From Prescottella sp. R16 (GTDB lineage: Bacteria; Actinomycetota; Actinomycetes; Mycobacteriales; Mycobacteriaceae), in contig NZ_CP130943.1 of the NCBI RefSeq assembly GCF_030656875.1, positions 310,001-374,000 on the forward strand: 64,000 bases of DNA, written 5' to 3'. The translations under genes were made by a program, and so were the position numbers. Of the stretch, positions 1 through 64,000 are shown in pieces. The stretch's first letter is position 1; the number at the start of each line of letters is the position of its first letter. Under the pieces are notes generated by a model. That model searched no databases. It had not been told where the DNA came from and saw only the letters and a program-made list of their open reading frames with translations.

Positions 1-132
1 CCCGGACGGGGCCTGGATCACCGTCAGATCCGCCGCCCGGTCGAGCAACTCGAACAGGCGTGGCCGCGGCAACGCCGAAGTGACAGCGCGAGAGGTCGGT
101 ACCCCGGTACGGCTGCGAGGAGTGGTCGTCAC
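1..132 (-). CDS. 5' end of a LuxR-family (MalT/LAL-type) ATP-binding transcriptional regulator, cut by window start
   Basis: A GTG start at 132 on the minus strand is preceded by GAAGGAA about ten bases upstream, and 44 codons stay open to the window edge. The last visible residues run Leu-Pro-Arg-Pro-Arg-Leu, a Leu-Leu-Asp-Arg-Ala-Ala helix, then Leu-Thr-Val-Ile-Gln-Ala-Pro-Ser-Gly. That is the usual lead-in to a Walker A loop in large MalT-like LuxR activators (Arg-Pro-Arg-Leu ... Ala-Pro-Ala-Gly-Tyr-Gly-Lys-Thr). The Walker lysine itself lies outside the window, so the family call rests on this short N-terminal pattern. The gene diverges from nothing visible and follows the 3' end of glfT1 on the same strand. 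Confidence 0.55.
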   Translation of the reverse strand, partial: MTTTPRSRTGVPTSRAVTSALPRPRLFELLDRAADLTVIQAPSG

Positions 133-270
133 GGTGTGGTTCCTTCTCGGACTCGGTCGATGCGACCCCCCGACCGCCGCCCTTGACAGATGTCAGCTTG
201 TCCGATTCAGGCCCGGATGCGGTGTCGTACCGGCCTTTTTGTGCCCGGAACCACACACCGGGCACACCAC

Positions 271-1158
271 TCAGGGCCGTTCGAAACGTTCCCGGCGTCC
301 GAGCCGCCGCAGCCGCATCCATTCGACGAAACCCTTCGGGTCGCGCCGGTCGACGAGGAAGTACCAGCCGAACCGGGCGTACTCCTGCGGGAGCAGTCGG
401 CGCATACCGGGCTGGGACATGAGATAGCCGCGATTGCGGTACGTGAAGAAACGTTTGGTCTCGTTGTCCGGGTACTGGGTGTGCATCCGGCCGCCGAGGA
501 TCGGTTTGAACTCGTCGGCGCCGTCGGGATGCAGATACGCCGTCTGCAGGCACGTGCCGAACCGCAGTCCCGACCGGACGAGCCGACGGTGCACCTCGAC
601 CTCGTCGCCGCGGACGAACAGCCGCAGGTCCGGGACCCCGACGGTGTCGATCGCCGCCGCCGTGAACAGGGAGCCGTTGAACAGTGACGCGATGCCCGGC
701 AGCAGATCGTCGTCACCCAGTTCGGAACGCCACCGTTTCCACTCGACACCGCGGCGCAGCGGGAACGCGAGCCGGTCCGGCTGCGCGATGTCGCACACCA
801 CGGGCGACACCTCGGCCAGGTCGTGCCGCTGCGCGCAGTCGAGGAGCGTCGCCAGGACGTCGGGGCCCTCGGGGCGGCCGTCGTCGTCGGCGAGCCACAC
901 CCGGTCGGCGCCGAGGGACAACGCGTAGAGGATGCCGAGCGCGAACCCGCCCGCACCGCCGAGATTGTGCTTCGACCCCAGATATGTGGTGGGGACGGCC
1001 GCGGCTTCGACGAGCGCGCGCACCTCGGGCTCGTCGGCGTTGTCGACGACGACCAGATGGTCGAGCGGCCGGGACTGCCCGGCGAGCACCGTCAGCGACT
1101 CGGCGAGCAGTTCCCGACGCTTGTGGGTGACGACGACCCCGACGATCCGTTCGCTCAC
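271..1158 (-). CDS. glfT1: galactofuranosyltransferase GlfT1 (arabinogalactan galactan priming)
   Basis: A GT2-family glycosyltransferase of 295 aa, close to the roughly 300 aa of mycobacterial GlfT1. In that family the enzyme adds the first galactofuranose residues to the rhamnosyl-GlcNAc lipid linker at the inner face of the membrane. The N-terminus (Val-Gly-Val-Val-Val-Thr-His-Lys-Arg) is the usual GT-A opening. An Ala-Asp-Asp-Asp-Gly-Arg metal/nucleotide motif lies near residue 94 and an Arg-Gly-Asp-Glu-Val-Glu segment further on. The GTG start at 1158 overlaps the stop of the ABC ATPase gene by four bases (GTGA), so the two are translationally coupled; longer upstream starts would run through that gene. 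Its place beside wzt and wzm, with a proteasome activator next door, matches the mycobacterial arrangement and supports the name. Confidence 0.85.
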   Translation of the reverse strand: MSERIVGVVVTHKRRELLAESLTVLAGQSRPLDHLVVVDNADEPEVRALVEAAAVPTTYLGSKHNLGGAGGFALGILYALSLGADRVWLADDDGRPEGPDVLATLLDCAQRHDLAEVSPVVCDIAQPDRLAFPLRRGVEWKRWRSELGDDDLLPGIASLFNGSLFTAAAIDTVGVPDLRLFVRGDEVEVHRRLVRSGLRFGTCLQTAYLHPDGADEFKPILGGRMHTQYPDNETKRFFTYRNRGYLMSQPGMRRLLPQEYARFGWYFLVDRRDPKGFVEWMRLRRLGRRERFERP

Positions 1159-1970
1159 GATGCGCGGCCCTGTTCTTCCTTCTTCATGTCCGCGACGACC
1201 TGCCGGACGTGGTCGGCGGCGTCGTCGCCCTCGTAGGCGCGGACGACATCCTCGATCTCGCCGTGCATGCGGACCTGGCCGTGGTCGATCCACATGGCGC
1301 TGTCGCACAGCTGCGCGAGGAACTCGTTGGAGTGGCTGGCGAACACGAGGATGCCGGAGCGTTCCACCAGTTTCTGCAGCCGGATGCGGGCCTTCTTCAT
1401 GAACTCGGCGTCGACCGCGCCGATGCCCTCGTCGAGCAGCAGGATCTCGGGATCGATCGAGGTGACGACGCCCATCGCGACGCGCACCCGCATGCCCGTC
1501 GAGTACGTGCGCAGCGGCATGTTCAGGTATTCGCCGAGTTCGGTGAACTCCGCGATCTCGTCCATTTTCGCGAGCATCTGCTTGCGGGTCTGCCCGAGGA
1601 ACAGGCCGCGGATGATGATGTTCTCGTAGCCGGAGATCTCCGGGTCCATGCCGACTCCGAGGTCGAACACGGGGGCAACCCGGCCGCGGATCTGGGCACT
1701 GCCGCGGGTCGGTTCGTAGATGCCCGACAGCAGTCGCAGCAGCGTCGACTTGCCGGCACCGTTGTGTCCGACCAGGCCGACCCGGTCGCCGTTCTTCAAC
1801 GACATCGTGATGTCCTTGAGCGCCTCCACGACGACGACGTCGGACTCGTTGCGGCCGATGGAACCGCCGGCCTTACCGAGGAACGCCTTCTTCAGCGACC
1901 GCGACTTGGCGTCGAAGATGGGGAAGTCGACGCACGCGCCGTGCGTCTCGATGCTCACATTGTCGGTCAA
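1155..1970 (-). CDS. wzt: ABC transporter ATP-binding protein Wzt/RfbE (galactan precursor export)
   Basis: A 271-aa ATPase of the polysaccharide-export ABC family, the energy-coupling half of the exporter that flips lipid-linked galactan. Walker A is Gly-His-Asn-Gly-Ala-Gly-Lys-Ser-Thr at residues 68-76, the signature is Tyr-Ser-Thr-Gly-Met-Arg-Val-Arg, and Walker B is Ile-Leu-Leu-Leu-Asp-Glu. The long region before Walker A and the modest C-terminus, without a large sugar-binding domain, are typical of the RfbE/TagH type. The start is TTG: the upstream wzm gene ends in TAG, which runs into AGGAG placed eight bases before the TTG. A GTG four codons later lacks that spacing. It is the middle gene of wzm-wzt-glfT1. 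Confidence 0.85.
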   Translation of the reverse strand: MTDNVSIETHGACVDFPIFDAKSRSLKKAFLGKAGGSIGRNESDVVVVEALKDITMSLKNGDRVGLVGHNGAGKSTLLRLLSGIYEPTRGSAQIRGRVAPVFDLGVGMDPEISGYENIIIRGLFLGQTRKQMLAKMDEIAEFTELGEYLNMPLRTYSTGMRVRVAMGVVTSIDPEILLLDEGIGAVDAEFMKKARIRLQKLVERSGILVFASHSNEFLAQLCDSAMWIDHGQVRMHGEIEDVVRAYEGDDAADHVRQVVADMKKEEQGRAS

Positions 1971-1979
1971 GCCGGTCTC

Positions 1980-2861
1980 CTACACCCAGTAGGCCACGCG
2001 GGCCCGGTACTTGCGCAGCGCGAAGATCGCCACGGTCCAGCCGACGACGGTGAAGGCCAGCACGATGTACCAGTGGTAGGCCTGCTGGTCCTGGCCGATC
2101 ATCGGTGCCCGCACGATGTCGAGGAAGTGGTACAGCGGATTCAACTCGGCGATCCGGGCCCTCTCGGCCACGTCGCCGCCCTGCGCCTTGAGTACCTCGG
2201 TGGACCAGAAGATCGGGGTGAGCACGAACAGCAGCAGCGTCAGACTGCTCAGGATCGGGGCGATGTCCCGGTAGCGGGTCGCGAAGATGCCGAACACGAT
2301 CGACACCCACAGCGCGTTGAGCACGATCAGGGCCAGCGCCGGGATCGCGGCCAGCGCCGTCCACGACATGTTCTTCCACACCCCGAACGCGAACAGCATG
2401 ATCACGTAGATCAGCAGGTTGTGCGCGAAGAACAACAGCTGACGCCACACGAGCCGGTAGATGTGGACGCTCAGCGCCGACGGCAACTGCTTGATCAGGC
2501 CCTCGTTGGCGATGAACACCTCGGAGCCCTCGAGGATCGAGGCGCTGATGAGGTTCCACACGATCAAGCCGACCGTGACGTACGGCAGGAACGTCTGCAG
2601 CGGCATCCCGAGCAGCGCCGAGTACAGGATGCCCATCGCGGTGGCCTGCACGCCGGTGGCGATCGTGATCCAGAACGGCCCGATCACCGACCGGCGGTAC
2701 CGCTGCTTGATGTCCTGCCAGCCGAGGTTGAGCCACAGTTCGCGCTGCTCGAAGCCGTCACGCAGATCCTTGAACGCGCGACGGAAGGTCTGCGAATCGG
2801 ACGCGACGACGTCGCTGTCGGAGGCGGGCACCGACTCGTGATCCAAGGCTGCTGCTGACAC
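1980..2861 (-). CDS. wzm: ABC-2 type permease Wzm/RfbD (galactan precursor export)
   Basis: A 293-aa integral membrane protein with about six hydrophobic segments after a cytoplasmic N-terminus of about 60 residues. The motif around Leu-Gly-Trp-Gln-Asp-Ile-Lys-Gln-Arg-Tyr-Arg-Arg-Ser before the first membrane span is a hallmark of ABC-2 polysaccharide permeases. It is the first gene of a three-gene minus-strand unit. Its stop lies about nine bases before the TTG start of the ATPase, and the ATPase in turn overlaps glfT1, so permease, ATPase and galactofuranosyltransferase are probably made together. The ATG at 2861 gives the usual family length. Confidence 0.82.
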   Translation of the reverse strand: MSAAALDHESVPASDSDVVASDSQTFRRAFKDLRDGFEQRELWLNLGWQDIKQRYRRSVIGPFWITIATGVQATAMGILYSALLGMPLQTFLPYVTVGLIVWNLISASILEGSEVFIANEGLIKQLPSALSVHIYRLVWRQLLFFAHNLLIYVIMLFAFGVWKNMSWTALAAIPALALIVLNALWVSIVFGIFATRYRDIAPILSSLTLLLFVLTPIFWSTEVLKAQGGDVAERARIAELNPLYHFLDIVRAPMIGQDQQAYHWYIVLAFTVVGWTVAIFALRKYRARVAYWV

Positions 2862-2927
2862 GAGTTCCGAGCCTACCGGTCCCGCGGAAATCGCCCACGG
2901 GACCGTGGCCCGGAACTCACAGCGGAT

Positions 2928-3512
2928 CTACAGGTACTGACCCGTCCCCGGACCGGCCGCGTTGTCGTCGCGCCCGGACCCGCCGTGCTGAGGCCCGATG
3001 CTCATCCCGGGCGGCAGGGCGCCCTGCCGCATCTGTTCGAGCTGCGCCCGGGCCGCCATCTGCTGCGCGAACAGTGCCGTCTGGATGCCGTGGAACAGTC
3101 CCTCCAGCCAACCGACGAGCTGCGCCTGCGCGATCCGCAGCTCCGCGTCGGTGGGAACGGAGTCGTCGGTGAACGGCAGGGTCAGCCGTTCGAGCTCCTC
3201 CCGCAGCTCCGGCGCCAGCCCCTGCTCGAGCTCCCGCACCGACGACGTGTGGATCTCCTTGAGCCGGTTGCGGCTGGCATCGTCGAGCGGGGCCGCCCGT
3301 ACCTCCTCGAGCAGCTGCTTGATCATCGTGCCGATCCGCATGACCTTCGCCGGCTGCTCCACCATGTCGGTGAGCGAGTTCTGATCGTCGGCGTCGTCGG
3401 CACCGGTGTCGGCGGCCGACGCATCGTCGTCGGCACCGTTCGTGCGGGTGACGGGGACTGGACGGCCGTCGGGGCCGATCACGAGCACGCGTTCGTCGTC
3501 AGGTTGCGTCAT
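2928..3512 (-). CDS. bpa: bacterial proteasome activator Bpa/PafE
   Basis: A 194-aa protein with the conserved core of the ATP-independent 20S proteasome activator of actinobacteria (Rv3780 family): a Glu-Gln-Pro-Ala-Lys-Val-Met-Arg-Ile-Gly-Thr-Met-Ile helix, Leu-Arg-Ile-Ala-Gln-Ala-Gln-Leu-Val-Gly-Trp-Leu-Glu-Gly-Leu-Phe-His-Gly, and the C-terminal Gly-Gln-Tyr-Leu. That tail inserts into pockets of the alpha-ring and opens the gate. The N-terminus is acidic and low-complexity, as expected for the disordered part. The ATG at 3512 has GGAG only three bases away; an ATG three codons upstream (3521) is possible. It stands alone, transcribed in the same direction as the wzm unit downstream. Confidence 0.9.
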   Translation of the reverse strand: MTQPDDERVLVIGPDGRPVPVTRTNGADDDASAADTGADDADDQNSLTDMVEQPAKVMRIGTMIKQLLEEVRAAPLDDASRNRLKEIHTSSVRELEQGLAPELREELERLTLPFTDDSVPTDAELRIAQAQLVGWLEGLFHGIQTALFAQQMAARAQLEQMRQGALPPGMSIGPQHGGSGRDDNAAGPGTGQYL

Positions 3513-3648
3513 GCACTCCATCTTGTACGTTCCGGCCGGGATTTGCCGTGGCCCCGTCGGTCGACCGAATTGCAACGTGTTTTACCGCACCGTCCGAAAA
3601 GCGGATCTGAATCACACGATGTTGACAGCGGGACTTAGAGTGTCCGTC

Positions 3649-4851
3649 ATGGCTTACGACGTTGCCCGGGTACGGGGACTGATCCCGTCGCTGGGCGACG
3701 GATGGGTACACCTCGACCCGCAAGCCGGAATGCAGATCCCCGATGCGGTATCGCGCACCGTCTCCACGGCGTTTCGCGGGGCCGCGTCCTCGTCGACCGG
3801 AAGTCACGTGTCGTCGCAGCGCAGCGCCGCGATCGTCGACGCCGCCCGCGCGGCCGTCGCCGACCTGGTCGGCGGTGATCCCGCCGGTGTCGTGCTCGGA
3901 CCGGACCGGGCGGTGCTGCTGTCGTCGCTCGCCGAGTCCCTCAGCTCCCGGCTCGGGCTCGGCACCGGACTGGTGCTGTCCCGGCTCGACGAGGAAGCGA
4001 ACGTCGCGCCGTGGCTGCGGGTGGCCCGCCGGTACGGGGCGCAGGTCCGCTGGGCCGAGGTGGAGATCGAGACGTGTGAGCTGCCGAGCTGGCAGTTCGC
4101 CGACCTGGTGAAGCCGACGACCCGCCTGGTCGCGCTCACCGCGGCCTCCCCGGTCGCAGGTTCGGCACCCGCCGTGCGTGCCGCCGCGGACCGCATCCAC
4201 GAGGTCGGCGGCCTCATCGTCGTCGACGCCGTCGGCGCCGCCCCGTACGAGCACCTCGACATCCACGAACTCGGTGCGGACGTCGTCGCGGTCAGCGCCC
4301 CGTCGTGGGGTGGCCCGCAGGTCGGTGCGCTCGTGTTCCGGGATCCGTCCCTGCTGGACCGGATTCCGTCGATGGCACTCAACCGGAACGCCCGCGGCCC
4401 CGAACGACTCGAGGTGGGCGGCCACCAGTTCGCGCTGCTCGCCGGCCTGACCACGTCGATCGACTTCCTGGCCGGGCTCGAGGACACCGCGACCGGAACC
4501 CGGCGGCAGCGCCTCGAGACGTCGATCAGTTCGCTGCAGGCCTACTACGACCAGCTGTTCGAATACCTGATGCGGTCGCTCGACGCGCTGCCACAGGTGA
4601 CGCTCATCGGCCGTTCGCCGATCCGGGTGCCCACGGTCAGCTTCACCGTCGCCGGGGTGCCCGCCGACAAGGTGGCCGCACATCTCGCGGACAACCGGAT
4701 CGCCACCGTCAGCGGCCCCGACCACGGCGGCCGCCTGCTCGACGCGCTCGGGGTCACCGACGAGGGCGGCGCGATCACGATCGGTCTCGCGCCGTACACC
4801 ACCCGTTACGAGATCAACCAGCTCGTCCGACACCTGTCGGCGCTCGGCTGA
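3649..4851 (+). CDS. class V aminotransferase / cysteine desulfurase-like protein lacking the usual PLP lysine
   Basis: A 400-aa fold-type I protein of the SufS/NifS-like branch seen in mycobacteria (Rv3778c-like). The recognisable parts are the N-terminal Gly-Trp-Val-His-Leu-Asp-Pro-Gln-Ala-Gly, an Ile-Val-Val-Asp-Ala-Val-Gly-Ala segment for the cofactor Asp, and the C-terminal Gly-Gly-Arg-Leu-Leu-Asp-Ala-Leu-Gly region. At the place where active members read Ser-x-Tyr/His-Lys-x-x-Gly-Pro, this protein reads Ser-Ala-Pro-Ser-Trp-Gly-Gly-Pro, with serine 219 where the Schiff-base lysine should be. It may therefore be catalytically dead or use PLP differently. The ATG at 3649 is preferred over an in-frame GTG three codons upstream. 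It converges with the quinone oxidoreductase, with four bases between the stops. Confidence 0.7.
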   Translation: MAYDVARVRGLIPSLGDGWVHLDPQAGMQIPDAVSRTVSTAFRGAASSSTGSHVSSQRSAAIVDAARAAVADLVGGDPAGVVLGPDRAVLLSSLAESLSSRLGLGTGLVLSRLDEEANVAPWLRVARRYGAQVRWAEVEIETCELPSWQFADLVKPTTRLVALTAASPVAGSAPAVRAAADRIHEVGGLIVVDAVGAAPYEHLDIHELGADVVAVSAPSWGGPQVGALVFRDPSLLDRIPSMALNRNARGPERLEVGGHQFALLAGLTTSIDFLAGLEDTATGTRRQRLETSISSLQAYYDQLFEYLMRSLDALPQVTLIGRSPIRVPTVSFTVAGVPADKVAAHLADNRIATVSGPDHGGRLLDALGVTDEGGAITIGLAPYTTRYEINQLVRHLSALG

Positions 4852-4855
4852 GGCC

Positions 4856-5851
4856 TCAGTCCTCGCGCACGGTGAGGACGACCTTGCCGACGACATCGGG
4901 TTCGTCGAGCATCCGGTGCGCCGTCGGCGCCTCGGCGATCGGCAGTGCCGCGTGCACGAGAGGCTTCACCTGCCCCGCCTCGATCAGCGGCCACACCTTC
5001 TCCCGCACCGCGGCGACGACGGCCGGCTTACCGGACGGACCCTCGTCCGGTCGTCCCCGCAGGCCGGTGGCCAGGACCCGGGCCCGCTTACCGAGCATCT
5101 TGCCGATGTTCAGTTCGCCCTTGACACCGCCCTGCATACCGATGATCGCCAGCTGGCCGTCGGGGGCGAGGACGTCGAGGTTGCGGTCCAGATACGACGC
5201 CCCCATGTTGTCGAGGACGATGTCGGCGCCGCGGCCGTCGGTCGCTTTCCGCACCTCGGTGACGAAGTCGTCGTCGCGGTAGTTGATCAGGATGTCGGCG
5301 CCCAGTTCGGCGCACAGGGCCAGCTTGTCGGCGGTGCCGGCGGTGACCGCGACCCGCGCGCCGAGCGCCCTGCCGACCTGGACGGCATGCGTGCCGATAC
5401 CGCCACCGCCGCCGTGGACGAGCAGCACCTGGCCGGCGTGCAGGCCGCACTCCATCACCAGGTTCGACCACACGGTGCACGCCACCTCCGGCAATGCGGC
5501 CGCGTCCCGCAGATCCAGACCGTCCGGGACCGGCAGCAACTGCCCGGCCGGCACGGCCACCTTCTCGGCGTAACCGCCACCGGCGAGCAGGGCCACGACC
5601 CGGTCACCGACCTGCCAGCCGTCCACCCCGGCACCGAGTGCATTGATCACACCGGAGCATTCGAGACCGAGGATGTCGCTCGCTCCCGGCGGCGGCGGGT
5701 ACAGGCCGCGGCGCTGCAGCAGGTCGGCGCGGTTGACGGCGGTCGCAGCCACATCGAGCAGAACTTCACCAGGACCGGGAGTCGGATCGGGAACCTCGGT
5801 CCAGGACATCACGTCGGGGCCGCCGGGTTCGGAGACGGTAATCGCGTACAT
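4856..5851 (-). CDS. NAD(P)H:quinone oxidoreductase, PIG3/zeta-crystallin-like MDR family
   Basis: A 331-aa zinc-free medium-chain dehydrogenase/reductase. The N-terminus has Asn-Arg-Ala-Asp-Leu-Leu-Gln-Arg-Arg-Gly-Leu-Tyr-Pro-Pro-Pro-Pro-Gly, a PIG3-type signature, and the nucleotide loop is Gly-Gly-Gly-Gly-Gly-Ile-Gly-Thr-His. No catalytic or structural zinc cysteine clusters are present. Such enzymes reduce quinones or enones with NADPH in the cytosol. It is transcribed alone and convergent with the aminotransferase-like gene, as remembered for the mycobacterial Rv3777/Rv3778c pair. About 38 bp separate its start from the divergent flavoenzyme gene. Confidence 0.8.
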   Translation of the reverse strand: MYAITVSEPGGPDVMSWTEVPDPTPGPGEVLLDVAATAVNRADLLQRRGLYPPPPGASDILGLECSGVINALGAGVDGWQVGDRVVALLAGGGYAEKVAVPAGQLLPVPDGLDLRDAAALPEVACTVWSNLVMECGLHAGQVLLVHGGGGGIGTHAVQVGRALGARVAVTAGTADKLALCAELGADILINYRDDDFVTEVRKATDGRGADIVLDNMGASYLDRNLDVLAPDGQLAIIGMQGGVKGELNIGKMLGKRARVLATGLRGRPDEGPSGKPAVVAAVREKVWPLIEAGQVKPLVHAALPIAEAPTAHRMLDEPDVVGKVVLTVRED

Positions 5852-5889
5852 GGCCTCCGACGGTAGTCCGATCGCGCTAGCGTCACCGC

Positions 5890-7071
5890 GTGACCTTCTT
5901 CGGCAACATGCAGAACGAGATCTATCTGACCGGACTGTCGGGTGCGTGCCCCGAACTGCCGATGACGGCGGCCGGTCTCGAAGCGCGGGCCCGCGACGAA
6001 CTGAGCGCGGAAGCGTTCGCCTACATCGCGGGCAGCGCGTCCACCGAACGGACCGCGGCCGCGAACCTCGACGCGTTCACCCGCCACGCGCTGGTACCGC
6101 GGATGCTGCGCGGGACCAGCGCCCCGGACGGCCGCGACCTGAGCATCGACCTCCTCGGCACCCGGCTGTCCGCGCCGGTCCTCACCGCCCCCGTCGGGGT
6201 ACTCGGCATGATCCGGGAACACGGCGAGACGATCGTCGGCGAGGTCGCCGCGGAACTCGGTGTCGGATCGGTGCTCTCGACGGCGTCGTCGTCGACCGTC
6301 GAGGACGTCGGCGCCGTCTCCGGCGAGAACTGGTGGTACCAGCTGTACTGGCCGGCCGACGACGAACTGGCGCGGTCCCTGGTGCAGCGCGCCGCGAAGG
6401 CCGGTGCGAAAGCGATCGTCGTCACCGCCGACACCCCCGGAATGGGTTGGCGGCCACGCGATCTCGAAATGGGTCATCTGCCGTTCCTGCGGGCGCAGGG
6501 AATCGCGAACTACCTGTCCGATCCGGTGTTCCGGGCGAAGCTGGCGACCCCGCCCGAGGAGAGCCCCGAGGCCATGCAGATGGCGGTACTCACGTGGGTG
6601 TCACTGTTCGGCAACCACACGCTGCGGGCGTCGGACATCGCGAAGATCCGGCAGTGGACCGGCCTGCCGGTGCTGGTGAAGGGGATCCTCCACGAGGACG
6701 ACGCGCGGGCCGTCGTCGACGCGGGCGCCGACGGGGTCGTCGTCAGCAACCACGGCGGACGCCAGGTGGACGGGGCGATCGCCGCCCTCGACGCGCTCGG
6801 GCCGGTCGCCGCCGCGGTAGGGGACCGGTCCACCATCCTACTCGACTCCGGAATCCGTTGCGGTGCAGACGTGTTGATTGCTCTTGCGCTCGGTGCCGAC
6901 GCCGTCCTGTACGGGCGGCCATGGGTGTACGGGCTGGGTCTCGCCGGCGCGGACGGTGTCCGGCACGCGCTGCGAATCCTGTTGGCGGACATGGACGTAA
7001 CAATGGGGCTGGCCGGTTTGCCCACCCTCGAAGATATCGATGCGGGCATCCTGCGGACGATCCGGCGTTGA
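5890..7071 (+). CDS. FMN-dependent alpha-hydroxy-acid oxidase, lactate 2-monooxygenase-like
   Basis: A 393-aa member of the FMN alpha-hydroxy-acid dehydrogenase family, nearly the length of mycobacterial lactate 2-monooxygenase (about 394 aa). The shared features are an N-terminal Gln-Asn-Glu-Ile-Tyr-Leu-x-Gly-Leu, Pro-Arg-Met-Leu, Trp-Arg-Pro-Arg-Asp-Leu, the catalytic Ser-Asn-His-Gly-Gly-Arg-Gln, and Asp-Ser-Gly-Ile-Arg. The family oxidises L-2-hydroxy acids; lactate monooxygenases keep the flavin-peroxide complex closed and release acetate and CO2. The substrate here is not fixed by sequence. The start is GTG (GTG ACC TTC TTC); only about 38 bp separate it from the divergent quinone reductase. 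A MarR gene follows 20 bp downstream and may regulate it. Confidence 0.78.
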   Translation: MTFFGNMQNEIYLTGLSGACPELPMTAAGLEARARDELSAEAFAYIAGSASTERTAAANLDAFTRHALVPRMLRGTSAPDGRDLSIDLLGTRLSAPVLTAPVGVLGMIREHGETIVGEVAAELGVGSVLSTASSSTVEDVGAVSGENWWYQLYWPADDELARSLVQRAAKAGAKAIVVTADTPGMGWRPRDLEMGHLPFLRAQGIANYLSDPVFRAKLATPPEESPEAMQMAVLTWVSLFGNHTLRASDIAKIRQWTGLPVLVKGILHEDDARAVVDAGADGVVVSNHGGRQVDGAIAALDALGPVAAAVGDRSTILLDSGIRCGADVLIALALGADAVLYGRPWVYGLGLAGADGVRHALRILLADMDVTMGLAGLPTLEDIDAGILRTIRR

Positions 7072-7078
7072 CAGGAAC

Positions 7079-7084
7079 TAGGAT
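7079..7084 (+). promoter_or_regulatory. -10 element (TAGGAT) of a probable leaderless promoter for the MarR gene
   Basis: TAGGAT ends six bases before the GTG start at 7091. No ribosome-binding site fits in that gap. This spacing is typical of actinobacterial leaderless transcripts, so the MarR gene may have its own promoter besides read-through from the flavoenzyme gene. Confidence 0.45.
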
Positions 7085-7090
7085 ACTTCC

Positions 7091-7582
7091 GTGAACGATG
7101 CTCGAGTAACCACGAGTGCCGGGGTGGCGTGGCTCGGTGCCGACGAAATGCGCGCGTGGCGCAGTTTCATCGACGGCAGCCAGCGACTCATGGACGTGCT
7201 CAACCGCGAACTGGAATCCGAACACGCCCTGTCGCTCGCCGAATACCGGATCCTCGTCATGCTGTCCGAATCGCCCGACGGTTCGCTGCGGATGAGTGAA
7301 CTCGCCGACGGAGTGCTCTCCTCCCGCAGTCGCCTCACCCACCAGATCCGGCGCATGGAAACCGAGGGCATGGTCGAACGCAGCCAATGCGTCGAAGACG
7401 GCCGCGGCGTCCTCGCCGTCGTCACCGACGAAGGCCGCAAGCGACTCGCCGAAGCCGCCCCCACCCACCTCGCAGGCGTCCGCCGCTACCTCGTCGACCT
7501 CCTCACCGCCGCCGAACTGAAAACCGTCGCCGACGTCTTCACCAAAGTCGACACCGCCATCGGACAACGCGCCGGTGGCTGA
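7091..7582 (+). CDS. MarR-family winged helix-turn-helix regulator
   Basis: A 163-aa protein. The N-terminal helix (Trp-Arg-Ser-Phe-Ile-Asp-Gly), a Leu-Ser-Leu-Ala-Glu-Tyr-Arg-Ile-Leu helix, the recognition region Ser-Ser-Arg-Ser-Arg-Leu-Thr-His-Gln-Ile-Arg-Arg-Met-Glu and the wing Asp-Gly-Arg-Gly are standard for MarR dimers. It probably represses or senses a small aromatic or hydroxy-acid ligand in the cytosol. It follows the lactate-monooxygenase-like gene by 20 bp on the same strand and precedes tRNA-Ser. The GTG start fits a leaderless mRNA. The target is not known. Confidence 0.8.
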   Translation: MNDARVTTSAGVAWLGADEMRAWRSFIDGSQRLMDVLNRELESEHALSLAEYRILVMLSESPDGSLRMSELADGVLSSRSRLTHQIRRMETEGMVERSQCVEDGRGVLAVVTDEGRKRLAEAAPTHLAGVRRYLVDLLTAAELKTVADVFTKVDTAIGQRAGG

Positions 7583-7624
7583 TCGGTTTCCTCCCACACC
7601 GTTCGAGCGGCTAGGATTCGCCAC

Positions 7625-7712
7625 GGAAGCGTGGCAGAGCGGCCGAATGCACTCGCCTTGAAAGCGAGCGACGTGAAAGCGTCCGGGGGTTCAAATCCCT
7701 CCGCTTCCGCCA
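7625..7712 (+). tRNA. tRNA-Ser (anticodon UGA)
   Basis: The acceptor stem GGAAGCG pairs with CGCTTCC, followed by discriminator G and an encoded CCA. The anticodon loop CTTGAAA reads TGA between TCGC and GCGA stems. A long variable arm, as expected for serine, precedes GGTTCAAATCC. Its 3' side borders the accessory catabolic region, so it is a candidate integration landmark, but no copy of its 3' end was seen at the far border near 38 kb. Confidence 0.95.
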
Positions 7713-7751
7713 AAGGCCCTTCACTTGTTTCGGCAGGTGAAGGGCCTTTTT
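7712..7751 (+). terminator. intrinsic terminator after tRNA-Ser
   Basis: AAAGGCCCTTCAC pairs with GTGAAGGGCCTTT across a 12-base loop and is followed by T residues. It starts at the last base of the tRNA. Confidence 0.85.
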
Positions 7752-8153
7752 CATGCGCTCCCGGCGTCTCCGTGGGCACGTGGTGGGCACACTCGTCAGC
7801 GAGCGGGCGTCCTCGATGGAAGCTCCGACAGCCCCGTGGTCGTCCCGTTCGTTGCAGATCGATTGCCGAGGAGTTCGTCGGCCACACGTTCGTCCAGGGT
7901 CTTTTCGGCTGGGTGTCGGTCGATCTGTTGGAGAGGCAGGAACCTTTCCGTCGGAAAGTGGCGCGTCCAACGTGCAGAGCTCTGCACCAAGCTCCGAACC
8001 GCGTCCTCGGGACAACGCTCTTGCGTGGTGTGGCGCAGTTGCGGCAAAAACAAGACGAGAGGACTGACAACATTCTCTCGGTGGTCATGGCAGGCCCGGT
8101 AATCCATCGCATCGTGTACCGGTACGGATCGAACGCCACACCGGATGCAGGAT

Positions 8154-8231
8154 TCCTGTCCCGAGTGAAATTGGGTTCACTCGAACACTTTTGGGGGAGA
8201 ATTCGAGGACGCAGGCCTTGGACATTGCAAG
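8154..8231 (-). pseudogene. decayed fragment of a short-chain dehydrogenase, within an otherwise gene-free stretch (7752-8338)
   Basis: On the minus strand one frame reads Met-Ser-Lys-Ala-Cys-Val-Leu-Glu-Phe-Ser-Pro-Lys-Ser-Val-Arg-Val-Asn-Pro-Ile. This closely parallels the SDR at 26064-26819 in the segment after its catalytic lysine (Met-Ser-Lys-Ala-Cys-Ala-Ile-Glu-Leu-Ala-Pro-Lys-Gly-Val-Arg-Val-Asn), and the DNA is also similar. No start, cofactor loop or catalytic Tyr remains. The rest of 7752-8338 shows no gene that can be supported: only an 8-bp inverted repeat CGAGTGAA/TTCACTCG (8162-8183) and a 10-bp GTACCGGTAC palindrome near 8118. Confidence 0.45.
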
Positions 8232-8279
8232 CAGTTGTTGCACATCACGTCGAGTCGTCCGTACCGGGCGCCGGTATCG

Positions 8280-8331
8280 GTGACGAATGCCTCGACATCG
8301 GCCTCCTGGCTGATGTCGAGGCATTCGTCAC
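8280..8331 (-). terminator. strong hairpin terminator for the SRPBCC-SDR-OYE operon
   Basis: A perfect 20-bp stem (left arm 8280-8299, right arm 8312-8331) with a 12-base loop lies just after the TAA stop of the SRPBCC gene on the minus strand. No long T-run follows, as is common in high-GC actinobacteria. Confidence 0.75.
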
Positions 8332-8338
8332 GCGTGCG

Positions 8339-8848
8339 TTAGGCGGAGCGTGTTCGGAGGCCGCGCTGGGCGTAGAGGGTCTCGCTGCGTGCCTTCAGTG
8401 CGACAGCGGTGTCGTCGAAGGCACGCTTCACCCACGCGCCGCTGTCGGCCATGATCTGGTGTGCTTCCTCGCCGAGGAAGGCGTCGGTGGAGTAGTAGCG
8501 GCACCGGGTCTCGTCGATCGGTTCGATGACCTGATCGCGTCGGGCGGCCTCCACCGAGAAATCGGTGGGTAGGAGCTCCCACGACAGCAGACGTTCCGGC
8601 ACCACTGCACAGACGTACTCGGTGTACAGGAAGGTCTCCGTCGCTCCCGAGTAGTCGGCCAGTGTCATCTCCACGGGTGCACCGATTTCCAGTGTCGACT
8701 TCACCGCGATGCAGAAGGGGTTCCAGTTCGGGTAGTCGTCGAGGTCGGTGAGAACTTCCCAGACGACACTCGCGGGTGCGTCGATTTCGATCTCGATGGA
8801 GCGAACGGTGGTGGCGGAATCGTATTCGGGGATAGAGAGTTCGGTCAT
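8339..8848 (-). CDS. SRPBCC (START/Bet v1-like) domain protein
   Basis: A 169-aa protein beginning after a strong AGGAGG five to six bases before the ATG at 8848. The pattern Ser-Ile-Glu-Ile-Glu-Ile-Asp-Ala-Pro-Ala-Ser-Val-Val-Trp-Glu-Val-Leu-Thr-Asp, then Tyr-Pro-Asn-Trp-Asn-Pro-Phe, is the classic opening of polyketide-cyclase/SRPBCC ligand-binding proteins. These make a hydrophobic pocket and act as cyclases, hydratases or carriers. No catalytic residues can be assigned. It is the last gene of the minus-strand operon driven from promoter 11066-11106, 14 bp behind the mycofactocin-type SDR, so its ligand is probably a pathway intermediate. Confidence 0.75.
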   Translation of the reverse strand: MTELSIPEYDSATTVRSIEIEIDAPASVVWEVLTDLDDYPNWNPFCIAVKSTLEIGAPVEMTLADYSGATETFLYTEYVCAVVPERLLSWELLPTDFSVEAARRDQVIEPIDETRCRYYSTDAFLGEEAHQIMADSGAWVKRAFDDTAVALKARSETLYAQRGLRTRSA

Positions 8849-8862
8849 CGGACCTCCTGTAG

Positions 8863-9678
8863 TCAGCGGATGAGGGTTCCCAGGTCGACCGGAATCTGAG
8901 CTCCGGTGATGTGACGAGCTTCGTCGGACAGCAGCCAGGCGACGGTGCCGGCGATGTCCTCTGCGTCGGTCGCCGCGTCCGGCAGGGCGTTCATGAAGAT
9001 CGGACCGAGGGTGTCTGCGTGATCGGCGATCAGTTGCTGCATCTCGGCGGGCTGCATGTCGGTGGTCACCCCGGCGGGGTGAACGGTGTTGACGCGGATG
9101 CGGTGCTGTCCAAGTTCGTTGGCGAGGGTCTTGCACAGGCCGACGATTCCGTGCTTGCTGGCCGAGTAGGCGGCGACGAACGGCAACCCGCGCAGGCCCG
9201 CCACCGAGCTGGTCATGACGATGGCGCCGCCGCGGCCTTGCTCGAGCAGGATCGGCACGGCCGCCTTGACGGTGTGGAAGACCCCGGTCAGGTTGATGTC
9301 GATGGTCTCTTGCCACTGTTCGAGGGCGTGTTCCCAGGTGGTGGCGGCGGTACAGACACCGGCGTTGGCTACGACGACGTCGAGGCCGCCGAGCTCGGCT
9401 ACGCCGTCGGAGAGTGCCTGTCGGAGTGCGTCGAAATCGCGGACGTCGACTTCACGGGCGACGATGCGCCGGCCGAGTGCTTCGACCTCCTTGACGGTCA
9501 CTGTCAGGTCGTCGCGGGTGGCCCCAGGATAGGCGGGGTATTCGAGGGGCCTGCAGATGTCGACGGCGATGATGTCGGCGCCTTCGCTCGCCAGCCGGAC
9601 GGCTTCGGCGCGGCCCTGTCCGCGGGCGGCTCCGGTGATGAACGCGATTTTTCCTTCGAAGCGGCGTGTGCTGGGCAT
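8863..9678 (-). CDS. mycofactocin-coupled short-chain dehydrogenase (carveol dehydrogenase-like)
   Basis: A 271-aa SDR with the cofactor loop Thr-Gly-Ala-Ala-Arg-Gly-Gln-Gly, Asn-Ala-Gly, a catalytic Ser, and Tyr-Ser-Ala-Ser-Lys. The insertion after Val-Asp-Ile-Cys (Tyr-Pro-Ala-Tyr-Pro-Gly-Ala-Thr-Arg-Asp-Asp-Leu, then Val-Glu-Ala-Leu-Gly-Arg-Arg) marks the mycofactocin-dependent subgroup. Members, including carveol dehydrogenase, hold NAD(H) tightly and pass electrons to mycofactocin rather than to free NAD. It would oxidise a secondary alcohol to a ketone or enone. The ATG at 9678 has GGAGC upstream. The mycofactocin biosynthesis genes are not in this window. It sits between the OYE and SRPBCC genes in one operon. 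Confidence 0.78.
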   Translation of the reverse strand: MPSTRRFEGKIAFITGAARGQGRAEAVRLASEGADIIAVDICRPLEYPAYPGATRDDLTVTVKEVEALGRRIVAREVDVRDFDALRQALSDGVAELGGLDVVVANAGVCTAATTWEHALEQWQETIDINLTGVFHTVKAAVPILLEQGRGGAIVMTSSVAGLRGLPFVAAYSASKHGIVGLCKTLANELGQHRIRVNTVHPAGVTTDMQPAEMQQLIADHADTLGPIFMNALPDAATDAEDIAGTVAWLLSDEARHITGAQIPVDLGTLIR

Positions 9679-9715
9679 GGTGCTCCGTTCGGAACGGGGG
9701 TGGTCGTGGTCGGAA

Positions 9716-9835
9716 TCAGGCGGCGGCCTCGTGTCCACCGGTCAGGACGGCACCGCCGTCGATCGTGACGTCGAAGCGCACTTCGGCGGCCCTGGCCCCG
9801 GGGTCGGTCCATCGGGTTACACGGTCGCCGGGGTG
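9716..9835 (-). pseudogene. possible C-terminal remnant of a MaoC/hot-dog-like protein
   Basis: Between the OYE and SDR genes one minus-strand frame reads Ile-His-Pro-Gly-Asp-Arg-Val-Thr, then Glu-Val-Arg-Phe-Asp-Val-Thr-Ile-Asp-Gly-Gly-Ala-Val-Leu-Thr-Gly-Gly before a stop. This resembles the last two beta-strands of MaoC-type hydratases (Pro-Gly-Asp-x-Val ... Val-x-Val ... Gly-x-x-Val-Leu-Thr-Gly). The upstream part is missing and the fragment overlaps the end of the OYE gene. The match is short and could be chance. Confidence 0.3.
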
Positions 9836-10920
9836 AATCTCGGATAGTCGAGGTAGCCCTCGGCGCCCCCGCCGTAGTAGGTGGTCGGGTCCGGTGTCGT
9901 CAGCGGCCACCCGTTCTGCAGACGTGCGACGAGGTCGGGATTCGCGATGAACGGTTGTCCGAAGGCGGCAAGGTCGATCAGATCCCGCTCGATCAGTTCC
10001 TCGGCGTACTCCGGGGTCATTCCACCGGCGAGGATGGTCGTTCCTCGGAACCGGGAGCGGAAGGACGAGAGGAAGTCGGTGTCGAGACTCCGGCCGCCGG
10101 CAGGGCGCTGGTCGATGAGGTGGACGTAGGCGAGATCGCGGCGCGACAACTCCGAGGCCAGGTACAGATAGGTCTCTGCTGCCTCGGGATAGGCAGGCAT
10201 GTCGAACAGTTCGCTGAACGGCGAGAGCCGGATACCGACGTGGGCGGAGTCGAGTGCGTCGATCACGGCGTCGACCGTCTCGAGCAGGAATCGGGCGCGG
10301 TCGGTGAAGGAGCCGCCGTACCGGTCGGATCGGGTGTTGGTCGCGGGGTTGAGGAACTGTTCGAACAAGTAACCGTTGGCTCCGTGCAACTCGACGCCGT
10401 CGAAGCCGGCATCCTCGGCATTGGTTGCAGCGCTTGCGAAGTCGGAGATGACACGGACGACTTCCTCGGTACTCAACGGTCGGGGATCACTGACGCCGAC
10501 GAAGTCGACGTTCCCGTCGTCGTCGAACGCGAAGACCTTGCTCTCCGAGGCCGCCACGGTGCCGGCGCTGACCGGCTGTCGGCTTTCCGGTTGGAGGGAG
10601 GCGTGCGATAGGCGGCCGACGTGCCAGAGTTGGGCGAAGATCCGGCCTCCCTCGCTGTGGACGGCGTCCGTGACCGTGCGCCATCCGGCGACCTGCGCCG
10701 GCGACCAGATGCCCGGGACGTACACATAGCCCTGCGCTTCCGGGGAAATCGGTGTGCCTTCGGTGACGATCAATCCGGCGGTCGCCCGCTGGCGGTAGTA
10801 CTCCGCCGTTTCCGCGGTCGGGATGGTCTCGATGCACCGTGCTCGTGTCATGGGTGCCATCACGAGACGATTGTCGAGGACGAGTTCACCGATCCCGTGG
10901 GTGTCGAACAACCGAGTCAA
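9817..10920 (-). CDS. Old Yellow Enzyme family NADH:flavin oxidoreductase (ene-reductase)
   Basis: A 367-aa FMN TIM-barrel enzyme of the classical OYE/NemA type. Signatures: Ala-Pro-Met-Thr-Arg near residue 22, Gln-Leu-Trp-His-Val-Gly-Arg, the substrate-binding His-Gly-Ala-Asn-Gly-Tyr-Leu with Phe-Leu-Asn-Pro-Ala-Thr-Asn, then Asp-Arg-Tyr-Gly-Gly-Ser. The family reduces activated C=C bonds of enones with NAD(P)H, which fits an oxidised alcohol upstream and a Baeyer-Villiger step downstream. The start is TTG at 10920; no other start fits between it and the promoter at 11066-11106, giving an untranslated leader of about 145 bases. It is the first intact gene of a minus-strand operon with the SDR and the SRPBCC gene. 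Confidence 0.85.
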   Translation of the reverse strand: MTRLFDTHGIGELVLDNRLVMAPMTRARCIETIPTAETAEYYRQRATAGLIVTEGTPISPEAQGYVYVPGIWSPAQVAGWRTVTDAVHSEGGRIFAQLWHVGRLSHASLQPESRQPVSAGTVAASESKVFAFDDDGNVDFVGVSDPRPLSTEEVVRVISDFASAATNAEDAGFDGVELHGANGYLFEQFLNPATNTRSDRYGGSFTDRARFLLETVDAVIDALDSAHVGIRLSPFSELFDMPAYPEAAETYLYLASELSRRDLAYVHLIDQRPAGGRSLDTDFLSSFRSRFRGTTILAGGMTPEYAEELIERDLIDLAAFGQPFIANPDLVARLQNGWPLTTPDPTTYYGGGAEGYLDYPRFTPATV

Positions 10921-11065
10921 CGTTGTCTCTTTTCTGGAGGAGGTCTGCGACTCATGTGCACGGCCGCTGCACAGGGCTCGACAGGGCCGCAGTGCCCAGG
11001 CATCGAAGTGCGACGAATGATTCGCGAAATATTTTGGAGCTGAACAGTTTCAACCACTGTTTGCC

Positions 11066-11106
11066 GTGATGGGGGTCACTGTAGCCGTTGGCTTTGGCGG
11101 CGTCAA
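11066..11106 (-). promoter_or_regulatory. promoter/operator element A of the catabolic regulon
   Basis: On the minus strand: -35 TTGACG (11101-11106), 17-bp spacer, -10 TACAGT (11078-11083). The spacer palindrome is imperfect here (AAAGCC...GGCTAC at 11081-11095), while the second palindrome GTGAC-CCCC-ATCAC (11066-11079) is present with one mismatch. It aligns without gaps to elements at 15268-15308, 17949-17989 and 29670-29710. It lies about 145 bp upstream of the OYE start and also codes for the read-through tail of the reductase pseudogene. Confidence 0.8.
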
Positions 11107-11739
11107 TGCATGCGGGTCCGTCGAGTGAACGGCGTCGGAGCTCGATCTCGATGGGGCCCGAATCGGGTCGCGCCTGGCATCCGAGGGCGTGACCTCCGGC
11201 GATATCGGACGGACCGAGGATGCCCGACTTCTCCATCAGCACCTTGCCCGAAACCACTGTGCACGCGCAGGATCCGTACTCACCCGACCGGCAGGAGAAT
11301 GGCACGTCGACACCACGATCCAGCAACACTTCGACGAGAGTGTTGTCGCTCGGCCACTCGAACCGATGCGACTCGCCGTCCGGGTGCACGACCGTCTCGA
11401 CCGCCGGATCGGGATCGTCGTCGACGATCGGCCGAGGAGCTTCGAAGAGGTCACCCGTGATCGAGATGAACGCTTCCTGATGGAAGTGCTCCACCGGAAC
11501 ACCGGCCGCTCGTACGCCATCGGCCGTACTGTCCATGAACGGTCCTGGGGCACAGGAGAAAACCTCGAACGAGTTGTGGTCCGCCGTCAGAGTTGCGAAC
11601 CTCTCCCGAGATGGGATGCCGTGCACGTCGTCGAACCAGTAGTGGATCGTCGGACGATCGACTTCGAATCCGAAGTCTCGTCGACGACGCCGACGACGGT
11701 CAGTTCGTATCCGACACCGGCGGTCTGCAAGATGCTCAC
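11100..11739 (-). pseudogene. internally deleted ferredoxin-type reductase (KshB/phthalate-reductase-like)
   Basis: The GTG at 11739 opens a typical reductase N-terminus (Tyr-Glu-Leu-Thr-Val-Val-Gly-Val-Val-Asp-Glu-Thr-Ser-Asp-Ser), which soon runs to a stop. Another frame picks up near 11690 in the NAD-domain end (Val-His-Gly-Ile-Pro-Ser, then Phe-Glu-Val-Phe-Ser-Cys-Ala-Pro-Gly-Pro-Phe-Met) and continues into a plant-type [2Fe-2S] domain ending Gly-Cys-Gln-Ala-Arg-Pro. The FAD part and most of the NAD part, well over 100 residues, are gone. The iron-sulfur motif reads Cys-Arg-Ser-Gly-Glu-Tyr-Gly-Ser-Cys, so the second cysteine ligand is a tyrosine. The reading frame then runs on through promoter A to 10952. 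It was probably the electron donor of the Rieske oxygenase. Confidence 0.8.
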
Positions 11740-12154
11740 TCTCGGTCGACTACGTTGTGTTCGTGAATTCGACTGTGACGTCCGATGTCTCGGACTCAGG
11801 CCAGGCGTACGCGCTGTTTCTTCCCGAATCCCGTGTGCCCCTCGTCCGCGGTGCGGGTGCGCCGGTCGGAACAGCGTTGGAAAACCACCGACGACATCAG
11901 TAGTGCCCGCGGCTCGCCGGGGATGTTCGCACCCGTGCTCATCAGCACCGCGCCAGGGGTGTCGAGGACCTGCTGGCGTCGCTCGGGACAGGTGATCGAT
12001 TCCTCTCCTTGTCCACTGGGAACGAGCGCTCCGGTCGACCGCGACCGAGACTGTGTGCCGTGACTGCGGTCACTACGACTCGGGGAAATGTATCCACCGG
12101 CCACGCGGTCGTCGACCGGTAATTGCGAAGTTGTCCGTTCGGGCTCGCCTCGAC
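11740..12154. other. gene-free stretch with one half of the regulon operator (12060-12073)
   Basis: No coding region could be supported in these 415 bases. At 12060-12073 lies GTGACTGCGGTCAC, matching the GTGAC-N4-GTCAC palindrome of the regulon promoters. On the minus strand it is preceded by A, as in the elements, but there is no TTGACG or GTAGCC palindrome at the right distance. It may be the worn-out promoter of the reductase pseudogene. A plus-strand frame opening at GTG 11763 stays open for 46 codons without resembling anything known. Confidence 0.4.
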
Positions 12155-12973
12155 TCAGAAACTCGACATGTCGTATGGGTACTTGTTGGTGATTCCGCCG
12201 TCGACGATCATCACCTGCCCGGTGATCGTTCGAGCGAGGTCGCTTACCAGGAAGGCCAGGGCGCTCGCGACGTCGGCCGGAAGCGTCAACCGCTGCAGCG
12301 GAATCTGGATGCGGGTGTTCTCGATCGCCTCGGCGTCGAGGATCGCCGAGATCCGCGGTGTGACGACGAAACCGGGAGCGACCGCATTCACGCGAACACC
12401 ATACGGCCCCAGTTCGATTGCTGCGGATCTGACCAGTGAACCGAGCGCTGCCTTGTAGACGCCGTAGGCGGCGTGTACTGGAGAGCTGCCGATACCGGAG
12501 ACCGACGAGACGAACGTGATGGATCCTTCACCGCGATCGCGCAGCCGAGGACCGAAATGCCTGAGTGTGAGCACCGCATGACGCAGGACGATGGACTCCT
12601 CCCAACGCCAGTCGTCGTCGCTGATGTCGAGCAGGGGACCGTAGCGTGCCATGCCGATGACGTCGACGACGCCGTCGAGCTCACCTGCCCGCTCGGACAA
12701 TGCGGCCATGTCGGAGTTGTCGGTGGCATCTGCTTGCTCCGGTGTGGCCGGTGAGCCGATCTCTACGCACACCGCGTCGGCGCGGTCCCGATTCACGTCG
12801 ACGACGACCACCTCGGCTCCGAGCTGAGCGAGGGCATGAGAGATCTGCCGTCCCGTCCCCTGGCCGCCACCGAGTACGAGGTACCGGCGGTGTGGGAGTT
12901 CGAATCGACTGCGGTAGTTGATGATCCGATCATTTTCTGCGGTGTCGTGCGACGGCACAGGGTTCAGGGGCAT
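12155..12973 (-). CDS. short-chain dehydrogenase/reductase
   Basis: A 272-aa classical SDR with an N-terminal extension of about 30 residues. The cofactor loop is Gly-Gly-Gly-Gln-Gly-Thr-Gly rather than the common Thr-Gly-x3-Gly-x-Gly. It has Val-Asp-Val-Asn for NAD, Ser-Ser-Val-Ser at the catalytic serine, and Tyr-Gly-Val-Tyr-Lys for Tyr and Lys. The usual Asn-Asn-Ala-Gly is replaced by Val-Ile-Gly-Met-Ala-Arg, so it is a divergent member. The ATG at 12973 has GGAG six bases upstream. It is the last gene of the minus-strand unit SnoaL-like / MFS / SDR under promoter B. The substrate is unknown, presumably an alcohol or ketone of the island pathway. Confidence 0.75.
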   Translation of the reverse strand: MPLNPVPSHDTAENDRIINYRSRFELPHRRYLVLGGGQGTGRQISHALAQLGAEVVVVDVNRDRADAVCVEIGSPATPEQADATDNSDMAALSERAGELDGVVDVIGMARYGPLLDISDDDWRWEESIVLRHAVLTLRHFGPRLRDRGEGSITFVSSVSGIGSSPVHAAYGVYKAALGSLVRSAAIELGPYGVRVNAVAPGFVVTPRISAILDAEAIENTRIQIPLQRLTLPADVASALAFLVSDLARTITGQVMIVDGGITNKYPYDMSSF

Positions 12974-13069
12974 GAGTACTCCGATCAGGAGGTAGGCGGC
13001 CTTCAGGCCGTGGAACCGTAGGCGTGGACCCGATGCGTGCCGACGCACCAGGGCCACGACCGGTGCGTG

Positions 13070-14446
13070 TCAAACCATCTTCGGGGTCGGTGAGGGCTCT
13101 TCGGCCGGATCCATGTCGATGGACTCGGTGTCGCCCGTGACGAGCGCGGCTTCGGGTGCAGCACTGCTGTTGCTGTTCGGCATGGTGGCGATCACCACGA
13201 TGCCCAGGAGGGCTGCAGCACCGACGACACCGGACGCAGCGTAGGGATTCCCCGTGATTGCAGTGAATTTCCCTGCGAGATAAGGGCCGAGGCCCCCGCC
13301 GATCGCCGAACCGAGACCGAATCCGATGGCAGCGCCGGTGTAACGAACTGCAGCAGGAAATGCGGAGGTGAGTGTCGCGTAGACCGGCACGGCGGATGCT
13401 CCGGCCAGGCCGACGAGAAGCATATGACCGCCGGCGGTGACGATCAGATTTCCGCCGGTGGCCTTTATGAAGTACATGATCGGGAACATCGTCACCAGGA
13501 TCGTGCCCAGCCCGATGATCATGGTGTTCCGCCGGCCACTCCTGTCGATCAGGAAGCCGGCCCCGAAGCCGATGAAGATGGCGCAGGTGGATCCGGCGGT
13601 GGCGATCCAGGCGGTGGTACCCGGGGCCATATCGACCTGCTGCTGCAGGAACAACGGCATGTAGGCCGGAACCACATATCCGATCGCGAGTACCGAGGTG
13701 CTGAGTGCGATCACTCGGAGCAGGGTCAGGGGGTACCGGGTGACGACCGAACGCACGGGGGAGGACTGGATCTTGTGTGCGCCGGCAAGTTCCTGGAAAT
13801 CGGGCGATTCCTCCAGTCGCTTGCGCAGATACAGCACGTACAGCATCAACGGTAGCGATATGAGGAGCGGAATCCGCCAACCCCAGTCGGCCATCGTCTC
13901 TTCAGACGTCAGGGAGGTGGTGAGGGCGACGACCAGGGGAGCGAGGGCGGCACCGAAGGCGAATCCCACCGGTGTCATCGCGCTCAGGATGCCGTAGTTC
14001 TTGGCGGAAGCGTGCTCGGTGACGAAGGTGGCCGAACCCATCTGCTCGCCGCCGGCGAAGAATCCTTGCAGCATACGAGTGAGTACGAGCAGGACCGGGG
14101 CCATGATTCCGACGGTGGCGTGCGTCGGCAACAGGCCCAGGAGAACAGTGGCCCCGCCCATACCGGAGATCGTGACGATCAGCGCGAAGCGCCGACCGTA
14201 TCGATCACCGATGCGGCCGAAGACCAGGCCGCCGATGGGGCGTGCGAGGAATCCGGTGCCGAGGACCGCGAGCGAGCTCAGGATTCCGGCCGCAGGGTTG
14301 TCGCTGGGAAAGAACAGAGGCGACAGGTAGGCGATGAGGAAGGTGAAGACCATGAAGTCATAGGCTTCGACGGCAGTTCCGAAGAAGCCTGCGAGAGAGG
14401 CCCTGCGGGCCAGGTTTCGCGAAGACGCGATCTCGGTCGAGTTCAT
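13070..14446 (-). CDS. MFS transporter, metabolite:H+ symporter (MHS/ShiA-like) family
   Basis: A 458-aa protein with about 12 membrane spans. The opening Ala-Gly-Phe-Phe-Gly-Thr-Ala-Val-Glu-Ala-Tyr-Asp-Phe and the loop Gly-Arg-Ile-Gly-Asp-Arg-Tyr-Gly-Arg-Arg after span 2 are diagnostic of the metabolite:H+ symporter branch, which imports carboxylates and similar small metabolites. Arg-Met-Leu-Gln-Gly-Phe-Phe-Ala-Gly-Gly-Glu is the conserved span 4 motif. The C-terminus is acidic and polar. It lies between the SnoaL-like gene and an SDR on the minus strand, so it is likely to import the island's substrate, or a related acid, in the inner membrane. Confidence 0.82.
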   Translation of the reverse strand: MNSTEIASSRNLARRASLAGFFGTAVEAYDFMVFTFLIAYLSPLFFPSDNPAAGILSSLAVLGTGFLARPIGGLVFGRIGDRYGRRFALIVTISGMGGATVLLGLLPTHATVGIMAPVLLVLTRMLQGFFAGGEQMGSATFVTEHASAKNYGILSAMTPVGFAFGAALAPLVVALTTSLTSEETMADWGWRIPLLISLPLMLYVLYLRKRLEESPDFQELAGAHKIQSSPVRSVVTRYPLTLLRVIALSTSVLAIGYVVPAYMPLFLQQQVDMAPGTTAWIATAGSTCAIFIGFGAGFLIDRSGRRNTMIIGLGTILVTMFPIMYFIKATGGNLIVTAGGHMLLVGLAGASAVPVYATLTSAFPAAVRYTGAAIGFGLGSAIGGGLGPYLAGKFTAITGNPYAASGVVGAAALLGIVVIATMPNSNSSAAPEAALVTGDTESIDMDPAEEPSPTPKMV

Positions 14447-14582
14447 ATCGATCCTGTTCGATTTTGTCCTCCGGCATGCTCACCGGGGAAAGTTCGGTTC
14501 CGACTCGTTGCAGGCAGGTCTCGTGAGTGGACCGCGCAGATGTCGAACCTCCGCGGCGGGCGGAGGCAGGTGTCTTTCCGAT

Positions 14583-15083
14583 TCACATTCGACGTGTGCC
14601 GGCCCGGCCCGGTCCGCTACCGGGCACGTAGCCGAGCAGGGTCCGGGGTTCCGACATGGATGTGGTGGTGACGCGGTCGGAGATCTGCCACGTGGCAGTC
14701 GATCCGGCCCGCGCGTATTCGATGTCGTAGTAGCCGACGAGCCGCTGCGACGGTGATCCTGGAGTGACGAACGAACCGAACCATTCCATGTGAACTCGGC
14801 TCGGGGTCCGATTCCCGACGAGGGTGGTCTGCGGGAGATGCATCGGATGGATGCCGGTGAAGGGAGCGTCCTCGCAGAATGCGTGGAGGGATTTCCTGCC
14901 CTGAACGGACGTGCCCGTCGACAGTTCCTGACCCACATCGCGTGACCGGTGGATCCGGTCCGGCGTGAACAGGGACGACCACGTCGCTCCGTCACGATCG
15001 TCGAAGGAACGCGCGTAGTGGCCCTCCAGCTCCAGGATCGCCGATCGATCCTCCATCGCTCGGATTCTGTACTCGCTGTCCAT
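14583..15083 (-). CDS. SnoaL-like / NTF2-fold protein
   Basis: A 166-aa protein with the alpha+beta cone pattern of SnoaL-type proteins: Glu-Asp-Arg-Ser-Ala-Ile-Leu-Glu-Leu-Glu-Gly-His-Tyr-Ala-Arg-Ser-Phe-Asp-Asp-Arg-Asp, then Trp-Ser-Ser-Leu-Phe. Members are hydratases, isomerases, epoxide hydrolases, or the small subunits of ring dioxygenases; no catalytic residues settle which. The ATG at 15083 has GGAAG seven bases upstream. Starts further up would read through promoter B itself, so they are rejected; the leader is about 185 bases. It is the first gene of the operon with the MFS symporter and an SDR, and divergent from the TetR regulator. Confidence 0.65.
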   Translation of the reverse strand: MDSEYRIRAMEDRSAILELEGHYARSFDDRDGATWSSLFTPDRIHRSRDVGQELSTGTSVQGRKSLHAFCEDAPFTGIHPMHLPQTTLVGNRTPSRVHMEWFGSFVTPGSPSQRLVGYYDIEYARAGSTATWQISDRVTTTSMSEPRTLLGYVPGSGPGRAGTRRM

Positions 15084-15267
15084 GGCGCTTCCGCGCAACG
15101 TTGTGGGTGGCACTTCAACCTCCTGAACTGGGGGCAACAGCGGCAGCACTCGGAGTCCCGTACGAAACGATCCATGACGAAGGTCGAGACGGGTCGCGGG
15201 GTGGCGGACCGGCACGGGATGTCGTCGGAATTCGACAGCCGGCTGTGAGTCTCCCGAGCCGTGGCCG

Positions 15268-15308
15268 GTGACCGTCGTCACAGTAGCCATTGGCTACGAT
15301 TGCGTCAA
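15268..15308 (-). promoter_or_regulatory. promoter/operator element B of the catabolic regulon
   Basis: On the minus strand: -35 TTGACG (15303-15308), 17-bp spacer, -10 TACTGT (15280-15285). The palindrome GTAGCCAATGGCTAC (15283-15297) is perfect, and so is GTGAC-GACG-GTCAC (15268-15281). It reads toward the SnoaL-like/MFS/SDR operon and lies in the divergent gap 5' of the TetR gene, so one bound repressor could also control the regulator. Confidence 0.85.
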
Positions 15309-15468
15309 TACATGACGGAGTGGGGTTCTGCTCGCGGGACGAGAAGGCGTGGGGGATTCGCAAAGATGCGTGGCCGCACGCGGAACGCCGATCGGCCACC
15401 GCCGGTGCCGGCAATCGGATTCGTGACGCGAATCCTGCTGTCGCCGATCATGATAGGGTCTGCCCCAT

Positions 15469-16497
15469 ATGGAGCACCTCAGTGAGGCCGCCGCCTTGGC
15501 CGACGACGTCTGGACCACGCCGCAGGTGGCGAGTTTTCTGGGTATCAGCCGTCAGGCGATCAACAGGCGTGTCCGCAGCCGGAAGATGCTCGGATATGCG
15601 GGCGACGGGGTGACGCTCTTTCCGGTGTGGCAGTTCGACACCGAGAATCACACGGTCCATCCCGAGGTCCCCGAGTTCCTCGCGCTCCTCGACGAGGAGA
15701 TCGAACCGGCCGCCGTCGCCTTGTGGGCGATCACGAAGGTCGACGGATCGGATCGGTCGCCGGCCGAGCTGTTGCTGGCCCCGGAGACCAAGGACGACGC
15801 GCTGAGGCTGGCCGGCGCCTGCACGACCGGCTCGATCGAGAAACATCCTGCGCTACAGGTCGAGGCGGACCCGGAAGTCGCGGCGGAGAAGATCGCCGAG
15901 TGGAAGCCGACCCGCCCTGGGGCGTCCGGAGCGCAGGAGGCCATCCTGCGCGCCGCCGCGGATCTCTTCTCGCGCAAGGGCCCGGCGAAGGTGACGTTGC
16001 GGGAGATCGCCGCCGAGGCGGATGTGTCGTACGGATTGATCCACCGCTTCTACCGCACCAAGGAGAACCTGCTGGTTGCGGTGATGGAGCTGCTGGTCAG
16101 CTATGGCGGCGAGCGCCTGTCCGGGGAGGACGACGCCTACGCTGCGATCGAGAACTCGTTCGGCGCCGATATCGACGCGGGTCAGTTCGGTCGGATGCTG
16201 ACGTGGTCGATCTTCGAGGGAACTCGACCGGATCGTCTGCTCGGCGGAGTCCGTTCACGTGGCTATCGTTCGCAGATCGACGCACTGTGGGGGAACCCGG
16301 TCGAGCCGCAGGTACGGGCCGAGTTCGATTCGAATGTGCTGGCGTCTCTGATCGCGCTCGTCGGCGCGGTGTGGGATCTCTACGAGCCGTATCTCACCGA
16401 GCTCGCCGACAATCCGGATCGCAGTCGAGAAGATGTCCGGCAGGAAGTTACAGACATGCTCAAAGTCCTCATTTACGCGACCCGGCCGAACAGATAG
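15469..16497 (+). CDS. TetR-family regulator with an extra N-terminal helix-turn-helix region (probable regulon repressor)
   Basis: A 342-aa protein, far longer than the usual 190-220 aa TetR. Residues from about 155 form a normal TetR DNA-binding domain (Ala-Ile-Leu-Arg-Ala-Ala-Ala-Asp-Leu-Phe, Val-Thr-Leu-Arg-Glu-Ile-Ala, Tyr-Gly-Leu-Ile-His-Arg-Phe-Tyr), followed by a ligand-binding half. Residues about 13-40 look like a second HTH of MerR/excisionase or Xre type (Trp-Thr-Thr-Pro-Gln-Val-Ala-Ser-Phe-Leu-Gly-Ile-Ser-Arg-Gln-Ala-Ile-Asn). After it comes Phe-Pro-Val-Trp-Gln-Phe-Asp and an alpha-helical stretch resembling MbcA/ParS-type antitoxin folds. It is divergent from element B. That placement, plus two palindromes per promoter, makes it the best candidate to control the island. 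A TAGGGT lies nine bases before the ATG. Confidence 0.75.
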   Translation: MEHLSEAAALADDVWTTPQVASFLGISRQAINRRVRSRKMLGYAGDGVTLFPVWQFDTENHTVHPEVPEFLALLDEEIEPAAVALWAITKVDGSDRSPAELLLAPETKDDALRLAGACTTGSIEKHPALQVEADPEVAAEKIAEWKPTRPGASGAQEAILRAAADLFSRKGPAKVTLREIAAEADVSYGLIHRFYRTKENLLVAVMELLVSYGGERLSGEDDAYAAIENSFGADIDAGQFGRMLTWSIFEGTRPDRLLGGVRSRGYRSQIDALWGNPVEPQVRAEFDSNVLASLIALVGAVWDLYEPYLTELADNPDRSREDVRQEVTDMLKVLIYATRPNR

Positions 16498-16590
16498 GCG
16501 GTTCGGCCGGGCCGGAGAAGCCGAAAGCACGCGGAAGGCCCGAGAGGGCTCTGTCCCGCGGGTTTACCAGGCGAACGGGCAAGGCTGATG

Positions 16591-17661
16591 TCAGGACGGC
16601 ATCAGCAGGACTCCGCGATCGAGCTTTCCGTTTCGGGCGTCGTCCATGAGGGACTCGAAGTCTTCCAGCTCGTAGGTCTTGGTGACGAGTTCGTCGAGGA
16701 GAAGCCGACCGGATCGGTACAGGTCGAGGTACTTGGGGATGTCCGCACCCGGTCGCGACGAGCCGTAGCGGCAGCCCAGCACCGAACGGTCCATGTAGAA
16801 GGTGCTGGCCGGGACCGACAGTTTGGCCTCCGGGCCGGCGACTCCGAGCATGATCAGCTGCCCTCCCCAGTCGAGCATCTCCATCGCCTGGCTGGTGATC
16901 GCCTCGCCGCCGACGCAGTCGAAGACGTGATGGGCCCCGCCGTCGGTGAGCTCACGGACGGCGGTGACGGTGTCGCCCGCGGTGGCGTCGATGAAATGGC
17001 CGGCGCCGAAGAGGCGTGTCTTCGGCGCCTTGTCGGGGTTGGTGTCGATGGCGATGATTGTTGCCGCGCCCGCGACTCGAGCAGCCTGGATGACGTTGAG
17101 GCCGATGCCGCCGGCGCCGATGACGACTACCGAGTCTCCGGGGTCGACCCGGGCTCGGTTCAGTACTGCTCCGGCGCCGGTCAATACTCCACAGCCGACC
17201 AGGCACGCGGTCGACAGCGGGATGTCCTTCGGGATCGATACCGCCTGCCCGGCCTGGACGACGATTCGTTCGCTGAAGGTCGAGAGCGTCGCGAAGCTGT
17301 GGATCGGGGTGCCGTCGAGTTCGAACGGTGTTGCCGTCTTCCCGAACGACTCGCGGCACATCGTGGGATGTCCGGAAGTGCACGAGGCGCACTGGCCGCA
17401 CGTTGCCAGGGTCGACAGCACCACGTGGTCGCCGACTGCGGGCACGGTGACGCCCGGCCCGACGGCCTCGACGACGCCCGCACCTTCGTGTCCGAGGATC
17501 ACCGGGACGGGGAACGGGATCTTTCCGTTGATCACACTCAGGTCGCTCTGGCACAGGCCGCTCGCGACGATGCGGACCTGGACTTCACCGGGACCGGGGT
17601 CGCGGACGGTGACGCCGTCGACCAGTTTGACATCGGTGCCGTCGAAGACAATTGCTTTCAA
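16591..17661 (-). CDS. zinc-dependent alcohol dehydrogenase (MDR superfamily)
   Basis: A 356-aa class III/benzyl-alcohol-type enzyme. The catalytic-zinc region is Gly-Leu-Cys-Gln-Ser-Asp with Gly-His-Glu-Gly-Ala-Gly-Val-Val-Glu, and the structural-zinc cluster is Cys-Gly-Gln-Cys-Ala-Ser-Cys-x7-Cys. The NAD loop is Gly-Ala-Gly-Gly-Ile-Gly-Leu-Asn, with Ile-Asp-Thr-Asn after it indicating NAD. It would interconvert an alcohol and an aldehyde or ketone in the cytosol. The start is TTG at 17661 with AGG just upstream; longer frames have no family match. It converges with TetR and is divergent from the Rieske operon. Element C, 290 bp upstream, might act on it as well. Confidence 0.82.
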   Translation of the reverse strand: MKAIVFDGTDVKLVDGVTVRDPGPGEVQVRIVASGLCQSDLSVINGKIPFPVPVILGHEGAGVVEAVGPGVTVPAVGDHVVLSTLATCGQCASCTSGHPTMCRESFGKTATPFELDGTPIHSFATLSTFSERIVVQAGQAVSIPKDIPLSTACLVGCGVLTGAGAVLNRARVDPGDSVVVIGAGGIGLNVIQAARVAGAATIIAIDTNPDKAPKTRLFGAGHFIDATAGDTVTAVRELTDGGAHHVFDCVGGEAITSQAMEMLDWGGQLIMLGVAGPEAKLSVPASTFYMDRSVLGCRYGSSRPGADIPKYLDLYRSGRLLLDELVTKTYELEDFESLMDDARNGKLDRGVLLMPS

Positions 17662-17948
17662 CCTCTGACCTCGCTGTTCTAGGGGAATCCACGCGCACAC
17701 TGCGCGAAAGCGCAGAAGAGTGAAGCGGGAAAAGAAGGGTGATGAGGAAAAACCAGGCCGCGCTGCGGCTTTCGTCTCAACGCTGGTGATGCTAGGGGCG
17801 CACAGTTCCACCGTCAAGCTTTCCGGAGGCCGGTCGGCGGTGCGCGCTGTGTGCGTTGCCGCAGCGGGGCGGGTGTCCCGCGCGAGTGGGGGACAGCACC
17901 GTCGAAAGCTGTTCGACCTGTGACGATGATCGAACGCGTACACTCTTG

Positions 17949-17989
17949 TTGACGGCAACGTAGCCACTGGCTACAGTGATGGCAGTCAC
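17949..17989 (+). promoter_or_regulatory. promoter/operator element C of the catabolic regulon
   Basis: -35 TTGACG (17949-17954), 17-bp spacer, -10 TACAGT (17972-17977). GTAGCCACTGGCTAC (17960-17974) is a perfect palindrome; GTGAT-GGCA-GTCAC (17976-17989) has one mismatch. It drives the plus-strand Rieske operon, whose start is about 170 bp downstream. Apart from this element the gap 17662-18157 shows nothing recognisable. Confidence 0.85.
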
Positions 17990-18157
17990 GGTGTGTTGTG
18001 GTGATCTGTGGACGTGATCGCGAGTCTTTCGTCCGAGCTCCGGTGGGGTGTCATGTCGGCGCACATCGTCAGTAGCGATCCGTGAAAGCCCTTGTTGCAG
18101 ATCATCTTCTGCGCACTTTCCGGAAGCGTCGCTGTTGCAACAGTTCAGGAGGATGAA

Positions 18158-19201
18158 GTGTCACCTATGGCGTTATCGATGAGGCCGACGGGGTGGTTCC
18201 AGCTCGGTTGGTCTTCCGACCTCGAAGTGGGCGACGTCAAACCCCTGCACTACTTCGGTCAAGATCTGGTCGCCTACCGCACCGAGGGCGGCCGCCTGGT
18301 GGTTCTGAACGCATACTGCGAGCACCTCGGTGCTCATCTGGGGCATGGCGGCACGGTTGCCGGCGACGATATCCAGTGTCCGTTCCACGGATGGCGGTGG
18401 AGCCCGGAGGGTCGTAACACCTGCATTCCGTATCAGAAAGCGACGAACCGGGTCCGCAGGATCGGAGTCTGGAACACCGCTGAGCGCGACGGAATCATGT
18501 ACCTCTGGTACGACGCCAACGGCGGAGACCCGCTCTACGACGTGCCCAGCATCTTCGACATGTTTCCCGGTTCCGGTTCGGCGAGCGAATACCACGAGCT
18601 GGGGGAAGCCGGCCGCTTCGAGACTGTTGAGCTGCCGATCCATCCGCAGTACGCCGCTGAGAACGGTGTCGACTTCGCGCATTTCAAGTACGTGCACCGC
18701 GCCGACGAGATTCCGACGGTCGTGCACCGCGAATTCGGTGAGTACGACTTCACGACCGAGCTGGCCATGAACTTCAAGCGCCGCGGCGCCGACGGTGCGA
18801 TCGAGGTTGTCCCTGGCCGTACCAGGGCCTTGCTGCTGGGGCTGGGGCTGGGCTACTCACATGCCGACGGCGTCGGGTCCATCTGCTCACTGACAGCGGT
18901 GACGCCCGTCGACGACGAGCGCTCGATCCTGCGGTTCTCCACGTGGGCGAGCAAGGAAGACGGCGAGGACGAATCTCGAGTGGCCAAGCGGCAGCGCAAC
19001 GCAATCGGACAAGTCAAGGCCGACATCGCAATCTGGGAGCACCAGCGCTACACCGAGCCGCCCGGCCTGGCGACTGCCGAAGCCGCGGGCTTCCGCGACA
19101 TCCGCAAGTGGGCTCGTCGCTTCTACCCCGAGGGGACCCTCGGCCACGGCGCCGCCGAGCAGACCGCAGGCACCGACGAACTACAGGCGGAAAACGCATA
19201 A
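18158..19201 (+). CDS. Rieske non-heme iron oxygenase, oxygenase component (KshA-like)
   Basis: A 347-aa protein. The Rieske [2Fe-2S] motif is Cys54-x-His56 and Cys74-x2-His77, and the mononuclear iron site is Asn169-Gly-Val-Asp172-Phe-Ala-His175-x4-His180. The order and length match single-component-alpha oxygenases such as 3-ketosteroid 9-alpha-hydroxylase, which hydroxylate alicyclic or steroid rings using a separate reductase. No intact reductase is in the window; the likely partner at 11100-11739 is broken. The GTG at 18158 has AGGAGG five bases upstream; an in-frame ATG three codons later is too distant. It is the first gene of a long operon; its TAA overlaps the ATG of the next gene. 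Confidence 0.85.
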   Translation: MSPMALSMRPTGWFQLGWSSDLEVGDVKPLHYFGQDLVAYRTEGGRLVVLNAYCEHLGAHLGHGGTVAGDDIQCPFHGWRWSPEGRNTCIPYQKATNRVRRIGVWNTAERDGIMYLWYDANGGDPLYDVPSIFDMFPGSGSASEYHELGEAGRFETVELPIHPQYAAENGVDFAHFKYVHRADEIPTVVHREFGEYDFTTELAMNFKRRGADGAIEVVPGRTRALLLGLGLGYSHADGVGSICSLTAVTPVDDERSILRFSTWASKEDGEDESRVAKRQRNAIGQVKADIAIWEHQRYTEPPGLATAEAAGFRDIRKWARRFYPEGTLGHGAAEQTAGTDELQAENA

Positions 19202-20358
19202 TGAGAACTGCACTGTCACAAGAGCATGAGGCCTGGCGGGCCGAGATCCGGGAGTTCCTCGACGCCGAGCTGTCGGAGGACAACGCTTTCAACCCGGAAT
19301 TCGACGACGCCCCGGACCAGTGGGCGATCGCCGTCGAGTTCAGCAAGAAGATCGCCGCCAAGGGGTGGATCGGACTGACCTGGCCGAAGGAGTACGGCGG
19401 CAAGGGATTGGCGCCGATCGCGAATCAGATCCTTCTGGAGGAGCTGTACGCGGCCGACGCGCCGATGATCAACTCGGTCGGAATCTTCCTCGCCGCGGGC
19501 ACCATCCTGGTTGGCGGCACCGAGGAACAGAAGAAGCGCCTGCTCCCGGATATCGCGAACATGCGGACCCTGTGGGCCGAAGGTCTCACCGAGCCGGAGG
19601 CGGGTTCCGACCTCGGTTCCCTCCGGACGAAGGCGGTCAGAGACGGCGACGAATGGGTCATCACCGGAGAGAAGGCTTTCACGTCGTGGGGGCCGATGTC
19701 CGACGTCCTGTACGTGGCCGCCCGCACGGCGACCGACAATGCCGCGCGTGATGCGATCAGCATCTTCGTGGTCGACCTGCGCAGTCCAGGCGTCACCCTG
19801 CACCCGATGCGCAACTACGGCGGCGGCGTGCAGTCGAGCACATACCTGGACAAGGTACGTGTGCCGGCGAACGCACTGATCGGCGAAGAGGGCAAGGGCT
19901 GGCAGTACATCATGCGCGCCTTCTACGCGTCGGGAACCGTCGAGCCGATCTATGCGATGCAGGAGAGTCGACTGCGTGACCTGCTCACTCACTGCAAGGC
20001 TATCCCCGGCAAGCTGGACGATCCGCACGTGCAGGCCGACCTCGCGAAGCTCGCCGAGATGATCCAGACGCAACGACTTCTCGCCTACGAGATCATCGGC
20101 GACAACGCCGCAGGGCGGCAGACGCCATGGGCAGGCGGGGCCCAGCAGGTCATCGCCAAGGAGTACGAGCCGGTCTTCGCTCAGATCTTCGACCGCGTCC
20201 TCGGACCGACGAGTCAGCTCCGTGGCGGGTCGGCCGACGCGCCGATCAACGGAAAGCCCGAGGCGTGGTATCGGCAGTCGTTCGCGAACCACGCCGGAGG
20301 AACGTCCCAGCTCAAGCGGATGGTGCTTGCGACCCGGGGCCTCGGCCTGCCGCGATAG
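19201..20358 (+). CDS. acyl-CoA dehydrogenase (FadE), probable alpha subunit of a heteromeric enzyme
   Basis: A 385-aa flavin acyl-CoA dehydrogenase. It has Gly-Leu-Thr-Glu-Pro-Glu-Ala-Gly-Ser-Asp-Leu-Gly (FAD/substrate segment), Gly-Glu-Lys-Ala-Phe-Thr-Ser-Trp, and the C-terminal region Gly-Pro-Thr-Ser-Gln-Leu-Arg-Gly. It oxidises acyl-CoA to enoyl-CoA and passes electrons to ETF. The start ATG shares a base with the preceding TAA (TAATG). A second, more divergent acyl-CoA dehydrogenase follows 8 bp on. Adjacent pairs of this kind form alpha2beta2 enzymes in actinobacterial steroid and ring-derived acyl-CoA degradation (FadE26/27-type), which fits a bulky cyclic or branched substrate rather than a straight fatty acid. 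Confidence 0.85.
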   Translation: MRTALSQEHEAWRAEIREFLDAELSEDNAFNPEFDDAPDQWAIAVEFSKKIAAKGWIGLTWPKEYGGKGLAPIANQILLEELYAADAPMINSVGIFLAAGTILVGGTEEQKKRLLPDIANMRTLWAEGLTEPEAGSDLGSLRTKAVRDGDEWVITGEKAFTSWGPMSDVLYVAARTATDNAARDAISIFVVDLRSPGVTLHPMRNYGGGVQSSTYLDKVRVPANALIGEEGKGWQYIMRAFYASGTVEPIYAMQESRLRDLLTHCKAIPGKLDDPHVQADLAKLAEMIQTQRLLAYEIIGDNAAGRQTPWAGGAQQVIAKEYEPVFAQIFDRVLGPTSQLRGGSADAPINGKPEAWYRQSFANHAGGTSQLKRMVLATRGLGLPR

Positions 20359-20366
20359 GAGAGATC

Positions 20367-21443
20367 ATGGAACTGACATGGGGCGAGGACTTCGCAGCCC
20401 TCACCGATGTAAGCAGGTCGGTCTTCGCGCGTTACTCGCCGCTGGAAGACCGTTCGAACACCGTCGCGTTCGCCGATCAGGTGAGCCAGTTCGCTGAACT
20501 GGGCTGGTTGCAGCTCGGCGACGCGAACGGAACCGGCGAGGACACAGCCGGCATCGGAACGATCGCGGCGGTCTTCGTCGAGATGGGCCGGGCACTGGCC
20601 GAGACGCCGCTGCTGGACCTCACCGTCGCCCGTGACGCCGCGACCCTGGTCGGTACCGCGGCCGCCACGGAGTTGGCGTCGCGCATCGGTGACGGCGAAG
20701 CCGTGGTCATCCCGGCCTTCCTCACGGGAAACTGGGGTTCAGCAGTCGCCGTCGACAACGGTACGGCGAGCGGTCGAGTGCTGGGAGTCGGCTACGCGGA
20801 CCAGGCGGACAGCTTCCTGGTGCATGCCGTCGAGGCAGGCGAGAGCCTGCTTCTGCACGTCGACGCGGCTGACGCGAAGGCCGAGCCGATGCCGAATGTC
20901 GGCGGATATCCGATGTTCAGCGTGACGCTGACCGACGTCACCGTCGTCGATGAGCGGATCCTCGCTCGCGGCGCTGACGCAGACAGCGCGATCGATCGTG
21001 CGTCCCAGCGCGGCGCCGTGCTGCGGGCCGCGCAGGTGTACGGCGCCGGTATGCGCCTGCTCGACATGACCGTGCTGTACGCCAAGCAGCGCCATCAGTT
21101 CGGCGGTGCCATCGGACGCTTCCAGGCGGTCCAGTACTTGTGCACCGACATCGCCGTGAACGCACACATCACGTCGGCGCACACCCGAGCTGCGGCAGCC
21201 GCGCTGGACGCAGGCGACGACGGTCGGCCGTACGTCGATCTGATGCGCAATCAGGCGGCGCTCACTGCCCGCGAGATGGTCCACTGCGCGCACGAGGTCC
21301 ATGCGGGCATCGGCTACATGGTCGAGTCCGACGTCCACCTGTTCACCAATGCCGCCAAGCGCTGGCAGTACGACTTCGGCGACGCCGCCGAAGTCAATCG
21401 CTCGATCGTTTCGGCGATCACCCGAATCTACGAGGGAGCGTGA
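20367..21443 (+). CDS. acyl-CoA dehydrogenase-like protein, probable beta subunit partner
   Basis: A 358-aa acyl-CoA dehydrogenase homologue with a reduced FAD-binding middle domain. The C-terminal four-helix part is clear: Arg-Ala-Ala-Gln-Val-Tyr-Gly-Ala-Gly, Tyr-Ala-Lys-Gln-Arg-His-Gln-Phe-Gly, Phe-Gln-Ala-Val-Gln-Tyr, then His-Glu-Val-His-Ala-Gly-Ile-Gly-Tyr. The middle lacks a good Thr-Glu-x-x-x-Gly-Ser-Asp segment, as in the non-catalytic or half-site subunits of heteromeric enzymes. It starts 8 bp after the alpha subunit with AGGAGAG upstream. It is most likely inactive alone and paired with the gene before it. Confidence 0.8.
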   Translation: MELTWGEDFAALTDVSRSVFARYSPLEDRSNTVAFADQVSQFAELGWLQLGDANGTGEDTAGIGTIAAVFVEMGRALAETPLLDLTVARDAATLVGTAAATELASRIGDGEAVVIPAFLTGNWGSAVAVDNGTASGRVLGVGYADQADSFLVHAVEAGESLLLHVDAADAKAEPMPNVGGYPMFSVTLTDVTVVDERILARGADADSAIDRASQRGAVLRAAQVYGAGMRLLDMTVLYAKQRHQFGGAIGRFQAVQYLCTDIAVNAHITSAHTRAAAAALDAGDDGRPYVDLMRNQAALTAREMVHCAHEVHAGIGYMVESDVHLFTNAAKRWQYDFGDAAEVNRSIVSAITRIYEGA

Positions 21444-21445
21444 CC

Positions 21446-22252
21446 ATGTCGCTGATCGATTACAAGGTCGAGGACGCAGTCGGTGTCATCACTCTGAACC
21501 GTCCGGAGAAGCACAACGCCCAGAACGAGCCGATGCTCGAAGAGCTCGACGCTGCGTGGCGTGCTGCGGCAACCGATGACGCGGTCAAGGTCATCGTCGT
21601 GCGAGCCAACGGCGACAACTTCTCAGCCGGGCACGACCTGAAGTCGACGACCTCCGGCTACGAACCGTCGGCAGTCAAGAGCCAGCTGGAGAACGCGTAC
21701 GGATGGGAGACCGAGTACTACCTCGGCTTCTCGCGTCGGTGGCGCGATGTGCCCAAGCCGTCTATCGCCTCGGTCAAGGGCGCGTGCATCGCAGGCGCAC
21801 TGAACGTCATCTGGCCGTGCGACCTCATCGTCGCTGCCGACAACACGTTCTTCAGCGATCCGGTCGCCATGTACGGGATCGGCGGAGTCGAATACCACGC
21901 GCACACCTGGGAACTCGGCGCTCGCCGGGCGAAGGAGATGCTCTTCACCGCGCGGAGCGTCTCGGCGGAGGAGGCGTTCGCGGCCGGCATGGTCAACCGT
22001 GTCGTGCCGGTCGACGAGCTCGACGCCCGGACTATGGATCTCGCCCGTGAGATCGCGCAGATGGACGCCTGGGCCCTGCGGCAGGGCAAGCGCGCCGTCA
22101 ATCAGACCCTGGACATCATGGGACAGCAGGCAGCACTCCAGTCGGCGTTCGACATGCACTGGCTCGGTCACGCGAATTCCATGCTGACCACCGGCTATCC
22201 GCTGCTCACTGCGGATCCACTGCCGGCGGAGTCGAAGAAGGACCGTACGTGA
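21446..22252 (+). CDS. enoyl-CoA hydratase/isomerase (crotonase) family protein without the usual catalytic glutamates
   Basis: A 268-aa crotonase: Gly-Val-Ile-Thr-Leu-Asn-Arg-Pro, Phe-Ser-Ala-Gly-His-Asp-Leu (first oxyanion-hole segment) and Lys-Gly-Ala-Cys-Ile-Ala-Gly-Ala (second). In true enoyl-CoA hydratases the second segment leads to a catalytic Glu (Gly-Gly-Gly-x-Glu-Leu) and another Glu about 20 residues on. Here they read Ala-Leu-Asn-Val and Ser-Asp-Pro-Val. The protein may therefore be a C-C hydrolase, isomerase or another crotonase chemistry on a CoA ester rather than a plain hydratase. It begins 2 bp after the dehydrogenase stop and overlaps the CoA ligase start by four bases. Confidence 0.78.
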   Translation: MSLIDYKVEDAVGVITLNRPEKHNAQNEPMLEELDAAWRAAATDDAVKVIVVRANGDNFSAGHDLKSTTSGYEPSAVKSQLENAYGWETEYYLGFSRRWRDVPKPSIASVKGACIAGALNVIWPCDLIVAADNTFFSDPVAMYGIGGVEYHAHTWELGARRAKEMLFTARSVSAEEAFAAGMVNRVVPVDELDARTMDLAREIAQMDAWALRQGKRAVNQTLDIMGQQAALQSAFDMHWLGHANSMLTTGYPLLTADPLPAESKKDRT

Positions 22253-23820
22253 ACGCGGCCGATCGGATCAGCGACGCGACGTCGATCTGGTCTCTGCTCA
22301 CCCGTCGAGTCGATGCGACCCCCGATGCTGTCGCACTGATCGACGAGAACGGTCGAAGCGAGACGTTCGCCAGTGTGCTCGCAGCCGCTGAGCGCACTGC
22401 GGCCGGCCTGCTGGCCAAGGGCATCGAGCCGGGCGACGTCGTCAGCTGGCAGCTCCCCACCAGTATCGACGCCGTCATCCTGAGTCTGGCTCTGTCGAGG
22501 ATCGGCGCCGTACAGAACCCGATCATTCCGCTCTACCGCGCGCGTGAGGTCACGGCCATGGTCGAGCAGTGCGCGTCGCAGTGGCTCGTCACCGTCGGTG
22601 AGTTCCGCGGATACGATCACGGTCGGATGGCCGAGGAGGTCCGCGCGGCGGTGTCCGCCCCGCTGCAGGTCATGGTCCTCGCCGACAGGCTGCCCGAGGG
22701 CGATCCGGCTGCACTGGCGCCGGCCGAGTCCGGTGTGGACGAGATCCGTTGGATATACACGACGTCCGGAACCACATCGGCTCCGAAGGGTGTCTGCCAC
22801 ACCGACAGCACTCTCGTTGCTGGAGGGCTCGGGATCGCGGACGCCCTCGGGGTGACTCGTGCCGACACCGGAACGATCCTTTTCCCGTACGCGCACATCG
22901 GCGGACCCGACATGCTGATCGCATCATTGTCGAGCGGCATGGCGTTGGTCCTGATGGCGGTCTATGAACCGGTGGCTGCGGTCCGGCTGATGCGTCGACA
23001 CGGCGTCACACTCACCGGCGGATCGACCCCGCACTACTCCCTCCTCCTCCAACAGCAACGGAGGACGCCGGGAGCTCCGGTGGTCCCGACCCTGCGGATG
23101 CTCACCGGTGGCGGCGCGCCGATGCCGGAGAAGCTGTTCCACGAGGTCTCCACCGAGATCGGCGTACCGATCCTGCACGGGTACGGGATGACGGAGTCGC
23201 CGATGATCGCGTCGGCCCGTCCGTCCGACACCGTCGAACAGCTCGCGACGACCTCCGGGCGTCCTGTCCTGAACTGCGAGATCCAGATCCGGTCCGAGTC
23301 CGACGAGGTGCTGCCCGTCGGCGGCACCGGCCGAGTGTGGGTGCGCGGTCCGATTCTGTTCAAGCACTACATCTCCGACGGCGGCGTCGTCCGTCCGTTC
23401 GACGCCGACGGTTGGTTCTTCACCGGCGACATCGGCAAGCTTGGACGTGAGGGTCACCTCACGCTCGTCGGTCGCGAGAAGGACCTCATCATCCGCAAGG
23501 GCGAATCGATCAGCCCGTCCGAGATCGAAGACGTTCTGGATAAGCACCCCGCAATCGAGGAAGTCGCAGTGATCGGCCTCCCGGACGAAGTCCGCGGGGA
23601 ACGGATCTGCGCGGTCGTACAGATGATCGACCAGGGACAGAGCCTCGATCTCGACGAACTGAGGGACTACTGCCGAGGGTCGGGCATCTCTCCCGCGAAG
23701 TTCCCCGAGCAGCTCGAGTTCGTCACGGAACTGCCCAAGACCCCGACGATGAAGATCCGCAAGCAGAACTTGCGTGAGCGCATTCTCGACCGTCAGGTCG
23801 CAGCACACACCGGTGCCTGA
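22249..23820 (+). CDS. AMP-dependent acyl-CoA synthetase/ligase
   Basis: A 523-aa ANL-superfamily ligase. The P-loop is Tyr-Thr-Thr-Ser-Gly-Thr-Thr-Ser-Ala-Pro-Lys-Gly, followed by His-Gly-Tyr-Gly-Met-Thr-Glu-Ser, Trp-Phe-Phe-Thr-Gly-Asp-Ile, the hinge Gly-Arg-Glu-Lys-Asp-Leu-Ile-Ile-Arg-Lys-Gly and, near the end, a Pro-Lys-Thr-Pro-Thr-Met-Lys catalytic lysine. It activates a carboxylic acid with ATP and CoA, giving the thioester for the dehydrogenase pair and crotonase encoded just upstream. The GTG start overlaps the crotonase stop (GTGA). The acid is probably the ring-opened product of the Baeyer-Villiger route, but the chain type cannot be told. Confidence 0.85.
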   Translation: MNAADRISDATSIWSLLTRRVDATPDAVALIDENGRSETFASVLAAAERTAAGLLAKGIEPGDVVSWQLPTSIDAVILSLALSRIGAVQNPIIPLYRAREVTAMVEQCASQWLVTVGEFRGYDHGRMAEEVRAAVSAPLQVMVLADRLPEGDPAALAPAESGVDEIRWIYTTSGTTSAPKGVCHTDSTLVAGGLGIADALGVTRADTGTILFPYAHIGGPDMLIASLSSGMALVLMAVYEPVAAVRLMRRHGVTLTGGSTPHYSLLLQQQRRTPGAPVVPTLRMLTGGGAPMPEKLFHEVSTEIGVPILHGYGMTESPMIASARPSDTVEQLATTSGRPVLNCEIQIRSESDEVLPVGGTGRVWVRGPILFKHYISDGGVVRPFDADGWFFTGDIGKLGREGHLTLVGREKDLIIRKGESISPSEIEDVLDKHPAIEEVAVIGLPDEVRGERICAVVQMIDQGQSLDLDELRDYCRGSGISPAKFPEQLEFVTELPKTPTMKIRKQNLRERILDRQVAAHTGA

Positions 23821-23919
23821 CATCCGTCTGCCCGCAGTCGTAGGCCGCGCAGACGATCCGCCCCAGAACTCGACAGTGACGCCTATGCGTTCATGCCCAG
23901 GGCATGTACAGGAGTGAGA

Positions 23920-25833
23920 ATGAAGCCCCAAATGCCAGACCGTAAGTTTGTGGAACGCGCGGTCGCCGACGCCGATGTGAACGTCCTGCGAATGGCTCTG
24001 TTCCAGGCAACCCGCGATCCCGACATCGCCGCAGTGCCCGCCGAGCGTGTCGCGGGACTGGTGTCGGACACCGTGGTGTTCTCCGATGACGATACTGATC
24101 TGATCAGGTCGAAGGCCGTCGAGTACCTGATGTCCGGCGATCTCGCCGATGATGATCAGACACCGTCGGACGATGAGATCACCGATCTCATCCTCATGGC
24201 GGAGGCCCGACACTTGGCGTCCGACGATCTGCGCATGCGCCGCCGGATCCTGTCCTTTCCCGAGTGGCCCTTCCAACGGGAGCGGACGGGGGAAAAGCGT
24301 GTCCCCGCCGGCTACTCGGTCGCGATCATCGGAGCCGGGTTCTCCGGGATCGCCATGGGAGTTCAGCTTGCCCGACTCGACATTCCGTTCACCATCTACG
24401 AGCGGCGCTCGGAGATCGGGGGAGTCTGGAGCATCAACACCTATCCTGACGTCCGTGTCGACACGCTCAGTGCGTCGTACGAGTACTCCTTCGAGAAGAA
24501 GTACCCGTGGACGGAGTACTTTGCGAGCCAGTCCGAGGTACGCACGTACCTCGACCACGTCGCACGCAAGCACGGCGTGTTCGAGCACATCGTCTTCGAC
24601 GCGGATGTGACGTCCGCGCGGTTCGACGATGTGGAGAAGACGTGGACCCTGACGGTGGCGGAGGCGGAGCAGCCACCGACCACCGTCGTGGCCAACGTCG
24701 TCGTGGCCGCGAGCGGGCTGTTCGCGACCCCGCGCGAACTGCCCGTCGAGGGCGCAGCGGAGTTCGCCGGTCAGATCGTGCACACCACGGAGTGGAACGA
24801 CTCGATCGACTACGCCGGGAAGAACGTCGCCATCATCGGCAACGGCTCGACCGGTGTCCAGTTGCTGTCGAAGATTGCGAATGAGGCGGCGTCGGTAACG
24901 GTCTATCAGCGGACCCCTCAGTGGATCTCGCCGCGCGCGAAGTACGGCGAAGCGATCTCCGACGAGCTGCAGTGGCTTTTTCAGACAATGCCGTTCTACT
25001 GGAACTGGAACAAGTACATCGCCGGATTCGCGTCGAACGACCTTCGAGAACTCCTCATCGCGGACGAACAGTGGATCGCCGATGGCGGCGTTGTGAACAA
25101 GCGCAACGATGCCATGCGGGAGATGCTGGTCGGGTACATCCGCGACCAGGTGAACGACCGTGAGGACCTGATCGACGAACTGGTTCCGGACTACCCCCCG
25201 ATGACGCGGCGTCCTGTGGTCGACAATCAGTGGTACGCGTCGCTCACCAGGGACAACGTCGAACTGGTGACGACCCCGATCGAGCGTCTCAGCGACGGAG
25301 CCGTGCAGACCTCCGACGGAGCCGTGCGCGACGCCGATCTGATCATCGCCGCAGTCGGTTTCCAGACCGAGAAGTTCCTGTGGCCGACCGAGTACGTCGG
25401 TGTGGACGGGGTGAGTCTGGAAGACGTGTGGAAGGTCCAGGGCGCACAGGCACATCTCGGCATGACCGTTCCGGGCTTCCCGAACCTGTTCATGCTCTAC
25501 GGTCCCAACTCCCAGCCGGTCGCGAGTGGCGCGGGGCTGCCGATCTGGCTGGAGACCTGGTGCGGCTACATCGCCGAGGGGATCCTGACGATGCTCGCCA
25601 ACGGGCACGCGTCGATGGAAATACGGCGTGAGGCGTTCGACCACTACAACGAACAGCTGCACAAGGAGGCCTGTCGGCTGATCTACCTCTCGCAGACGAG
25701 CGCGACGCGAAAGAACTACTACGTCAACAAATGGGGTCGCCTGCAGATCAGCGCTCCGTGGGACGGCGAAGAATACTTCGCGATGTGCGTCCATCCTCGT
25801 CTGAGCGATTTCGACTTCGCGAGCGCGGAGTAG
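23920..25833 (+). CDS. Baeyer-Villiger monooxygenase, HAPMO-like, with N-terminal extension
   Basis: A 637-aa class B flavin monooxygenase. Gly138-Ala-Gly-Phe-Ser-Gly binds FAD, the BVMO fingerprint Phe282-Ala-Gly-x3-His288-x3-Trp292-Asn is intact, and Gly307-Asn-Gly-Ser-Thr-Gly binds NADPH. About 130 residues precede the first Rossmann fold, as in 4-hydroxyacetophenone monooxygenase (about 640 aa), whose extension helps dimerise. It inserts oxygen next to a carbonyl, giving an ester or lactone. The ATG at 23920 has AGGAG six bases upstream, about 100 bp after the ligase, and it ends the promoter C operon. It differs clearly from the second BVMO at 31302, so two ketones or two ring positions may be processed. 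Confidence 0.87.
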   Translation: MKPQMPDRKFVERAVADADVNVLRMALFQATRDPDIAAVPAERVAGLVSDTVVFSDDDTDLIRSKAVEYLMSGDLADDDQTPSDDEITDLILMAEARHLASDDLRMRRRILSFPEWPFQRERTGEKRVPAGYSVAIIGAGFSGIAMGVQLARLDIPFTIYERRSEIGGVWSINTYPDVRVDTLSASYEYSFEKKYPWTEYFASQSEVRTYLDHVARKHGVFEHIVFDADVTSARFDDVEKTWTLTVAEAEQPPTTVVANVVVAASGLFATPRELPVEGAAEFAGQIVHTTEWNDSIDYAGKNVAIIGNGSTGVQLLSKIANEAASVTVYQRTPQWISPRAKYGEAISDELQWLFQTMPFYWNWNKYIAGFASNDLRELLIADEQWIADGGVVNKRNDAMREMLVGYIRDQVNDREDLIDELVPDYPPMTRRPVVDNQWYASLTRDNVELVTTPIERLSDGAVQTSDGAVRDADLIIAAVGFQTEKFLWPTEYVGVDGVSLEDVWKVQGAQAHLGMTVPGFPNLFMLYGPNSQPVASGAGLPIWLETWCGYIAEGILTMLANGHASMEIRREAFDHYNEQLHKEACRLIYLSQTSATRKNYYVNKWGRLQISAPWDGEEYFAMCVHPRLSDFDFASAE

Positions 25834-26025
25834 GAACGCAGCGACGTACTCGTTCTCGAGCACGCCGTCGCTCGGAGAGGGCCTGTAGTTCACCGTGAAG
25901 CGGGTTTCGTCCGGGGATGGGTCGAACCGGCTGTGCATCATGAAATCAACACTGGTGCAAGGAGTTCGGCGGGAAAAGGTCTGATTGAAATTGAGTTCTG
26001 ACCGCAGGACTCGGCCCGATTTGTC

Positions 26026-26040
26026 GTGCGACCGTCGCAC
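26026..26040. repeat. 15-bp perfect palindrome upstream of an SDR gene
   Basis: GTGCGAC-C-GTCGCAC sits 6 bp before the AAGGAGG of the SDR at 26064. It is not the GTAGCC/GTGAC operator of the regulon. It could be an operator for another regulator or a small hairpin in the leader. The stretch 25834-26025 holds nothing else that can be supported. Confidence 0.4.
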
Positions 26041-26063
26041 GCGCTGAAGGAGGTTTGCCGTAC

Positions 26064-26819
26064 ATGGGCAATCGAATGCAGGACAAGATCGTCATCGTCA
26101 CCGGTGCAGCGTCGGGTCTCGGACGAGCCACTGTCGAGCTGATGGTCGCGGAGGGTGCCACCGTGGTCGCCGCCGACGTCGACGTTGAGGCCGGAGCGGC
26201 AGCCGCCGCTGCGGCGGGTGCGGAGTTCGTACAGACCGATGTCGCGGACTCGGCTGCGGTGGACAGCCTGGTCAGCGGCGTTGTCGAGCGCTACGGCCGG
26301 CTCGACGTGATGGTGAACAACGCGGGAGTGTTCGGCGGCAGCCCGCTGATCGACGCATCCGATGAGGAAGTCGACCGCATGGTCGGTGTGAACATTCTCG
26401 GAGCCTTCTACGGCACCCGGGCAGCCGGTCGAGTGATGGCTGCGCAGGGTTCGGGCGCCATCGTGAACACCGCCTCGAACGGCGGCTCGCTGCCGACCGA
26501 GGGTATGGCGTTCTACAGCGGCTCCAAGGCCGCCGTGATCGGGATGTCGAAGGCCTGTGCAATCGAGCTTGCCCCCAAAGGGGTGCGCGTCAACACCCTG
26601 TCACCGGGCACCATGTTGTCCGGGATGGTCCCGCCAGACCCCGAGTTCATCAAGGTGCTCCACGGGATCCAGCCGATCGGCTACGCCGCAGATCCGGCGC
26701 AGATGGCGACCGGCATCCTGTACCTCGCATCCGATGAGGCCAATTACGTGACCGGTCACGACCTGGTCGTGGACGGAGGCGCTACGGCCGGCCGGCCCGC
26801 GATCGAGGGTGCGAAGTAG
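26064..26819 (+). CDS. short-chain dehydrogenase/reductase
   Basis: A 251-aa classical SDR: Thr-Gly-Ala-Ala-Ser-Gly-Leu-Gly loop, Asp-Val-Asp after beta-2 (NAD preference), Asn-Asn-Ala-Gly, and Tyr-Ser-Gly-Ser-Lys. At the position of the usual catalytic serine the stretch reads Asn-Thr-Ala-Ser-Asn-Gly-Gly, so the serine may be shifted or replaced. The ATG at 26064 is ten bases after AAGGAGG; a TTG three codons earlier is too close. It likely oxidises a hydroxy intermediate to the ketone used by a BVMO. A decayed relative of this gene is at 8154-8231. It is followed on the same strand by the LLM flavoenzyme and a zinc alcohol dehydrogenase. Confidence 0.82.
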   Translation: MGNRMQDKIVIVTGAASGLGRATVELMVAEGATVVAADVDVEAGAAAAAAAGAEFVQTDVADSAAVDSLVSGVVERYGRLDVMVNNAGVFGGSPLIDASDEEVDRMVGVNILGAFYGTRAAGRVMAAQGSGAIVNTASNGGSLPTEGMAFYSGSKAAVIGMSKACAIELAPKGVRVNTLSPGTMLSGMVPPDPEFIKVLHGIQPIGYAADPAQMATGILYLASDEANYVTGHDLVVDGGATAGRPAIEGAK

Positions 26820-26943
26820 AGGAAAATCCGCAGACGCGAGGCGAGCGAGTCGATCATGCGCTCGTTCACCTTGCGGGCACGGTGTTCCGTGGTCGTGACG
26901 ACCCGCCGGCCGTGTTGTAGATATGAGGGGCTGGAGCTGCGGC

Positions 26944-27885
26944 ATGAAGTTCACACTGGAGTATCCGAGTGACGTCCCCCAGGCCCACCCGAGCCTGTTC
27001 TCGGGCGCGTCGCTCGCCCGGATCAGTCGGCGCGCCGAGATCTGCGGGTTCGATGCGGTGTGTCTCGCGGATCATCCCGCGCCGTCGGCGAAGTGGTATC
27101 GCAACGGCGGTCACGACACGTTCGAGCCTGTCGTCGCACTGGCGTTCGCAGCAGCGGCGACGACGTCCTTGACGCTCATGACGAATCTGTTCGTCCTGCC
27201 GTTCCGGAACCCGTATCTGGCGGCGAAGCAACTCACCACCCTCGATACCCTCTCCGGAGGCAGGCTGGTCGCAGGCGTAGGGGCCGGTTATCTGCGATCG
27301 GAGTTCGCGGCCCTGGGGGTCGATTTCGACCGCCGCGCCGAGCTGTTCGACGAGTCCATCGACGCACTGTGCCGAATCTGGACCGATCCGTCGACCCCGG
27401 TCGTAGGCGCCGACTTCGGCGGCACAGGTGAGATGCGGTTGCGCGAACCGGTTCAGCGCCCTCATCCGCCGGTGTGGATCGGCGGGAACAGTGCGGCGGC
27501 GCGGCGTCGGGTCACGCAGTTCGGTAGCGGATGGTGTCCGGTCATCGCCGACCCTGGTGTGTCCGACGCGATCAGGACTCCGGCGATCGACGGCGTCGAC
27601 GCGTTCGGAGCCGCGGTCGACGACCTCGGCGACCAGCTCGAGCGAGCGGGCAGAAGCTTGTCGGAGATCGAGATTCAGGTCGAGGCGCCCGCCGTCGACC
27701 TCGACGACGCCGCGTCGGTGGCACGGTGGCATCGCGATGTCGACCGGCTACGAGATGCCGGCGCCACGTCACTGTGCGTGCACGCGGACGCGAGATCGTT
27801 GGCGGCTTCCGAAGAGTTCATCGACGGATACCGTCAACTCATGGCCCTGGTGGACACATCCGACGTTCCGGATAGTCGGCCCTGA
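26944..27885 (+). CDS. LLM-class (luciferase-like) flavin-dependent oxidoreductase
   Basis: A 313-aa TIM-barrel of the bacterial luciferase superfamily: Ala-Glu-x-Cys-Gly-Phe-Asp-Ala-Val-Cys-Leu-Ala-Asp-His-Pro, then Arg-Asn-Pro-Tyr-Leu-Ala-Ala-Lys-Gln-Leu, Gly-Gly-Arg-Leu-Val-Ala-Gly-Val-Gly-Ala-Gly-Tyr and Pro-Pro-Val-Trp-Ile-Gly-Gly-Asn. The set is common among F420- or FMNH2-using members of actinobacteria; which cofactor is used is not clear. It could reduce an enone or ketone, or act as a monooxygenase. The ATG at 26944 has GGAG seven bases upstream. A decayed second copy is at 29370-29600. Confidence 0.8.
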   Translation: MKFTLEYPSDVPQAHPSLFSGASLARISRRAEICGFDAVCLADHPAPSAKWYRNGGHDTFEPVVALAFAAAATTSLTLMTNLFVLPFRNPYLAAKQLTTLDTLSGGRLVAGVGAGYLRSEFAALGVDFDRRAELFDESIDALCRIWTDPSTPVVGADFGGTGEMRLREPVQRPHPPVWIGGNSAAARRRVTQFGSGWCPVIADPGVSDAIRTPAIDGVDAFGAAVDDLGDQLERAGRSLSEIEIQVEAPAVDLDDAASVARWHRDVDRLRDAGATSLCVHADARSLAASEEFIDGYRQLMALVDTSDVPDSRP

Positions 27886-27948
27886 CGAAGAGTTCCGCCA
27901 TCGATCTCGCTGCACATGGGAATCCCCGTCGATGAAAAGGATTGAGGA

Positions 27949-29001
27949 ATGCGCGCTTTCAGGATAATGGCACCGTTGACTGCACCGACATGGGACGAGG
28001 TTCCCGAACCGACACCGGGTCCGGGGGAGGTGGTGCTTCGGGTGTCTGCCGTCGGACTGTGCCGTTCCGATCTCGACATGCAGGAGATGCCTGCGGCCGC
28101 GGTCGAACCGGCTGGGTGGAAGTTCCCGTTCAGTCTCGGTCACGAGATCGCCGGAGAGGTCGCCGTACTGGGCGAGGGCGTCGATCATCTGAGAGTGGGC
28201 GAGCCCGTCGTGGTCCTGCCTGCGAGCAGTTGCGGACGGTGCTGGTACTGCCTGCGTGGCGCCCCCAACAACTGCAGCAATGCATCCTCCGGCCGCGGGT
28301 TCGGCGATGACGGCGGACTCGCCGACTTCGTACTCGTGAAGAATGCACGTGACATCGTTCCACTCGGCGGGCTCGACCCGATCCATGCCGCTCCGCTCGG
28401 CGATGCGGGCTCCACCGCCTACCACGGAGTCGACCGCATCCGGGGATCGTTGACGCCTGAGTCGACCGTCGTCGTGTTCGGTGCGGGCGGGCTGGGATCC
28501 TTTGCCGTCCAGTTCCTCCGCGCCGTGAGTCCCGCCTTCGTGGTCTCCGTCGACATGTCGACGGAGAAGCTGGCGATGGCGCGAGAACTCGGTGCCCACG
28601 AGACGTTCGAGGGCGTGAACGACTCGACTCTCGACCGGATCCGCGAGCTGACCGACGGCCGAGGAGCCGACGCGCTCCTGGACTTCGTCGGGACCGACCA
28701 GACCATCGCCACCGGTATCGCCGCCGTGCGGCCCGGCGGCAAGTACGGTCTGATCGGCGCGGGCGGCGGGCGTCTCGCGACGCCCGGTGAGTGGTTCCAC
28801 CTGCTGCCGCGTGACGGCGAGATATTCACTTATCAGGGATCGACTGTGAGCGATCTCGAATCGGTGATGGTGCTGGCTCGGCGCGGAATGATCCAGAGCC
28901 CGGTCGAGGTGTTCTCGCCCGACGAGATCGAGACGGCCTACGACAAGCTCCGAGACGGCTCACTGCGCGGCCGTGCCGTGATCGATTTCGCTCGTTCCTG
29001 A
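27949..29001 (+). CDS. zinc-dependent alcohol dehydrogenase (MDR superfamily)
   Basis: A 350-aa enzyme with Gly-Leu-Cys-Arg-Ser-Asp and Gly-His-Glu-Ile-Ala-Gly for the catalytic zinc, the structural cluster Cys-Gly-Arg-Cys-Trp-Tyr-Cys-x7-Cys, and the cofactor loop Gly-Ala-Gly-Gly-Leu-Gly with Val-Asp-Met after it. It is only distantly similar to the ADH at 16591-17661, so it is not a recent duplicate. It would oxidise an alcohol or hydroxyacyl compound. It follows the LLM gene by 63 bp, with AAAGGA upstream of the ATG, and ends the SDR-LLM-ADH group. Confidence 0.83.
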   Translation: MRAFRIMAPLTAPTWDEVPEPTPGPGEVVLRVSAVGLCRSDLDMQEMPAAAVEPAGWKFPFSLGHEIAGEVAVLGEGVDHLRVGEPVVVLPASSCGRCWYCLRGAPNNCSNASSGRGFGDDGGLADFVLVKNARDIVPLGGLDPIHAAPLGDAGSTAYHGVDRIRGSLTPESTVVVFGAGGLGSFAVQFLRAVSPAFVVSVDMSTEKLAMARELGAHETFEGVNDSTLDRIRELTDGRGADALLDFVGTDQTIATGIAAVRPGGKYGLIGAGGGRLATPGEWFHLLPRDGEIFTYQGSTVSDLESVMVLARRGMIQSPVEVFSPDEIETAYDKLRDGSLRGRAVIDFARS

Positions 29002-29149
29002 ATCGGCGGCCGAGCGCGTCGGGCGAGCAGGCCGATGACGACCACCGGGTAGGACGCGGAGCCTGCAGCTATGTCGTCATAGACCAAGTTCACCTGTCAG
29101 CCGTTCAACGGTGCACCGAGCCATCACGATGTCCCCACGGCGGCACTGC

Positions 29150-29290
29150 AACCACACCTTCCGAGTGACGTGGTAGGCGCTCGGTGGGAACCCTGCAGAT
29201 CGGCTCGACGTCGACATCCTCCTCGTGGCTGTCGATGTGGTCGACGATCACTGGTGCCGGCGGTCGAGCTCCGCCTCGGGGAAGCCGATG
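29150..29290 (-). mobile_element. remnant of an IS3-family transposase (OrfB N-terminus)
   Basis: On the minus strand one frame reads Val-Ile-Val-Asp-His-Ile-Asp-Ser-His-Glu-Glu-Asp-Val-Asp-Val-Glu-Pro-Ile-Cys-Arg, continuing Val-Pro-Thr-Glu. IS3 OrfB proteins of actinobacteria have the same pattern near their start (Phe-Ile-Asp-x-His-x5-Gly-Val-Glu-Pro-Ile-Cys-Arg-Val-Leu). Nothing of the catalytic DDE domain or of inverted ends is visible. It lies in the 835-bp gene-poor gap 29002-29836 with other debris. Confidence 0.45.
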
Positions 29291-29369
29291 CAGACTTCGG
29301 AATCGTTTTGGCCTGCTGGAGCTTCGGGTGCGCGCACACGTTGAACACGCATTTGACCTGTCACGCAAC

Positions 29370-29600
29370 GGATTCGGTGACAATCATTGCGAATCCATTC
29401 GCCGTGCCGCTTCCGGAATCCGCATCCGGCGGCGAAGGAACTCGCCACCCTCTCCGGAGACAGGTCGGGCGCAGGCGTGGGCGGCATCGTGGCGTCGACC
29501 GACCGTGAGAGGCCGGCGCTACGCCGCTGTATGTGTACACAGATGACCGCTGACGGCTGAGGAGGCGTTCATTGACGGATACTGCGAGCTCATAGCCCGG
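29370..29600 (+). pseudogene. decayed, internally deleted copy of the LLM flavoenzyme gene
   Basis: DNA at 29386-29485 aligns with the LLM gene around its Asn-Leu-Phe-Val-Leu-Pro-Phe-Arg-Asn-Pro ... Thr-Leu-Ser-Gly-Gly-Arg part, with a six-base or longer deletion and frameshifts. DNA at 29559-29597 then aligns with its last conserved piece, Glu-Glu-Phe-Ile-Asp-Gly-Tyr-Arg-Gln-Leu-Met. Roughly 150 codons between these pieces are absent. No reading frame is open across it. It must come from a duplication of the 26944-27885 gene, or a close relative, followed by decay. Confidence 0.65.
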
Positions 29601-29669
29601 AACGGGTGCGCCTGCCGCCCTTGGCAGTTGGGTTGAACTGCTTCTGTGAGCACTGGTTCACACAACTTG

Positions 29670-29710
29670 TTGACGAAGTAGTAGCCGCTGGCTACAGTGA
29701 CTCTGGTCAC
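29670..29710 (+). promoter_or_regulatory. promoter/operator element D of the catabolic regulon
   Basis: -35 TTGACG (29670-29675), 17-bp spacer, -10 TACAGT (29693-29698). GTAGCCGCTGGCTAC (29681-29695) has one off-centre mismatch; GTGAC-TCTG-GTCAC (29697-29710) is perfect. It drives the cyclase/VOC/BVMO/EthD-like operon, whose first start is about 130 bp downstream. Confidence 0.85.
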
Positions 29711-29836
29711 GGCGACCCCGGTCGAGTGTCCCCGTTCATACCAAAGTCCCGCTGTGCGAGAAGCGTGTGAATGCGCCGACTTCGCCAGGAAACAATCGCC
29801 GGGAAAATCGACATGATCGACGGACAAGGAGCCGAT

Positions 29837-30727
29837 GTGAGTGCACGCAAGTCGAACTGGGGGCGATGGGGTGAATCGGATGAAAAGGGTGCGCTCAATC
29901 TGCTGACGCAGGAGACCGTGCTGGCGGCTCTGCGAATTCCTCGGACGGGCAAGCGATACAGCCTCGGCATTCCGATCCAGCGGTCCGGTGTTCCGAACAT
30001 GGAGTACCGCGGCACCCCACAGCGACTGACGATGACCAATCACAGCGACGAGGCCATGGCGCGCGCGAACGGCGGTGTTCCTGGCGTCGGCGCCCACGAG
30101 GATCAGCTGATCATGCCGTCGCACACCTCGACTCACATGGACGCGCTGTGTCACGTGTACTCGGAGAACAAGATCTACAACGGCCATCCGCATGACGGGG
30201 TCAGCCCGTATTCCGGTGCCGACAAGTGTGGAATCGAGAACGTCGGTCCGATCGTCGGTCGCGGCGTGCTCATCGATGTCGCGGCGTCCAAGGGTGTCGA
30301 CGTTCTCCCCGCTGGGCATGTGATCACCCGCGAAGAGCTGACGCAGGCACTCGACCAGCAGGGCATCGCCCTGGCCCCGGGCGACCTCGTGCTGATCCGC
30401 ACCGGATGGCTCGAGGACTTCATGCAGTCGCAGGGCGAGCTGCTTCCCCAGCCGGGGATCGGCATCGATGCGGCCACCTACCTCGCCGAGTGCGACGTCG
30501 CGCTGGTGGGGGCGGACAACTCGGCAGTCGAGGCGATCCCGTTCGATCAGGACGTGTACCTCGGCGGACACATCGTGCTGCTCGTCGACAACGGAATCCA
30601 CCTCGTCGAGAACCTCGACCTCGAGGAACTGGCGGGCGACAAGTGCCACGAGTTCCTGCTCACCATCGGAGCGCTCAACATCACCGGCGGTACCGCAAGC
30701 CCCGTCACCCCGGTCGCCGTCGGCTGA
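29837..30727 (+). CDS. cyclase family protein (kynurenine formamidase-like metal hydrolase)
   Basis: A 296-aa member of the cyclase family with the metal motif His96-Thr-Ser-Thr-His100-Met-Asp102-x3-His106, a variant of His-x-Gly-Thr-His-x-Asp-x-Pro-x-His. Related enzymes hydrolyse amides, esters or lactones, or open rings, with Mn or Zn. The GTG at 29837 has AAGGAG five bases upstream; ATG starts further up lack this. Leading the operon with a BVMO two genes on, it is a candidate for hydrolysing the lactone or ester formed by the monooxygenase. The exact reaction is not known. Confidence 0.78.
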   Translation: MSARKSNWGRWGESDEKGALNLLTQETVLAALRIPRTGKRYSLGIPIQRSGVPNMEYRGTPQRLTMTNHSDEAMARANGGVPGVGAHEDQLIMPSHTSTHMDALCHVYSENKIYNGHPHDGVSPYSGADKCGIENVGPIVGRGVLIDVAASKGVDVLPAGHVITREELTQALDQQGIALAPGDLVLIRTGWLEDFMQSQGELLPQPGIGIDAATYLAECDVALVGADNSAVEAIPFDQDVYLGGHIVLLVDNGIHLVENLDLEELAGDKCHEFLLTIGALNITGGTASPVTPVAVG

Positions 30728-30769
30728 TCGACGACCACTCACTGATTCGGATCGAGAGGAATTGCCGCA

Positions 30770-31231
30770 ATGACTCAGAATGCAGCTGCCAGTACCTACC
30801 GCTCCTCCCACGTCGGCCTCTGTGTGTCGGATCTGGAGCGCGCTCTCCGCTTCTACCGGGACGGTCTCGGCTTCACTGAGATGGCTCACTACGAACTCGA
30901 CGAGCAGATCCCCGAGGTGGACGCACCGTGCAGCCTCACCGCGACCATTATCGAGAAGGACGGGCTGCGGTTCGAACTGTTGGCGTACAGCAAGCCGGGT
31001 GTGATCGGCAAGCCCCACCACCGTCGCAACAATCTCGGACTCACCCATCTGTCGTTCTTCGCGGACGACATCGATGCCGCCGCCGAGGCGATGGTGGAGT
31101 TCGGCGGCACGCTCGTGCCCGACACCCGCGTCGGGCTGGACGATCCTCAGTCCGCGCAGTACGTCTTCGTCGCTGATCCCGATGGCAACAGGGTCGAGTT
31201 CATGTTCATCCCCGCAGGCACTGCTTGGTGA
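30770..31231 (+). CDS. VOC / glyoxalase superfamily protein
   Basis: A 153-aa protein with two beta-alpha-beta-beta-beta modules: Ser-His-Val-Gly-Leu-Cys-Val-Ser-Asp-Leu-Glu-Arg-Ala-Leu-Arg-Phe-Tyr at the start and Leu-Thr-His-Leu-Ser-Phe-Phe-Ala-Asp-Asp in the second half, ending Asp-Pro-Asp-Gly-Asn-Arg-Val-Glu-Phe. The two His and a Glu in metal positions suit a divalent-metal isomerase, epimerase or dioxygenase. It lies between the cyclase and a BVMO, with AGGAA upstream. It might epimerise or isomerise a CoA ester or keto intermediate; nothing fixes the substrate. Confidence 0.78.
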   Translation: MTQNAAASTYRSSHVGLCVSDLERALRFYRDGLGFTEMAHYELDEQIPEVDAPCSLTATIIEKDGLRFELLAYSKPGVIGKPHHRRNNLGLTHLSFFADDIDAAAEAMVEFGGTLVPDTRVGLDDPQSAQYVFVADPDGNRVEFMFIPAGTAW

Positions 31232-31301
31232 GCTCGGTCCACGTCGAACGAGACCTCGGCTCCGCTACCACGCACAAAGACTCCCTTTAGGACTCACCCC
31301 T

Positions 31302-33143
31302 ATGAATGATCGAAATGTCGGTATCGCCGATCCTCATTCCTTCGTCCCCGCCCGCAAAGTCGATCGGCTGGACTTGTTCCGCGAGAAGTATGCGGCCGAG
31401 CGCGACAAGCGACTGACGAAGGAAGGCGCCGACCAGTTCCAGGCGATCGACTTCACCGGCAAGTTCTCGGAGTTCGACGCCGACCCGCACGTCGACGGTC
31501 CGCGCGAGGCAGGTCCGATGTCACTTGATCTGGACGTGCTCGTGGTCGGTGCCGGGTTCATGGGGATGACCGCAGGAATCGAACTCGAAAAGATCGGGGT
31601 CTCGAACTACAAGATCCTGGACGTCGCCGGCGACTTCGGCGGAACCTGGTATTGGAACCGGTATCCCGGCGTCCGATGCGACGTCGAATCATACATCTAC
31701 CTGCCGTATTTGGAGGAAACCGGCTACGTTCCCACCGAGCGGTACGTCCGCGGCAGCGAGATCTTCGCGTACTGCCAGTCGTTGGCTCAGAAGTACGGTC
31801 TGTACGACCGCGCCCTGTTCCAGACGCGTGTCACCGGCATGGAGTGGGACGAGGACGCTGCTCGTTGGATCGTTCGGACCGACAACGGCGACGAGTTCCG
31901 GGCGCGTTTCGTCGCCACCCAGAGCGGTCTGTTCATGCGTCCGCATCTGCCCGGCATCCCCGGAATCGGCACCTTCGCAGGTCACAGCTTCCACACGAGC
32001 CGCTGGGACTACGAGTACACAGGTGGCGACGACAGCGGAAACCTCGACCGTCTGCGCGGTAAGAAGGTCGCGATCATCGGCACCGGCGCTACCGGCCTGC
32101 AGGTGATCCCACAGCTCGCGGAGTACGCCGACGAGGTCGTCGTCTACCAGCGCACGCCCACACAGGTGATGCCGCGCCAGAACGCGCAGACGGACGTCGA
32201 TTGGTTCAAATCGCTCGAGCCAGGATGGCAGCGGGAGCGCCGCGCGGCGTTCGACAAGTGCGTGCAGGACCGTGCCACGGTCAGCGACGTCGACGACGGC
32301 TGGGTCAAGTTCGCCAAGTACCAGATGGACGCTGTGTACTCGGCCGGCGGGGAGAATCCGACCCTCGAGCAGTACGTCGATGCGTTGGAACGCTCGGACT
32401 ACGAGTGGAACGAGATGCTCCGCGACCGGGTCGACGCCGTCGTCGAGGACAAGTCGAAGGCCGACAAGCTCAAGACCTACTACCGCACGATGTGCAAGCG
32501 TCCGGGCTTCAGTGACGAGTACCTGCCCGCGTTCAACAAGGACTCGGTGGACATCGTCGACACGGCGAGCACACCGATCGAGCGGATCACCGAGACCGGG
32601 ATCGTTGCGGACGGTCAGGAACGCGAGTTCGACCTGATCGTCTACGCGACCGGCTTCCAGGGCGGACGTACGTGGACGGACAAGGCGGGCTATGACGTGC
32701 TCGGCCGCAACGGGAACCGGCTGTCGAAGAAATTCGCTGATGGAATCAGCACGCTGCACGGATTCCTGTCGAAGGACTTCCCGAATCTGTTCCTGCTCGG
32801 CTTCACGCAGACCGCGACCATCACGAACATCGCCCACCTGATCGAGGAGCAGGCGGCCCACATGATGTATCTGATCGACCAGTGCGTCTCGTCGGGCGTG
32901 CGGACGATCGAGCCGACGGCCGAAGCCGAGGAAGCCTGGGGCAAGGTCATGAGCGATCAGACCGCGACCCGCGCCGACTGGCTGCTCACCTGCACCCCCG
33001 GTCTCTACAACAACGAAGGAAAGATTGCCGACGCGCGGAACCCGCTGGTCTCCGGTGTCTACGTGCCGGGCTTCCAGTACTTCGAACTGCTCGAGAACTG
33101 GCGTGGGGACGGCAGGCTCGAAGGCCTCGTCACCTCGCACTGA
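31302..33143 (+). CDS. Baeyer-Villiger monooxygenase (PAMO/steroid-monooxygenase-like)
   Basis: A 613-aa class B flavin monooxygenase: Gly83-Ala-Gly-Phe-Met-Gly for FAD, Tyr-Pro-Gly-Val-Arg-Cys-Asp, the BVMO fingerprint Phe225-Ala-Gly-x3-His231-x3-Trp235-Asp, and Gly260-Thr-Gly-Ala-Thr-Gly for NADPH. The last third (Lys-Arg-Pro-Gly-Phe-Ser-Asp-Glu-Tyr-Leu, Ala-Thr-Gly-Phe-Gln) matches bulky-ketone BVMOs such as phenylacetone, steroid and cyclopentadecanone enzymes. An N-terminal extension of about 70 residues precedes the FAD fold. The ATG at 31302 has TAGGA upstream. It is third in the promoter D operon and is distinct in sequence from the HAPMO-like enzyme at 23920. Confidence 0.88.
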   Translation: MNDRNVGIADPHSFVPARKVDRLDLFREKYAAERDKRLTKEGADQFQAIDFTGKFSEFDADPHVDGPREAGPMSLDLDVLVVGAGFMGMTAGIELEKIGVSNYKILDVAGDFGGTWYWNRYPGVRCDVESYIYLPYLEETGYVPTERYVRGSEIFAYCQSLAQKYGLYDRALFQTRVTGMEWDEDAARWIVRTDNGDEFRARFVATQSGLFMRPHLPGIPGIGTFAGHSFHTSRWDYEYTGGDDSGNLDRLRGKKVAIIGTGATGLQVIPQLAEYADEVVVYQRTPTQVMPRQNAQTDVDWFKSLEPGWQRERRAAFDKCVQDRATVSDVDDGWVKFAKYQMDAVYSAGGENPTLEQYVDALERSDYEWNEMLRDRVDAVVEDKSKADKLKTYYRTMCKRPGFSDEYLPAFNKDSVDIVDTASTPIERITETGIVADGQEREFDLIVYATGFQGGRTWTDKAGYDVLGRNGNRLSKKFADGISTLHGFLSKDFPNLFLLGFTQTATITNIAHLIEEQAAHMMYLIDQCVSSGVRTIEPTAEAEEAWGKVMSDQTATRADWLLTCTPGLYNNEGKIADARNPLVSGVYVPGFQYFELLENWRGDGRLEGLVTSH

Positions 33144-33188
33144 GGCCGTGCTGCCGGCAAGCATTCATTACTGACAAGGAGACAGAAG

Positions 33189-33983
33189 ATGACGGAGGCA
33201 CCGGTCAAGATCGGCCAGATGCTCTTCACGATGGTCGACCCCACGCGTGGGCACGAAGTCGCCTACAACCGCTGGTACGAGCGGGATCACATCTACGCGG
33301 GCTGCATGATCGGCCCCGGCTGGTTCGCCGGGCGCCGTTGGGTCGCGCCGAAGCACCTCAAGGATCTGCGCTTCCCGGAGACGGGTCCGGTCGCGACCAA
33401 GACCGAGGACGGCTCGTACCTCGCGACATACTGGGTCCACGAGCCCGAGATGGAAGAGGCCGAGGCGTGGGCCCGCACCCAGGTCGGCGAGCTGTACGCC
33501 GCCGGCCGCGGTTTCCCTGAGCGCGAGCATGTGCACACCAGCCAGTATCTGCCGGACTCGACCGTCTCGGCGCAGGCAGACGGAGTGCCCCTCGAACTCG
33601 CGCTCGACCACAACTACCGCGGGCTTGTCGCGATGATGATCGAGCCGGCCGAAGGCGTAGACCGCACTGCCGCCATCGAGACCATCAATGGCATACCGGT
33701 CAAGGCGCTACTGGGCACCGGTGCTGTCGACCTGGTGAGCAGTTGGCGGATGAAGCCATGGCCTGCCGATCACAACGTGCCGATGAAGATGGGTAACGAC
33801 GGCGGAACCACCGAGCGCATCATGCAGCTGTGCTTCCTCGAGGGCGACCCCGTCGAGGGCTGGCAGCACATCGTCGACTACGCCGCCGACATCGAGAAGT
33901 CCGGTGCCGGGCGAGTCACCTTCGCGTCGCCGTTCGTTCCGACCGAGGTCGGAACAGACAAGTACACCGATCAACTCTGGTGA
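33189..33983 (+). CDS. EthD/dimeric alpha-beta-barrel-like protein of unknown function
   Basis: A 264-aa soluble protein that looks like two similar halves. The first half has Leu-Phe-Thr-Met-Val-Asp-Pro, then Tyr-Asn-Arg-Trp-Tyr-Glu-Arg-Asp-His-Ile-Tyr; this Trp-x-x-x-Asp-His pattern recalls EthD-type ferredoxin-like folds. The second has Leu-Val-Ala-Met-Met-Ile-Glu-Pro. EthD-domain proteins accompany monooxygenases in degradation clusters, but their activity is not known. AAGGAG precedes the ATG; it is 45 bp behind the BVMO and ends in a hairpin terminator, so it closes the promoter D operon. Its job is probably handling the BVMO product. Confidence 0.55.
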   Translation: MTEAPVKIGQMLFTMVDPTRGHEVAYNRWYERDHIYAGCMIGPGWFAGRRWVAPKHLKDLRFPETGPVATKTEDGSYLATYWVHEPEMEEAEAWARTQVGELYAAGRGFPEREHVHTSQYLPDSTVSAQADGVPLELALDHNYRGLVAMMIEPAEGVDRTAAIETINGIPVKALLGTGAVDLVSSWRMKPWPADHNVPMKMGNDGGTTERIMQLCFLEGDPVEGWQHIVDYAADIEKSGAGRVTFASPFVPTEVGTDKYTDQLW

Positions 33984-33991
33984 TCATCGCG

Positions 33992-34021
33992 GATGCGCGG
34001 GCGCAGTTGCGCCCGCGCATC
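33992..34021 (+). terminator. hairpin after the EthD-like gene
   Basis: GATGCGCGGGCGCA and TGCGCCCGCGCATC form a perfect 14-bp stem with only GT between them (an effective loop of four). It starts 8 bp after the stop. No T-run follows, so read-through into the epimerase gene is possible. Confidence 0.6.
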
Positions 34022-34106
34022 TGCACCTGCGCTCACCATCGGGCGCGGCAAATCCGAGACACGACGAGCCGGTACTCGTCCCGTACATCTGTGAGGTCAG
34101 TGAAGA

Positions 34107-35039
34107 ATGCTGAGCGGTGAGAAGATCCTGGTGACAGGGGCGGCCGGGCAGATCGCGTTCCCGATCGCGCGCGAGCTGGGCGCAGACAACGAGGTCTGGG
34201 GGCTGGCGCGGTTCAGTAAGCCGGAAGACCGGCAGCGGCTCGTCGACGTGGGGATCACCCCGGTGAAGGGCGATGTCGGCAGCGGCGAGTTCGCAGACCT
34301 GCCGACGGACTTCACATATGTCGTGCATCTGGCAGCGAATCAGGCTCCGGGCTGGAATTACGACACGGCTCTCCGCGACAACGCCGAAGGCACCGGGCTG
34401 CTGCTTCAGCACTGCCGGAATGCACGTGGCGCACTGGTGATGTCGACTCATTCGGTCTACCGCCCGCAGGACGACCCGATGTACGTGTTCACCGAGGAGT
34501 CGCCGCTCGGCGAGTGCAACAGCACCCACAGCCCCACCTACTCGGTGTCGAAGATCGGCCAAGAGGCAACCGCGCGCCTCGCCGCGCGGGCTTTCGGAGT
34601 GCCGGTGACGATCGCGCGTATGAACGCATCGTACGGACCGAACGGTGGCTTGCCTGCCCTGCACGTCGACGCGATCGCCGCCGGACGGCAGATCACCACG
34701 CGTTGGGACCCGTGCATGTACAGCCCGATCTTCGAAGACGACATCAACAGCCAGGTCAGCAGCCTGCTTCAAGCAGCGACGGTCCCTGCAACCATCGTCA
34801 ACTGGGCCGGCGACGAACCGGTCAGTGTCCAGGAGTGGGCGGCATACGCCGGCGAGTTGATGGGCGTCGATGCGAACGTCGCTGTGGTCCCGATCGAGGG
34901 GACACTGCGGGGTTCGATCGCGGACACGAGTCGACGCATGTCCATCACGGGACCGTGCACGGTGAACTGGCGCGAGGGGCTTCGCCGGACAGTCGAAATT
35001 CGCCATCCGGACAAGCTCGTCGAGATTGCACGCTCGTGA
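34107..35039 (+). CDS. NAD-dependent epimerase/dehydratase family (extended SDR)
   Basis: A 310-aa extended SDR. Thr-Gly-Ala-Ala-Gly-Gln-Ile-Ala is the cofactor loop, Met-Ser-Thr-His-Ser-Val-Tyr and Tyr-Ser-Val-Ser-Lys hold the Ser/Tyr/Lys catalytic set, and Ala-Arg-Met-Asn-Ala-Ser-Tyr-Gly-Pro is the usual mid-domain motif. Members act on sugar nucleotides but also on hydroxysteroids and other alcohols; in this catabolic setting an alcohol dehydrogenase role is more likely. It is followed by the esterase gene 32 bp on. A small GACGAG/CTCGTC inverted repeat is in its leader (34063-34080). Confidence 0.75.
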   Translation: MLSGEKILVTGAAGQIAFPIARELGADNEVWGLARFSKPEDRQRLVDVGITPVKGDVGSGEFADLPTDFTYVVHLAANQAPGWNYDTALRDNAEGTGLLLQHCRNARGALVMSTHSVYRPQDDPMYVFTEESPLGECNSTHSPTYSVSKIGQEATARLAARAFGVPVTIARMNASYGPNGGLPALHVDAIAAGRQITTRWDPCMYSPIFEDDINSQVSSLLQAATVPATIVNWAGDEPVSVQEWAAYAGELMGVDANVAVVPIEGTLRGSIADTSRRMSITGPCTVNWREGLRRTVEIRHPDKLVEIARS

Positions 35040-35071
35040 TCATTGATTCCTAAATAGTTGCGGGAGAACAC

Positions 35072-35950
35072 ATGTCGACGAAACTATGCGATTTGCTGCC
35101 CGCCGAACGGGACGGTACACCGGCGAGCCCGGAGCTGCTGGAACGCCGTGCGAAGTTCGCCGCGACCGAGATCGACACCGCGCTGGGAGTCACGGCGGAT
35201 GATACGGACTTCGCCGGCGTACCGTGCCGGACCATCCGCGCCGGAGACCGGGCCACCGTCCTCTACCTGCACGGGGGCGGCTACCGCATGGGCAGTCCGG
35301 AGGCGTACAACGCCTATGTCGCGACGCTGGCGGCGGGCGCCGAAGCGACGATTGTCGTACCGAGGTATCGGCTCGCGCCGGAGAACCCGTTCCCGGCCGG
35401 ATTGCGCGATGCCCTTGCAGTCTACGAGGAGATCACGTCGGCGATGTCCGGGCCGATCGTCGTCGCCGGCGATTCGGCGGGTGCCGGTCTGGCCGCAGCG
35501 TTGGTCGTCGCCGTGGGCGCCGGCTACGGACGTGCTCCCGACGGGTTGATGCTGCTGTCGCCGTGGCTCGATCTGCGCTGTTCGTCGCCTTTCTACGAAA
35601 CCGCAACCGACGTCTTCTTCCCGCTGGCAAACGCGGAGTCGGCGCGGGACGACTATCTTCAGGGAGCCCCCACGGGCGACCCGTTGGTCTCACCGTTGCT
35701 GGCTGACCACACCGACTTCCCACCCACCTTGATCCAGGTCGGCGGCAACGAGGCGCTCGTCGGTGACGCCCTCGGACTCACTCGGGAACTCGCGACCGCG
35801 AACGTCACATGCACGCTGGAAGTGATTGCGGATCAAGGACACACGTGGCCGCTGATCTACCCCGATCACGGCGTGTCCATTGCTTCCATCGAGTCGTGTG
35901 CTCGGTTCGTCCGGTCGATCAAATCCGGCAAGGCCGCCGAAAAGCCCTAG
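35072..35950 (+). CDS. alpha/beta hydrolase of the GDXG (hormone-sensitive lipase) family, esterase/lactonase
   Basis: A 292-aa hydrolase with the oxyanion motif His-Gly-Gly-Gly-Tyr, the nucleophile Gly-Asp-Ser-Ala-Gly, and downstream acid and His (Gly-Gly-Asn-Glu-Ala-Leu; Gly-His-Thr-Trp). Arg-Leu-Ala-Pro-Glu-Asn-Pro-Phe-Pro-Ala is a family signature. The GDXG family includes the monoterpene epsilon-lactone hydrolase of a limonene-degrading Rhodococcus, so it is a good candidate for opening the lactone or ester made by either BVMO. The ATG at 35072 has GGGAG upstream. Regulation is uncertain: no regulon element was seen directly before it or the epimerase gene. Confidence 0.82.
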   Translation: MSTKLCDLLPAERDGTPASPELLERRAKFAATEIDTALGVTADDTDFAGVPCRTIRAGDRATVLYLHGGGYRMGSPEAYNAYVATLAAGAEATIVVPRYRLAPENPFPAGLRDALAVYEEITSAMSGPIVVAGDSAGAGLAAALVVAVGAGYGRAPDGLMLLSPWLDLRCSSPFYETATDVFFPLANAESARDDYLQGAPTGDPLVSPLLADHTDFPPTLIQVGGNEALVGDALGLTRELATANVTCTLEVIADQGHTWPLIYPDHGVSIASIESCARFVRSIKSGKAAEKP

Positions 35951-36252
35951 TACGGCGGTCGCATTACGGGCCCTGGGGAGCTTCTCGGCCGCGTATCGGT
36001 CTCTCTATTTCTTCTTGCCCGCACCTGGTGCGCAACGTGACATCGATGGACAACCTTGCCGTCGTGTTCTCGACACGTGATCACATCCCATATCTCGATC
36101 AGTGGCCCGAGGCGGTTCGTGCGGACCGGGCCGCTGGTTCTGCCGAGCTGCCCTGACCAGGGATGCGTCCGGCTCTTGTCACCGTGTCTGCCCGGGCACA
36201 TCCACAACGCGATTCTCACGAGGTACTTCACCTACGAGTGTAAGGAACATCG
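35951..36252. other. gene-free stretch before the MFS exporter
   Basis: No gene, operator of the GTAGCC/GTGAC type or clear terminator was found in these 302 bases. One plus-strand frame stays open for 115 codons to 36156 but is unlike any family and has no ribosome-binding site. The promoter of the MFS gene should lie here; no confident -10 was picked. Confidence 0.4.
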
Positions 36253-37761
36253 ATGACACACAGCGCATCAACTGGAGCCTCCGCGCCCCAGCCCCCTGAA
36301 CAGGGGTGGTCTCTCCGACTGATTTTTTCTCTGATATCGCTGGTCGTACTTCTCGAAGCGCTCACCATGAACGCCAGCATGATCTCGACTGGGCTGCCGG
36401 CAATCATGACCCACTTTCACACCGATCAGGGCGGCTGGGTTCAGACCGCATTTCTTCTGATTGCTGCGGTAATCAGTCCCACTTTGGGAAAGATCGCCGA
36501 TATGGTCGGTAAACGTCGCGTCCTGCTCCTCTGCGTTTTCATCGCGGCCGCCGGTTCGTTTGTCTCCGCAGTGGCCCCGAATTTCGCACTGCTACTCATC
36601 GGGCGAGCGATGTCGAGCTTGCTCGTCTCGTGCATGTTCCTCACATACTCGCTCATTCGCGACGTCTATCCGGCGAAGACTGTCGCCATGTCGGTTGCCC
36701 TCGCCACCAGCGGCATGGGCATTGTCAGCATCGCTACGCCATTTCTGACAGGTTGGCTCATCGACGGCTACGGATGGCGGTCGCTTTTCTGGTTCTTCAC
36801 GATCATCCTGGTCGTGGCGGGAATCTGCATCAAGCTCTCGACGGACGAGTCGACGTACCGCCTTCGATCCAAGATCGATCTGATCGGTGCCGCGCTGTTG
36901 GGCGGCGCCATCGGAGCTGTCCTGGTCGCGGTAAGTTTTGGAGTGGACTGGGGGTGGGCATCGGGAAAAACGTTGGGCCTGTTCCTCTTCGGCGCTGTTC
37001 TGGCTGCTCTCTGGATCTACTCCGCGACGGTCATCAGTGAACCGCTGATCGATCTGCGACTGCTGACTCGCCGGCCCATTGGTCTGACCGCAATCGCCGC
37101 AGGTACAGCGTACGGCTCCACCACGGTGAGCTCGACAATCCTTCCGTTGATGTGCATGACATCCGCGTCCTTGGGCCTCGGATACGGCTTCGGCGTCGAC
37201 GCCCGAGGCTTCGCGCTCATCCAATCGCCGCTGGGTGTCGCGCAAGTCATCGGCGGTGTTCTCGTCGGTGTGATGATCGGCCGTGGACTCACCCCCCGCA
37301 TCCTCCTTGCATTGGGTGCCACGTTGCTGGCCACGGGCGCGTTCGTCGTCCTTTCAGGGATGGACACCAGATGGGTTGTTCTGGTGGGCGCAATCATCAC
37401 CGGGTTCGGAACGGGCCTGGCCTACAGCTCCATTCCGAACCTCCAGATGCAGGCCGTGCCGCCGCAACTGCAGGCATCAACGGCAAGCATCGTCGCAACC
37501 AGCCAGTCCATGATGGGTGCGATTCTGCCCGTTGCCGTGTTCACCGTCTTGAACTCGAACGTTGCTCGGGTTGCCGACGGTGTTCCCTTGTACTCGGCGA
37601 CGGGCATGCACCTGGCATGGATCCTGTGTGCCTGTATCGCAATCACCAGCCTCGTCGCAGTATTCCTTGTCCCACGAAATATCGTTCAACTGCCGGTTCC
37701 GGCGGCGAAGGTCGACGACGTCGACATCACTGCAGGTCCGCGGGTGCCCGCTACACGCTGA
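36253..37761 (+). CDS. MFS transporter, DHA2 (14-span, EmrB-like) family
   Basis: A 502-aa integral membrane protein with about 14 hydrophobic spans. It has Met-Ile-Ser-Thr-Gly-Leu-Pro-Ala-Ile in span 1 and Gly-Lys-Ile-Ala-Asp-Met-Val-Gly-Lys-Arg-Arg between spans 2 and 3, followed by the long DHA2 topology. These are proton-driven exporters of hydrophobic compounds. It uses more AT-rich codons than its neighbours and begins with AAGGA before the ATG. As the last gene of the accessory region it may export a toxic substrate or intermediate. A hairpin terminator follows directly. Confidence 0.8.
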   Translation: MTHSASTGASAPQPPEQGWSLRLIFSLISLVVLLEALTMNASMISTGLPAIMTHFHTDQGGWVQTAFLLIAAVISPTLGKIADMVGKRRVLLLCVFIAAAGSFVSAVAPNFALLLIGRAMSSLLVSCMFLTYSLIRDVYPAKTVAMSVALATSGMGIVSIATPFLTGWLIDGYGWRSLFWFFTIILVVAGICIKLSTDESTYRLRSKIDLIGAALLGGAIGAVLVAVSFGVDWGWASGKTLGLFLFGAVLAALWIYSATVISEPLIDLRLLTRRPIGLTAIAAGTAYGSTTVSSTILPLMCMTSASLGLGYGFGVDARGFALIQSPLGVAQVIGGVLVGVMIGRGLTPRILLALGATLLATGAFVVLSGMDTRWVVLVGAIITGFGTGLAYSSIPNLQMQAVPPQLQASTASIVATSQSMMGAILPVAVFTVLNSNVARVADGVPLYSATGMHLAWILCACIAITSLVAVFLVPRNIVQLPVPAAKVDDVDITAGPRVPATR

Positions 37762-37773
37762 CCGAGCCGCACC

Positions 37774-37810
37774 GCAGAGGCCGTCGACCGCACCGGTCGA
37801 CGGCCTCTGC
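37774..37810 (+). terminator. strong hairpin terminator after the MFS exporter
   Basis: A perfect 17-bp stem (37774-37790 with 37794-37810) with a three-base loop CAC, 12 bp after the stop codon. It lacks a T-run. Confidence 0.8.
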
Positions 37811-38253
37811 TCGTCGGCACTCGCGAGTCTTCGAGATCGCCCGTGACTGGACCCGGACGTGCTGAGAGCAATAGGTGCGGTTGAACCCCTGGATGACGCG
37901 AAACCGTCCATCGGTTTCGACTGGGCACCTGACTTGCGGAGCTTCAGTGCCCCGGTAGGCCCAGTGCGGCGAGGACAGCGGCAGAGTCGGGGGCCTGCGG
38001 CGGTGTAGGTGGCCGACGAGTCACGATGATTTCCTGCAGCGGACGCAATGTTCGAGCCAGGGCGCGGTCCGAACCTTACGGATACAGGCAGCCACAACCG
38101 GCGATCGTACCGACCCATTGGTACCCCAAATCGCTGACTCGCGATTCTATTGCCAACGCAAATATCAACCGGCAGAGGGAATCCCCGGCAACCTGTGCAA
38201 GTCAGATGGAGATGTACTTGCGGGATAGTTGGTGCTGGCACTACGAGGGGCAC

Positions 38254-38310
38254 GAGAACCTCCGAGTGGACGTGGGCCTCGGACAAGCCACACCCCACTC
38301 GGAGGTTCTC
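38254..38310. repeat. perfect 16-bp inverted repeat in a gene-free gap
   Basis: GAGAACCTCCGAGTGG (38254-38269) is exactly repeated in reverse at 38295-38310, with a 25-base loop that can itself pair GTGG/CCAC. It sits 49 bp from the thiolase stop and may be a bidirectional terminator between convergent units. The rest of 37811-38358 shows no gene; its lower-GC part (about 38110-38210) differs from both sides and could be the island's right edge. Confidence 0.55.
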
Positions 38311-38358
38311 TTCACATCAAGCCGACACGCCCGCTGTCGACGTCTTGGCCGGCTGTAC

Positions 38359-39537
38359 CTAGACGCGGCGGATGAGGGCGGCGAGGGCCTGGCCGCCGCC
38401 GATGCACATGGTGACGACACCGAGTTCGAGGTCGCGGCGCACGAGGTCCTTGGCGACGCGGAGGGTCAGGATGGCGCCGGTGGCTCCGACGGGGTGGCCG
38501 AGGGCGATGGCGCCGCCGTACGGGTTGGTCTTGGCGGGATCGAGTCCGGCGTCGCGGACGACGGCGACGGCCTGCGCGGCGAACGCCTCGTTGACCTCGA
38601 AGGTGCCGATGTCGGCGGGGGTGGTGCCGGTCTGCTCGAACAGCTTGGCGAGCGCGGGGACCGGCGCGTACCCCATGTGGTCGGGTTCGAGGGCGGCGGT
38701 GGCGACGGACTCGATGACGGCCAGGCCGGTGAGGCCCTTCTCCCGGATCCCGGACTCGGTGCCCAGGACGACCGCGCCGGCGCCGTCGTTGATGCCGGAC
38801 GAGTTGCCGGCGGTGACGGTGCCGTCCGGCACGAACGCGGCACGCAGTCGGGCCAGCGTCTCGACGGTGGTGCTCGGCTTGGGGTGCTCGTCGGTGGTGA
38901 CGGTGACGGGCTTGCGGCCGCCGGTCTCGACGGCGGTGATCTCCTCGGCGAACGCGGCCTGCGCGGCGTCGGTGGCGGCGCGTCGCTGCGACTCGACGGC
39001 GAACTCGTCCTGCTGCTCCCGGCTGATGCCGTAGGTGCGGGCGACGTTCTCGGCGGTCACACCCATGTGGATGTTGTGGAACGGGTCGGTGAGCATGCCG
39101 ACGGTGCCGTCGACGAGGGTGCGGTCGCCGAGCTTGTATCCGGAGCGGGCGCCGAAGTCGTAGAACGGCATGCGCGACATATTCTCGTCACCACCGGCCA
39201 GGGCCAGTTCTGCTGCACCCCAACGGATCTGCATGGCCGCCGACCAGATCGCCTGCAGGCCGGACCCACACAGGCGGTTGACGGTGTACGCGGGCACGGA
39301 CGCCGGGAGGCCGGCGGTGAGCGCGACCCGTCGGGCGTTGTAGGCGTCGGGGCCGACCTGCCCGATGCAGCCCATGACGACCTCGTCGATCTCGTCGCCG
39401 GAGATGCCGGAGCGCTCGAGTGCGGCCTTCGCGGCGACGGCACCGAGCTGGTGTGCGGGGGTGTCCTTGAAGACGCCGCCGAAGCTGCCGACAGGGGTGC
39501 GGGCGCCGTCGACGATGACGATGCGTTCGGGGTTCAC
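38359..39537 (-). CDS. acetyl-CoA acetyltransferase / thiolase
   Basis: A 392-aa thiolase. The catalytic set is complete: Asn-Arg-Leu-Cys90-Gly-Ser-Gly, Asn-Glu-Ala-Phe-Ala, Gly-His-Pro-Val-Gly-Ala-Thr-Gly, and Cys-Ile-Gly-Gly-Gly-Gln near the C-terminus. It interconverts acetoacetyl- or 3-ketoacyl-CoA and acetyl-CoA. The GTG start at 39537 follows AGGAG by about nine bases; the longer frame upstream is arginine/proline-rich noise. It stands alone on the minus strand. It could serve the island's beta-oxidation, but codon use and location fit the core genome better. Confidence 0.88.
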   Translation of the reverse strand: MNPERIVIVDGARTPVGSFGGVFKDTPAHQLGAVAAKAALERSGISGDEIDEVVMGCIGQVGPDAYNARRVALTAGLPASVPAYTVNRLCGSGLQAIWSAAMQIRWGAAELALAGGDENMSRMPFYDFGARSGYKLGDRTLVDGTVGMLTDPFHNIHMGVTAENVARTYGISREQQDEFAVESQRRAATDAAQAAFAEEITAVETGGRKPVTVTTDEHPKPSTTVETLARLRAAFVPDGTVTAGNSSGINDGAGAVVLGTESGIREKGLTGLAVIESVATAALEPDHMGYAPVPALAKLFEQTGTTPADIGTFEVNEAFAAQAVAVVRDAGLDPAKTNPYGGAIALGHPVGATGAILTLRVAKDLVRRDLELGVVTMCIGGGQALAALIRRV

Positions 39538-39762
39538 AGTGGAGTCTCCTCGTCCGTGTGGAGTGCAGGGTGCGCTCGGGTGGGTGAGGAACGGATCCGG
39601 TGGTGGCCGACTCGACGTCACCGCGGCCGATCCGTTCCTGTCGATGGATCGTAGGCGGTGCCGTGAACCGTGCCGTGTGCGCCGGGGCACACCATAATGT
39701 GATGGACAGGGGTCCGATCAGTTGGACGGACTGGGGTCCGCCCGGTGCGAGGAGGGGGAATC

Positions 39763-41442
39763 GTGGCGCTCGTGTACCGCGCGATCTGGTCGGACCGTGC
39801 ACCGAATGCGTCCGATACGGCGGCGGTCGCCTTCGCCGGATGGGTGAAGGACAAGAGCTCGGGGGCGATCGACGTGTCGTCGGAGGGGCTCGAGCGGTGC
39901 GTCGTGTCGCGGCACGGTGGGCCGGTGGAACTGGAGGCGGCGGTGTCGTCCGCGACCGGTGACGGCGTGGTGTCGAGCGCGTACCGGGCGACGCTCGCGG
40001 AGGCGTCGGCATCGGGTGTGCGCTGGCAGACGACGCTCCGTTCGTGGGACGAGAACGGCGACGACGGCACGATCACGTGGTTCTGGGTGGATCTCGAGGT
40101 CGTCGGGGACGTCGACGTGCAACGGTTGGCGCCGGCGGCACCCCGGATGGTGCGGGCCCTCGTCGAGGCCGGTGGGACTCCGGCCGTCGGCCCCACCCCG
40201 CTGACGGTGACGCCGCGGCGGTACACCGGTGTGCGGGCCGGGACGGAGCTGGCCGAGACGATCAGTGCGTTCGATCGTGTCCTGCCGATCGTCGTGTTCG
40301 CCGAGGACGAGGAACGGTTCACGGCCGTCCGGCACGGCTCGTACACGTTCGACGACATCGTCGACCGGGCCGCGAAACGAGCAGCGGGTATCGCGACCGT
40401 CGCGGTCGTCGACGACACCGCGGCCGCTGCGCTCACCGAGGCGCTGGGGGACGAGCACGGTGTCCGCAGCGGAGCGTTCCGCATCTACCTCGAGGACGTC
40501 GATCCCGCGGTCCGTCACGACGGCTGGCGGCACCGCTACGTCACCGCCGACCGCTATCTGGGTTCCCGCACACTGGCGTCGGCGATCATCGCGAGCCGTC
40601 TGGGACCGGTGTCGACGATCGTCCGGCCGCCGACGAGTTTCGGGGCGGCCAAGTCGTTGCTGAAGACGGCGCAGGCCGGTTTCACCTCGGACGACGCCGA
40701 CCTGCTGCAACTCGCGGAGGACGAGATCGACGAACTGCGGGTGCGGCTGCACGCCGCGGAGGAGGAACTCCTCGGGCACGTCCTCGACTACGAGATCCTG
40801 ATGCGGGAGAAGGCCGAGATCACGGCCCGCGCCGACGATCTGAAACGCCGACTCGACCATGCGATCGGACAGCTCGACGAGCTGAATCACTATGAGAACT
40901 ATTGGGGTTCGCCCGAGTTGCAGGACCGGCCGCCGGCGGAGGCGTCCACCCCCAGCGACGCGATCCTCAAGGCGCGCCGGTATCTGTCCGACCGGCTCGT
41001 CATCCCCGATGCCGCGCTGCGCGACGTCGAGGACCTCGATTCGGCGGTGACCGCCGGCGCGTGGGGGCAGCGCACGTGGGAAGCCTTGCGCGCCCTGCAC
41101 GCATACGCCACCGACCTGGCAACCTGTCCGGATACCCGGGACTTCTGGAACTGGTGCCAGTGCTCCGGGAACCCGCTCGTCTGGAACGCGACGTCCGGAA
41201 AGCTCGCCATGCAGGAATCGACGGTGGTGTCGACCCGGTCGAAGTTCTACATCGCCCGACTGCTGCCCGTCGCCACCGACGTGCACCCCAGTGGCCGGAT
41301 CTACATGGGCTCGCACATCAAGATCGCCACCGGCGGCGGAAATCTTGCCCCCCGCATCTACTTTCACGTCGAACACGACGCCGCCCGTGTGCACGTCGGC
41401 TTCTTCGGGCCGCACAAGCACATGCCCAACACCCGGACGTGA
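39763..41442 (+). CDS. large protein of unknown function with coiled coil and a conserved-looking C-terminal domain
   Basis: A 559-aa protein I do not recognise. GTG at 39763 is seven bases after GGAGG. Residues 1-300 look globular and alpha/beta without a known motif. About 305-375 is a charged coiled coil rich in Glu, Leu and Arg (Leu-Ala-Glu-Asp-Glu-Ile-Asp-Glu-Leu and Ala-Glu-Ile-Thr-Ala-Arg-Ala-Asp-Asp-Leu-Lys-Arg). The C-terminal 100 residues are compact: Trp-Asn-Trp-Cys-Gln-Cys-Ser-Gly, then Gly-Ser-His-Ile-Lys-Ile, Pro-Arg-Ile-Tyr-Phe-His-Val-Glu, and Val-His-Val-Gly-Phe-Phe-Gly-Pro-His-Lys-His-Met. No signal or membrane segment is visible. N-terminal variable part, coiled coil and conserved tail is an architecture seen in some defence or stress proteins, but that is speculation. 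Its neighbours give no help. Confidence 0.7.
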   Translation: MALVYRAIWSDRAPNASDTAAVAFAGWVKDKSSGAIDVSSEGLERCVVSRHGGPVELEAAVSSATGDGVVSSAYRATLAEASASGVRWQTTLRSWDENGDDGTITWFWVDLEVVGDVDVQRLAPAAPRMVRALVEAGGTPAVGPTPLTVTPRRYTGVRAGTELAETISAFDRVLPIVVFAEDEERFTAVRHGSYTFDDIVDRAAKRAAGIATVAVVDDTAAAALTEALGDEHGVRSGAFRIYLEDVDPAVRHDGWRHRYVTADRYLGSRTLASAIIASRLGPVSTIVRPPTSFGAAKSLLKTAQAGFTSDDADLLQLAEDEIDELRVRLHAAEEELLGHVLDYEILMREKAEITARADDLKRRLDHAIGQLDELNHYENYWGSPELQDRPPAEASTPSDAILKARRYLSDRLVIPDAALRDVEDLDSAVTAGAWGQRTWEALRALHAYATDLATCPDTRDFWNWCQCSGNPLVWNATSGKLAMQESTVVSTRSKFYIARLLPVATDVHPSGRIYMGSHIKIATGGGNLAPRIYFHVEHDAARVHVGFFGPHKHMPNTRT

Positions 41443-41584
41443 CGGCCGGGAGCTGCACGCCACCGCCTGCGGTTTCACCCGTACGTTCCCAGGAGATTGC
41501 CAGACTTCCGGGAAGTTTCTGTGAGGTTCGCCGGGTGTAGTGGTGGCGTTCAACTTGCCGACACCCGTCAGGAGGCCGCACCCG

Positions 41585-42427
41585 ATGAGCGGGTCCTATG
41601 CGCAGACCGCCAGCAAACTGCATGCGTTCAACCGGTACGAGATCAAGTACTTCGTGGACGAGCTGCGGGTTCCCGAACTGCGGCATGAACTCGCGGCACG
41701 GATGGACACCGACCCGTACTCGCCGCACGGCGGCTACCCGGTGACGTCGCTGTACTACGACACCCCGAGCCTGCGTTTCTACTGGGAGAAGATCGAGGGC
41801 CTGAAGTTTCGGCGCAAGCTGCGGTTGCGCCTGTACGGGCAGCCGGCCGACTGCACCGACGACACTCCGGTCCAGGTGGAGATCAAGCAGCGGGTCGACC
41901 GGGTGACGCAGAAGCGTCGGATCGCGTTGCCGTACAGCACCGCCCAGCGCTGGCTCAACGATCGAGAGGACATCGTCTGCGCCCCGGCGCAACGACCGTT
42001 CGTGAACGAGGTGACCACCCTGATCGGCAACCTCGACCTGCGTCCCACGGTCACTACCGGCTATCTGCGGGAGGCGTTCGTCGGCCGCGACGCCGACCTG
42101 GGGCTGCGGGTGACGATCGACCACCGGATCCACGGCCGGGACCGCGACTTCCACTTCGCGTCGGGCGGCGAGAACCGTTTCATCGTCCCCCCGAAGCTGG
42201 CGGTGGTGGAACTCAAGGCCAACGAGCGGGTGCCCTACTGGGCGACCGACATGACGGCACGGCTGGACATGTCGGTGATCCGTGTCTCCAAGTACTGCCA
42301 GTCGGTGGAGGCGTTCGGGATGGCACCGCGGTCTCGTTCCGGCGCACCGGAACTGGTGCTCCCGGGCGGTGCCACCGAGATGGCTCCCGCCGACATGTTC
42401 ACGGCAGCCCGCCGACTTTCCCCGTAA
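41585..42427 (+). CDS. VTC-domain (polyphosphate polymerase-like) protein
   Basis: A 280-aa protein of the VTC domain family: Arg-Tyr-Glu-Ile-Lys-Tyr-Phe-Val near the start, Tyr-Tyr-Asp-Thr-Pro, Lys-x-Arg-Arg-Lys-Leu-Arg-Leu-Arg, Val-Glu-Ile-Lys-Gln-Arg, and a later Val-Val-Glu-Leu-Lys. These basic and acidic residues line the tunnel in which eukaryotic VTC4 makes polyphosphate from ATP. In bacteria the activity is mostly untested. AGGAGG is nine bases before the ATG. It is the first gene of VTC-DUF4956-CotH, a trio that recurs in many bacteria and probably acts at the membrane. Confidence 0.82.
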   Translation: MSGSYAQTASKLHAFNRYEIKYFVDELRVPELRHELAARMDTDPYSPHGGYPVTSLYYDTPSLRFYWEKIEGLKFRRKLRLRLYGQPADCTDDTPVQVEIKQRVDRVTQKRRIALPYSTAQRWLNDREDIVCAPAQRPFVNEVTTLIGNLDLRPTVTTGYLREAFVGRDADLGLRVTIDHRIHGRDRDFHFASGGENRFIVPPKLAVVELKANERVPYWATDMTARLDMSVIRVSKYCQSVEAFGMAPRSRSGAPELVLPGGATEMAPADMFTAARRLSP

Positions 42428-42446
42428 CAATTCGAACAGGACCGAT

Positions 42447-43124
42447 ATGAATTTCGACCTACAGGACCTCAGCGGCACGTTCACCGCGTTCGACATCATC
42501 GTCTCACTGGCGCTGTCGTTCGTGCTGTCCGCGATCGTCGGCTGGGTGTACCGGTACACCCACAAGAACGTCTCCTACAGCCAGTCCTACGTGCAGACGC
42601 TCGTGATGGTGGGCATGATCGTCTCGCTCATCATGCTGGTGGTCGGCTCCAACATCGCCCGGGCGTTCGCGCTCGTCGGCGCACTGTCGGTGATCCGCTT
42701 CCGTAACGCCATCAAGGAAACTCGTGACGTCGGTTTCATCTTCCTGGTGATGGCGATCGGCATGACGACGGGCACCCGGTTCTATCTGCTGGCCATCGCG
42801 GCGACCGCCGCGGTCTGCCTGGTGATGCTGATCATGAGCAAGTTCAACTGGTTCGAGCTCGACGTGCAGCGGCAGGTCGTCAAGGTGCAGGTGCCGCCGG
42901 AGCAGGAATACGCCGCTCTCGTGGAGGACACCCTGATCCGGTACTGCACCGAGTTCGAGCTGGTGTCCACCGAGGCGGTCCGGGCCGGTGCGCTGCACGA
43001 GCTGTACTACACGGCCCAACTGAAGAAGGGACGCAAGCCGGCCGAACTGATCGCCGCCCTCAGCGGGGTCAACGCCGGACAACGGGTCACGGTCCTGACC
43101 GGATACGACCAGACGGACATCTGA
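42447..43124 (+). CDS. DUF4956 membrane protein
   Basis: A 225-aa protein with three to four membrane spans in residues 15-130 and a cytoplasmic C-terminal alpha/beta domain. The motif Leu-Ser-Val-Ile-Arg-Phe-Arg-Asn-Ala-Ile-Lys-Glu-Thr-Arg-Asp between spans is diagnostic for the DUF4956 family. The biochemical role is not known. It is 19 bp behind the VTC gene and overlaps the CotH gene by one base (TGATG), so the three are coexpressed and may form one envelope complex. Confidence 0.82.
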   Translation: MNFDLQDLSGTFTAFDIIVSLALSFVLSAIVGWVYRYTHKNVSYSQSYVQTLVMVGMIVSLIMLVVGSNIARAFALVGALSVIRFRNAIKETRDVGFIFLVMAIGMTTGTRFYLLAIAATAAVCLVMLIMSKFNWFELDVQRQVVKVQVPPEQEYAALVEDTLIRYCTEFELVSTEAVRAGALHELYYTAQLKKGRKPAELIAALSGVNAGQRVTVLTGYDQTDI

Positions 43125-44713
43125 TGACCGCGACGAACCCCGACCGGCCGCCGACGCCGAAACGCAGGCTCCGGCAGCGGATTCCGAAGCCGCTGCGTCA
43201 GCACTGGAAGCTGCTGGTGGTGTTCGTCGTCTTCGTGACGACCATGGCGACCGTGTTCGGTGCGGCACGCATCCGCCCGTACATCACCGGTGACGTGTCC
43301 GTCATCGCATCTCCGATCACGGAGAACATCGCCGGCACCGTCGACCTGTTCGACACGTCGATCGGGCACGAGCTGTCCCTGGACATTCCGGCAGCCGAAC
43401 TCGACGACATGCTGTCGACGTACGAGAAGACCGGTGACAAGAAGTGGGTGAACGCCACCGTCACGATCGACGGCACTCTCATCGGCGACGTAGCCGTCCG
43501 GTTGAAGGGCAACTCCACCCTCATGGGTCTGCGCGGTGACGGCGCCGGTGGGCCGGGCGGTACGGCCCTGCCGGAGGGCATGGCCGTACCGGAGGGGTTC
43601 ACCCCGCCGGAGGGGTTCGAGCCGCCCGGCGGGATGGGCGGGGGCATGGCATCGGTGTCCGCGGACGATCCCACGACGCTGCCGCTGCTGCTCAGCTTCG
43701 ACGAGTACGCCGACGGCCGCGCCTACCAGGGCGTCACGGAACTGTCGGTGCGTCCGGGCACCCCGGTCGTCAACGAGGCGATGGCGTTGTCGCTGACGGC
43801 GGCCACCGGTCAACCGACGCAACGCTTCTCGTACTCGGAGTACATGATCAACGGCAGTGCCACAGCCACAAGGCTGCTGCTCGAGCATCCCGACGACGGC
43901 TACGCGAACTCGCTGTTCGACTCCGACGGCTACCTGTACAAGGCGAAGGCGAATTCACGGTTCGTGTACGTCGATGACGACCAGTCGTCGTACTCCGACC
44001 AGTTCAAGCAGATCAACGCCGTCGACTCCGGAAACCTGCAGCCGATCATCTCGTTCCTGAAATGGCTCGACAGCGCCGACGACGCGGAGTTCGACGCGCA
44101 CCTGGCCGACTGGGTGGACGTCGACTCGTTCGCCCGCTACCTCGCCACCCAGAACCTCCTCATCAACGGGGACGACATGTCCGGGCCGGGCCAGAACTAC
44201 TACCTCTGGTACGACCTCGGCACCGGGAAGATCTCGGTCGTGTCGTGGGACCTGAACCTGGCGATGACCGGCGGCACCGAGGCCGGACCGCACGACACGG
44301 TCTCGATGGGAATGGGTGCCGCGCCCGGAGGCGGGGGCATGCCGGGTATGCCGCAGACGGGTCGGGGTCGCCCCGGCGTCCCGGGCGGTACCGGTGTGGA
44401 TCGGGCTGTGCCGCAGGGCATGCCACAGATGCCCGGGGGTGGGATGCCGGGCGGTGGTATGCGGGGCGGGAACACGTTGAAGACGCGATTCCTCGACTCG
44501 GACGCGTTCACCGGTGTCTACGAGCAAGCCTATTGGGACCTGTACGAGCAGATGTACGGCAGCGGCCGGGCGGACGGGATCCTCGACGACCTCGCCGCGA
44601 GCATCCCGACCAGCGACGGTCTGACCGCCGACGCGCTGCAGGGCAGCATCGACGAGATGCGTTCGTGGATCGGGCAGCGGACGACCGCACTCGAGGCGCA
44701 GCGGGACCGGTGA
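43124..44713 (+). CDS. CotH-family protein kinase-like, membrane-anchored, with Gly/Met/Pro-rich inserts
   Basis: A 529-aa CotH-domain protein. A basic N-terminus and one membrane span (about residues 30-50) suggest an extracytoplasmic catalytic part. Family pieces are Val-Arg-Leu-Lys-Gly-Asn-Ser-Thr, Gln-Arg-Phe-Ser-Tyr, Ile-Asn-Gly-Asp-Asp-Met-Ser-Gly and Trp-Asp376-Leu-Asn-Leu-Ala. CotH proteins of spore-formers phosphorylate coat proteins. Two low-complexity inserts are unusual: residues about 140-175 with Pro-Glu-Gly-Phe/Met repeats, and about 400-450 with Gly-Gly-Gly-Met-Pro-Gly repeats, which interrupt the kinase fold. It is the last gene of the VTC-DUF4956-CotH operon. Confidence 0.82.
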   Translation: MTATNPDRPPTPKRRLRQRIPKPLRQHWKLLVVFVVFVTTMATVFGAARIRPYITGDVSVIASPITENIAGTVDLFDTSIGHELSLDIPAAELDDMLSTYEKTGDKKWVNATVTIDGTLIGDVAVRLKGNSTLMGLRGDGAGGPGGTALPEGMAVPEGFTPPEGFEPPGGMGGGMASVSADDPTTLPLLLSFDEYADGRAYQGVTELSVRPGTPVVNEAMALSLTAATGQPTQRFSYSEYMINGSATATRLLLEHPDDGYANSLFDSDGYLYKAKANSRFVYVDDDQSSYSDQFKQINAVDSGNLQPIISFLKWLDSADDAEFDAHLADWVDVDSFARYLATQNLLINGDDMSGPGQNYYLWYDLGTGKISVVSWDLNLAMTGGTEAGPHDTVSMGMGAAPGGGGMPGMPQTGRGRPGVPGGTGVDRAVPQGMPQMPGGGMPGGGMRGGNTLKTRFLDSDAFTGVYEQAYWDLYEQMYGSGRADGILDDLAASIPTSDGLTADALQGSIDEMRSWIGQRTTALEAQRDR

Positions 44714-44769
44714 CGGCGACAGTTCTCGTCGCACAGGGTGCTGCGCGCAGCCCGTCGGACCGAGGGCCG

Positions 44770-45858
44770 TTACTGTGCCACGACCGGTAGTCCCGCCAAC
44801 TCCCGCGCCGGCGCCGCCGTGGCGAACGTGAGGAACGCGTCGTTCTCGTGCGGGTCGCCGATCGTGATCCGTACCCCGTCGGTGCCGTAGGGGCGGATCA
44901 GGACGCCGGCCTCGGCGCTGGCCTCACCGTATGCGGCGGAGCGTTCGCGCAGCGGCAGCCACACGAAGTTGGCCTCGGTGACCGGGACGTCGTAGCCGGC
45001 GGCGATCAGGGCGTCGCGCATCCGGTCGCGTTCGGCGACGATCGCGTCGGTACGGGCCAGCAGTTCGTCGCGCGCGTCCAGGCACGCGATCGCCGCGGCC
45101 TGCGCCACCGCGTTCACACTGAACGTGATGTGCACCTTCGCCAGTGCGGTCACGATCTCCGGGTCGGCCACCGCGTAGCCGACGCGGACACCGGCGAGAC
45201 CGTACGCCTTGGAGAACGTGCGCAGCACCACCACGTTGCGCCGGCCGCGAGCCAGTTCGATGCCGTCGACCCCGGAACGGTTGTACTCGAAGTACGCCTC
45301 GTCCAGTGCGACGACGATGTGCGCCGGAACGGCGTCGAGGAAAAGTTCGAGTTCGTCCCGGCCGAGGGCAGCGCCGGTCGGATTGTTGGGGTTGCACACG
45401 AAGATCAACCGGGTGCGGTCGGTGATCGCGGCGAGCATCGCGTCCAGGTCGTGGCCGTGGTCGACGGTGAGGGGAACCGGCACCGGCGTCGCCCCGGCAA
45501 CCTTCGTCACCACCGGGTACGCCTCGAACGAGCGCCACGCGTAGATCACCTCGTCGCCCACGCCGCACGTGATCTGCACCAGTTCCTGGCACAGGGCCAC
45601 CGAACCGCAGCCGGCGGCGATGTTCTCCGCGGGCACACCCAGGGCCTGGGACAGGGCGCCGATCAGGGCGGACGCGGTGTTGTCGGGGTAGCGGTTCGCG
45701 TTCGCGGCGGCGTCGGCGATGGCCTGCGCGACGCCCGGCAGCGGGCCCTGCGTCGTCTCGTTGCTGGCCAGCTTGATCGCCCCGGGGTAACTGCGGCCCG
45801 GCACGTAGGTGGGGATGGAAGCGAGGTCTGCGCGCGTTGCTGGGGTCACAGTGGTCAC
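44770..45858 (-). CDS. histidinol-phosphate / aromatic aminotransferase (HisC2/Pat)
   Basis: A 362-aa fold-type I aminotransferase: Ala-Ser-Asn-Glu-Thr near the start, Cys-Asn-Pro-Asn-Asn-Pro-Thr-Gly, Asp-Glu-Ala-Tyr-Phe-Glu-Tyr, and the PLP lysine in Thr-Phe-Ser-Lys-Ala-Tyr-Gly-Leu-Ala-Gly-Val-Arg. This matches the actinobacterial HisC2/Pat branch that transaminates histidinol-phosphate or aromatic amino acids. CATAAT lies six bases before the GTG at 45858, so the mRNA is probably leaderless. It is divergent from the dienelactone hydrolase-like gene, with about 60 bp between. Confidence 0.83.
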   Translation of the reverse strand: MTTVTPATRADLASIPTYVPGRSYPGAIKLASNETTQGPLPGVAQAIADAAANANRYPDNTASALIGALSQALGVPAENIAAGCGSVALCQELVQITCGVGDEVIYAWRSFEAYPVVTKVAGATPVPVPLTVDHGHDLDAMLAAITDRTRLIFVCNPNNPTGAALGRDELELFLDAVPAHIVVALDEAYFEYNRSGVDGIELARGRRNVVVLRTFSKAYGLAGVRVGYAVADPEIVTALAKVHITFSVNAVAQAAAIACLDARDELLARTDAIVAERDRMRDALIAAGYDVPVTEANFVWLPLRERSAAYGEASAEAGVLIRPYGTDGVRITIGDPHENDAFLTFATAAPARELAGLPVVAQ

Positions 45859-45919
45859 GATGCGATTATGCGCTCCACGAATGCGTGCGCTGACGCCTCG
45901 GTCGTGCCACAGTGGTTTC

Positions 45920-46648
45920 ATGCCGGGCATCCTCCGGGACAGTGCGCCTCTGCGCGCCGACGACGACACCGATCCGCGGTCGCGGGAACGGGTGCCACTG
46001 ACTGTCGTCGAACCGGAGCGTCGTGCCCGCGGCGGGATCGTCGTCCTGCACGAATCCCGGGTGTTCACCGACGCCCTCCTCGACCTCATGCGGGCGCTCG
46101 CCGCCGAGGGGTGGCTCGTGGCGGCGCCGCACCTGTTCCACCGCGAACCCGCGCACAGCGACACCGAAGTGTTCGGCCGGAGCCTCTTCGACGACTTCGA
46201 CGCCACCGTCGATTGGCTCGTCGGCCGCGGCGTCTACGCCGACTGCATCGGCGTCATCGGATTCGACGACGCCGGCACCGCCGCGATGCTCGTCGCCACC
46301 GACCGTCCGGTCGGCGCCGCGATCAGCGTGTCCGCGCGCGGCATCGTCGAACCCCTGGCCGTCGACATTCCCGCACTCCTCGACGCCGCCCCCCGACTCA
46401 AGGCGCCGTGGCTCGGCCTGTACGGCACCGACGACCCCCACACCCCCGCCGATCACATCGAGCAACTCCGCGACGCCGTCGCCCGCGCCGACGTCGCCGC
46501 GAACATCGTCGACTACCCGGGCCTGGCCCACCGCGCCGACGAACCGCCCGTGCCCCGACCCGACGCCCCCGACGACGATCCCCTCGCCGTCGCGATCCTC
46601 GACGCCCGCCGCCGCATCTACAACTGGTTCGACGCCCACCTCCGCTAG
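45920..46648 (+). CDS. dienelactone hydrolase-family protein with Asp in the nucleophile position
   Basis: A 242-aa alpha/beta hydrolase of the DLH type: Gly-Ile-Val-Val-Leu-His-Glu-Ser-Arg-Val, Ala-Ala-Pro-His-Leu-Phe-His-Arg and a late Tyr-Gly-Thr-Asp-Asp-Pro-His. The nucleophile elbow reads Gly-Phe-Asp-Asp-Ala-Gly, where DLH has Gly-Phe-Cys-Phe-Gly-Gly. Asp at that place would make it haloalkane-dehalogenase/epoxide-hydrolase-like, or inactive; a His remains near the C-terminus (Gly-Leu-Ala-His-Arg). The ATG at 45920 has no good ribosome-binding site, so the start may be leaderless. The tRNA-Ser promoter begins just after its stop. Confidence 0.72.
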   Translation: MPGILRDSAPLRADDDTDPRSRERVPLTVVEPERRARGGIVVLHESRVFTDALLDLMRALAAEGWLVAAPHLFHREPAHSDTEVFGRSLFDDFDATVDWLVGRGVYADCIGVIGFDDAGTAAMLVATDRPVGAAISVSARGIVEPLAVDIPALLDAAPRLKAPWLGLYGTDDPHTPADHIEQLRDAVARADVAANIVDYPGLAHRADEPPVPRPDAPDDDPLAVAILDARRRIYNWFDAHLR

Positions 46649-46672
46649 GGAACACGACTGTGACCAGCCGTT

Positions 46673-46700
46673 TTGCGTTTACTGGCGATCCATGTGTAAT
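46673..46700 (+). promoter_or_regulatory. promoter of the tRNA-Ser(GCU)/tRNA-Arg unit
   Basis: -35 TTGCGT (46673-46678), 16-bp spacer, -10 TGTAAT (46695-46700), placing the transcript start about 30 bp upstream of the tRNA. Confidence 0.6.
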
Positions 46701-46735
46701 GTTTCGCCCGGCGGTTCGAGAGAGCCGGCCCCCAA

Positions 46736-46827
46736 GGAGGCGTGCCAGAGCGGCCGAATGGGACTCACTGCTAATGAGTTGTCCCCCTTACAGGGGACCG
46801 GAGGTTCAAATCCTCTCGCCTCCGCCA
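46736..46827 (+). tRNA. tRNA-Ser (anticodon GCU)
   Basis: Acceptor GGAGGCG pairs with CGCCTCC, discriminator G, encoded CCA. Anticodon loop CTGCTAA is closed by ACTCA/TGAGT. A long variable arm (GTCCCC/GGGGAC) and GGTTCAAATCC confirm the class II serine type. Confidence 0.95.
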
Positions 46828-46873
46828 CACTGGTCCTTCGTTGGACTGGTAACAACTCAACATTGTTGAACAT

Positions 46874-46946
46874 GCGCCCGTAGCTCAACGGATAGAGCAT
46901 CTGACTACGGATCAGAAGGTTAGGGGTTCGAATCCCTTCGGGCGCA
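46874..46946 (+). tRNA. tRNA-Arg (anticodon ACG)
   Basis: Acceptor GCGCCCG pairs with CGGGCGC, discriminator A; CCA is not encoded. The anticodon loop CTACGGA sits in a TCTGA/TCAGA stem, and GGTTCGAATCC forms the T arm. It is 46 bp behind tRNA-Ser and probably cotranscribed. Confidence 0.95.
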
Positions 46947-46955
46947 CAGCGGAAG

Positions 46956-46987
46956 CCCCCACCAGCAGTAATGCCGGTGGGGGTTTT
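46956..46987 (+). terminator. intrinsic terminator after tRNA-Arg
   Basis: CCCCCACC pairs with GGTGGGGG over a 12-base loop, followed by TTTT. Confidence 0.85.
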
Positions 46988-47131
46988 CTCGTGTCCGGAG
47001 TCACCCCTTCCTTCCGGCGTCATTCGCGCGTGCTCGTCGCGAACATCGCGTATCTTCCGAACCGCTGGCAATGCGTGGCACCTGAGTTCCAACCCGATTT
47101 GTCTCACATGTGACGAAAAGGAGTTTCCAGC

Positions 47132-47896
47132 GTGCGTAGATGTGGTGCAGCTTTCCGAATCCTGGTCGTCGCAGTGCTCACCGGCGTGGTTGCGCTGGTC
47201 ACCACTCCGGCCGTCCTCGCCCAGCCGGCCGCGGCGGGACTCTCGCTCTCGAAGTCGGCGTCACCGGGCGGGGTGTTCACGGCGGGCGACACGGTCACCT
47301 ACCGGTTCGTGGTGTCCAACACCGGCGGCGTACCGATCGACGGCATCGGCGTGGACGAGACCGCCTTCACCGGATCCGGTTCCGCCCCCGCCGTCACCTG
47401 CCCGTCGGGCACACTGCAGCCGGGACGGTCGATCACCTGCACCGCCGGCTACGAGGTGACCGACATCGACGCTGCTGTCTGCTTCGTCGACAACACCGCG
47501 GCCGCGACCGGTACGGACCCCCGGCAGCAGGCGGTCCGCTCGGCGCCGTCGTCGGCCCGGATCGTCACCGACTGCGGAAACGATGCCGCGGGCAGCGCGG
47601 AACAGGGTTCCCTGGAGGACCTGGGCCTGGACGAACTGCTGGGGTCGGCGGAACTGGGATCGCTGGGGGCGGGGTCCGCGGGCCCGGAGGCCCTCGGATC
47701 ACTCGGCGCGGGTGCCGTGGGTGCCCTCGGATCCCTGGGGGTGGGGGCCATGGGCTCGCTGGGGGCGGTGGGGGCACTGATCGTCGGCGCGCTCACCACG
47801 CCCTACCAGCCGGCCGCCCTGTGCTCGACCGATCTCCTCGCCAACGTGCCGTTCCTGAACCTGCCGTGCCCCGAACGTCCGGGCGGCCCCGCATGA
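47132..47896 (+). CDS. secreted DUF11/Ig-like surface protein with Gly-Ser-Leu-Gly repeats
   Basis: A 254-aa protein with a Sec signal peptide (two Arg, then a hydrophobic core, with Ala-Gln-Pro-Ala near residue 31). Residues about 35-130 fit a DUF11-type beta-sandwich: Ser-Lys-Ser-Ala-Ser-Pro-Gly, Gly-Asp-Thr-Val-Thr-Tyr-Arg-Phe-Val-Val-Ser-Asn-Thr-Gly, and Thr-Cys-Pro-Ser-Gly-Thr-Leu. Then follow repeats of the form Leu-Gly-Ser-Leu-Gly-Ala-Gly and a hydrophobic stretch before a short tail with two cysteines. It is probably exported to the envelope. GTG at 47132 has AAAAGGAG about nine bases upstream. Oddly, it overlaps the next gene, a cytosolic dehydrogenase, by four bases. Confidence 0.72.
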   Translation: MRRCGAAFRILVVAVLTGVVALVTTPAVLAQPAAAGLSLSKSASPGGVFTAGDTVTYRFVVSNTGGVPIDGIGVDETAFTGSGSAPAVTCPSGTLQPGRSITCTAGYEVTDIDAAVCFVDNTAAATGTDPRQQAVRSAPSSARIVTDCGNDAAGSAEQGSLEDLGLDELLGSAELGSLGAGSAGPEALGSLGAGAVGALGSLGVGAMGSLGAVGALIVGALTTPYQPAALCSTDLLANVPFLNLPCPERPGGPA

Positions 47897-48819
47897 CCGT
47901 CGTCCCCGTCGCACTCGGACCCGCCCCCGACCCACTGCTGTCCGACGCGATCACCCGCGCCGGCGCCGCAGTGGTGCCGCTGCCGGACGCCCACGCCCTG
48001 GTGTGGGCGGGCAACGATCCGGCGGAGTTCCCCGACGAACTGCCCGACGCGGTCCGCTGGGTGCAGTTGCCGTCCGCCGGGGTGGAAGCGTGGTTCGGCG
48101 CCGGTGTCGTGCAACGCCGCCCCGACGTGCAGTGGACGTCGGCGGCCGGTGCCTACGCGGCGACGGTCGCCGAACACACCCTCGCCCTGCTGCTCGCCGG
48201 GGTGCGGGCGCTGCCCGAACAGGCGTCGGCCACCACGTGGCGGCAGCAGGAGTTCTTCGACCGGGTCGGCACCCTGCGTGGCTCCCGGATCGCGATCCTC
48301 GGCGCCGGGGGCATCGGCCGGGCCCTGATCCCGATGCTCACCGCGGTCGGGGCCACGGTCGTCGCCGTGACCCGATCCGGGCGTCCCGTCGACGGGGCCG
48401 CCGAGACCGTGCCCGCCGGCCGCACCGACGACGTCCTCGCCCGCGTCGACCACGTCGTCGTCGCGGCCCCGGCGACCGAGGCGACCCGGCACCTGCTCGA
48501 CCGGGACCGGCTGGCGTTGCTGCACCCGCACTCGTGGGTGATCAACGTGGCGCGCGGTTCCCTCGTCGACACCGATGCCCTTGTGGACGCGTTGCGCGAC
48601 AAGCGGATCGGCGGTGCCGGCCTCGACGTCACCGATCCCGAACCGCTGCCCGACGGTCATCCGCTGTGGACACTGCCGAACGTGATCGTCACCCCGCACT
48701 GTTCCAACCCGCCGTCGCTGCGGGCCCCCGCCTACGCCGATCACGTCGCGGAGAACGTGCGCCGCTTCGTCTCCGGGACGCAACTGCTGGCCCCGATCGA
48801 TCCCGCCGTCGGATACTGA
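47893..48819 (+). CDS. D-isomer-specific 2-hydroxyacid dehydrogenase
   Basis: A 308-aa NAD-dependent dehydrogenase. The NAD loop is Leu-Gly-Ala-Gly-Gly-Ile-Gly-Arg-Ala; catalytic residues are Arg in Asn-Val-Ala-Arg-Gly-Ser-Leu-Val-Asp, acid in Thr-Asp-Pro-Glu-Pro-Leu-Pro, and His in Thr-Pro-His-Cys-Ser. It reduces 2-oxo acids or oxidises D-2-hydroxy acids in the cytosol; the substrate is open. The ATGA overlap with the secreted-protein gene makes this ATG certain. A terminator follows, shared with the converging acyl-CoA synthetase. Confidence 0.83.
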   Translation: MTVVPVALGPAPDPLLSDAITRAGAAVVPLPDAHALVWAGNDPAEFPDELPDAVRWVQLPSAGVEAWFGAGVVQRRPDVQWTSAAGAYAATVAEHTLALLLAGVRALPEQASATTWRQQEFFDRVGTLRGSRIAILGAGGIGRALIPMLTAVGATVVAVTRSGRPVDGAAETVPAGRTDDVLARVDHVVVAAPATEATRHLLDRDRLALLHPHSWVINVARGSLVDTDALVDALRDKRIGGAGLDVTDPEPLPDGHPLWTLPNVIVTPHCSNPPSLRAPAYADHVAENVRRFVSGTQLLAPIDPAVGY

Positions 48820-48831
48820 GCCGGACACGCG

Positions 48832-48885
48832 AAACCCCCGGCGGGTTCCGCGGGTAACTGCCATACCGGTGCGGGCCGGGGGTTT
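48832..48885. terminator. bidirectional terminator between convergent genes
   Basis: AAACCCCCGGC (48832-48842) and GCCGGGGGTTT (48875-48885) form an 11-bp stem with A-rich and T-rich flanks, suiting both the plus-strand dehydrogenase and the minus-strand ligase. The loop is 32 bases. Confidence 0.75.
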
Positions 48886-48937
48886 CTGCTGCGATCACCC
48901 GAAAGGAAATGCGCAGGATCAGCGTACAGTCGCGGCC

Positions 48938-50545
48938 CTACGCGGACGCCATTTCGGTGGCCCACCGGTAGTCGGCCTTGCCGGCCGGGGTGCGCTTGAC
49001 CTCGTCGACGATCACCACCGAACGCGGAATCTTGTATCCGGCCAACGTCTTCCGGCAGTGCTCCTGCACCTCGTCGAGCGTCGGCTCGGCGGCACCTTCG
49101 TAGACGGCGACGACGGCGGCGACCTGCTGACCCATCCGTTCGTCCGGGCGGGGCACGACGAGCGCGTCGGAGATCGCCGGGTGCGCGTGCAGGGCCGCCT
49201 CGACCTCCTCGGCGAACACCTTCTCGCCGCCGGTGTTGATGCACTGCGAGCCGCGGCCGAGGAACACGATGGTGCCGTCGGCCTCGATGCGTCCCATGTC
49301 GCCGAGGACCGAGATACGGACGCCGTCCGCGCGGACCGGGAACGTGCGGGCCGTCTTCTCCTCGTCCTTGTAGTAGCCGAGGGGGACGTTGCCGATGCGG
49401 GCGATGTAGCCGATGTCGCCGGAGCCGGGCGTAATCTCCTCGAGCCGTTCGTCGACGAGCGTCATGTTCGGGGACGGCGCCATCCGCAGGTTGCCGTCCT
49501 CGTCGACGGTGAACGCGCCGTCGTTGCCGGACTCCGAGGCGCCGAAGTTGTCGCGCAGCAACAGTTCCGGTTTGACCGCCAGCATGCGTTCGCGCACGCT
49601 CACCGACCAGATCGCGCCACCCGACGTGATCGAGAACAGGGAACTGAAGTCGACGTCGTCCTTGCGGCGTTCCATCTCGTCCACCAGCGGCAGGCCCATG
49701 CCGTCACCGACGATGAGGATCACCTGGAGGCGTTCCTTCTCGATGCCCTCGACGACCTTCTTCGGGTCGAAGTCGCGCATCAGCACGACGCGGGCGCCGA
49801 GGGTGAAGAACGTGAACAGCGAGTACAGGGCCGCGCCGTGCATGAGCGGGGCGGCGATGAGGAACGCCATGTCGGGGAATTCCTCGGCGGCCGCGGCGAC
49901 CTCTGTGAGATCGGCCCGGCAGCCCTCGCCGTACGGGTTGCCGCCCGACAGGGGCTTGCGGAAGAAGTCGTCGTGCCGCCACATGACGCCCTTCGGGTAG
50001 CCCGTGGTGCCGCCGGTGTAGAGGACGTACACGTCGTCGCCGGAGCGGGCCGCGAAGTCGCGGGTGGACGGCTCGTTCTCGGAGTCCGCGAACGGCACCA
50101 CCGGGATCGACCGGGCTGCCGCGGCGGCAACCAGTTCGTCGACCGGATCACCCACGACGACCACCGTCCGCACCAGTGGGCAGGCGTCGAGCAGCGTCGC
50201 GAGCGTGCGCTGATGCTCGGGCAACTCGACGACGACGGCCGCTGCGTCGGAGTTGGTGAAGATGTATTCCAGCTCGGCCGGCGTGTACCGGTAGTTGACG
50301 TTGATCGGGACGGCCCGGATCTTCACCAGACCGAGGATCGACGTGACGTGCTCGATGCTGTTCTTCAGGAACAGGGCCACATGATCACCGGTGCCCACCC
50401 CGGCTCCGGCAAGGAAATGCGCCACCCGGTTCGATTCGGCGTCCAGGCTCGCGTACGTCAGATTCTGGCCCTCGTACGTCAGCGCGACACGATCCGGGAC
50501 CGCATCCGCAACGGACTCGAAGATGTCGGCGAGATTGAACTGCAT
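48938..50545 (-). CDS. acyl-CoA synthetase (FadD family)
   Basis: A 535-aa ANL-superfamily ligase: P-loop Tyr-Thr-Gly-Gly-Thr-Thr-Gly-Tyr-Pro-Lys-Gly, Asn-Phe-Gly-Ala-Ser-Glu-Ser-Gly-Asn, Asp-Met-Gly-Arg, hinge Gly-Arg-Gly-Ser-Gln-Cys-Ile-Asn-Thr-Gly-Gly-Glu-Lys and a final Thr-Pro-Ala-Gly-Lys. The Tyr-Thr-Gly-Gly-Thr-Thr-Gly variant and Met-His-Gly-Ala-Ala-Leu recall the mycobacterial FadD17/FadD19 group, which activates long-chain or sterol side-chain acids. The ATG at 50545 follows GGAAGGGAA. It is monocistronic and not under the island promoters. Confidence 0.82.
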   Translation of the reverse strand: MQFNLADIFESVADAVPDRVALTYEGQNLTYASLDAESNRVAHFLAGAGVGTGDHVALFLKNSIEHVTSILGLVKIRAVPINVNYRYTPAELEYIFTNSDAAAVVVELPEHQRTLATLLDACPLVRTVVVVGDPVDELVAAAAARSIPVVPFADSENEPSTRDFAARSGDDVYVLYTGGTTGYPKGVMWRHDDFFRKPLSGGNPYGEGCRADLTEVAAAAEEFPDMAFLIAAPLMHGAALYSLFTFFTLGARVVLMRDFDPKKVVEGIEKERLQVILIVGDGMGLPLVDEMERRKDDVDFSSLFSITSGGAIWSVSVRERMLAVKPELLLRDNFGASESGNDGAFTVDEDGNLRMAPSPNMTLVDERLEEITPGSGDIGYIARIGNVPLGYYKDEEKTARTFPVRADGVRISVLGDMGRIEADGTIVFLGRGSQCINTGGEKVFAEEVEAALHAHPAISDALVVPRPDERMGQQVAAVVAVYEGAAEPTLDEVQEHCRKTLAGYKIPRSVVIVDEVKRTPAGKADYRWATEMASA

Positions 50546-50668
50546 CGTCGTTCCCTTCCGGTACCTCGGCCGACACCGGTGGCGCATCGGCCGTACGAGC
50601 CGGACAGTATCGCGAGAACACGTTCCAGGTGTCCGTTTTCGGCCACATCTTCCGCTGAGGGGAACAGG

Positions 50669-50764
50669 TCAGTCCGACCAGAAGGTTCGATACAGCATGT
50701 AGAGCGTGAACCACGCGATGAGCGTGCATACGGAGATCAGCAGGACATCGAAGAGTAGGACCAC
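50669..50764 (-). CDS. 31-aa single-span membrane peptide
   Basis: A small protein, GTG start at 50764 with AGAAAGG seven bases upstream, stop at 50669. It is almost one membrane helix: Val-Val-Leu-Leu-Phe-Asp-Val-Leu-Leu-Ile-Ser-Val, then Leu-Ile-Ala-Trp-Phe, ending Leu-Tyr-Arg-Thr-Phe-Trp-Ser-Asp. It is divergent from the TetR gene across a pair of TetR-type operators, so it is probably a repressor target. I know no family. It may modulate a transporter, or may be a chance frame; the good start context and regulated position favour a real gene. Confidence 0.45.
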   Translation of the reverse strand: MVLLFDVLLISVCTLIAWFTLYMLYRTFWSD

Positions 50765-50803
50765 GGTGGTGACCTTTCTCGGTGGGCGTCGTCGACGCGC
50801 AAT

Positions 50804-50841
50804 GCAACACAAGTTGCGATAGATAATGCAACAAGTGTTGC
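50804..50841. promoter_or_regulatory. tandem operators in the TetR / small-peptide divergent gap
   Basis: GCAACACAAGTTGC (50804-50817) and GCAACAAGTGTTGC (50828-50841) are two related palindromes whose starts are 24 bp apart. The second has six-base arms (GCAACA/TGTTGC). They lie between the peptide gene and TetR and are typical of TetR autoregulation. Confidence 0.65.
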
Positions 50842-50905
50842 GATAATGCGACGGGTGGGGTCTGGGAGGATGGTGCGACACCCGCGGACCAGAAGGAGTG
50901 ACCGC

Positions 50906-51457
50906 ATGAAACGCCGTGGGGCGCACGTCACGCAGGCCGTGCACTCGGCCACCCTCGAACTCCTCACCGGCGATCCGGCGGCATTGACCATCGCCGAAGT
51001 GAGCAAGCGGGCCGATGTGCACCGGACGTCGATCTACCGGCGATGGGGCACGCTCGATCGGCTCGTCACCGACGCCGTACTGAGTCGCGTCACCGTCGAC
51101 GTCCCGGTCCCCGATACCGGTTCCGCCCGCGCGGACCTCTCGGCATTCCTTCGGTCGCTGCGTGAATTCCTCCACACCCCGGTCGGCCGGGCACTCGCGC
51201 GCTTCGCGGTCGCGCCGACGGCGGGCGCGGATGTCGATGCAGAGCGAAAAGAGCTGTGGACCCATCGATTCTCTGATGCATCCGGGATCATCGAGCGGGG
51301 TATCGCGCGCGGTGAGATCTGCCCGACGGTCGATGCGACAGCGGTGATCACGTTGGCGACCGCCCCGATTCACCTCGAAACATTAACGGGGGGAACACAA
51401 CCGGCCGTGGACATCGATACCGTCGTCGCAGTGTTGTGGAGCGGGATCGAAGCCTGA
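50906..51457 (+). CDS. TetR-family regulator
   Basis: A 183-aa regulator with a normal TetR domain: Val-Thr-Gln-Ala-Val-His-Ser-Ala-Thr-Leu-Glu-Leu-Leu, Leu-Thr-Ile-Ala-Glu-Val-Ser-Lys-Arg-Ala-Asp-Val-His-Arg-Thr-Ser-Ile-Tyr-Arg, Trp-Gly-Thr. The C-terminal half is shorter than average. AAGGAG is seven bases before the ATG. It is divergent from the 31-aa peptide with paired operators between, and converges with the thioesterase with no gap (stop codons abut). It likely represses its own promoter and the peptide gene. Confidence 0.82.
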   Translation: MKRRGAHVTQAVHSATLELLTGDPAALTIAEVSKRADVHRTSIYRRWGTLDRLVTDAVLSRVTVDVPVPDTGSARADLSAFLRSLREFLHTPVGRALARFAVAPTAGADVDAERKELWTHRFSDASGIIERGIARGEICPTVDATAVITLATAPIHLETLTGGTQPAVDIDTVVAVLWSGIEA

Positions 51458-51886
51458 TCAGCGGGAGCCGTCGACCGCCAGCACGGTTCCCTGCGCGACC
51501 GCACACAGTCGGCTGCTGCCGTCGTCGGCGATCATCTCCAGGTCACACGCGCACACGGCGCGTCGTCGCCCGGCGTGGACGACGCGGGCGGTGGCACGGA
51601 GGGTGCGTCCCCGACCCGGCCGCAGGTACTCGATCGTCACGCCGCCGGTGAGGACGGCCGGCCCCAGCGCGGTGCCCGCAGCGTAGGTGAGGGCATTGTC
51701 GGCCGCGTAGGCCAGCAGGCCGCCGTGCAGATAGCCGTTCTGCTGGAGCAGGTCCGGCCGCGAATCGATCTCGAGGACCGTCTGCTCGGGTGTGAAGGCG
51801 ACCAGCCGGGCACCGAGGAGGACACTGAACGGCTGCGACGCGAGATGGGCGCGGGCCTCCTCGAGCCCCAGCCCGCCGCCGGTCAC
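51458..51886 (-). CDS. PaaI-type hot-dog thioesterase
   Basis: A 142-aa hot-dog protein: Gln-Asn-Gly-Tyr-Leu-His-Gly-Gly-Leu-Leu-Ala-Tyr-Ala-Ala-Asp is the PaaI active-site pattern (x-x-His-Gly-Gly), and Leu-Thr-Gly-Gly-Val-Thr-Ile-Glu-Tyr-Leu-Arg-Pro is the following strand. It would hydrolyse an acyl- or aryl-CoA thioester. The GTG at 51886 overlaps the stop of the MTHFR-like gene by four bases (GTGA), so a longer ATG start is rejected. It is the last gene of a three-gene unit with an MTHFR-like protein and a methyltransferase. Confidence 0.78.
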   Translation of the reverse strand: MTGGGLGLEEARAHLASQPFSVLLGARLVAFTPEQTVLEIDSRPDLLQQNGYLHGGLLAYAADNALTYAAGTALGPAVLTGGVTIEYLRPGRGRTLRATARVVHAGRRRAVCACDLEMIADDGSSRLCAVAQGTVLAVDGSR

Positions 51887-52776
51887 GGCCGCACCCCGTA
51901 GGGTGTCCCGGGCGACCACTGCGCGAGCATCGCCGCGAACGTCTCGCCCGCCGCATCCGACATCCCGTACGGCGCCTCGAGATGCACACTCAGCGGGAAA
52001 TCCAGTCCCCGAACGCCGTCGACGACGCTCCGATAGAGATCGACGAGTGCGGTGCGCCGCCGGTCCGGGTCCGTGGACGAGAGCACGGCGACCGTCTCCT
52101 GCTCGTGGTGGGCGGCGTCGTTGCCGTCGTCGTGGATCAGCCAGTCGATCAAGCCGATCCGCTGCTCGACGCCCGGCACGAACCCGAACGACAGCAGAAT
52201 CTCCGGCCGCAGGATCGTGCGGGCCGCCACGTCGCGCAGAAACCCCACGATCCGATCCGAGTACAGCAGCTGGGTGAGCGCGAACGTCGCTCCCCGTTCA
52301 CATTTGGCGACGAACCGGTCGACCTCGCCGCGCCGCGTGGGCATGACGACCACCCCGCGCCGGGCGATCCGGTCGTGGTAGCGGGTGAGGGCGTCGAGCG
52401 CGGTGACACCGGACGCCGTCGCCCCGTGCGGTTTGCCGACGAACACGACCCCGTCGACGCCGGTGTCCCGCAGCCGGCGCACCCGCGCATCGAGTCGGGC
52501 GGCGTCGTCGAAGACGGTGACCTGCGTGCACAGGCCCGACACGCCGTCGAACACGCCGTCGACGATCTCCCAGAAATCACACACGTCCATGCGCGGTGTC
52601 ATCGGCACCGGTCGTCCACCGTCCTCGGCGACGAGACCCGGCAGCACGACGTGCCGGACATGTCGATCCAGGCCGTGCCGGGCACACAACTGCGCCGCCG
52701 ACCGGGCCTCCCGGACGGCGTGGTCCCGACCCGCCGTGAGCTCCGGTGGCACCAGTTCGAGTGCCACCGTGTGCAT
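51883..52776 (-). CDS. methylenetetrahydrofolate reductase-like protein (actinobacterial non-canonical MetF type)
   Basis: A 297-aa TIM-barrel-like protein. It has Thr-Val-Ala-Leu-Glu-Leu-Val-Pro-Pro at the start, Pro-Val-Pro-Met-Thr-Pro-Arg-Met-Asp-Val, Gly-Leu-Cys-Thr-Gln-Val-Thr, Thr-Gln-Leu-Leu-Tyr-Ser-Asp, and Glu-Ile-Leu-Leu-Ser-Phe-Gly-Phe-Val-Pro. From memory this is the mycobacterial Rv2172c-like group described as unusual MTHFRs. It may reduce methylene-THF, or bind a folate or F420-type ligand. The ATG at 52776 lies 5 bp after the methyltransferase stop; a TTG nine bases earlier overlaps it. The methyltransferase next door fits one-carbon metabolism. Confidence 0.6.
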   Translation of the reverse strand: MHTVALELVPPELTAGRDHAVREARSAAQLCARHGLDRHVRHVVLPGLVAEDGGRPVPMTPRMDVCDFWEIVDGVFDGVSGLCTQVTVFDDAARLDARVRRLRDTGVDGVVFVGKPHGATASGVTALDALTRYHDRIARRGVVVMPTRRGEVDRFVAKCERGATFALTQLLYSDRIVGFLRDVAARTILRPEILLSFGFVPGVEQRIGLIDWLIHDDGNDAAHHEQETVAVLSSTDPDRRRTALVDLYRSVVDGVRGLDFPLSVHLEAPYGMSDAAGETFAAMLAQWSPGTPYGVRP

Positions 52777-52781
52777 GGGGC

Positions 52782-53546
52782 TCAACGTCGTTCGGCCGTC
52801 GCGAGCCAGGCCGGTGCGAGCAGGCGGCCGCGCTCGTCGTAGCCGAGCGATGCTGCGATCGCCGCGATCGGAGAATCACCCAGGCCCTCGAAATCGGCGC
52901 GGGTCATCGCGGTGGTGTAGGTGGTGCGTTCCAGTCGGCGCACGTGCCAGCCGCCGTCGGTGAGCGTGTCGCGCAGATTGTCCTCACCGATCCGGAACGG
53001 GCCCGGGAACCCCTCGGGGACGAGGTCCGAGAAACACAGCACGTGCAGCCGGGACTGCGAGCGTGCCGCCCGGTGCAGTTCGGCCACGTACGCGCCGCGC
53101 CGATCCTCCGGGAAACAGTGGTAGAGAGCGCTGTCCACGATCGTGGTGAACCGGTCGGCCCAGTCGGTCAGATCGGTGGCGTCGGCCACCTCGAACTCCA
53201 CCGAACCGTCGAGCGGACGGCGTCCGGCCCGCTCCCGGGCGATGTCGATAGCGGCCGGTGCCGCGTCCAGCCCCCACACCCGGTATCCGCGTTCCGCGAG
53301 GAATATCGTGTTTTCCCCCGGGCCGCAACCGATATCGAGGACATCGTTCTCGATTTCGCCCTCGGCCTCGAGAGCGCGCACCACCGGCTGCGCCTCCTCG
53401 ATGTCCCACGGCACCCGATCGAACCGGAAGCCGGGCGGACCGGACGGCGGGCCGTCACCGGCGAGGGCGTCGAAGTCGCCGCGGTAGAGGGCATCGAAAT
53501 CGCCGACGTTCGGCGGGGGAGTCGATTGGGGAACATCGGCATTCAT
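52782..53546 (-). CDS. class I SAM-dependent methyltransferase
   Basis: A 254-aa methyltransferase: motif I Val-Leu-Asp-Ile-Gly-Cys-Gly-Pro-Gly-Glu-Asn-Thr, then Gly-Leu-Asp-Ala-Ala-Pro (motif II acid) and Val-Asp-Ser-Ala-Leu-Tyr-His-Cys-Phe. It resembles the TehB/thiopurine-type small-molecule methyltransferases. The first 40 residues are Pro/Asp-rich and likely flexible. AAGGAG is six bases before the ATG at 53546. It heads the operon with the MTHFR-like and thioesterase genes. The acceptor is unknown. Confidence 0.78.
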   Translation of the reverse strand: MNADVPQSTPPPNVGDFDALYRGDFDALAGDGPPSGPPGFRFDRVPWDIEEAQPVVRALEAEGEIENDVLDIGCGPGENTIFLAERGYRVWGLDAAPAAIDIARERAGRRPLDGSVEFEVADATDLTDWADRFTTIVDSALYHCFPEDRRGAYVAELHRAARSQSRLHVLCFSDLVPEGFPGPFRIGEDNLRDTLTDGGWHVRRLERTTYTTAMTRADFEGLGDSPIAAIAASLGYDERGRLLAPAWLATAERR

Positions 53547-53699
53547 GACATGCTCCTTTCCTGCTCGGGTGTCTCCCGATCGAGTCGGCGCAGAGGTTCG
53601 CGCAGAGGCAGGCGGGCCACCGGGCAGCGTGTCCGGATACCCGTCCGGCGGCGGCGCCACGGGCGGACAGTCCGTTACCGATGGTACCGAGAAACCCGA

Positions 53700-53734
53700 C
53701 GATGCCTCCGCAGATTTCCTCGACGGAGGCATCG
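53700..53734 (-). terminator. terminator of the GDPD gene
   Basis: CGATGCCTCCG (53700-53710) pairs with CGGAGGCATCG (53724-53734), 18 bp after the stop of the minus-strand GDPD gene, with a T-containing tail beyond. Confidence 0.7.
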
Positions 53735-53751
53735 GTTTCGGATCGGCGGGC

Positions 53752-54852
53752 CTACTTCTTCGCGGCCGCGGCAGGCAACTCCAGGCCGCGCTCGGTGAGG
53801 ACGGTGCGCAGACGGTCCGGCCGGTCGGTGATGATTCCGTCCACCCCGAGGTCCATCAGCACGTGCATGGTCTCGGGATCGTTGACGGTCCAGGGGACGA
53901 CATCGATGTCACGGGCATGTGCTGCTTCGACCATCTCCTTTGTCACGTACAGGGTGAAGTCTGAATCGGAGACTTTGCCGCCCTGCGGGTTTCCCTGTAC
54001 GGGGGAGTATGCGGACGCCCCGAACGTGGCGATCGCCGCGATCGCATCGCCGCCGAAGTCGTCGATGTCGAGTCCGCCCAGCCAGGGCGAGGCGCCGTCC
54101 ATGCCGACCTGCAGGAAGTCACCATTGGTGAGCGCGACGGTGGGTACCGAGGGCTCGAGATCGCGGGTGAGCATCAATGCGCCCCAGTCGAAGCTCTGGA
54201 TCGTCACCCGGTCGAGCATGCCGGCGTCACGGATCGTGTCGAGGACGGTGCGGACGAACTGCTCGCGGGGCGCGGTCTCGGACGGTGCGCCGGCCTCCAC
54301 TTTGGTCTCGATGTTCATCTTCACGTCCGGAGCGTTGTACGACTCGACGAGGGCGAACACCTCGGCCAGCGTCTGGATCTTCGCGCCGGGGACGGTCTGC
54401 TGCTCGGGGTGGTCAGCCAGTTGCAGTGAACCGCAGTCCATGGTCTGGATCTGGGCGAGCGTCAGGTCCTTGATGTACTTGCCGACATACGGGAACTCGG
54501 GGTCGCCGGCCGTGACGGGCGCGGTGTCCTGGCACTTCTTGTTCGAGATCTTGCGGTCGTGGGTCACGACGGCGATGTTGTCCTCGGTGATCTGAGTGTC
54601 GAGTTCGAGTGTGGTGACGCCCATTTCGAGTGCGTTGGCGAATGCTTCGAGGCTGCTCTCGGTGAACAGGCCCAGACCGCCGCGGTGAGCCTGGATGTCG
54701 AAGACTGCATCGGCCTGCGAACCGGTGCTACCCAGCGAGCCGTCCCAGTCGAGGCTGCCGGTGGCGGAGGCGGTGGCCGGGGTCAACGCGGCGAGGGGCA
54801 GTGCGGTGAGGGAAGTGACGGCGAGGGCGGTCAGTGCCCGACGGAGATTCAT
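53752..54852 (-). CDS. secreted glycerophosphodiester phosphodiesterase
   Basis: A 366-aa protein with a Sec signal peptide (residues 1-31, ending Thr-Ala-Ser-Ala). The GDPD domain has Gln-Ala-His-Arg-Gly-Gly, Thr-Glu-Ser-Ser-Leu-Glu-Ala-Phe-Ala-Asn-Ala, Leu-Glu-Leu-Asp-Thr-Gln-Ile-Thr-Glu-Asp and Thr-His-Asp-Arg: catalytic His, metal-binding Glu-Asp, and His. It hydrolyses glycerophosphodiesters to glycerol-3-phosphate plus an alcohol outside the membrane, supplying phosphate or glycerol. No ribosome-binding site precedes the ATG; TAACCT seven bases upstream could be a leaderless -10. Confidence 0.87.
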   Translation of the reverse strand: MNLRRALTALAVTSLTALPLAALTPATASATGSLDWDGSLGSTGSQADAVFDIQAHRGGLGLFTESSLEAFANALEMGVTTLELDTQITEDNIAVVTHDRKISNKKCQDTAPVTAGDPEFPYVGKYIKDLTLAQIQTMDCGSLQLADHPEQQTVPGAKIQTLAEVFALVESYNAPDVKMNIETKVEAGAPSETAPREQFVRTVLDTIRDAGMLDRVTIQSFDWGALMLTRDLEPSVPTVALTNGDFLQVGMDGASPWLGGLDIDDFGGDAIAAIATFGASAYSPVQGNPQGGKVSDSDFTLYVTKEMVEAAHARDIDVVPWTVNDPETMHVLMDLGVDGIITDRPDRLRTVLTERGLELPAAAAKK

Positions 54853-55054
54853 GCCGCGAAGGTTAGGCAGGGGCTGTGTCCACCCAGTGGTCATGAGGTA
54901 AACGAAAGGTAATGATCTGAGCTGGTGGCCACCGTGAAGGGACGGGGACACGTCTCCAGAGTGGGCGGCAGCCGTCTCGGGGTAGCGCGCACGCCACCCC
55001 GAGACGGTCCTGTGGGCTACCGCGCTTCGATGTTGCACGCCGTGAACTGGTGGC

Positions 55055-55927
55055 ATGACAACCGCACCGCACCTTCCGTCGCCCGTCGCCGTCCGCGCCG
55101 GGCGCGAACACCACAGGGGCGTCCGCTGGTTCCTCGTTCTCGCATTCGGGGCATCCTGGATTCCGTGGGCGCTCGTCCGGGCGGCCGGATACTCGCTCGA
55201 CGACCCGATCGTCCAACTCCTCACCGCGGCCTTCGTGCCCGCGTTCGCCGCGATCGTCACGCGCCGCTGGATCACCCGCGAGGGGTTCGCGGACGCGGGA
55301 CTGCGGCTGCGTCTGCGCCCGGCGTGGTCGTCCTACGTGATCGCCGCATTGCTGCCGATCGGGATTCTCGCGATCGCGCTGGGTGCGGCCGCGGCCACGG
55401 GTGTGTGGGACGTGTCCGGGCAGGCGTTCGGACGCACCGACCTGGTCTTCGTCGCGGTCGCGCTGGTGACCCCCGTGGTGGCGGCGCCGATCTTCTGGGG
55501 CGAGGAATTCGGTTGGACCGCCTACCTGCGAGACCGGCTCCTGCCCGGCCGGCCGGTCGCGACGACGTTCGCGACCGGCCTGATCTGGGGTGTGTGGCAC
55601 TGGCCGCTGCCCTGGGTGGGCTACTTCGGCTCCGGGGGCAGTGCTGCGGACGCGGTCGTGGCGATGCTGCTGTGGCTGCCGCTGTCGGTGCTGCTGGAGT
55701 TCGTGATCGGCTGGCTGTGGGGCCGCAGCGGATCGGTGTGGCCGCCGGCGATCCTGCACGGCGGCAGCAATCTCGTGGTGGCCGTCGGACTCGAGCGTTT
55801 CGTCGGGCCCGACTCCGGTGCCCATGCCGTTACGCTCCTCATGTGTGCCGCCTACGTTCCCGTCGTCGCCTGCATCGTGGGGTCGTCGATGATGCGTGAA
55901 CGCCGGACCGCAGCGGAGGGGCAGTGA
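55055..55927 (+). CDS. CPBP family intramembrane metalloprotease (Abi/Rce1-like)
   Basis: A 290-aa polytopic membrane protein with about eight spans. The glutamate motif Gly-Glu-Glu-Phe-Gly-Trp-Thr-Ala-Tyr-Leu, the second motif Leu-Ile-Trp-Gly-Val-Trp-His-Trp-Pro, and the third His-Gly-Gly-Ser-Asn are the three conserved CPBP sites. Members process prenylated or hydrophobic peptides, or act in bacteriocin immunity. Its TGA overlaps the GTG of the histidine kinase (GTGA), so it is the first gene of a protease / sensor kinase / regulator operon and may shape the signal the kinase senses. Confidence 0.85.
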   Translation: MTTAPHLPSPVAVRAGREHHRGVRWFLVLAFGASWIPWALVRAAGYSLDDPIVQLLTAAFVPAFAAIVTRRWITREGFADAGLRLRLRPAWSSYVIAALLPIGILAIALGAAAATGVWDVSGQAFGRTDLVFVAVALVTPVVAAPIFWGEEFGWTAYLRDRLLPGRPVATTFATGLIWGVWHWPLPWVGYFGSGGSAADAVVAMLLWLPLSVLLEFVIGWLWGRSGSVWPPAILHGGSNLVVAVGLERFVGPDSGAHAVTLLMCAAYVPVVACIVGSSMMRERRTAAEGQ

Positions 55928-57135
55928 CGGGCAGCGTGCCGGAGGCCCTGCGTTCCGGTCCGCGTTATCTCGGCACCGTGTGGCCGTGGCGGTCGCTCGC
56001 GTGCGTCGTCGTCGCGGGAGTGCTGTCGTGCGCCACCGTGATCGGCATCGTTCCGGTCGTGCTGCTGGGGTTGACGCGCCGGCTGCGGGCGGCGCTGTGG
56101 GAGCCGATGCTGCGTGCACACTGCGCCCGGTTGACGTTGATCGATCCGCGGGTCGCGGCCCGGGCCGACGCCGAGGTGCGCGCGTCCGCGGACGAGCAGC
56201 GTCTGCCCACGGTGCGGCACATCGTGTACGTCGTCGGGGCGGCGATCTCGGGTGGGATCGCCGCACTCCTCGCCGTTTTCGGTGTCACCGTCGTCGGGAT
56301 CCTGCTCGCCGCGCCGGCAATCGTCCGGGACGATCACTTCGATCTCGGCGCGTGGACCGTCGAAACCAGTTCGGGTGCTTGGATTCTGGTCCCCGTCGGT
56401 CTGCTGATCGCGGCAGTGCTGCTCGTTCTCGCCGGTGGGTGGGCGTCGCTCGAATCTCTCCTGGCCCGACGGCTTCTCGGGTTCGACGCCGATCCGTGGC
56501 GTCGCGAAGCCGCCCGCCTCGAAACCACCCGGACCGGGTTGCTCGACGCCGAGGGCTCCGAACGTGTCCTGCTCGAATCGGAACTGCACGACCGGGTCCA
56601 GCACCGGCTGGTCGCCCTGTCGATGAGCCTCGGCCTCGCCGAAGCCGCCGACCCGGACGGCGCGGCGGGCCGGCTCGCCGCCGACGCGCACCGCCAGGTG
56701 GACGAGACGCTCGTCGAGTTGCGGGCGGTGCTGCGCGGATACTCGCCGCGGGCGCTCGTCGACCGCGGACTCGACCCGGCACTCACCGATCTGGTGGCCG
56801 ACTTCCCGCTCGACGTCGAGATCTCGCTCGACGGAGTGTCCGGACCCGAACAGCGGCTGCCGGCACCCGTCGAACACATGTCGTACGTGCTGGTCTCCGA
56901 GGCATTGACGAATGCCGTGCGGCACGCACAGGCCCGGCACGTCACGGTCCGCGGCGACCGGCGCGGGGGCACGTGGCGGCTGAGCGTCACCGACGACGGT
57001 GTCGGCGGCGCCGTCGTCACCGCCGGCAGCGGACTCGACCGGCTGCGCGGTCGACTCGGCGCCCTCGACGGAACTCTCACCGTGACCAGCCCTCCCGGTG
57101 GCCCGACCGTGATCCGGATGGAGTGCCCGGGGTGA
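55924..57135 (+). CDS. sensor histidine kinase (HisKA_3/NarL-type)
   Basis: A 403-aa membrane sensor. Four membrane spans in the first 190 residues (Val-Val-Val-Ala-Gly-Val-Leu; Gly-Ile-Val-Pro-Val-Val-Leu-Leu; two more near 110-165) have only short outside loops. The dimerisation helix carries His222 in Glu-Ser-Glu-Leu-His-Asp-Arg-Val-Gln, and the ATPase part has Asn330 in Glu-Ala-Leu-Thr-Asn-Ala-Val-Arg-His-Ala and Asp-Asp-Gly-Val-Gly. The start GTG overlaps the CPBP stop, and its stop overlaps the response regulator start. It phosphorylates that regulator; the signal is unknown but may be at the membrane. Confidence 0.88.
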   Translation: MTGSVPEALRSGPRYLGTVWPWRSLACVVVAGVLSCATVIGIVPVVLLGLTRRLRAALWEPMLRAHCARLTLIDPRVAARADAEVRASADEQRLPTVRHIVYVVGAAISGGIAALLAVFGVTVVGILLAAPAIVRDDHFDLGAWTVETSSGAWILVPVGLLIAAVLLVLAGGWASLESLLARRLLGFDADPWRREAARLETTRTGLLDAEGSERVLLESELHDRVQHRLVALSMSLGLAEAADPDGAAGRLAADAHRQVDETLVELRAVLRGYSPRALVDRGLDPALTDLVADFPLDVEISLDGVSGPEQRLPAPVEHMSYVLVSEALTNAVRHAQARHVTVRGDRRGGTWRLSVTDDGVGGAVVTAGSGLDRLRGRLGALDGTLTVTSPPGGPTVIRMECPG

Positions 57136-57797
57136 GTTCGACGGAACGACCGTTGCGGATCGTGCTGGCCGAGGACAGCCCGCTGCTGCGCGCGGGTGTG
57201 GAGAGCGTGCTCGCCTCGGCCGGGCACGACGTGTGTGCCACGGTGGGTGACGCACCGGGTCTGCTGGATGCCTGGGACGCGTACCGGCCGGACCTCGTGG
57301 TCACCGACGTCCGGATGCCGCCGACCGGCACGGACGACGGGTTGCAGGCGGCGGCCGAGCTTCGCCGACGGGCACCGAGACTGCCGATCGTGGTGCTGTC
57401 CCAATATGTTTCGGTGGCATACCTCGACGAACTGCTCGCCGACTCGGCGGCCGGCGGGGTCGGCTATCTCCTCAAGGAACGCGTCGGGCACGTCCGACGG
57501 TTCCTCGACACCGTGGACCGGGTCGTGCACGGTGAGACGATCGTCGACCCCGACGTCGTGCGGGCACTCGTGACCGCGTCGAGGAGTCGTGGTTCGCTCG
57601 CGGCGCTCACCCCGCGCGAACTCGACGTCCTCGCACTGGTTGCCGAGGGGCACACCAACTCCGGTATCGCGTCCCGGTTGACGGTGTCCGAGGCCGCGGT
57701 GCGCAAGCACATCGGGTCCATCTTCGCGAAGCTGCCGCTCGAGGACGGGGACCGGCGGGTGCAGGCCACCCTGGTGTATCTGCGCTCGCTCGGGTGA
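57132..57797 (+). CDS. response regulator, NarL/FixJ (LuxR-HTH) family
   Basis: A 221-aa regulator. The receiver domain has Leu-Ala-Glu-Asp-Ser-Pro at the start, the phosphoacceptor Asp59 in Val-Val-Thr-Asp-Val-Arg-Met-Pro, and Leu-Leu-Lys-Glu-Arg with the conserved lysine. The C-terminal LuxR HTH is Leu-Thr-Pro-Arg-Glu-Leu-Asp-Val-Leu-Ala-Leu-Val-Ala-Glu-Gly, then Val-Ser-Glu-Ala-Ala-Val-Arg-Lys-His-Ile. GTGA overlap with the kinase gene. It is cognate to the kinase; targets are unknown, but the CPBP gene is a natural candidate. Confidence 0.9.
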   Translation: MSSTERPLRIVLAEDSPLLRAGVESVLASAGHDVCATVGDAPGLLDAWDAYRPDLVVTDVRMPPTGTDDGLQAAAELRRRAPRLPIVVLSQYVSVAYLDELLADSAAGGVGYLLKERVGHVRRFLDTVDRVVHGETIVDPDVVRALVTASRSRGSLAALTPRELDVLALVAEGHTNSGIASRLTVSEAAVRKHIGSIFAKLPLEDGDRRVQATLVYLRSLG

Positions 57798-57819
57798 CGC
57801 GGCCGGGCCCGCCGAACCG

Positions 57820-58650
57820 TCAGTCCGACATGCCCGTCCGCCACGACGAGTACATCGGTGTCCAGCCCCGTCCGCGGGCCGTCGCGTTCGAGGCGCCGCG
57901 CCCGTGCCCGCCGTCGAGGCCGGACGGCTCCAGCGCCCCCACCCACCGGCAGAAGGTCGGAACCCAGTCGGCGGGGCCGGCAGGTTCGTCGTCGACGACG
58001 TTGACGATGCCGGTGGGCCAGTCGAGGGCGGCGACGGTGGGGGCGACCGCGTCCTCGACGTGCAGGAAACTTTCGATGCCGTTGCCGGTGAACACGCCGT
58101 CGCGGGCGGCGCGACCGAAGTCCCCGTCGGGCGAATACCAGGTGCCGGGCCCGTACAGCTTGCCGTAGCGCAGGATCACGTGCCGTTCGATCTCCGACGC
58201 TGCCCGTTCCATCGCCACCACGCCCTCCACGGTCCGGGCGCTCGGACCGGACGGCTGCTGCAACGGCACCGACTCGTCGGCGAGACCGTCACCGTCGGCG
58301 TACAGCCAGGCGATGGACTGGGCGACCAGGTGTTCGACGCCGAACCGCTGCATCGCGTCGACGAGGTTGCGGGTGCCGACGGTCCGTAGTTCCGCGTTGG
58401 CGTCGAGGTCGACGGCGGACAGATCGGTGAGCTGGTGGATCACGGCGTCCGGTCGGGCCTCGGCGATCGCGTGCTCGACGGACGTCCGGTCGAATGCGTC
58501 CATCCGCAGCACGGTGGCGCCGGCGTCGGACAGTTCGGGCCGCGTGTCCGGATTGCGTGACGTGCCGACGACGTCGTGTCCCGCGGCGACCAGTGCCCGG
58601 GTCAACGGCAGACCGACGACGCCCCCGGCGCCGGCGACGAGGATTCTCAT
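57820..58650 (-). CDS. NAD-dependent epimerase/dehydratase-like protein (atypical SDR)
   Basis: A 276-aa extended-SDR-like protein. The cofactor loop is Gly-Ala-Gly-Gly-Val-Val-Gly, with Ser-Arg-Asn after the second strand (NADP preference). The segment that should hold Tyr-x3-Lys reads Thr-Val-Glu-Gly-Val-Val-Ala-Met-Glu, so the catalytic Tyr and Lys are absent. It may bind NADP without classic SDR catalysis, like NmrA-type or isoflavone-reductase-like sensors. It converges with the response regulator (22 bp apart). Confidence 0.72.
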   Translation of the reverse strand: MRILVAGAGGVVGLPLTRALVAAGHDVVGTSRNPDTRPELSDAGATVLRMDAFDRTSVEHAIAEARPDAVIHQLTDLSAVDLDANAELRTVGTRNLVDAMQRFGVEHLVAQSIAWLYADGDGLADESVPLQQPSGPSARTVEGVVAMERAASEIERHVILRYGKLYGPGTWYSPDGDFGRAARDGVFTGNGIESFLHVEDAVAPTVAALDWPTGIVNVVDDEPAGPADWVPTFCRWVGALEPSGLDGGHGRGASNATARGRGWTPMYSSWRTGMSD

Positions 58651-58710
58651 TCTGGTGAGCCTACGAAACCGGCGGTGTCCCTGACGGTTTCGGGACCCAT
58701 TCGCAACAGA

Positions 58711-59145
58711 TCAGCTGCCGGAGAGGGCCGCCTGTACCCGATCCGCCGCATCCGCCGGATCTTCGTGCTCCCACACCCGCACCACCTGCCAGCCGGCGGC
58801 GACGAGCCGGGTGTCGGTGTCCCGGTCCCGGGCGACGTTCCCGGCCAGCTTGTCCGCCCACCACTGTGCGTTGTTCTTCGGGGACGTGGCGTGCTGCGGG
58901 CACGAATGCCAGAAACAGCCGTCGACGTACACCGCGACCCGCTTGCGCGGGAACACCAGATCGGCGCGGCGCCGCAGCCCGGGCAGCGGCGCCCGGTCGA
59001 CGAAGAACCGGGCGCCCCGCCGGTGCAGTTCGCGGCGCAACGCCACCTCCGGTGCGGTGTCGCGGCGCCGCTGCCGACGCATCCGGGCACTGGTCACCGG
59101 GTCGGTCGGAGGGGTCGTCCGCGGGGTGGGGGTCATCGCCTCCAT
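58711..59145 (-). CDS. vsr: very short patch repair endonuclease (Vsr)
   Basis: A 144-aa protein with Vsr signatures: Thr-Ser-Ala-Arg-Met-Arg near the start, Asp-Thr-Ala-Pro-Glu-Val-Ala-Leu-Arg, Arg-Arg-Ala-Asp-Leu-Val-Phe-Pro-Arg (catalytic Asp), Val-Asp-Gly-Cys-Phe-Trp-His-Ser-Cys-Pro and Trp-Glu-His-Glu. The enzyme nicks next to T:G mismatches left by deamination of 5-methylcytosine and starts repair. It lies 13 bp behind a Dcm-type methylase, the usual partner. Two ATGs (59145 and 59136) are possible starts. Confidence 0.88.
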   Translation of the reverse strand: MEAMTPTPRTTPPTDPVTSARMRRQRRRDTAPEVALRRELHRRGARFFVDRAPLPGLRRRADLVFPRKRVAVYVDGCFWHSCPQHATSPKNNAQWWADKLAGNVARDRDTDTRLVAAGWQVVRVWEHEDPADAADRVQAALSGS

Positions 59146-59158
59146 CCTCGCACCGGGG

Positions 59159-60322
59159 TCAGGCTGCGGCCTCCGGGTAGCCGCCCATCCGTTCGAGATG
59201 GTTTTCGACGTCGTCGAGGAAGCCGGGCAGGAACCGCAGGCTGCCGGTGCGGGCCCGTTTGAGGAACCCGGCCGTGGCCCGCGCCGACAGCAGCTGGGAA
59301 TGTTCGAGGAACCCGCTGAGATCCTCGTACGGGTGTTGCACCGGCCAGTGCGACTCGTGCACCCGGAACGCCTGCCGGTTCCGGCCCCAGGCGGCGCTCG
59401 GCCACGCGTCGCTCGGCCGCAGCGGGGTCTCGTGGTCGGGGCTGTAGGCGATGCGCTCGGTGAGGCGCCCGCCCACCCACTCGGCCATCCGCACGCTCAC
59501 CGCGTTGCCGACCAGACGCCACCGGTGCCCGTTGCGGATACCCTTCAACTCGGTGGCGGGGGCCGTCCAGTCCGGGTCGAACCCCTGCAGCCGTTCGGCG
59601 TCGATCAACCCGGGCGTGACGATCTCCCCGGACGGCAGGCGCACCGCCGGCGGGGACGCGATCCCCACCGTCGAGCCGCCCTTGAGCGTGGGCACCGCGT
59701 TGACGGCCCACCCCAGGCCGCGGACGCCCTCGGTCCAGTAGAAGCCGCACGGGTACTGCGCCGGGTCGCCCTCGTCGGGGACGCCCGCGTCCTGCCCGAA
59801 CAGCACCTCGCGGGGATCGTCGGTGCGCGACGCCAGCATCAGCACCCGCTGCCGGCGCTGCGGCAACCCGAACGCGCGCGCGTCCACCACCCGGTACGCC
59901 CACGTGTAGCCGAGATCCTCGAGGGCGTCAGTGATGTGCCGCATCGCCGCGCCGCGGCCGAGGTTGAGCATGAACGGCACGTTCTCGATCAGCAGCCAGC
60001 GCGGGCCCTTCTTGCGCCTGACCAGACGGAACACCTCGTCGACCAGCCCGGACCGGGCCCCGGTGATCCCGGCGGTGCGGCCCGCCTGCGACAGGTCCTG
60101 GCACGGGAAACCCGCCGCGACCAACTCGGTGCGGGCCGGCAGCGACCGCAGCTTCGTGACGTCCCCGTGCAGGTCGACACCGTCGAACCGGGTGCGCAGC
60201 ACCTGCTGTGCACCCGGATCGATCTCGCACAACAGTTCGGTTTCCCAACCGTGGCGGTGGAGACCCGACTCCACCCCGCCGATACCGGCGAACAGCCCCA
60301 CCATGTTCCCGGTCGACGTCAC
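59159..60322 (-). CDS. DNA (cytosine-5-)-methyltransferase
   Basis: A 387-aa C5-methyltransferase. Motif I is Gly-Leu-Phe-Ala-Gly-Ile-Gly-Gly, motif IV Gly-Phe-Pro-Cys74-Gln-Asp-Leu-Ser holds the catalytic cysteine, motif VI is Glu113-Asn-Val, and motif VIII is Gln-Arg-Arg-Gln-Arg-Val. Motifs IX/X (Arg-Leu-Gln-Gly-Phe; Val-Gly-Asn-Ala-Val) close the barrel. About 90 residues beyond motif X form an extra C-terminal tail (Trp-Pro-Val-Gln-His-Pro-Tyr, Leu-Leu-Ser-Ala-Arg-Ala). The GTG at 60322 has GAAGGG five to six bases upstream. Vsr follows; no restriction endonuclease gene is adjacent. Confidence 0.88.
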   Translation of the reverse strand: MTSTGNMVGLFAGIGGVESGLHRHGWETELLCEIDPGAQQVLRTRFDGVDLHGDVTKLRSLPARTELVAAGFPCQDLSQAGRTAGITGARSGLVDEVFRLVRRKKGPRWLLIENVPFMLNLGRGAAMRHITDALEDLGYTWAYRVVDARAFGLPQRRQRVLMLASRTDDPREVLFGQDAGVPDEGDPAQYPCGFYWTEGVRGLGWAVNAVPTLKGGSTVGIASPPAVRLPSGEIVTPGLIDAERLQGFDPDWTAPATELKGIRNGHRWRLVGNAVSVRMAEWVGGRLTERIAYSPDHETPLRPSDAWPSAAWGRNRQAFRVHESHWPVQHPYEDLSGFLEHSQLLSARATAGFLKRARTGSLRFLPGFLDDVENHLERMGGYPEAAA

Positions 60323-60398
60323 GGCACCCTTCCTCACGCACAGATACAGGAGCACGTTACTCGAGTCCTCCGACCTGGCCGCGTCACACCGGGCCACG

Positions 60399-60431
60399 CG
60401 AACGCCCCGACCGTGACGACCGGGGCGTTCG
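60399..60431 (-). terminator. terminator of the Clp gene
   Basis: CGAACGCCCCG (60399-60409) pairs with CGGGGCGTTCG (60421-60431), 11-base loop, 18 bp beyond the Clp stop on the minus strand. Confidence 0.75.
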
Positions 60432-60449
60432 GGAGGAGAAGCCGGGCGA

Positions 60450-62930
60450 TCAGGTGTCCGACGACGCCTTCTTCGACTCGGTCGGCAGCGACCCCTCGGC
60501 CCCGTTGCGGTGCACGACGCCGAGTTCGAGGCCGCCGTTCGCGGACACCCGGACGATGTCCTCGGGCTCGAGCTCGCCCGACAGCAGCAGCCCGGCCAGC
60601 CGGTTGTCGAGCTCCTTCTGGACGGTCCGGCGCAGCGGCCGCGCCCCGAACTCCGGCTCGTAGCCCCGGTCGGCCAGCCAGTCGACGGCCTCCTCGGTGA
60701 TGTCGAGTTCGACGTTCTGCGCGTGCAGCTGGCGGCGGGTGCCGTCGAGGATCAGCTCGATGATCTGCCGCAGCTCCGTCTGGTCGAGCCGATGGAAGAC
60801 GATGGTCTCGTCGATCCGGTTGAGGAACTCGGGCCGGAAGTGCGACCGCAGCCGCTCCATCAGCGTCGGCACCAGGTCTTCGACGTCCTCACCCTTCGCG
60901 CCGAGGATCAGGTCGGAGCCGATGTTGCTGGTGAGGATCACGATGGTGTTCTTGAAGTCGACGGTGCGGCCCTGCGCGTCGGTGACCCGGCCGTCGTCGA
61001 GCAGCTGCAGCAGCACGTTGAACACGTCCGGATGCGCCTTCTCGACCTCGTCGAACAGCACCACCGAGTACGGCTGCCGGCGCACTTTGTCGGTGAGCTG
61101 CCCGGCCTCCTCGTAACCGACATAGCCGGGCGGAGCGCCGACCAGCCGGGAGACGGTGTGCTTCTCCTGGAACTCGCTCATGTCGAACCGGACCATCCGG
61201 TCCTCGTCCCCGAACACGGCTTCCGCCAACGCCTTCGCGGTCTCCGTCTTGCCGACACCGGTGGGGCCCAGGAACAGGAACGAACCGATGGGGCGGTTCG
61301 GGTCCGACAGCCCGGCCCGGGACCGGCGCACCGCCTCCGCGACCGCGGTGACGGCCTCGTTCTGCCCGATCACCCGGGCGTGCAGGACGTCCTCGAGCTT
61401 CATCAGCCGCTCGCGTTCCTCGGACGTCAAGTCCGCCACCGGGATTCCCGTCTGTCGCGACACCACGTGCGCGATGTCGAGAACGGTCACCTCGGGGGAG
61501 CCCTTGTCGGGAGTCGCGCCCAGTTGTTCCCTGGCCTCCGTGATCTGCTGTTTGAGCGCGGTCGCCTTCTCGTAGTCCTCCTGCCCGACCGCCGAATCCT
61601 TCTCCCGTTCGAGCCGCGCGATCTCCTCCTCCGCGGCACGGGTGTCGACGTCCGGGGTGCGGGTACGCAGCCGCACCCGGGCACCGGCCTGGTCGACGAG
61701 GTCGATCGCCTTGTCCGGCATGAACCGGTCGGTGATGTACCGGTCGGACAATTCGGCCGCCGCGACGAGGGCCTCGTCGCTGTAGTGCACCTGGTGGTGC
61801 GTCTCGTAGCTGTCGACCAGCCCGCGCAGGATCTCGATGGTGTCGTCGACGGACGGCTCCGAGACGAGCACCGGCTGGAACCGCCGCTCCAGCGCGGCAT
61901 CCTTCTCGATGTGCTTGCGGTATTCGTCGATCGTGGTGGCGCCGATCGCGTGCAGTTCGCCGCGGGCCAGTGCCGGCTTGAGCAGATTGCCGGCATCCAT
62001 CGCGCCCTCGCCGCCGGCACCCGCACCGACGATCGTGTGCAACTCGTCGATGAACAGCACCAGCTCGTCCGAATGCGTCTTCACCTCGTCGAGGATCTTC
62101 GTCAACCGTTCCTCGAACTCGCCGCGGTACTTGGTGCCCGCGACGAGCGACCCGACATCGAGCGCGACGACCCTGCGGTTCGCGAGCGTCGACGGGACGT
62201 CGTTGTTGACGATGCGCTGCGCCAGCCCCTCCACGATCGCGGTCTTGCCGACCCCCGGATCCCCGATGAGAACCGGATTGTTCTTGCGGCGGCGGGACAG
62301 GATCTCGATGGTCTGCTCCACCTCCTCGGCGCGCCCGACGACCGGATCCACGTTGCCGGCGCGGGCCTGCGCGGTGAGATCGCGGCCGTACTCGTCCAAT
62401 GTCGGCGTGGAACTCGGTGCCGCCGAAGCCTTTTCACCCTCGATCGCCGCGCCCCGCAACTCCTTCCCGGCCGGGGACTCCGAATTGGCGGCGATACCGA
62501 TGAGGATGTGCTCGGGGCCGATGAAACTGCTGCCCGATTCGCTCGCCTGCTGCTGCGCCGTCCGCAACGCCAGCTTCGCGGCCGGGCTCAGGTTCGGGGC
62601 GGCCGGTGTCGTCTTCGGGGCGCCGTGCCGGTCCAGATGTTCGGCCATCCGGGTGGCCACGGCGTCCGGATCGAGATTGATACTGCTCAGCACACCGCGC
62701 GTGGGATCGTTCTGCGCCGCCGCATACAGCAGATGCTCCGGGGTGATCTCACTGTTGCCCCAGTCCACGGCCGCGTCCCGGGCCGTGGCGATCAGCGTCC
62801 GGGCGCCGTCGTCGAGCAGCCGCCCGAGATCGACGCGCTGGACCGGTGGTTGGGCGGTGCGCCCCGACCCGAAGAATCTCGCGAAAATATCGTCGAACGG
62901 ACTGTCCATTCGACCCCAGCCTTCGGTCAT
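60450..62930 (-). CDS. ClpC-like AAA+ unfoldase (ATP-dependent Clp protease ATP-binding subunit)
   Basis: An 826-aa HSP100. After about 35 residues comes a two-repeat Clp_N domain (about 40-150; Glu-His-Leu-Leu, Glu-His-Ile-Leu-Ile-Gly). NBD1 has Walker A Gly-Asp-Pro-Gly-Val-Gly-Lys-Thr (223-230), and a short UVR-type middle segment follows (about 435-475, Glu-Lys-Ala-Thr-Ala-Leu-Lys-Gln). NBD2 has Gly-Pro-Thr-Gly-Val-Gly-Lys-Thr (555-562). The short middle domain fits ClpC rather than ClpB. The tail is acidic and disordered. The N-terminal part (Asp-Asp-Ile-Phe-Ala-Arg-Phe-Phe-Gly) is unlike the main ClpC1, so this is a second, accessory ClpC-type protein. GGAGG is eight bases before the ATG. 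Confidence 0.85.
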
Positions 62931-63085
62931 GCCCTATCCTCCAAATCTCTGGTGACAGCTATCTGGTTCGGATTCGTCCGCAACACTCAGGTGGAACCAC
63001 TTCAACCTTGCGGCGGCGGCAGGTGAAAGTAAAGACCCGCGGTGCGCCGCGGAGTGTCGGCCTGTGTCGAAAGGACTTGTGCCCC

Positions 63086-64000
63086 ATGACGACCATCTCC
63101 TCGGACCCTGTTCCGTCCGTCGGGCCCCGTCGACCCCGGATGCTGCGGGACGCCCACGCCGATGTCCTGGTCGAGACGTTCGTCGTCATCGGGATCCTGA
63201 CGATCCTCGTCACCCGCGCCTACCTGCACGCCACCGGCTACCCGCAGATCGGCGGCTCCACCCTGCACATCGCGCACGCCCTGTGGGGCGGGCTGGCCAT
63301 GGTGATCGCCCTCGTCATCGTCTTCTCGTTCCTCGGTGCCCTGCCGCGGATGGTGGCCGTCGTCGCCGGCGGTATCGGATTCGGGCTGTTCCTCGACGAG
63401 GTCGGCAAATTCGTCACCCAGACCAACGACTATTTCTTCCAGCCGTCCGTCGCCATCATGTACGTCGTCGTGGTGGCGCTGCTGCTCCTCAACCGGTGGA
63501 TCCACGACGCCCGGCGGCGGTCCGGCAGCGAAGACCTCGCCAACGCCGCCGCGACCGCGGCCGACGGACTCGTCCGGGGACTCACCGCCTCCCGCCGGGA
63601 CCAGGCCCGGCAGCAACTGCGGCGGGCCGCCGCGACCGGCACCGACCCGGGCACCGTCGCCGCCGTCGAAGAACTGCTGGCACACTGCGGAACCCGACCG
63701 GCCGGCCGGTTCGACGGCGTCGGCCGGCGACTGCACGACCGGGCGACCGCGGTCCTCGACGCCACCCGGACCCTGTGGATCGCCGCCCTCGCGCTCACCG
63801 TGTACTCCACGACCGGCGTGGTCCACGCGCTCGCGACCCTCGCCGAGGACCTCGACGGCGGCACCGGCAGCGACATCGCCACCATCGGGCAACTGTGCGG
63901 GTCGCTCGTCGCGTTCGTCCTCTGCTGGGCGGCGATCCTCCGATTGCGCGCCGGTGGGATCCGGCAGGTCCGCATGCTGCGCGCGGCCGCCCTGGTGACG
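63086..64000 (+). CDS. polytopic membrane protein, cut by window end
   Basis: An ATG at 63086, ten bases after AAAGGA, opens a frame that stays open for 305 codons to the window end. Four membrane helices lie in residues about 30-135 (Phe-Val-Val-Ile-Gly-Ile-Leu-Thr-Ile-Leu-Val; Ala-Met-Val-Ile-Ala-Leu-Val-Ile-Val-Phe; Gly-Gly-Ile-Gly-Phe-Gly-Leu-Phe; Val-Val-Val-Val-Ala-Leu-Leu-Leu). A charged helical cytoplasmic stretch follows, then two more spans near the edge. I do not recognise a family. It is divergent from the Clp gene, with 155 bp between. Confidence 0.7.
   Translation, partial: MTTISSDPVPSVGPRRPRMLRDAHADVLVETFVVIGILTILVTRAYLHATGYPQIGGSTLHIAHALWGGLAMVIALVIVFSFLGALPRMVAVVAGGIGFGLFLDEVGKFVTQTNDYFFQPSVAIMYVVVVALLLLNRWIHDARRRSGSEDLANAAATAADGLVRGLTASRRDQARQQLRRAAATGTDPGTVAAVEELLAHCGTRPAGRFDGVGRRLHDRATAVLDATRTLWIAALALTVYSTTGVVHALATLAEDLDGGTGSDIATIGQLCGSLVAFVLCWAAILRLRAGGIRQVRMLRAAALVT

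Follow-up and report, generated by a model that had tools for sequence, protein, structure and literature searches.

A four-copy 41-bp promoter element with two palindromes in a putative catabolic regulon of Prescottella sp. R16

TetR-family repressors of catabolic operons bind a palindromic operator located inside the RNA polymerase site, near the gene of the regulator. Such control, together with a Rieske enzyme and CoA-type catabolism, is found in the KshA/KshB steroid 9-alpha-hydroxylase system and its KstR regulon. Rv2175c (2kfs) is a DNA-binding winged-helix protein of mycobacteria, which is under kinase control according to the available part of PMC4601284. For CRP, the accessible portion of PMC4218801 gives the consensus TGTGA-N6-TCACA and treats the sites adjoining the transcript start as repression sites, while activation by CRP at many promoters is also described. 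Similarly, in the available sections of two further papers, aceA is named among the genes repressed by GlxR (PMC7999487), and many promoters are activated by this protein (PMC7999487, PMC3917453). No fitting description of the regulon, the operator or the Rv2175c-TetR fusion reported here was found among the open-licence PMC papers listed for them, which agreed with the view of an earlier note on this DNA that the regulon was apparently undescribed.

The window analyzed was the whole stretch of 64,000 nucleotides. Four 41-bp elements (E1 to E4) were located in it at the coordinates and on the strands given by the earlier note, and they aligned over 41 columns with zero gaps (Table 1). All four carried TTGACG, a 17-bp spacing and TACAGT or TACTGT, thus showing the features of a sigma-A promoter (TTGACA-like -35, 17-bp spacing, TANNNT -10). 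The spacer palindrome GTAGCCAnTGGCTAC was perfect in two copies, as had been claimed. The elements preceded operons, the distance from the predicted +1 to the likeliest start codons being ~132-174 nt, and the Shine-Dalgarno sequences were good downstream of three elements and weak for E1. Five bases inside the element varied freely, and the pairwise identity was 68-80% between the elements versus 22-34% between their 100-bp flanks, which bore out the proposal of a selected element without recent copying.

Table 1. Features of the cluster, in window coordinates
Feature	Position	Strand	Remark
Element E1	11066..11106	-	precedes old-yellow-enzyme/SDR operon (leftwards)
E1 -35 TTGACG	11101-11106	-	
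E1 operator AAAGCCAACGGCTAC	11081-11095	-	imperfect
E1 -10 TACAGT	11078-11083	-	
E1 CRP-like GTGACCCCCATCAC	11066-11079	-	
Element E2	15268..15308	-	has -35; precedes SnoaL-MFS-SDR operon
E2 operator	15283-15297	-	perfect GTAGCCAnTGGCTAC
E2 -10 TACTGT		-	
E2 CRP-like GTGACGACGGTCAC	15268-15281	-	
Element E3	17949..17989	+	has -35; precedes Rieske/acyl-CoA dehydrogenase/ECH/ligase/BVMO1 operon
E3 operator	17960-17974	+	perfect GTAGCCAnTGGCTAC
E3 -10 TACAGT		+	
E3 CRP-like GTGATGGCAGTCAC	17976-17989	+	
Element E4	29670..29710	+	has -35; precedes cyclase/glyoxalase/BVMO2 operon
E4 operator	29681-29695	+	one mismatch
E4 -10 TACAGT		+	
E4 CRP-like GTGACTCTGGTCAC	29697-29710	+	
Decayed fifth element	12060..12115	-	precedes deletion-scarred operon present in relatives
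Fifth element, TCGACG-accgc-GTGGCCGGTGGATAC	12087-12115	-	
Fifth element, intact GTGA-N6-TCAC, GTGACCGCAGTCAC	12060-12073	-	15 bp downstream of usual place
Reductase fragment and scar	10952..12150	-	2Fe-2S C-terminal part; deleted hydrolase/SDR/BVMO-like operon
E1 operon	8339..10920	-	old-yellow-enzyme type (N-ethylmaleimide reductase subfamily), SDR, Polyketide_cyc2-family protein; inferred extent
E2 operon	12155..15113	-	SnoaL-like protein, MFS transporter, SDR
SnoaL-like protein	14583-15290	-	open reading frame; likely start 15113
Proposed regulator	15469..16497	+	Rv2175c-like domain fused to TetR
E3 operon	18158..29001	+	KshA-like Rieske oxygenase, two acyl-CoA dehydrogenases, enoyl-CoA hydratase, CoA ligase, BVMO1, SDR, F420-type LLM oxidoreductase, alcohol dehydrogenase; names denote classes, as the majority of NCBIfam matches are below equivalog cut-offs
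E4 operon	29837..33983	+	PF04199 cyclase, glyoxalase-fold protein, BVMO2, 264-aa protein

The pattern TTGACG-N17-TACWGT matched the four elements only, both in the window (shuffle mean 0.01; 0/100 shuffles reached 4) and in the 4.57-Mb genome, where the reversed control gave 0. Hundreds of unrelated copies, named in the earlier note as the mark of a repeat, were looked for in this genome, which held exactly four matches. The spacer palindrome was not specific by itself, as at two mismatches it was found in three elements and in four other places of the genome (reversed control 35); hence, the specificity was ascribed to the palindrome plus the -35 and -10 boxes. The -35 box was TTGACG, never TTGACA, in 57 cases. 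An abnormal character of TTGACG as a -35 box in this genome was not supported, since TTGACG-N17-TANNNT (13 sites, 4 of them the elements; control 3) was not rarer than TTGACA-N17-TANNNT (6 sites; control 0).

Further, of 301 family genomes, 14 carried the element at up to 3 mismatches (reversed-pattern control 0), and all 14 contained the gene of the TetR fusion (Fisher p 3.5e-23). The fifteenth genome with the fusion, G243, had a perfect -35 box and a perfect operator with the second palindrome absent in register (L090:16459); when it was counted, the pairing became 15/15. The cluster Rieske gene (at least 67% identity) occurred in exactly the same 15/301 genomes, so the co-occurrence linked the element with the cluster and did not single out the TetR gene. 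When 84,980 species were scanned, 28 stretches were obtained, a list that may omit records of the window itself and very near relatives, and 26 of these lay beside cluster homologues, the chance expectation being ~0.03-0.17 matches. The genome scans proposed earlier thus gave matches confined to homologous clusters. The element was found in Rhodococcus, Gordonia, Tomitella, Nocardia and Microbacterium; Microbacterium resistens, which belongs to another order (Micrococcales), carried the elements together with the TetR fusion, the latter at 62% identity. In one similarity comparison, the scores applied to the 8000 candidates with most shared words. Across the genomes compared the flanks diverged and the element was kept, and the elements are a conserved island confined to homologous clusters. 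A conserved leader structure was rejected, as the leader was alike among close relatives only.

The Rieske enzyme was closest to KshA (4qdf), and the closest solved relative of BVMO2 was 5mq6. Based on these two enzymes, the encoded proteins suggest an alicyclic or polycyclic compound as the pathway substrate. The 264-aa protein of the E4 operon had zero matches in Pfam or NCBIfam.

The second palindrome had been described as GTGAC-N4-GTCAC in all elements. This form was exact in E2 and E4 only; GTGA-N6-TCAC was common to all four and, on the evidence of the compiled sites, replaced it as the motif. The window contained 5 sites of GTGA-N6-TCAC, all inside elements (the four and the decayed fifth), compared with a shuffle mean of 1.49 (3/100 shuffles reached 5). 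An earlier set of 42 sites had been preselected on the entire pattern with up to 3 mismatches, a choice biased towards intact second palindromes; therefore, 61 elements were compiled from the loci under study, related by shared ancestry and not independent, by allowing up to 4 mismatches over the -35 box and the palindrome and by requiring at least 4/6 bases of TTGACG at exact spacing together with a terminal TAC. This left outside three sites with the TTGAC box shifted by one base in either direction (L068:9320, L084:8975 and L090:16256) and the coding-region look-alikes L052:2147, L054:4059 and L081:9015. An exact GTGA-N6-TCAC was present within 60 nt downstream in 48/61 elements, namely at offset 1 in 42, 16 in 4, 13 in 1 and 23 in 1, and it was missing in 13, 6 of which were without even a 7/8 match; the controls gave 0/61 in the 70 bp upstream and 66/20,000 random 60-mers. 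Genome-wide, GTGAYN4RTCAC was found at 39 sites, 5 of them in the elements (reversed control 7). The full TGTGA-N6-TCACA consensus had 0 full matches at the window sites and one within one mismatch (15267-15282), the flanking bases being A or T before GTGA and variable after TCAC. A CRP-like GTGACCC located 7 nt after the -10 box in a second promoter group was discarded, as by eye these were likelier TetR-gene start codons.

The CRP gene of the genome (L091:1569-2360, minus strand) encoded a protein whose alignment with 3i54 spanned 230 residues (E 8.6e-136) and which also matched 4byy (E 2e-112); these are M. tuberculosis CRP and GlxR, respectively. The recognition segment ASRETVNKALADFAHRG was identical in this protein and 3i54. 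The second palindrome is of the CRP/GlxR core type and is proposed to work as a CRP-type site, though not a consensus-perfect one. The earlier idea of two palindromes serving one repressor was not supported: relative to the first palindrome the second one was displaced by 12, 15 or 22 bp in some elements and missing in others, and a form of it was over-represented elsewhere in the genome, and hence two different inputs appear likelier than one repressor blocking twice.

The proposed regulator consisted of a Rv2175c-like winged-helix domain (~residues 13-120), a flexible linker and a TetR HTH at residues 159-205 (PF00440, E 3.8e-15). Solved TetR proteins matched model residues 150-342, and the Rv2175c fold (wHTH plus C-terminal helical part) was recovered in the predicted N-terminal domain; the full model was of moderate quality (mean pLDDT 65.8), in which the TetR C-terminal half was too weakly modelled to compare ligand pockets. 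The operator palindrome was conserved and co-inherited with the fusion gene, the product of which gave the only DNA-binding domain match among the cluster genes scanned over 9-36 kb (NCBIfam and/or Pfam).

It was proposed, with a probability of about two in three, that the element combines a near-consensus core promoter with two brakes acting independently, namely the cluster repressor in the spacer and CRP near +1. The sigma-A-type core TTGACG-N17-TACWGT is expected to work without an activator. The Rv2175c-TetR fusion would bind as a dimer to the spacer palindrome, which takes up the spacer and includes the first half of the -10 box, and would exclude RNA polymerase until released by a pathway metabolite. 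cAMP-CRP of the GlxR type would bind GTGA-N6-TCAC, the centre of which is close to -2 in most elements and at ~+10 to +20 in others, and would repress as a general carbon control.

Four similar 41-mers within 18.6 kb might have arisen by the copying of a repeat or mobile sequence and play no part in regulation, and this was rejected as extremely improbable: the flanks were unalike with the five inner bases free to vary, the elements stood in promoter position and orientation, only 4 existed in the genome and were kept across genera, and the copy before the deleted operon had decayed. It is also unlikely that one protein reads the whole element and clamps the core promoter at two points, the TetR half sitting on the spacer palindrome and the Rv2175c-like half on GTGA-N6-TCAC or TTGACG; among the alternatives, this comes nearest to the proposal of the earlier note. 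The left flank mirrored the GTGA arm, forming a longer palindrome, in four genomes (G109, G041, G182 and G221), which leaves some room for a protein covering both. However, the second palindrome fitted the CRP core, was missing from some elements and recurred in the genome without the first one, while TTGACG was one-sided, unlike a dimer site, and no rarer than TTGACA at this spacing. A two-handed clamp, in which the TetR half holds the spacer palindrome, the Rv2175c-like half holds TTGACG or the GTGA arm and CRP forms a third layer, was judged improbable as well; if true, two DNA-binding folds in one chain would seal the core promoter, and the second hand might respond to a signal of its own, for instance phosphorylation by a kinase.

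Alternatively, the CRP site could activate or fine-tune, and/or the first palindrome could be read by a regulator encoded outside the cluster. Many promoters are indeed activated by GlxR, and the co-occurrence does not separate TetR from the cluster. We regarded this as doubtful nonetheless, given that the published account cited above assigns repression to start-adjoining CRP sites, that the TetR fusion was the sole DNA-binding candidate of the cluster genes scanned and that it accompanied the element in Microbacterium.

If the two-brake promoter is correct, it shows a possible packing of pathway-specific and global control into one core promoter without upstream sequence, and the natural variants, in which the second site is shifted or lacking, allow the two inputs to be told apart. 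The 41-bp element is a sharp marker of a catabolic regulon in four genera plus Microbacterium of another order, and an uncommon regulator design was brought out with it. Compared with Rv2175c, the domain of the fusion was only 18% identical and was joined to a TetR repressor. In contrast to the TetR-family repressors, the regulator adds an N-terminal DNA-binding-type domain, and one operator design is used at four promoters in a fixed register to -35 and -10. The intact second palindromes share GTGA-N6-TCAC with the CRP/GlxR sites of actinobacteria, whereas the outer T and A are mostly lost and the sites are mostly locked to the -10/+1 region of a TetR-type promoter. With the KshA/KshB-KstR system the cluster shares a KshA-like Rieske enzyme, CoA-type catabolism and, as proposed here, TetR control, but the regulator architecture is different, BVMOs and a cyclase are present in the cluster, and the KstR operator probably differs from that of these elements.

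The four 41-bp elements, reported in the earlier note, were found exactly at their given coordinates. The pattern TTGACG-N17-TACWGT matched four times in the window, a number reached in none of 100 shuffles, and its four matches in the whole 4.57-Mb genome were identical to these. The pairwise identity of the elements was 28-33 of 41 bases, whereas the flanking 100 bp on each side were 22-34% alike, thus they were not copied recently, as had been claimed. The expected +1 lay 132-174 nt before the likeliest start codons. Among the cluster genes scanned with NCBIfam and/or Pfam, a DNA-binding domain match was recorded only in the TetR-type gene 15469-16497, encoding a fusion of an Rv2175c-like domain with TetR. 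A start region, CAGGAGG-(T/A)TGAAGTG-(C/T)CACC, was common to the E2 and E3 operons. Directly upstream of the Shine-Dalgarno of the Rieske gene lay the palindrome CTGTTGCAACAG, intact or nearly so in several close relatives and not preserved in distant ones. A promoter-like match without the operator, TTGACGGTGGAACTGTGCGCCCCTAGCAT, was located ~130 bp upstream of position 17661, where the divergently oriented alcohol dehydrogenase may start.

Elements, their parts and neighbouring features (window coordinates unless stated)
Feature	Position	Content
E1	11066..11106 (-)	old-yellow-enzyme-type (OYE) and SDR genes downstream
E2	15268..15308 (-)	SnoaL-like protein, MFS transporter, SDR downstream
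E3	17949..17989 (+)	KshA-like Rieske oxygenase, two acyl-CoA dehydrogenases, enoyl-CoA hydratase, CoA ligase, BVMO, SDR, LLM oxidoreductase, ADH downstream
E4	29670..29710 (+)	PF04199 cyclase, glyoxalase-fold protein, BVMO2 downstream
-35	element columns 1-6	TTGACG
Free bases	between -35 and first palindrome	five
First palindrome	element columns 12-26	GTAGCCA-n-TGGCTAC; final TAC opens the -10
-10	element columns 24-29	
Second palindrome	element columns 28-41	GTGA-N6-TCAC
Remnant promoter of lost operon	12060-12115 (-)	TCGACG, GTGGCCGGTGGATAC, intact GTGACCGCAGTCAC displaced 15 bp downstream
Common start region	15095-15125 (-), 18140-18170 (+)	
CTGTTGCAACAG	18132-18143	
TTGACGGTGGAACTGTGCGCCCCTAGCAT	17789-17817 (-)	
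Second promoter group (L177-L180)	G000 C1:1375086, 2819618, 2846361, 4121446	
Tandem-palindrome promoter	L176:1701 (G000 C1:1290700, -)	

Of 301 family genomes, 15 carried the TetR fusion; the 41-bp pattern (<=3 mismatches) was present in 14, all within those 15 (Fisher p 3.5e-23), and the reversed pattern used as a control gave 0 matches. In the remaining TetR-fusion genome, G243, the -35 and the operator were intact upstream of the Rieske operon (L090:16459), and no GTGA-N6-TCAC was found in register in this element. Since the Rieske gene (at least 67% identity; next best match 48%) occurred in exactly the same 15 genomes, the element was tied to the whole cluster.

A stricter 29-base pattern gave 33 matches in 28 stretches of the 84,980 species genomes scanned, with 0.03-0.17 matches expected by chance. 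The matches were, as anticipated, confined to homologous clusters in 26 of the 28 stretches, which adjoined homologues of window genes; the exceptions were a Nocardia vermiculata contig (L092), the genome of which has TetR, and a Bacteroidales MAG (L094) without it. The element was present in Rhodococcus, Gordonia, Tomitella, Nocardia and Microbacterium. In Microbacterium resistens, a member of another order (Micrococcales), cluster genes, elements and the TetR fusion (62% identity) occurred together (L106, L109). One element of G221 was ~2.4 Mb away from the TetR gene and 2.9 kb upstream of a homologue (81%) of the window's SDR1. The claim that the regulon was apparently undescribed was supported within the open-licence literature searched. 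It was also observed that M. resistens harbored a divergent element pair (L106:4547 and 4617), both without the CRP-like site, and that G204 encoded two paralogous TetR fusions ~4 kb apart (C51:244788-245828 and 249585-250598), 59% and 72% identical to that of the window.

The earlier note regarded the two palindromes as a doubled site of one repressor. In 42 sites selected with the whole pattern, the second palindrome mostly read GTGA(C/T)-N4-(G/A)TCAC. To avoid preselection for the second palindrome, 61 distinct elements were gathered by using the -35 and the first palindrome alone. An exact GTGA-N6-TCAC was recorded at offset 1 in 42 of them, at offset 16 in 4, and at offsets 13 and 23 in one each; it was absent from the 70 bp upstream of all 61 elements and occurred in 66 of 20,000 random 60-mers. 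Of the 13 elements lacking the exact motif, 7 matched at 7/8 bases, either at offset 1 or at offset 16; the other 6 did not reach even that. Most instances of the shifted form came from a single promoter, which drives a hydrolase/SDR/BVMO-like operon (L052, where the domains were verified, L054, L080, L061, L108), including its remnant in the window, and one came from an OYE promoter (L069). Because the second palindrome was shifted or missing relative to the first, the two are separate modules, and the doubled site was replaced by two putative separate inputs. In G109, G041, G182 and G221 the left flank mirrored the GTGA arm, resulting in a longer palindrome.

An operon still present in G084, G123 and G051 had been lost stepwise from the window, as judged from blastn pieces; its former place is bounded by the SDR (12155) and the reductase fragment (10952-11626). 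Positions 10952-12150 held a deletion-scarred remnant of this hydrolase/SDR/BVMO-like operon and a reductase reduced to its 2Fe-2S part. In this single case, the -35 and operator decayed where the operon was gone and were kept where operons live.

Further, 57 elements selected by the palindrome alone had TTG at the -35 distance: TTGACG in 54 and TTGCCT, TTGCCA and TTGACT in one each, with TTGACA in none of the 57. This preference may lie with the sigma factor, because in this genome TTGACG-N17-TANNNT (13, control 3) was not rarer than TTGACA-N17-TANNNT (6, control 0), or may reflect a contact of the regulator's extra domain.

The spacer-operator design recurs in the same genome. A second promoter group, TTGACA-N17-TAACGT/TAAAGT with TTAAG(G)-N5-CCTTAA inside the spacer, preceded TetR and TauD genes in two cases, a TauD gene in one and a nitroreductase/AMP-ligase pair in one, and 4 of the 6 TTGACA-N17-TANNNT sites carried this design. 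Another TTGACG promoter, upstream of an aldehyde dehydrogenase gene, had two tandem TTAGCCATATGGCTA palindromes, with half-sites resembling those of the studied operator and a centre of two bases.

The core promoter was near consensus. Most probably, it would be silenced by the TetR fusion: since the operator extends through the spacer into the -10, a bound dimer should exclude polymerase. If transcription starts, as expected, ~7 nt downstream of the -10, the second site would be centred near -2 and the shifted sites near +10 to +20, positions from which CRP would be expected to repress. Hence, the element would act as an OFF-unless gate, with transcription requiring both a pathway signal, the presumed inducer, and low CRP occupancy. 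The element, its conservation, the separability of its palindromes and the protein families rest on observation, and the binding partners, the sign of CRP action and the inducer are inferences.

The CRP encoded by the genome aligned over 230 residues with 3i54 (E 8.6e-136), which we take to be M. tuberculosis CRP, with an identical recognition segment, and with 4byy (E 2e-112), presumably corynebacterial GlxR. Genome-wide, GTGAYN4RTCAC occurred 39 times vs 7 in the reversed control. A rough GC3 method, used without a control set, placed 11 of 19 CRP-like sites inspected outside the window outside any coding-like frame, 7 in such frames (5 within ~130 nt of an upstream stop) and one deep inside a clear gene. 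Published accounts give the CRP site as TGTGA-N6-TCACA (PMC4218801, PMC7999487), and the second palindrome, GTGA-N6-TCAC, corresponds to its core.
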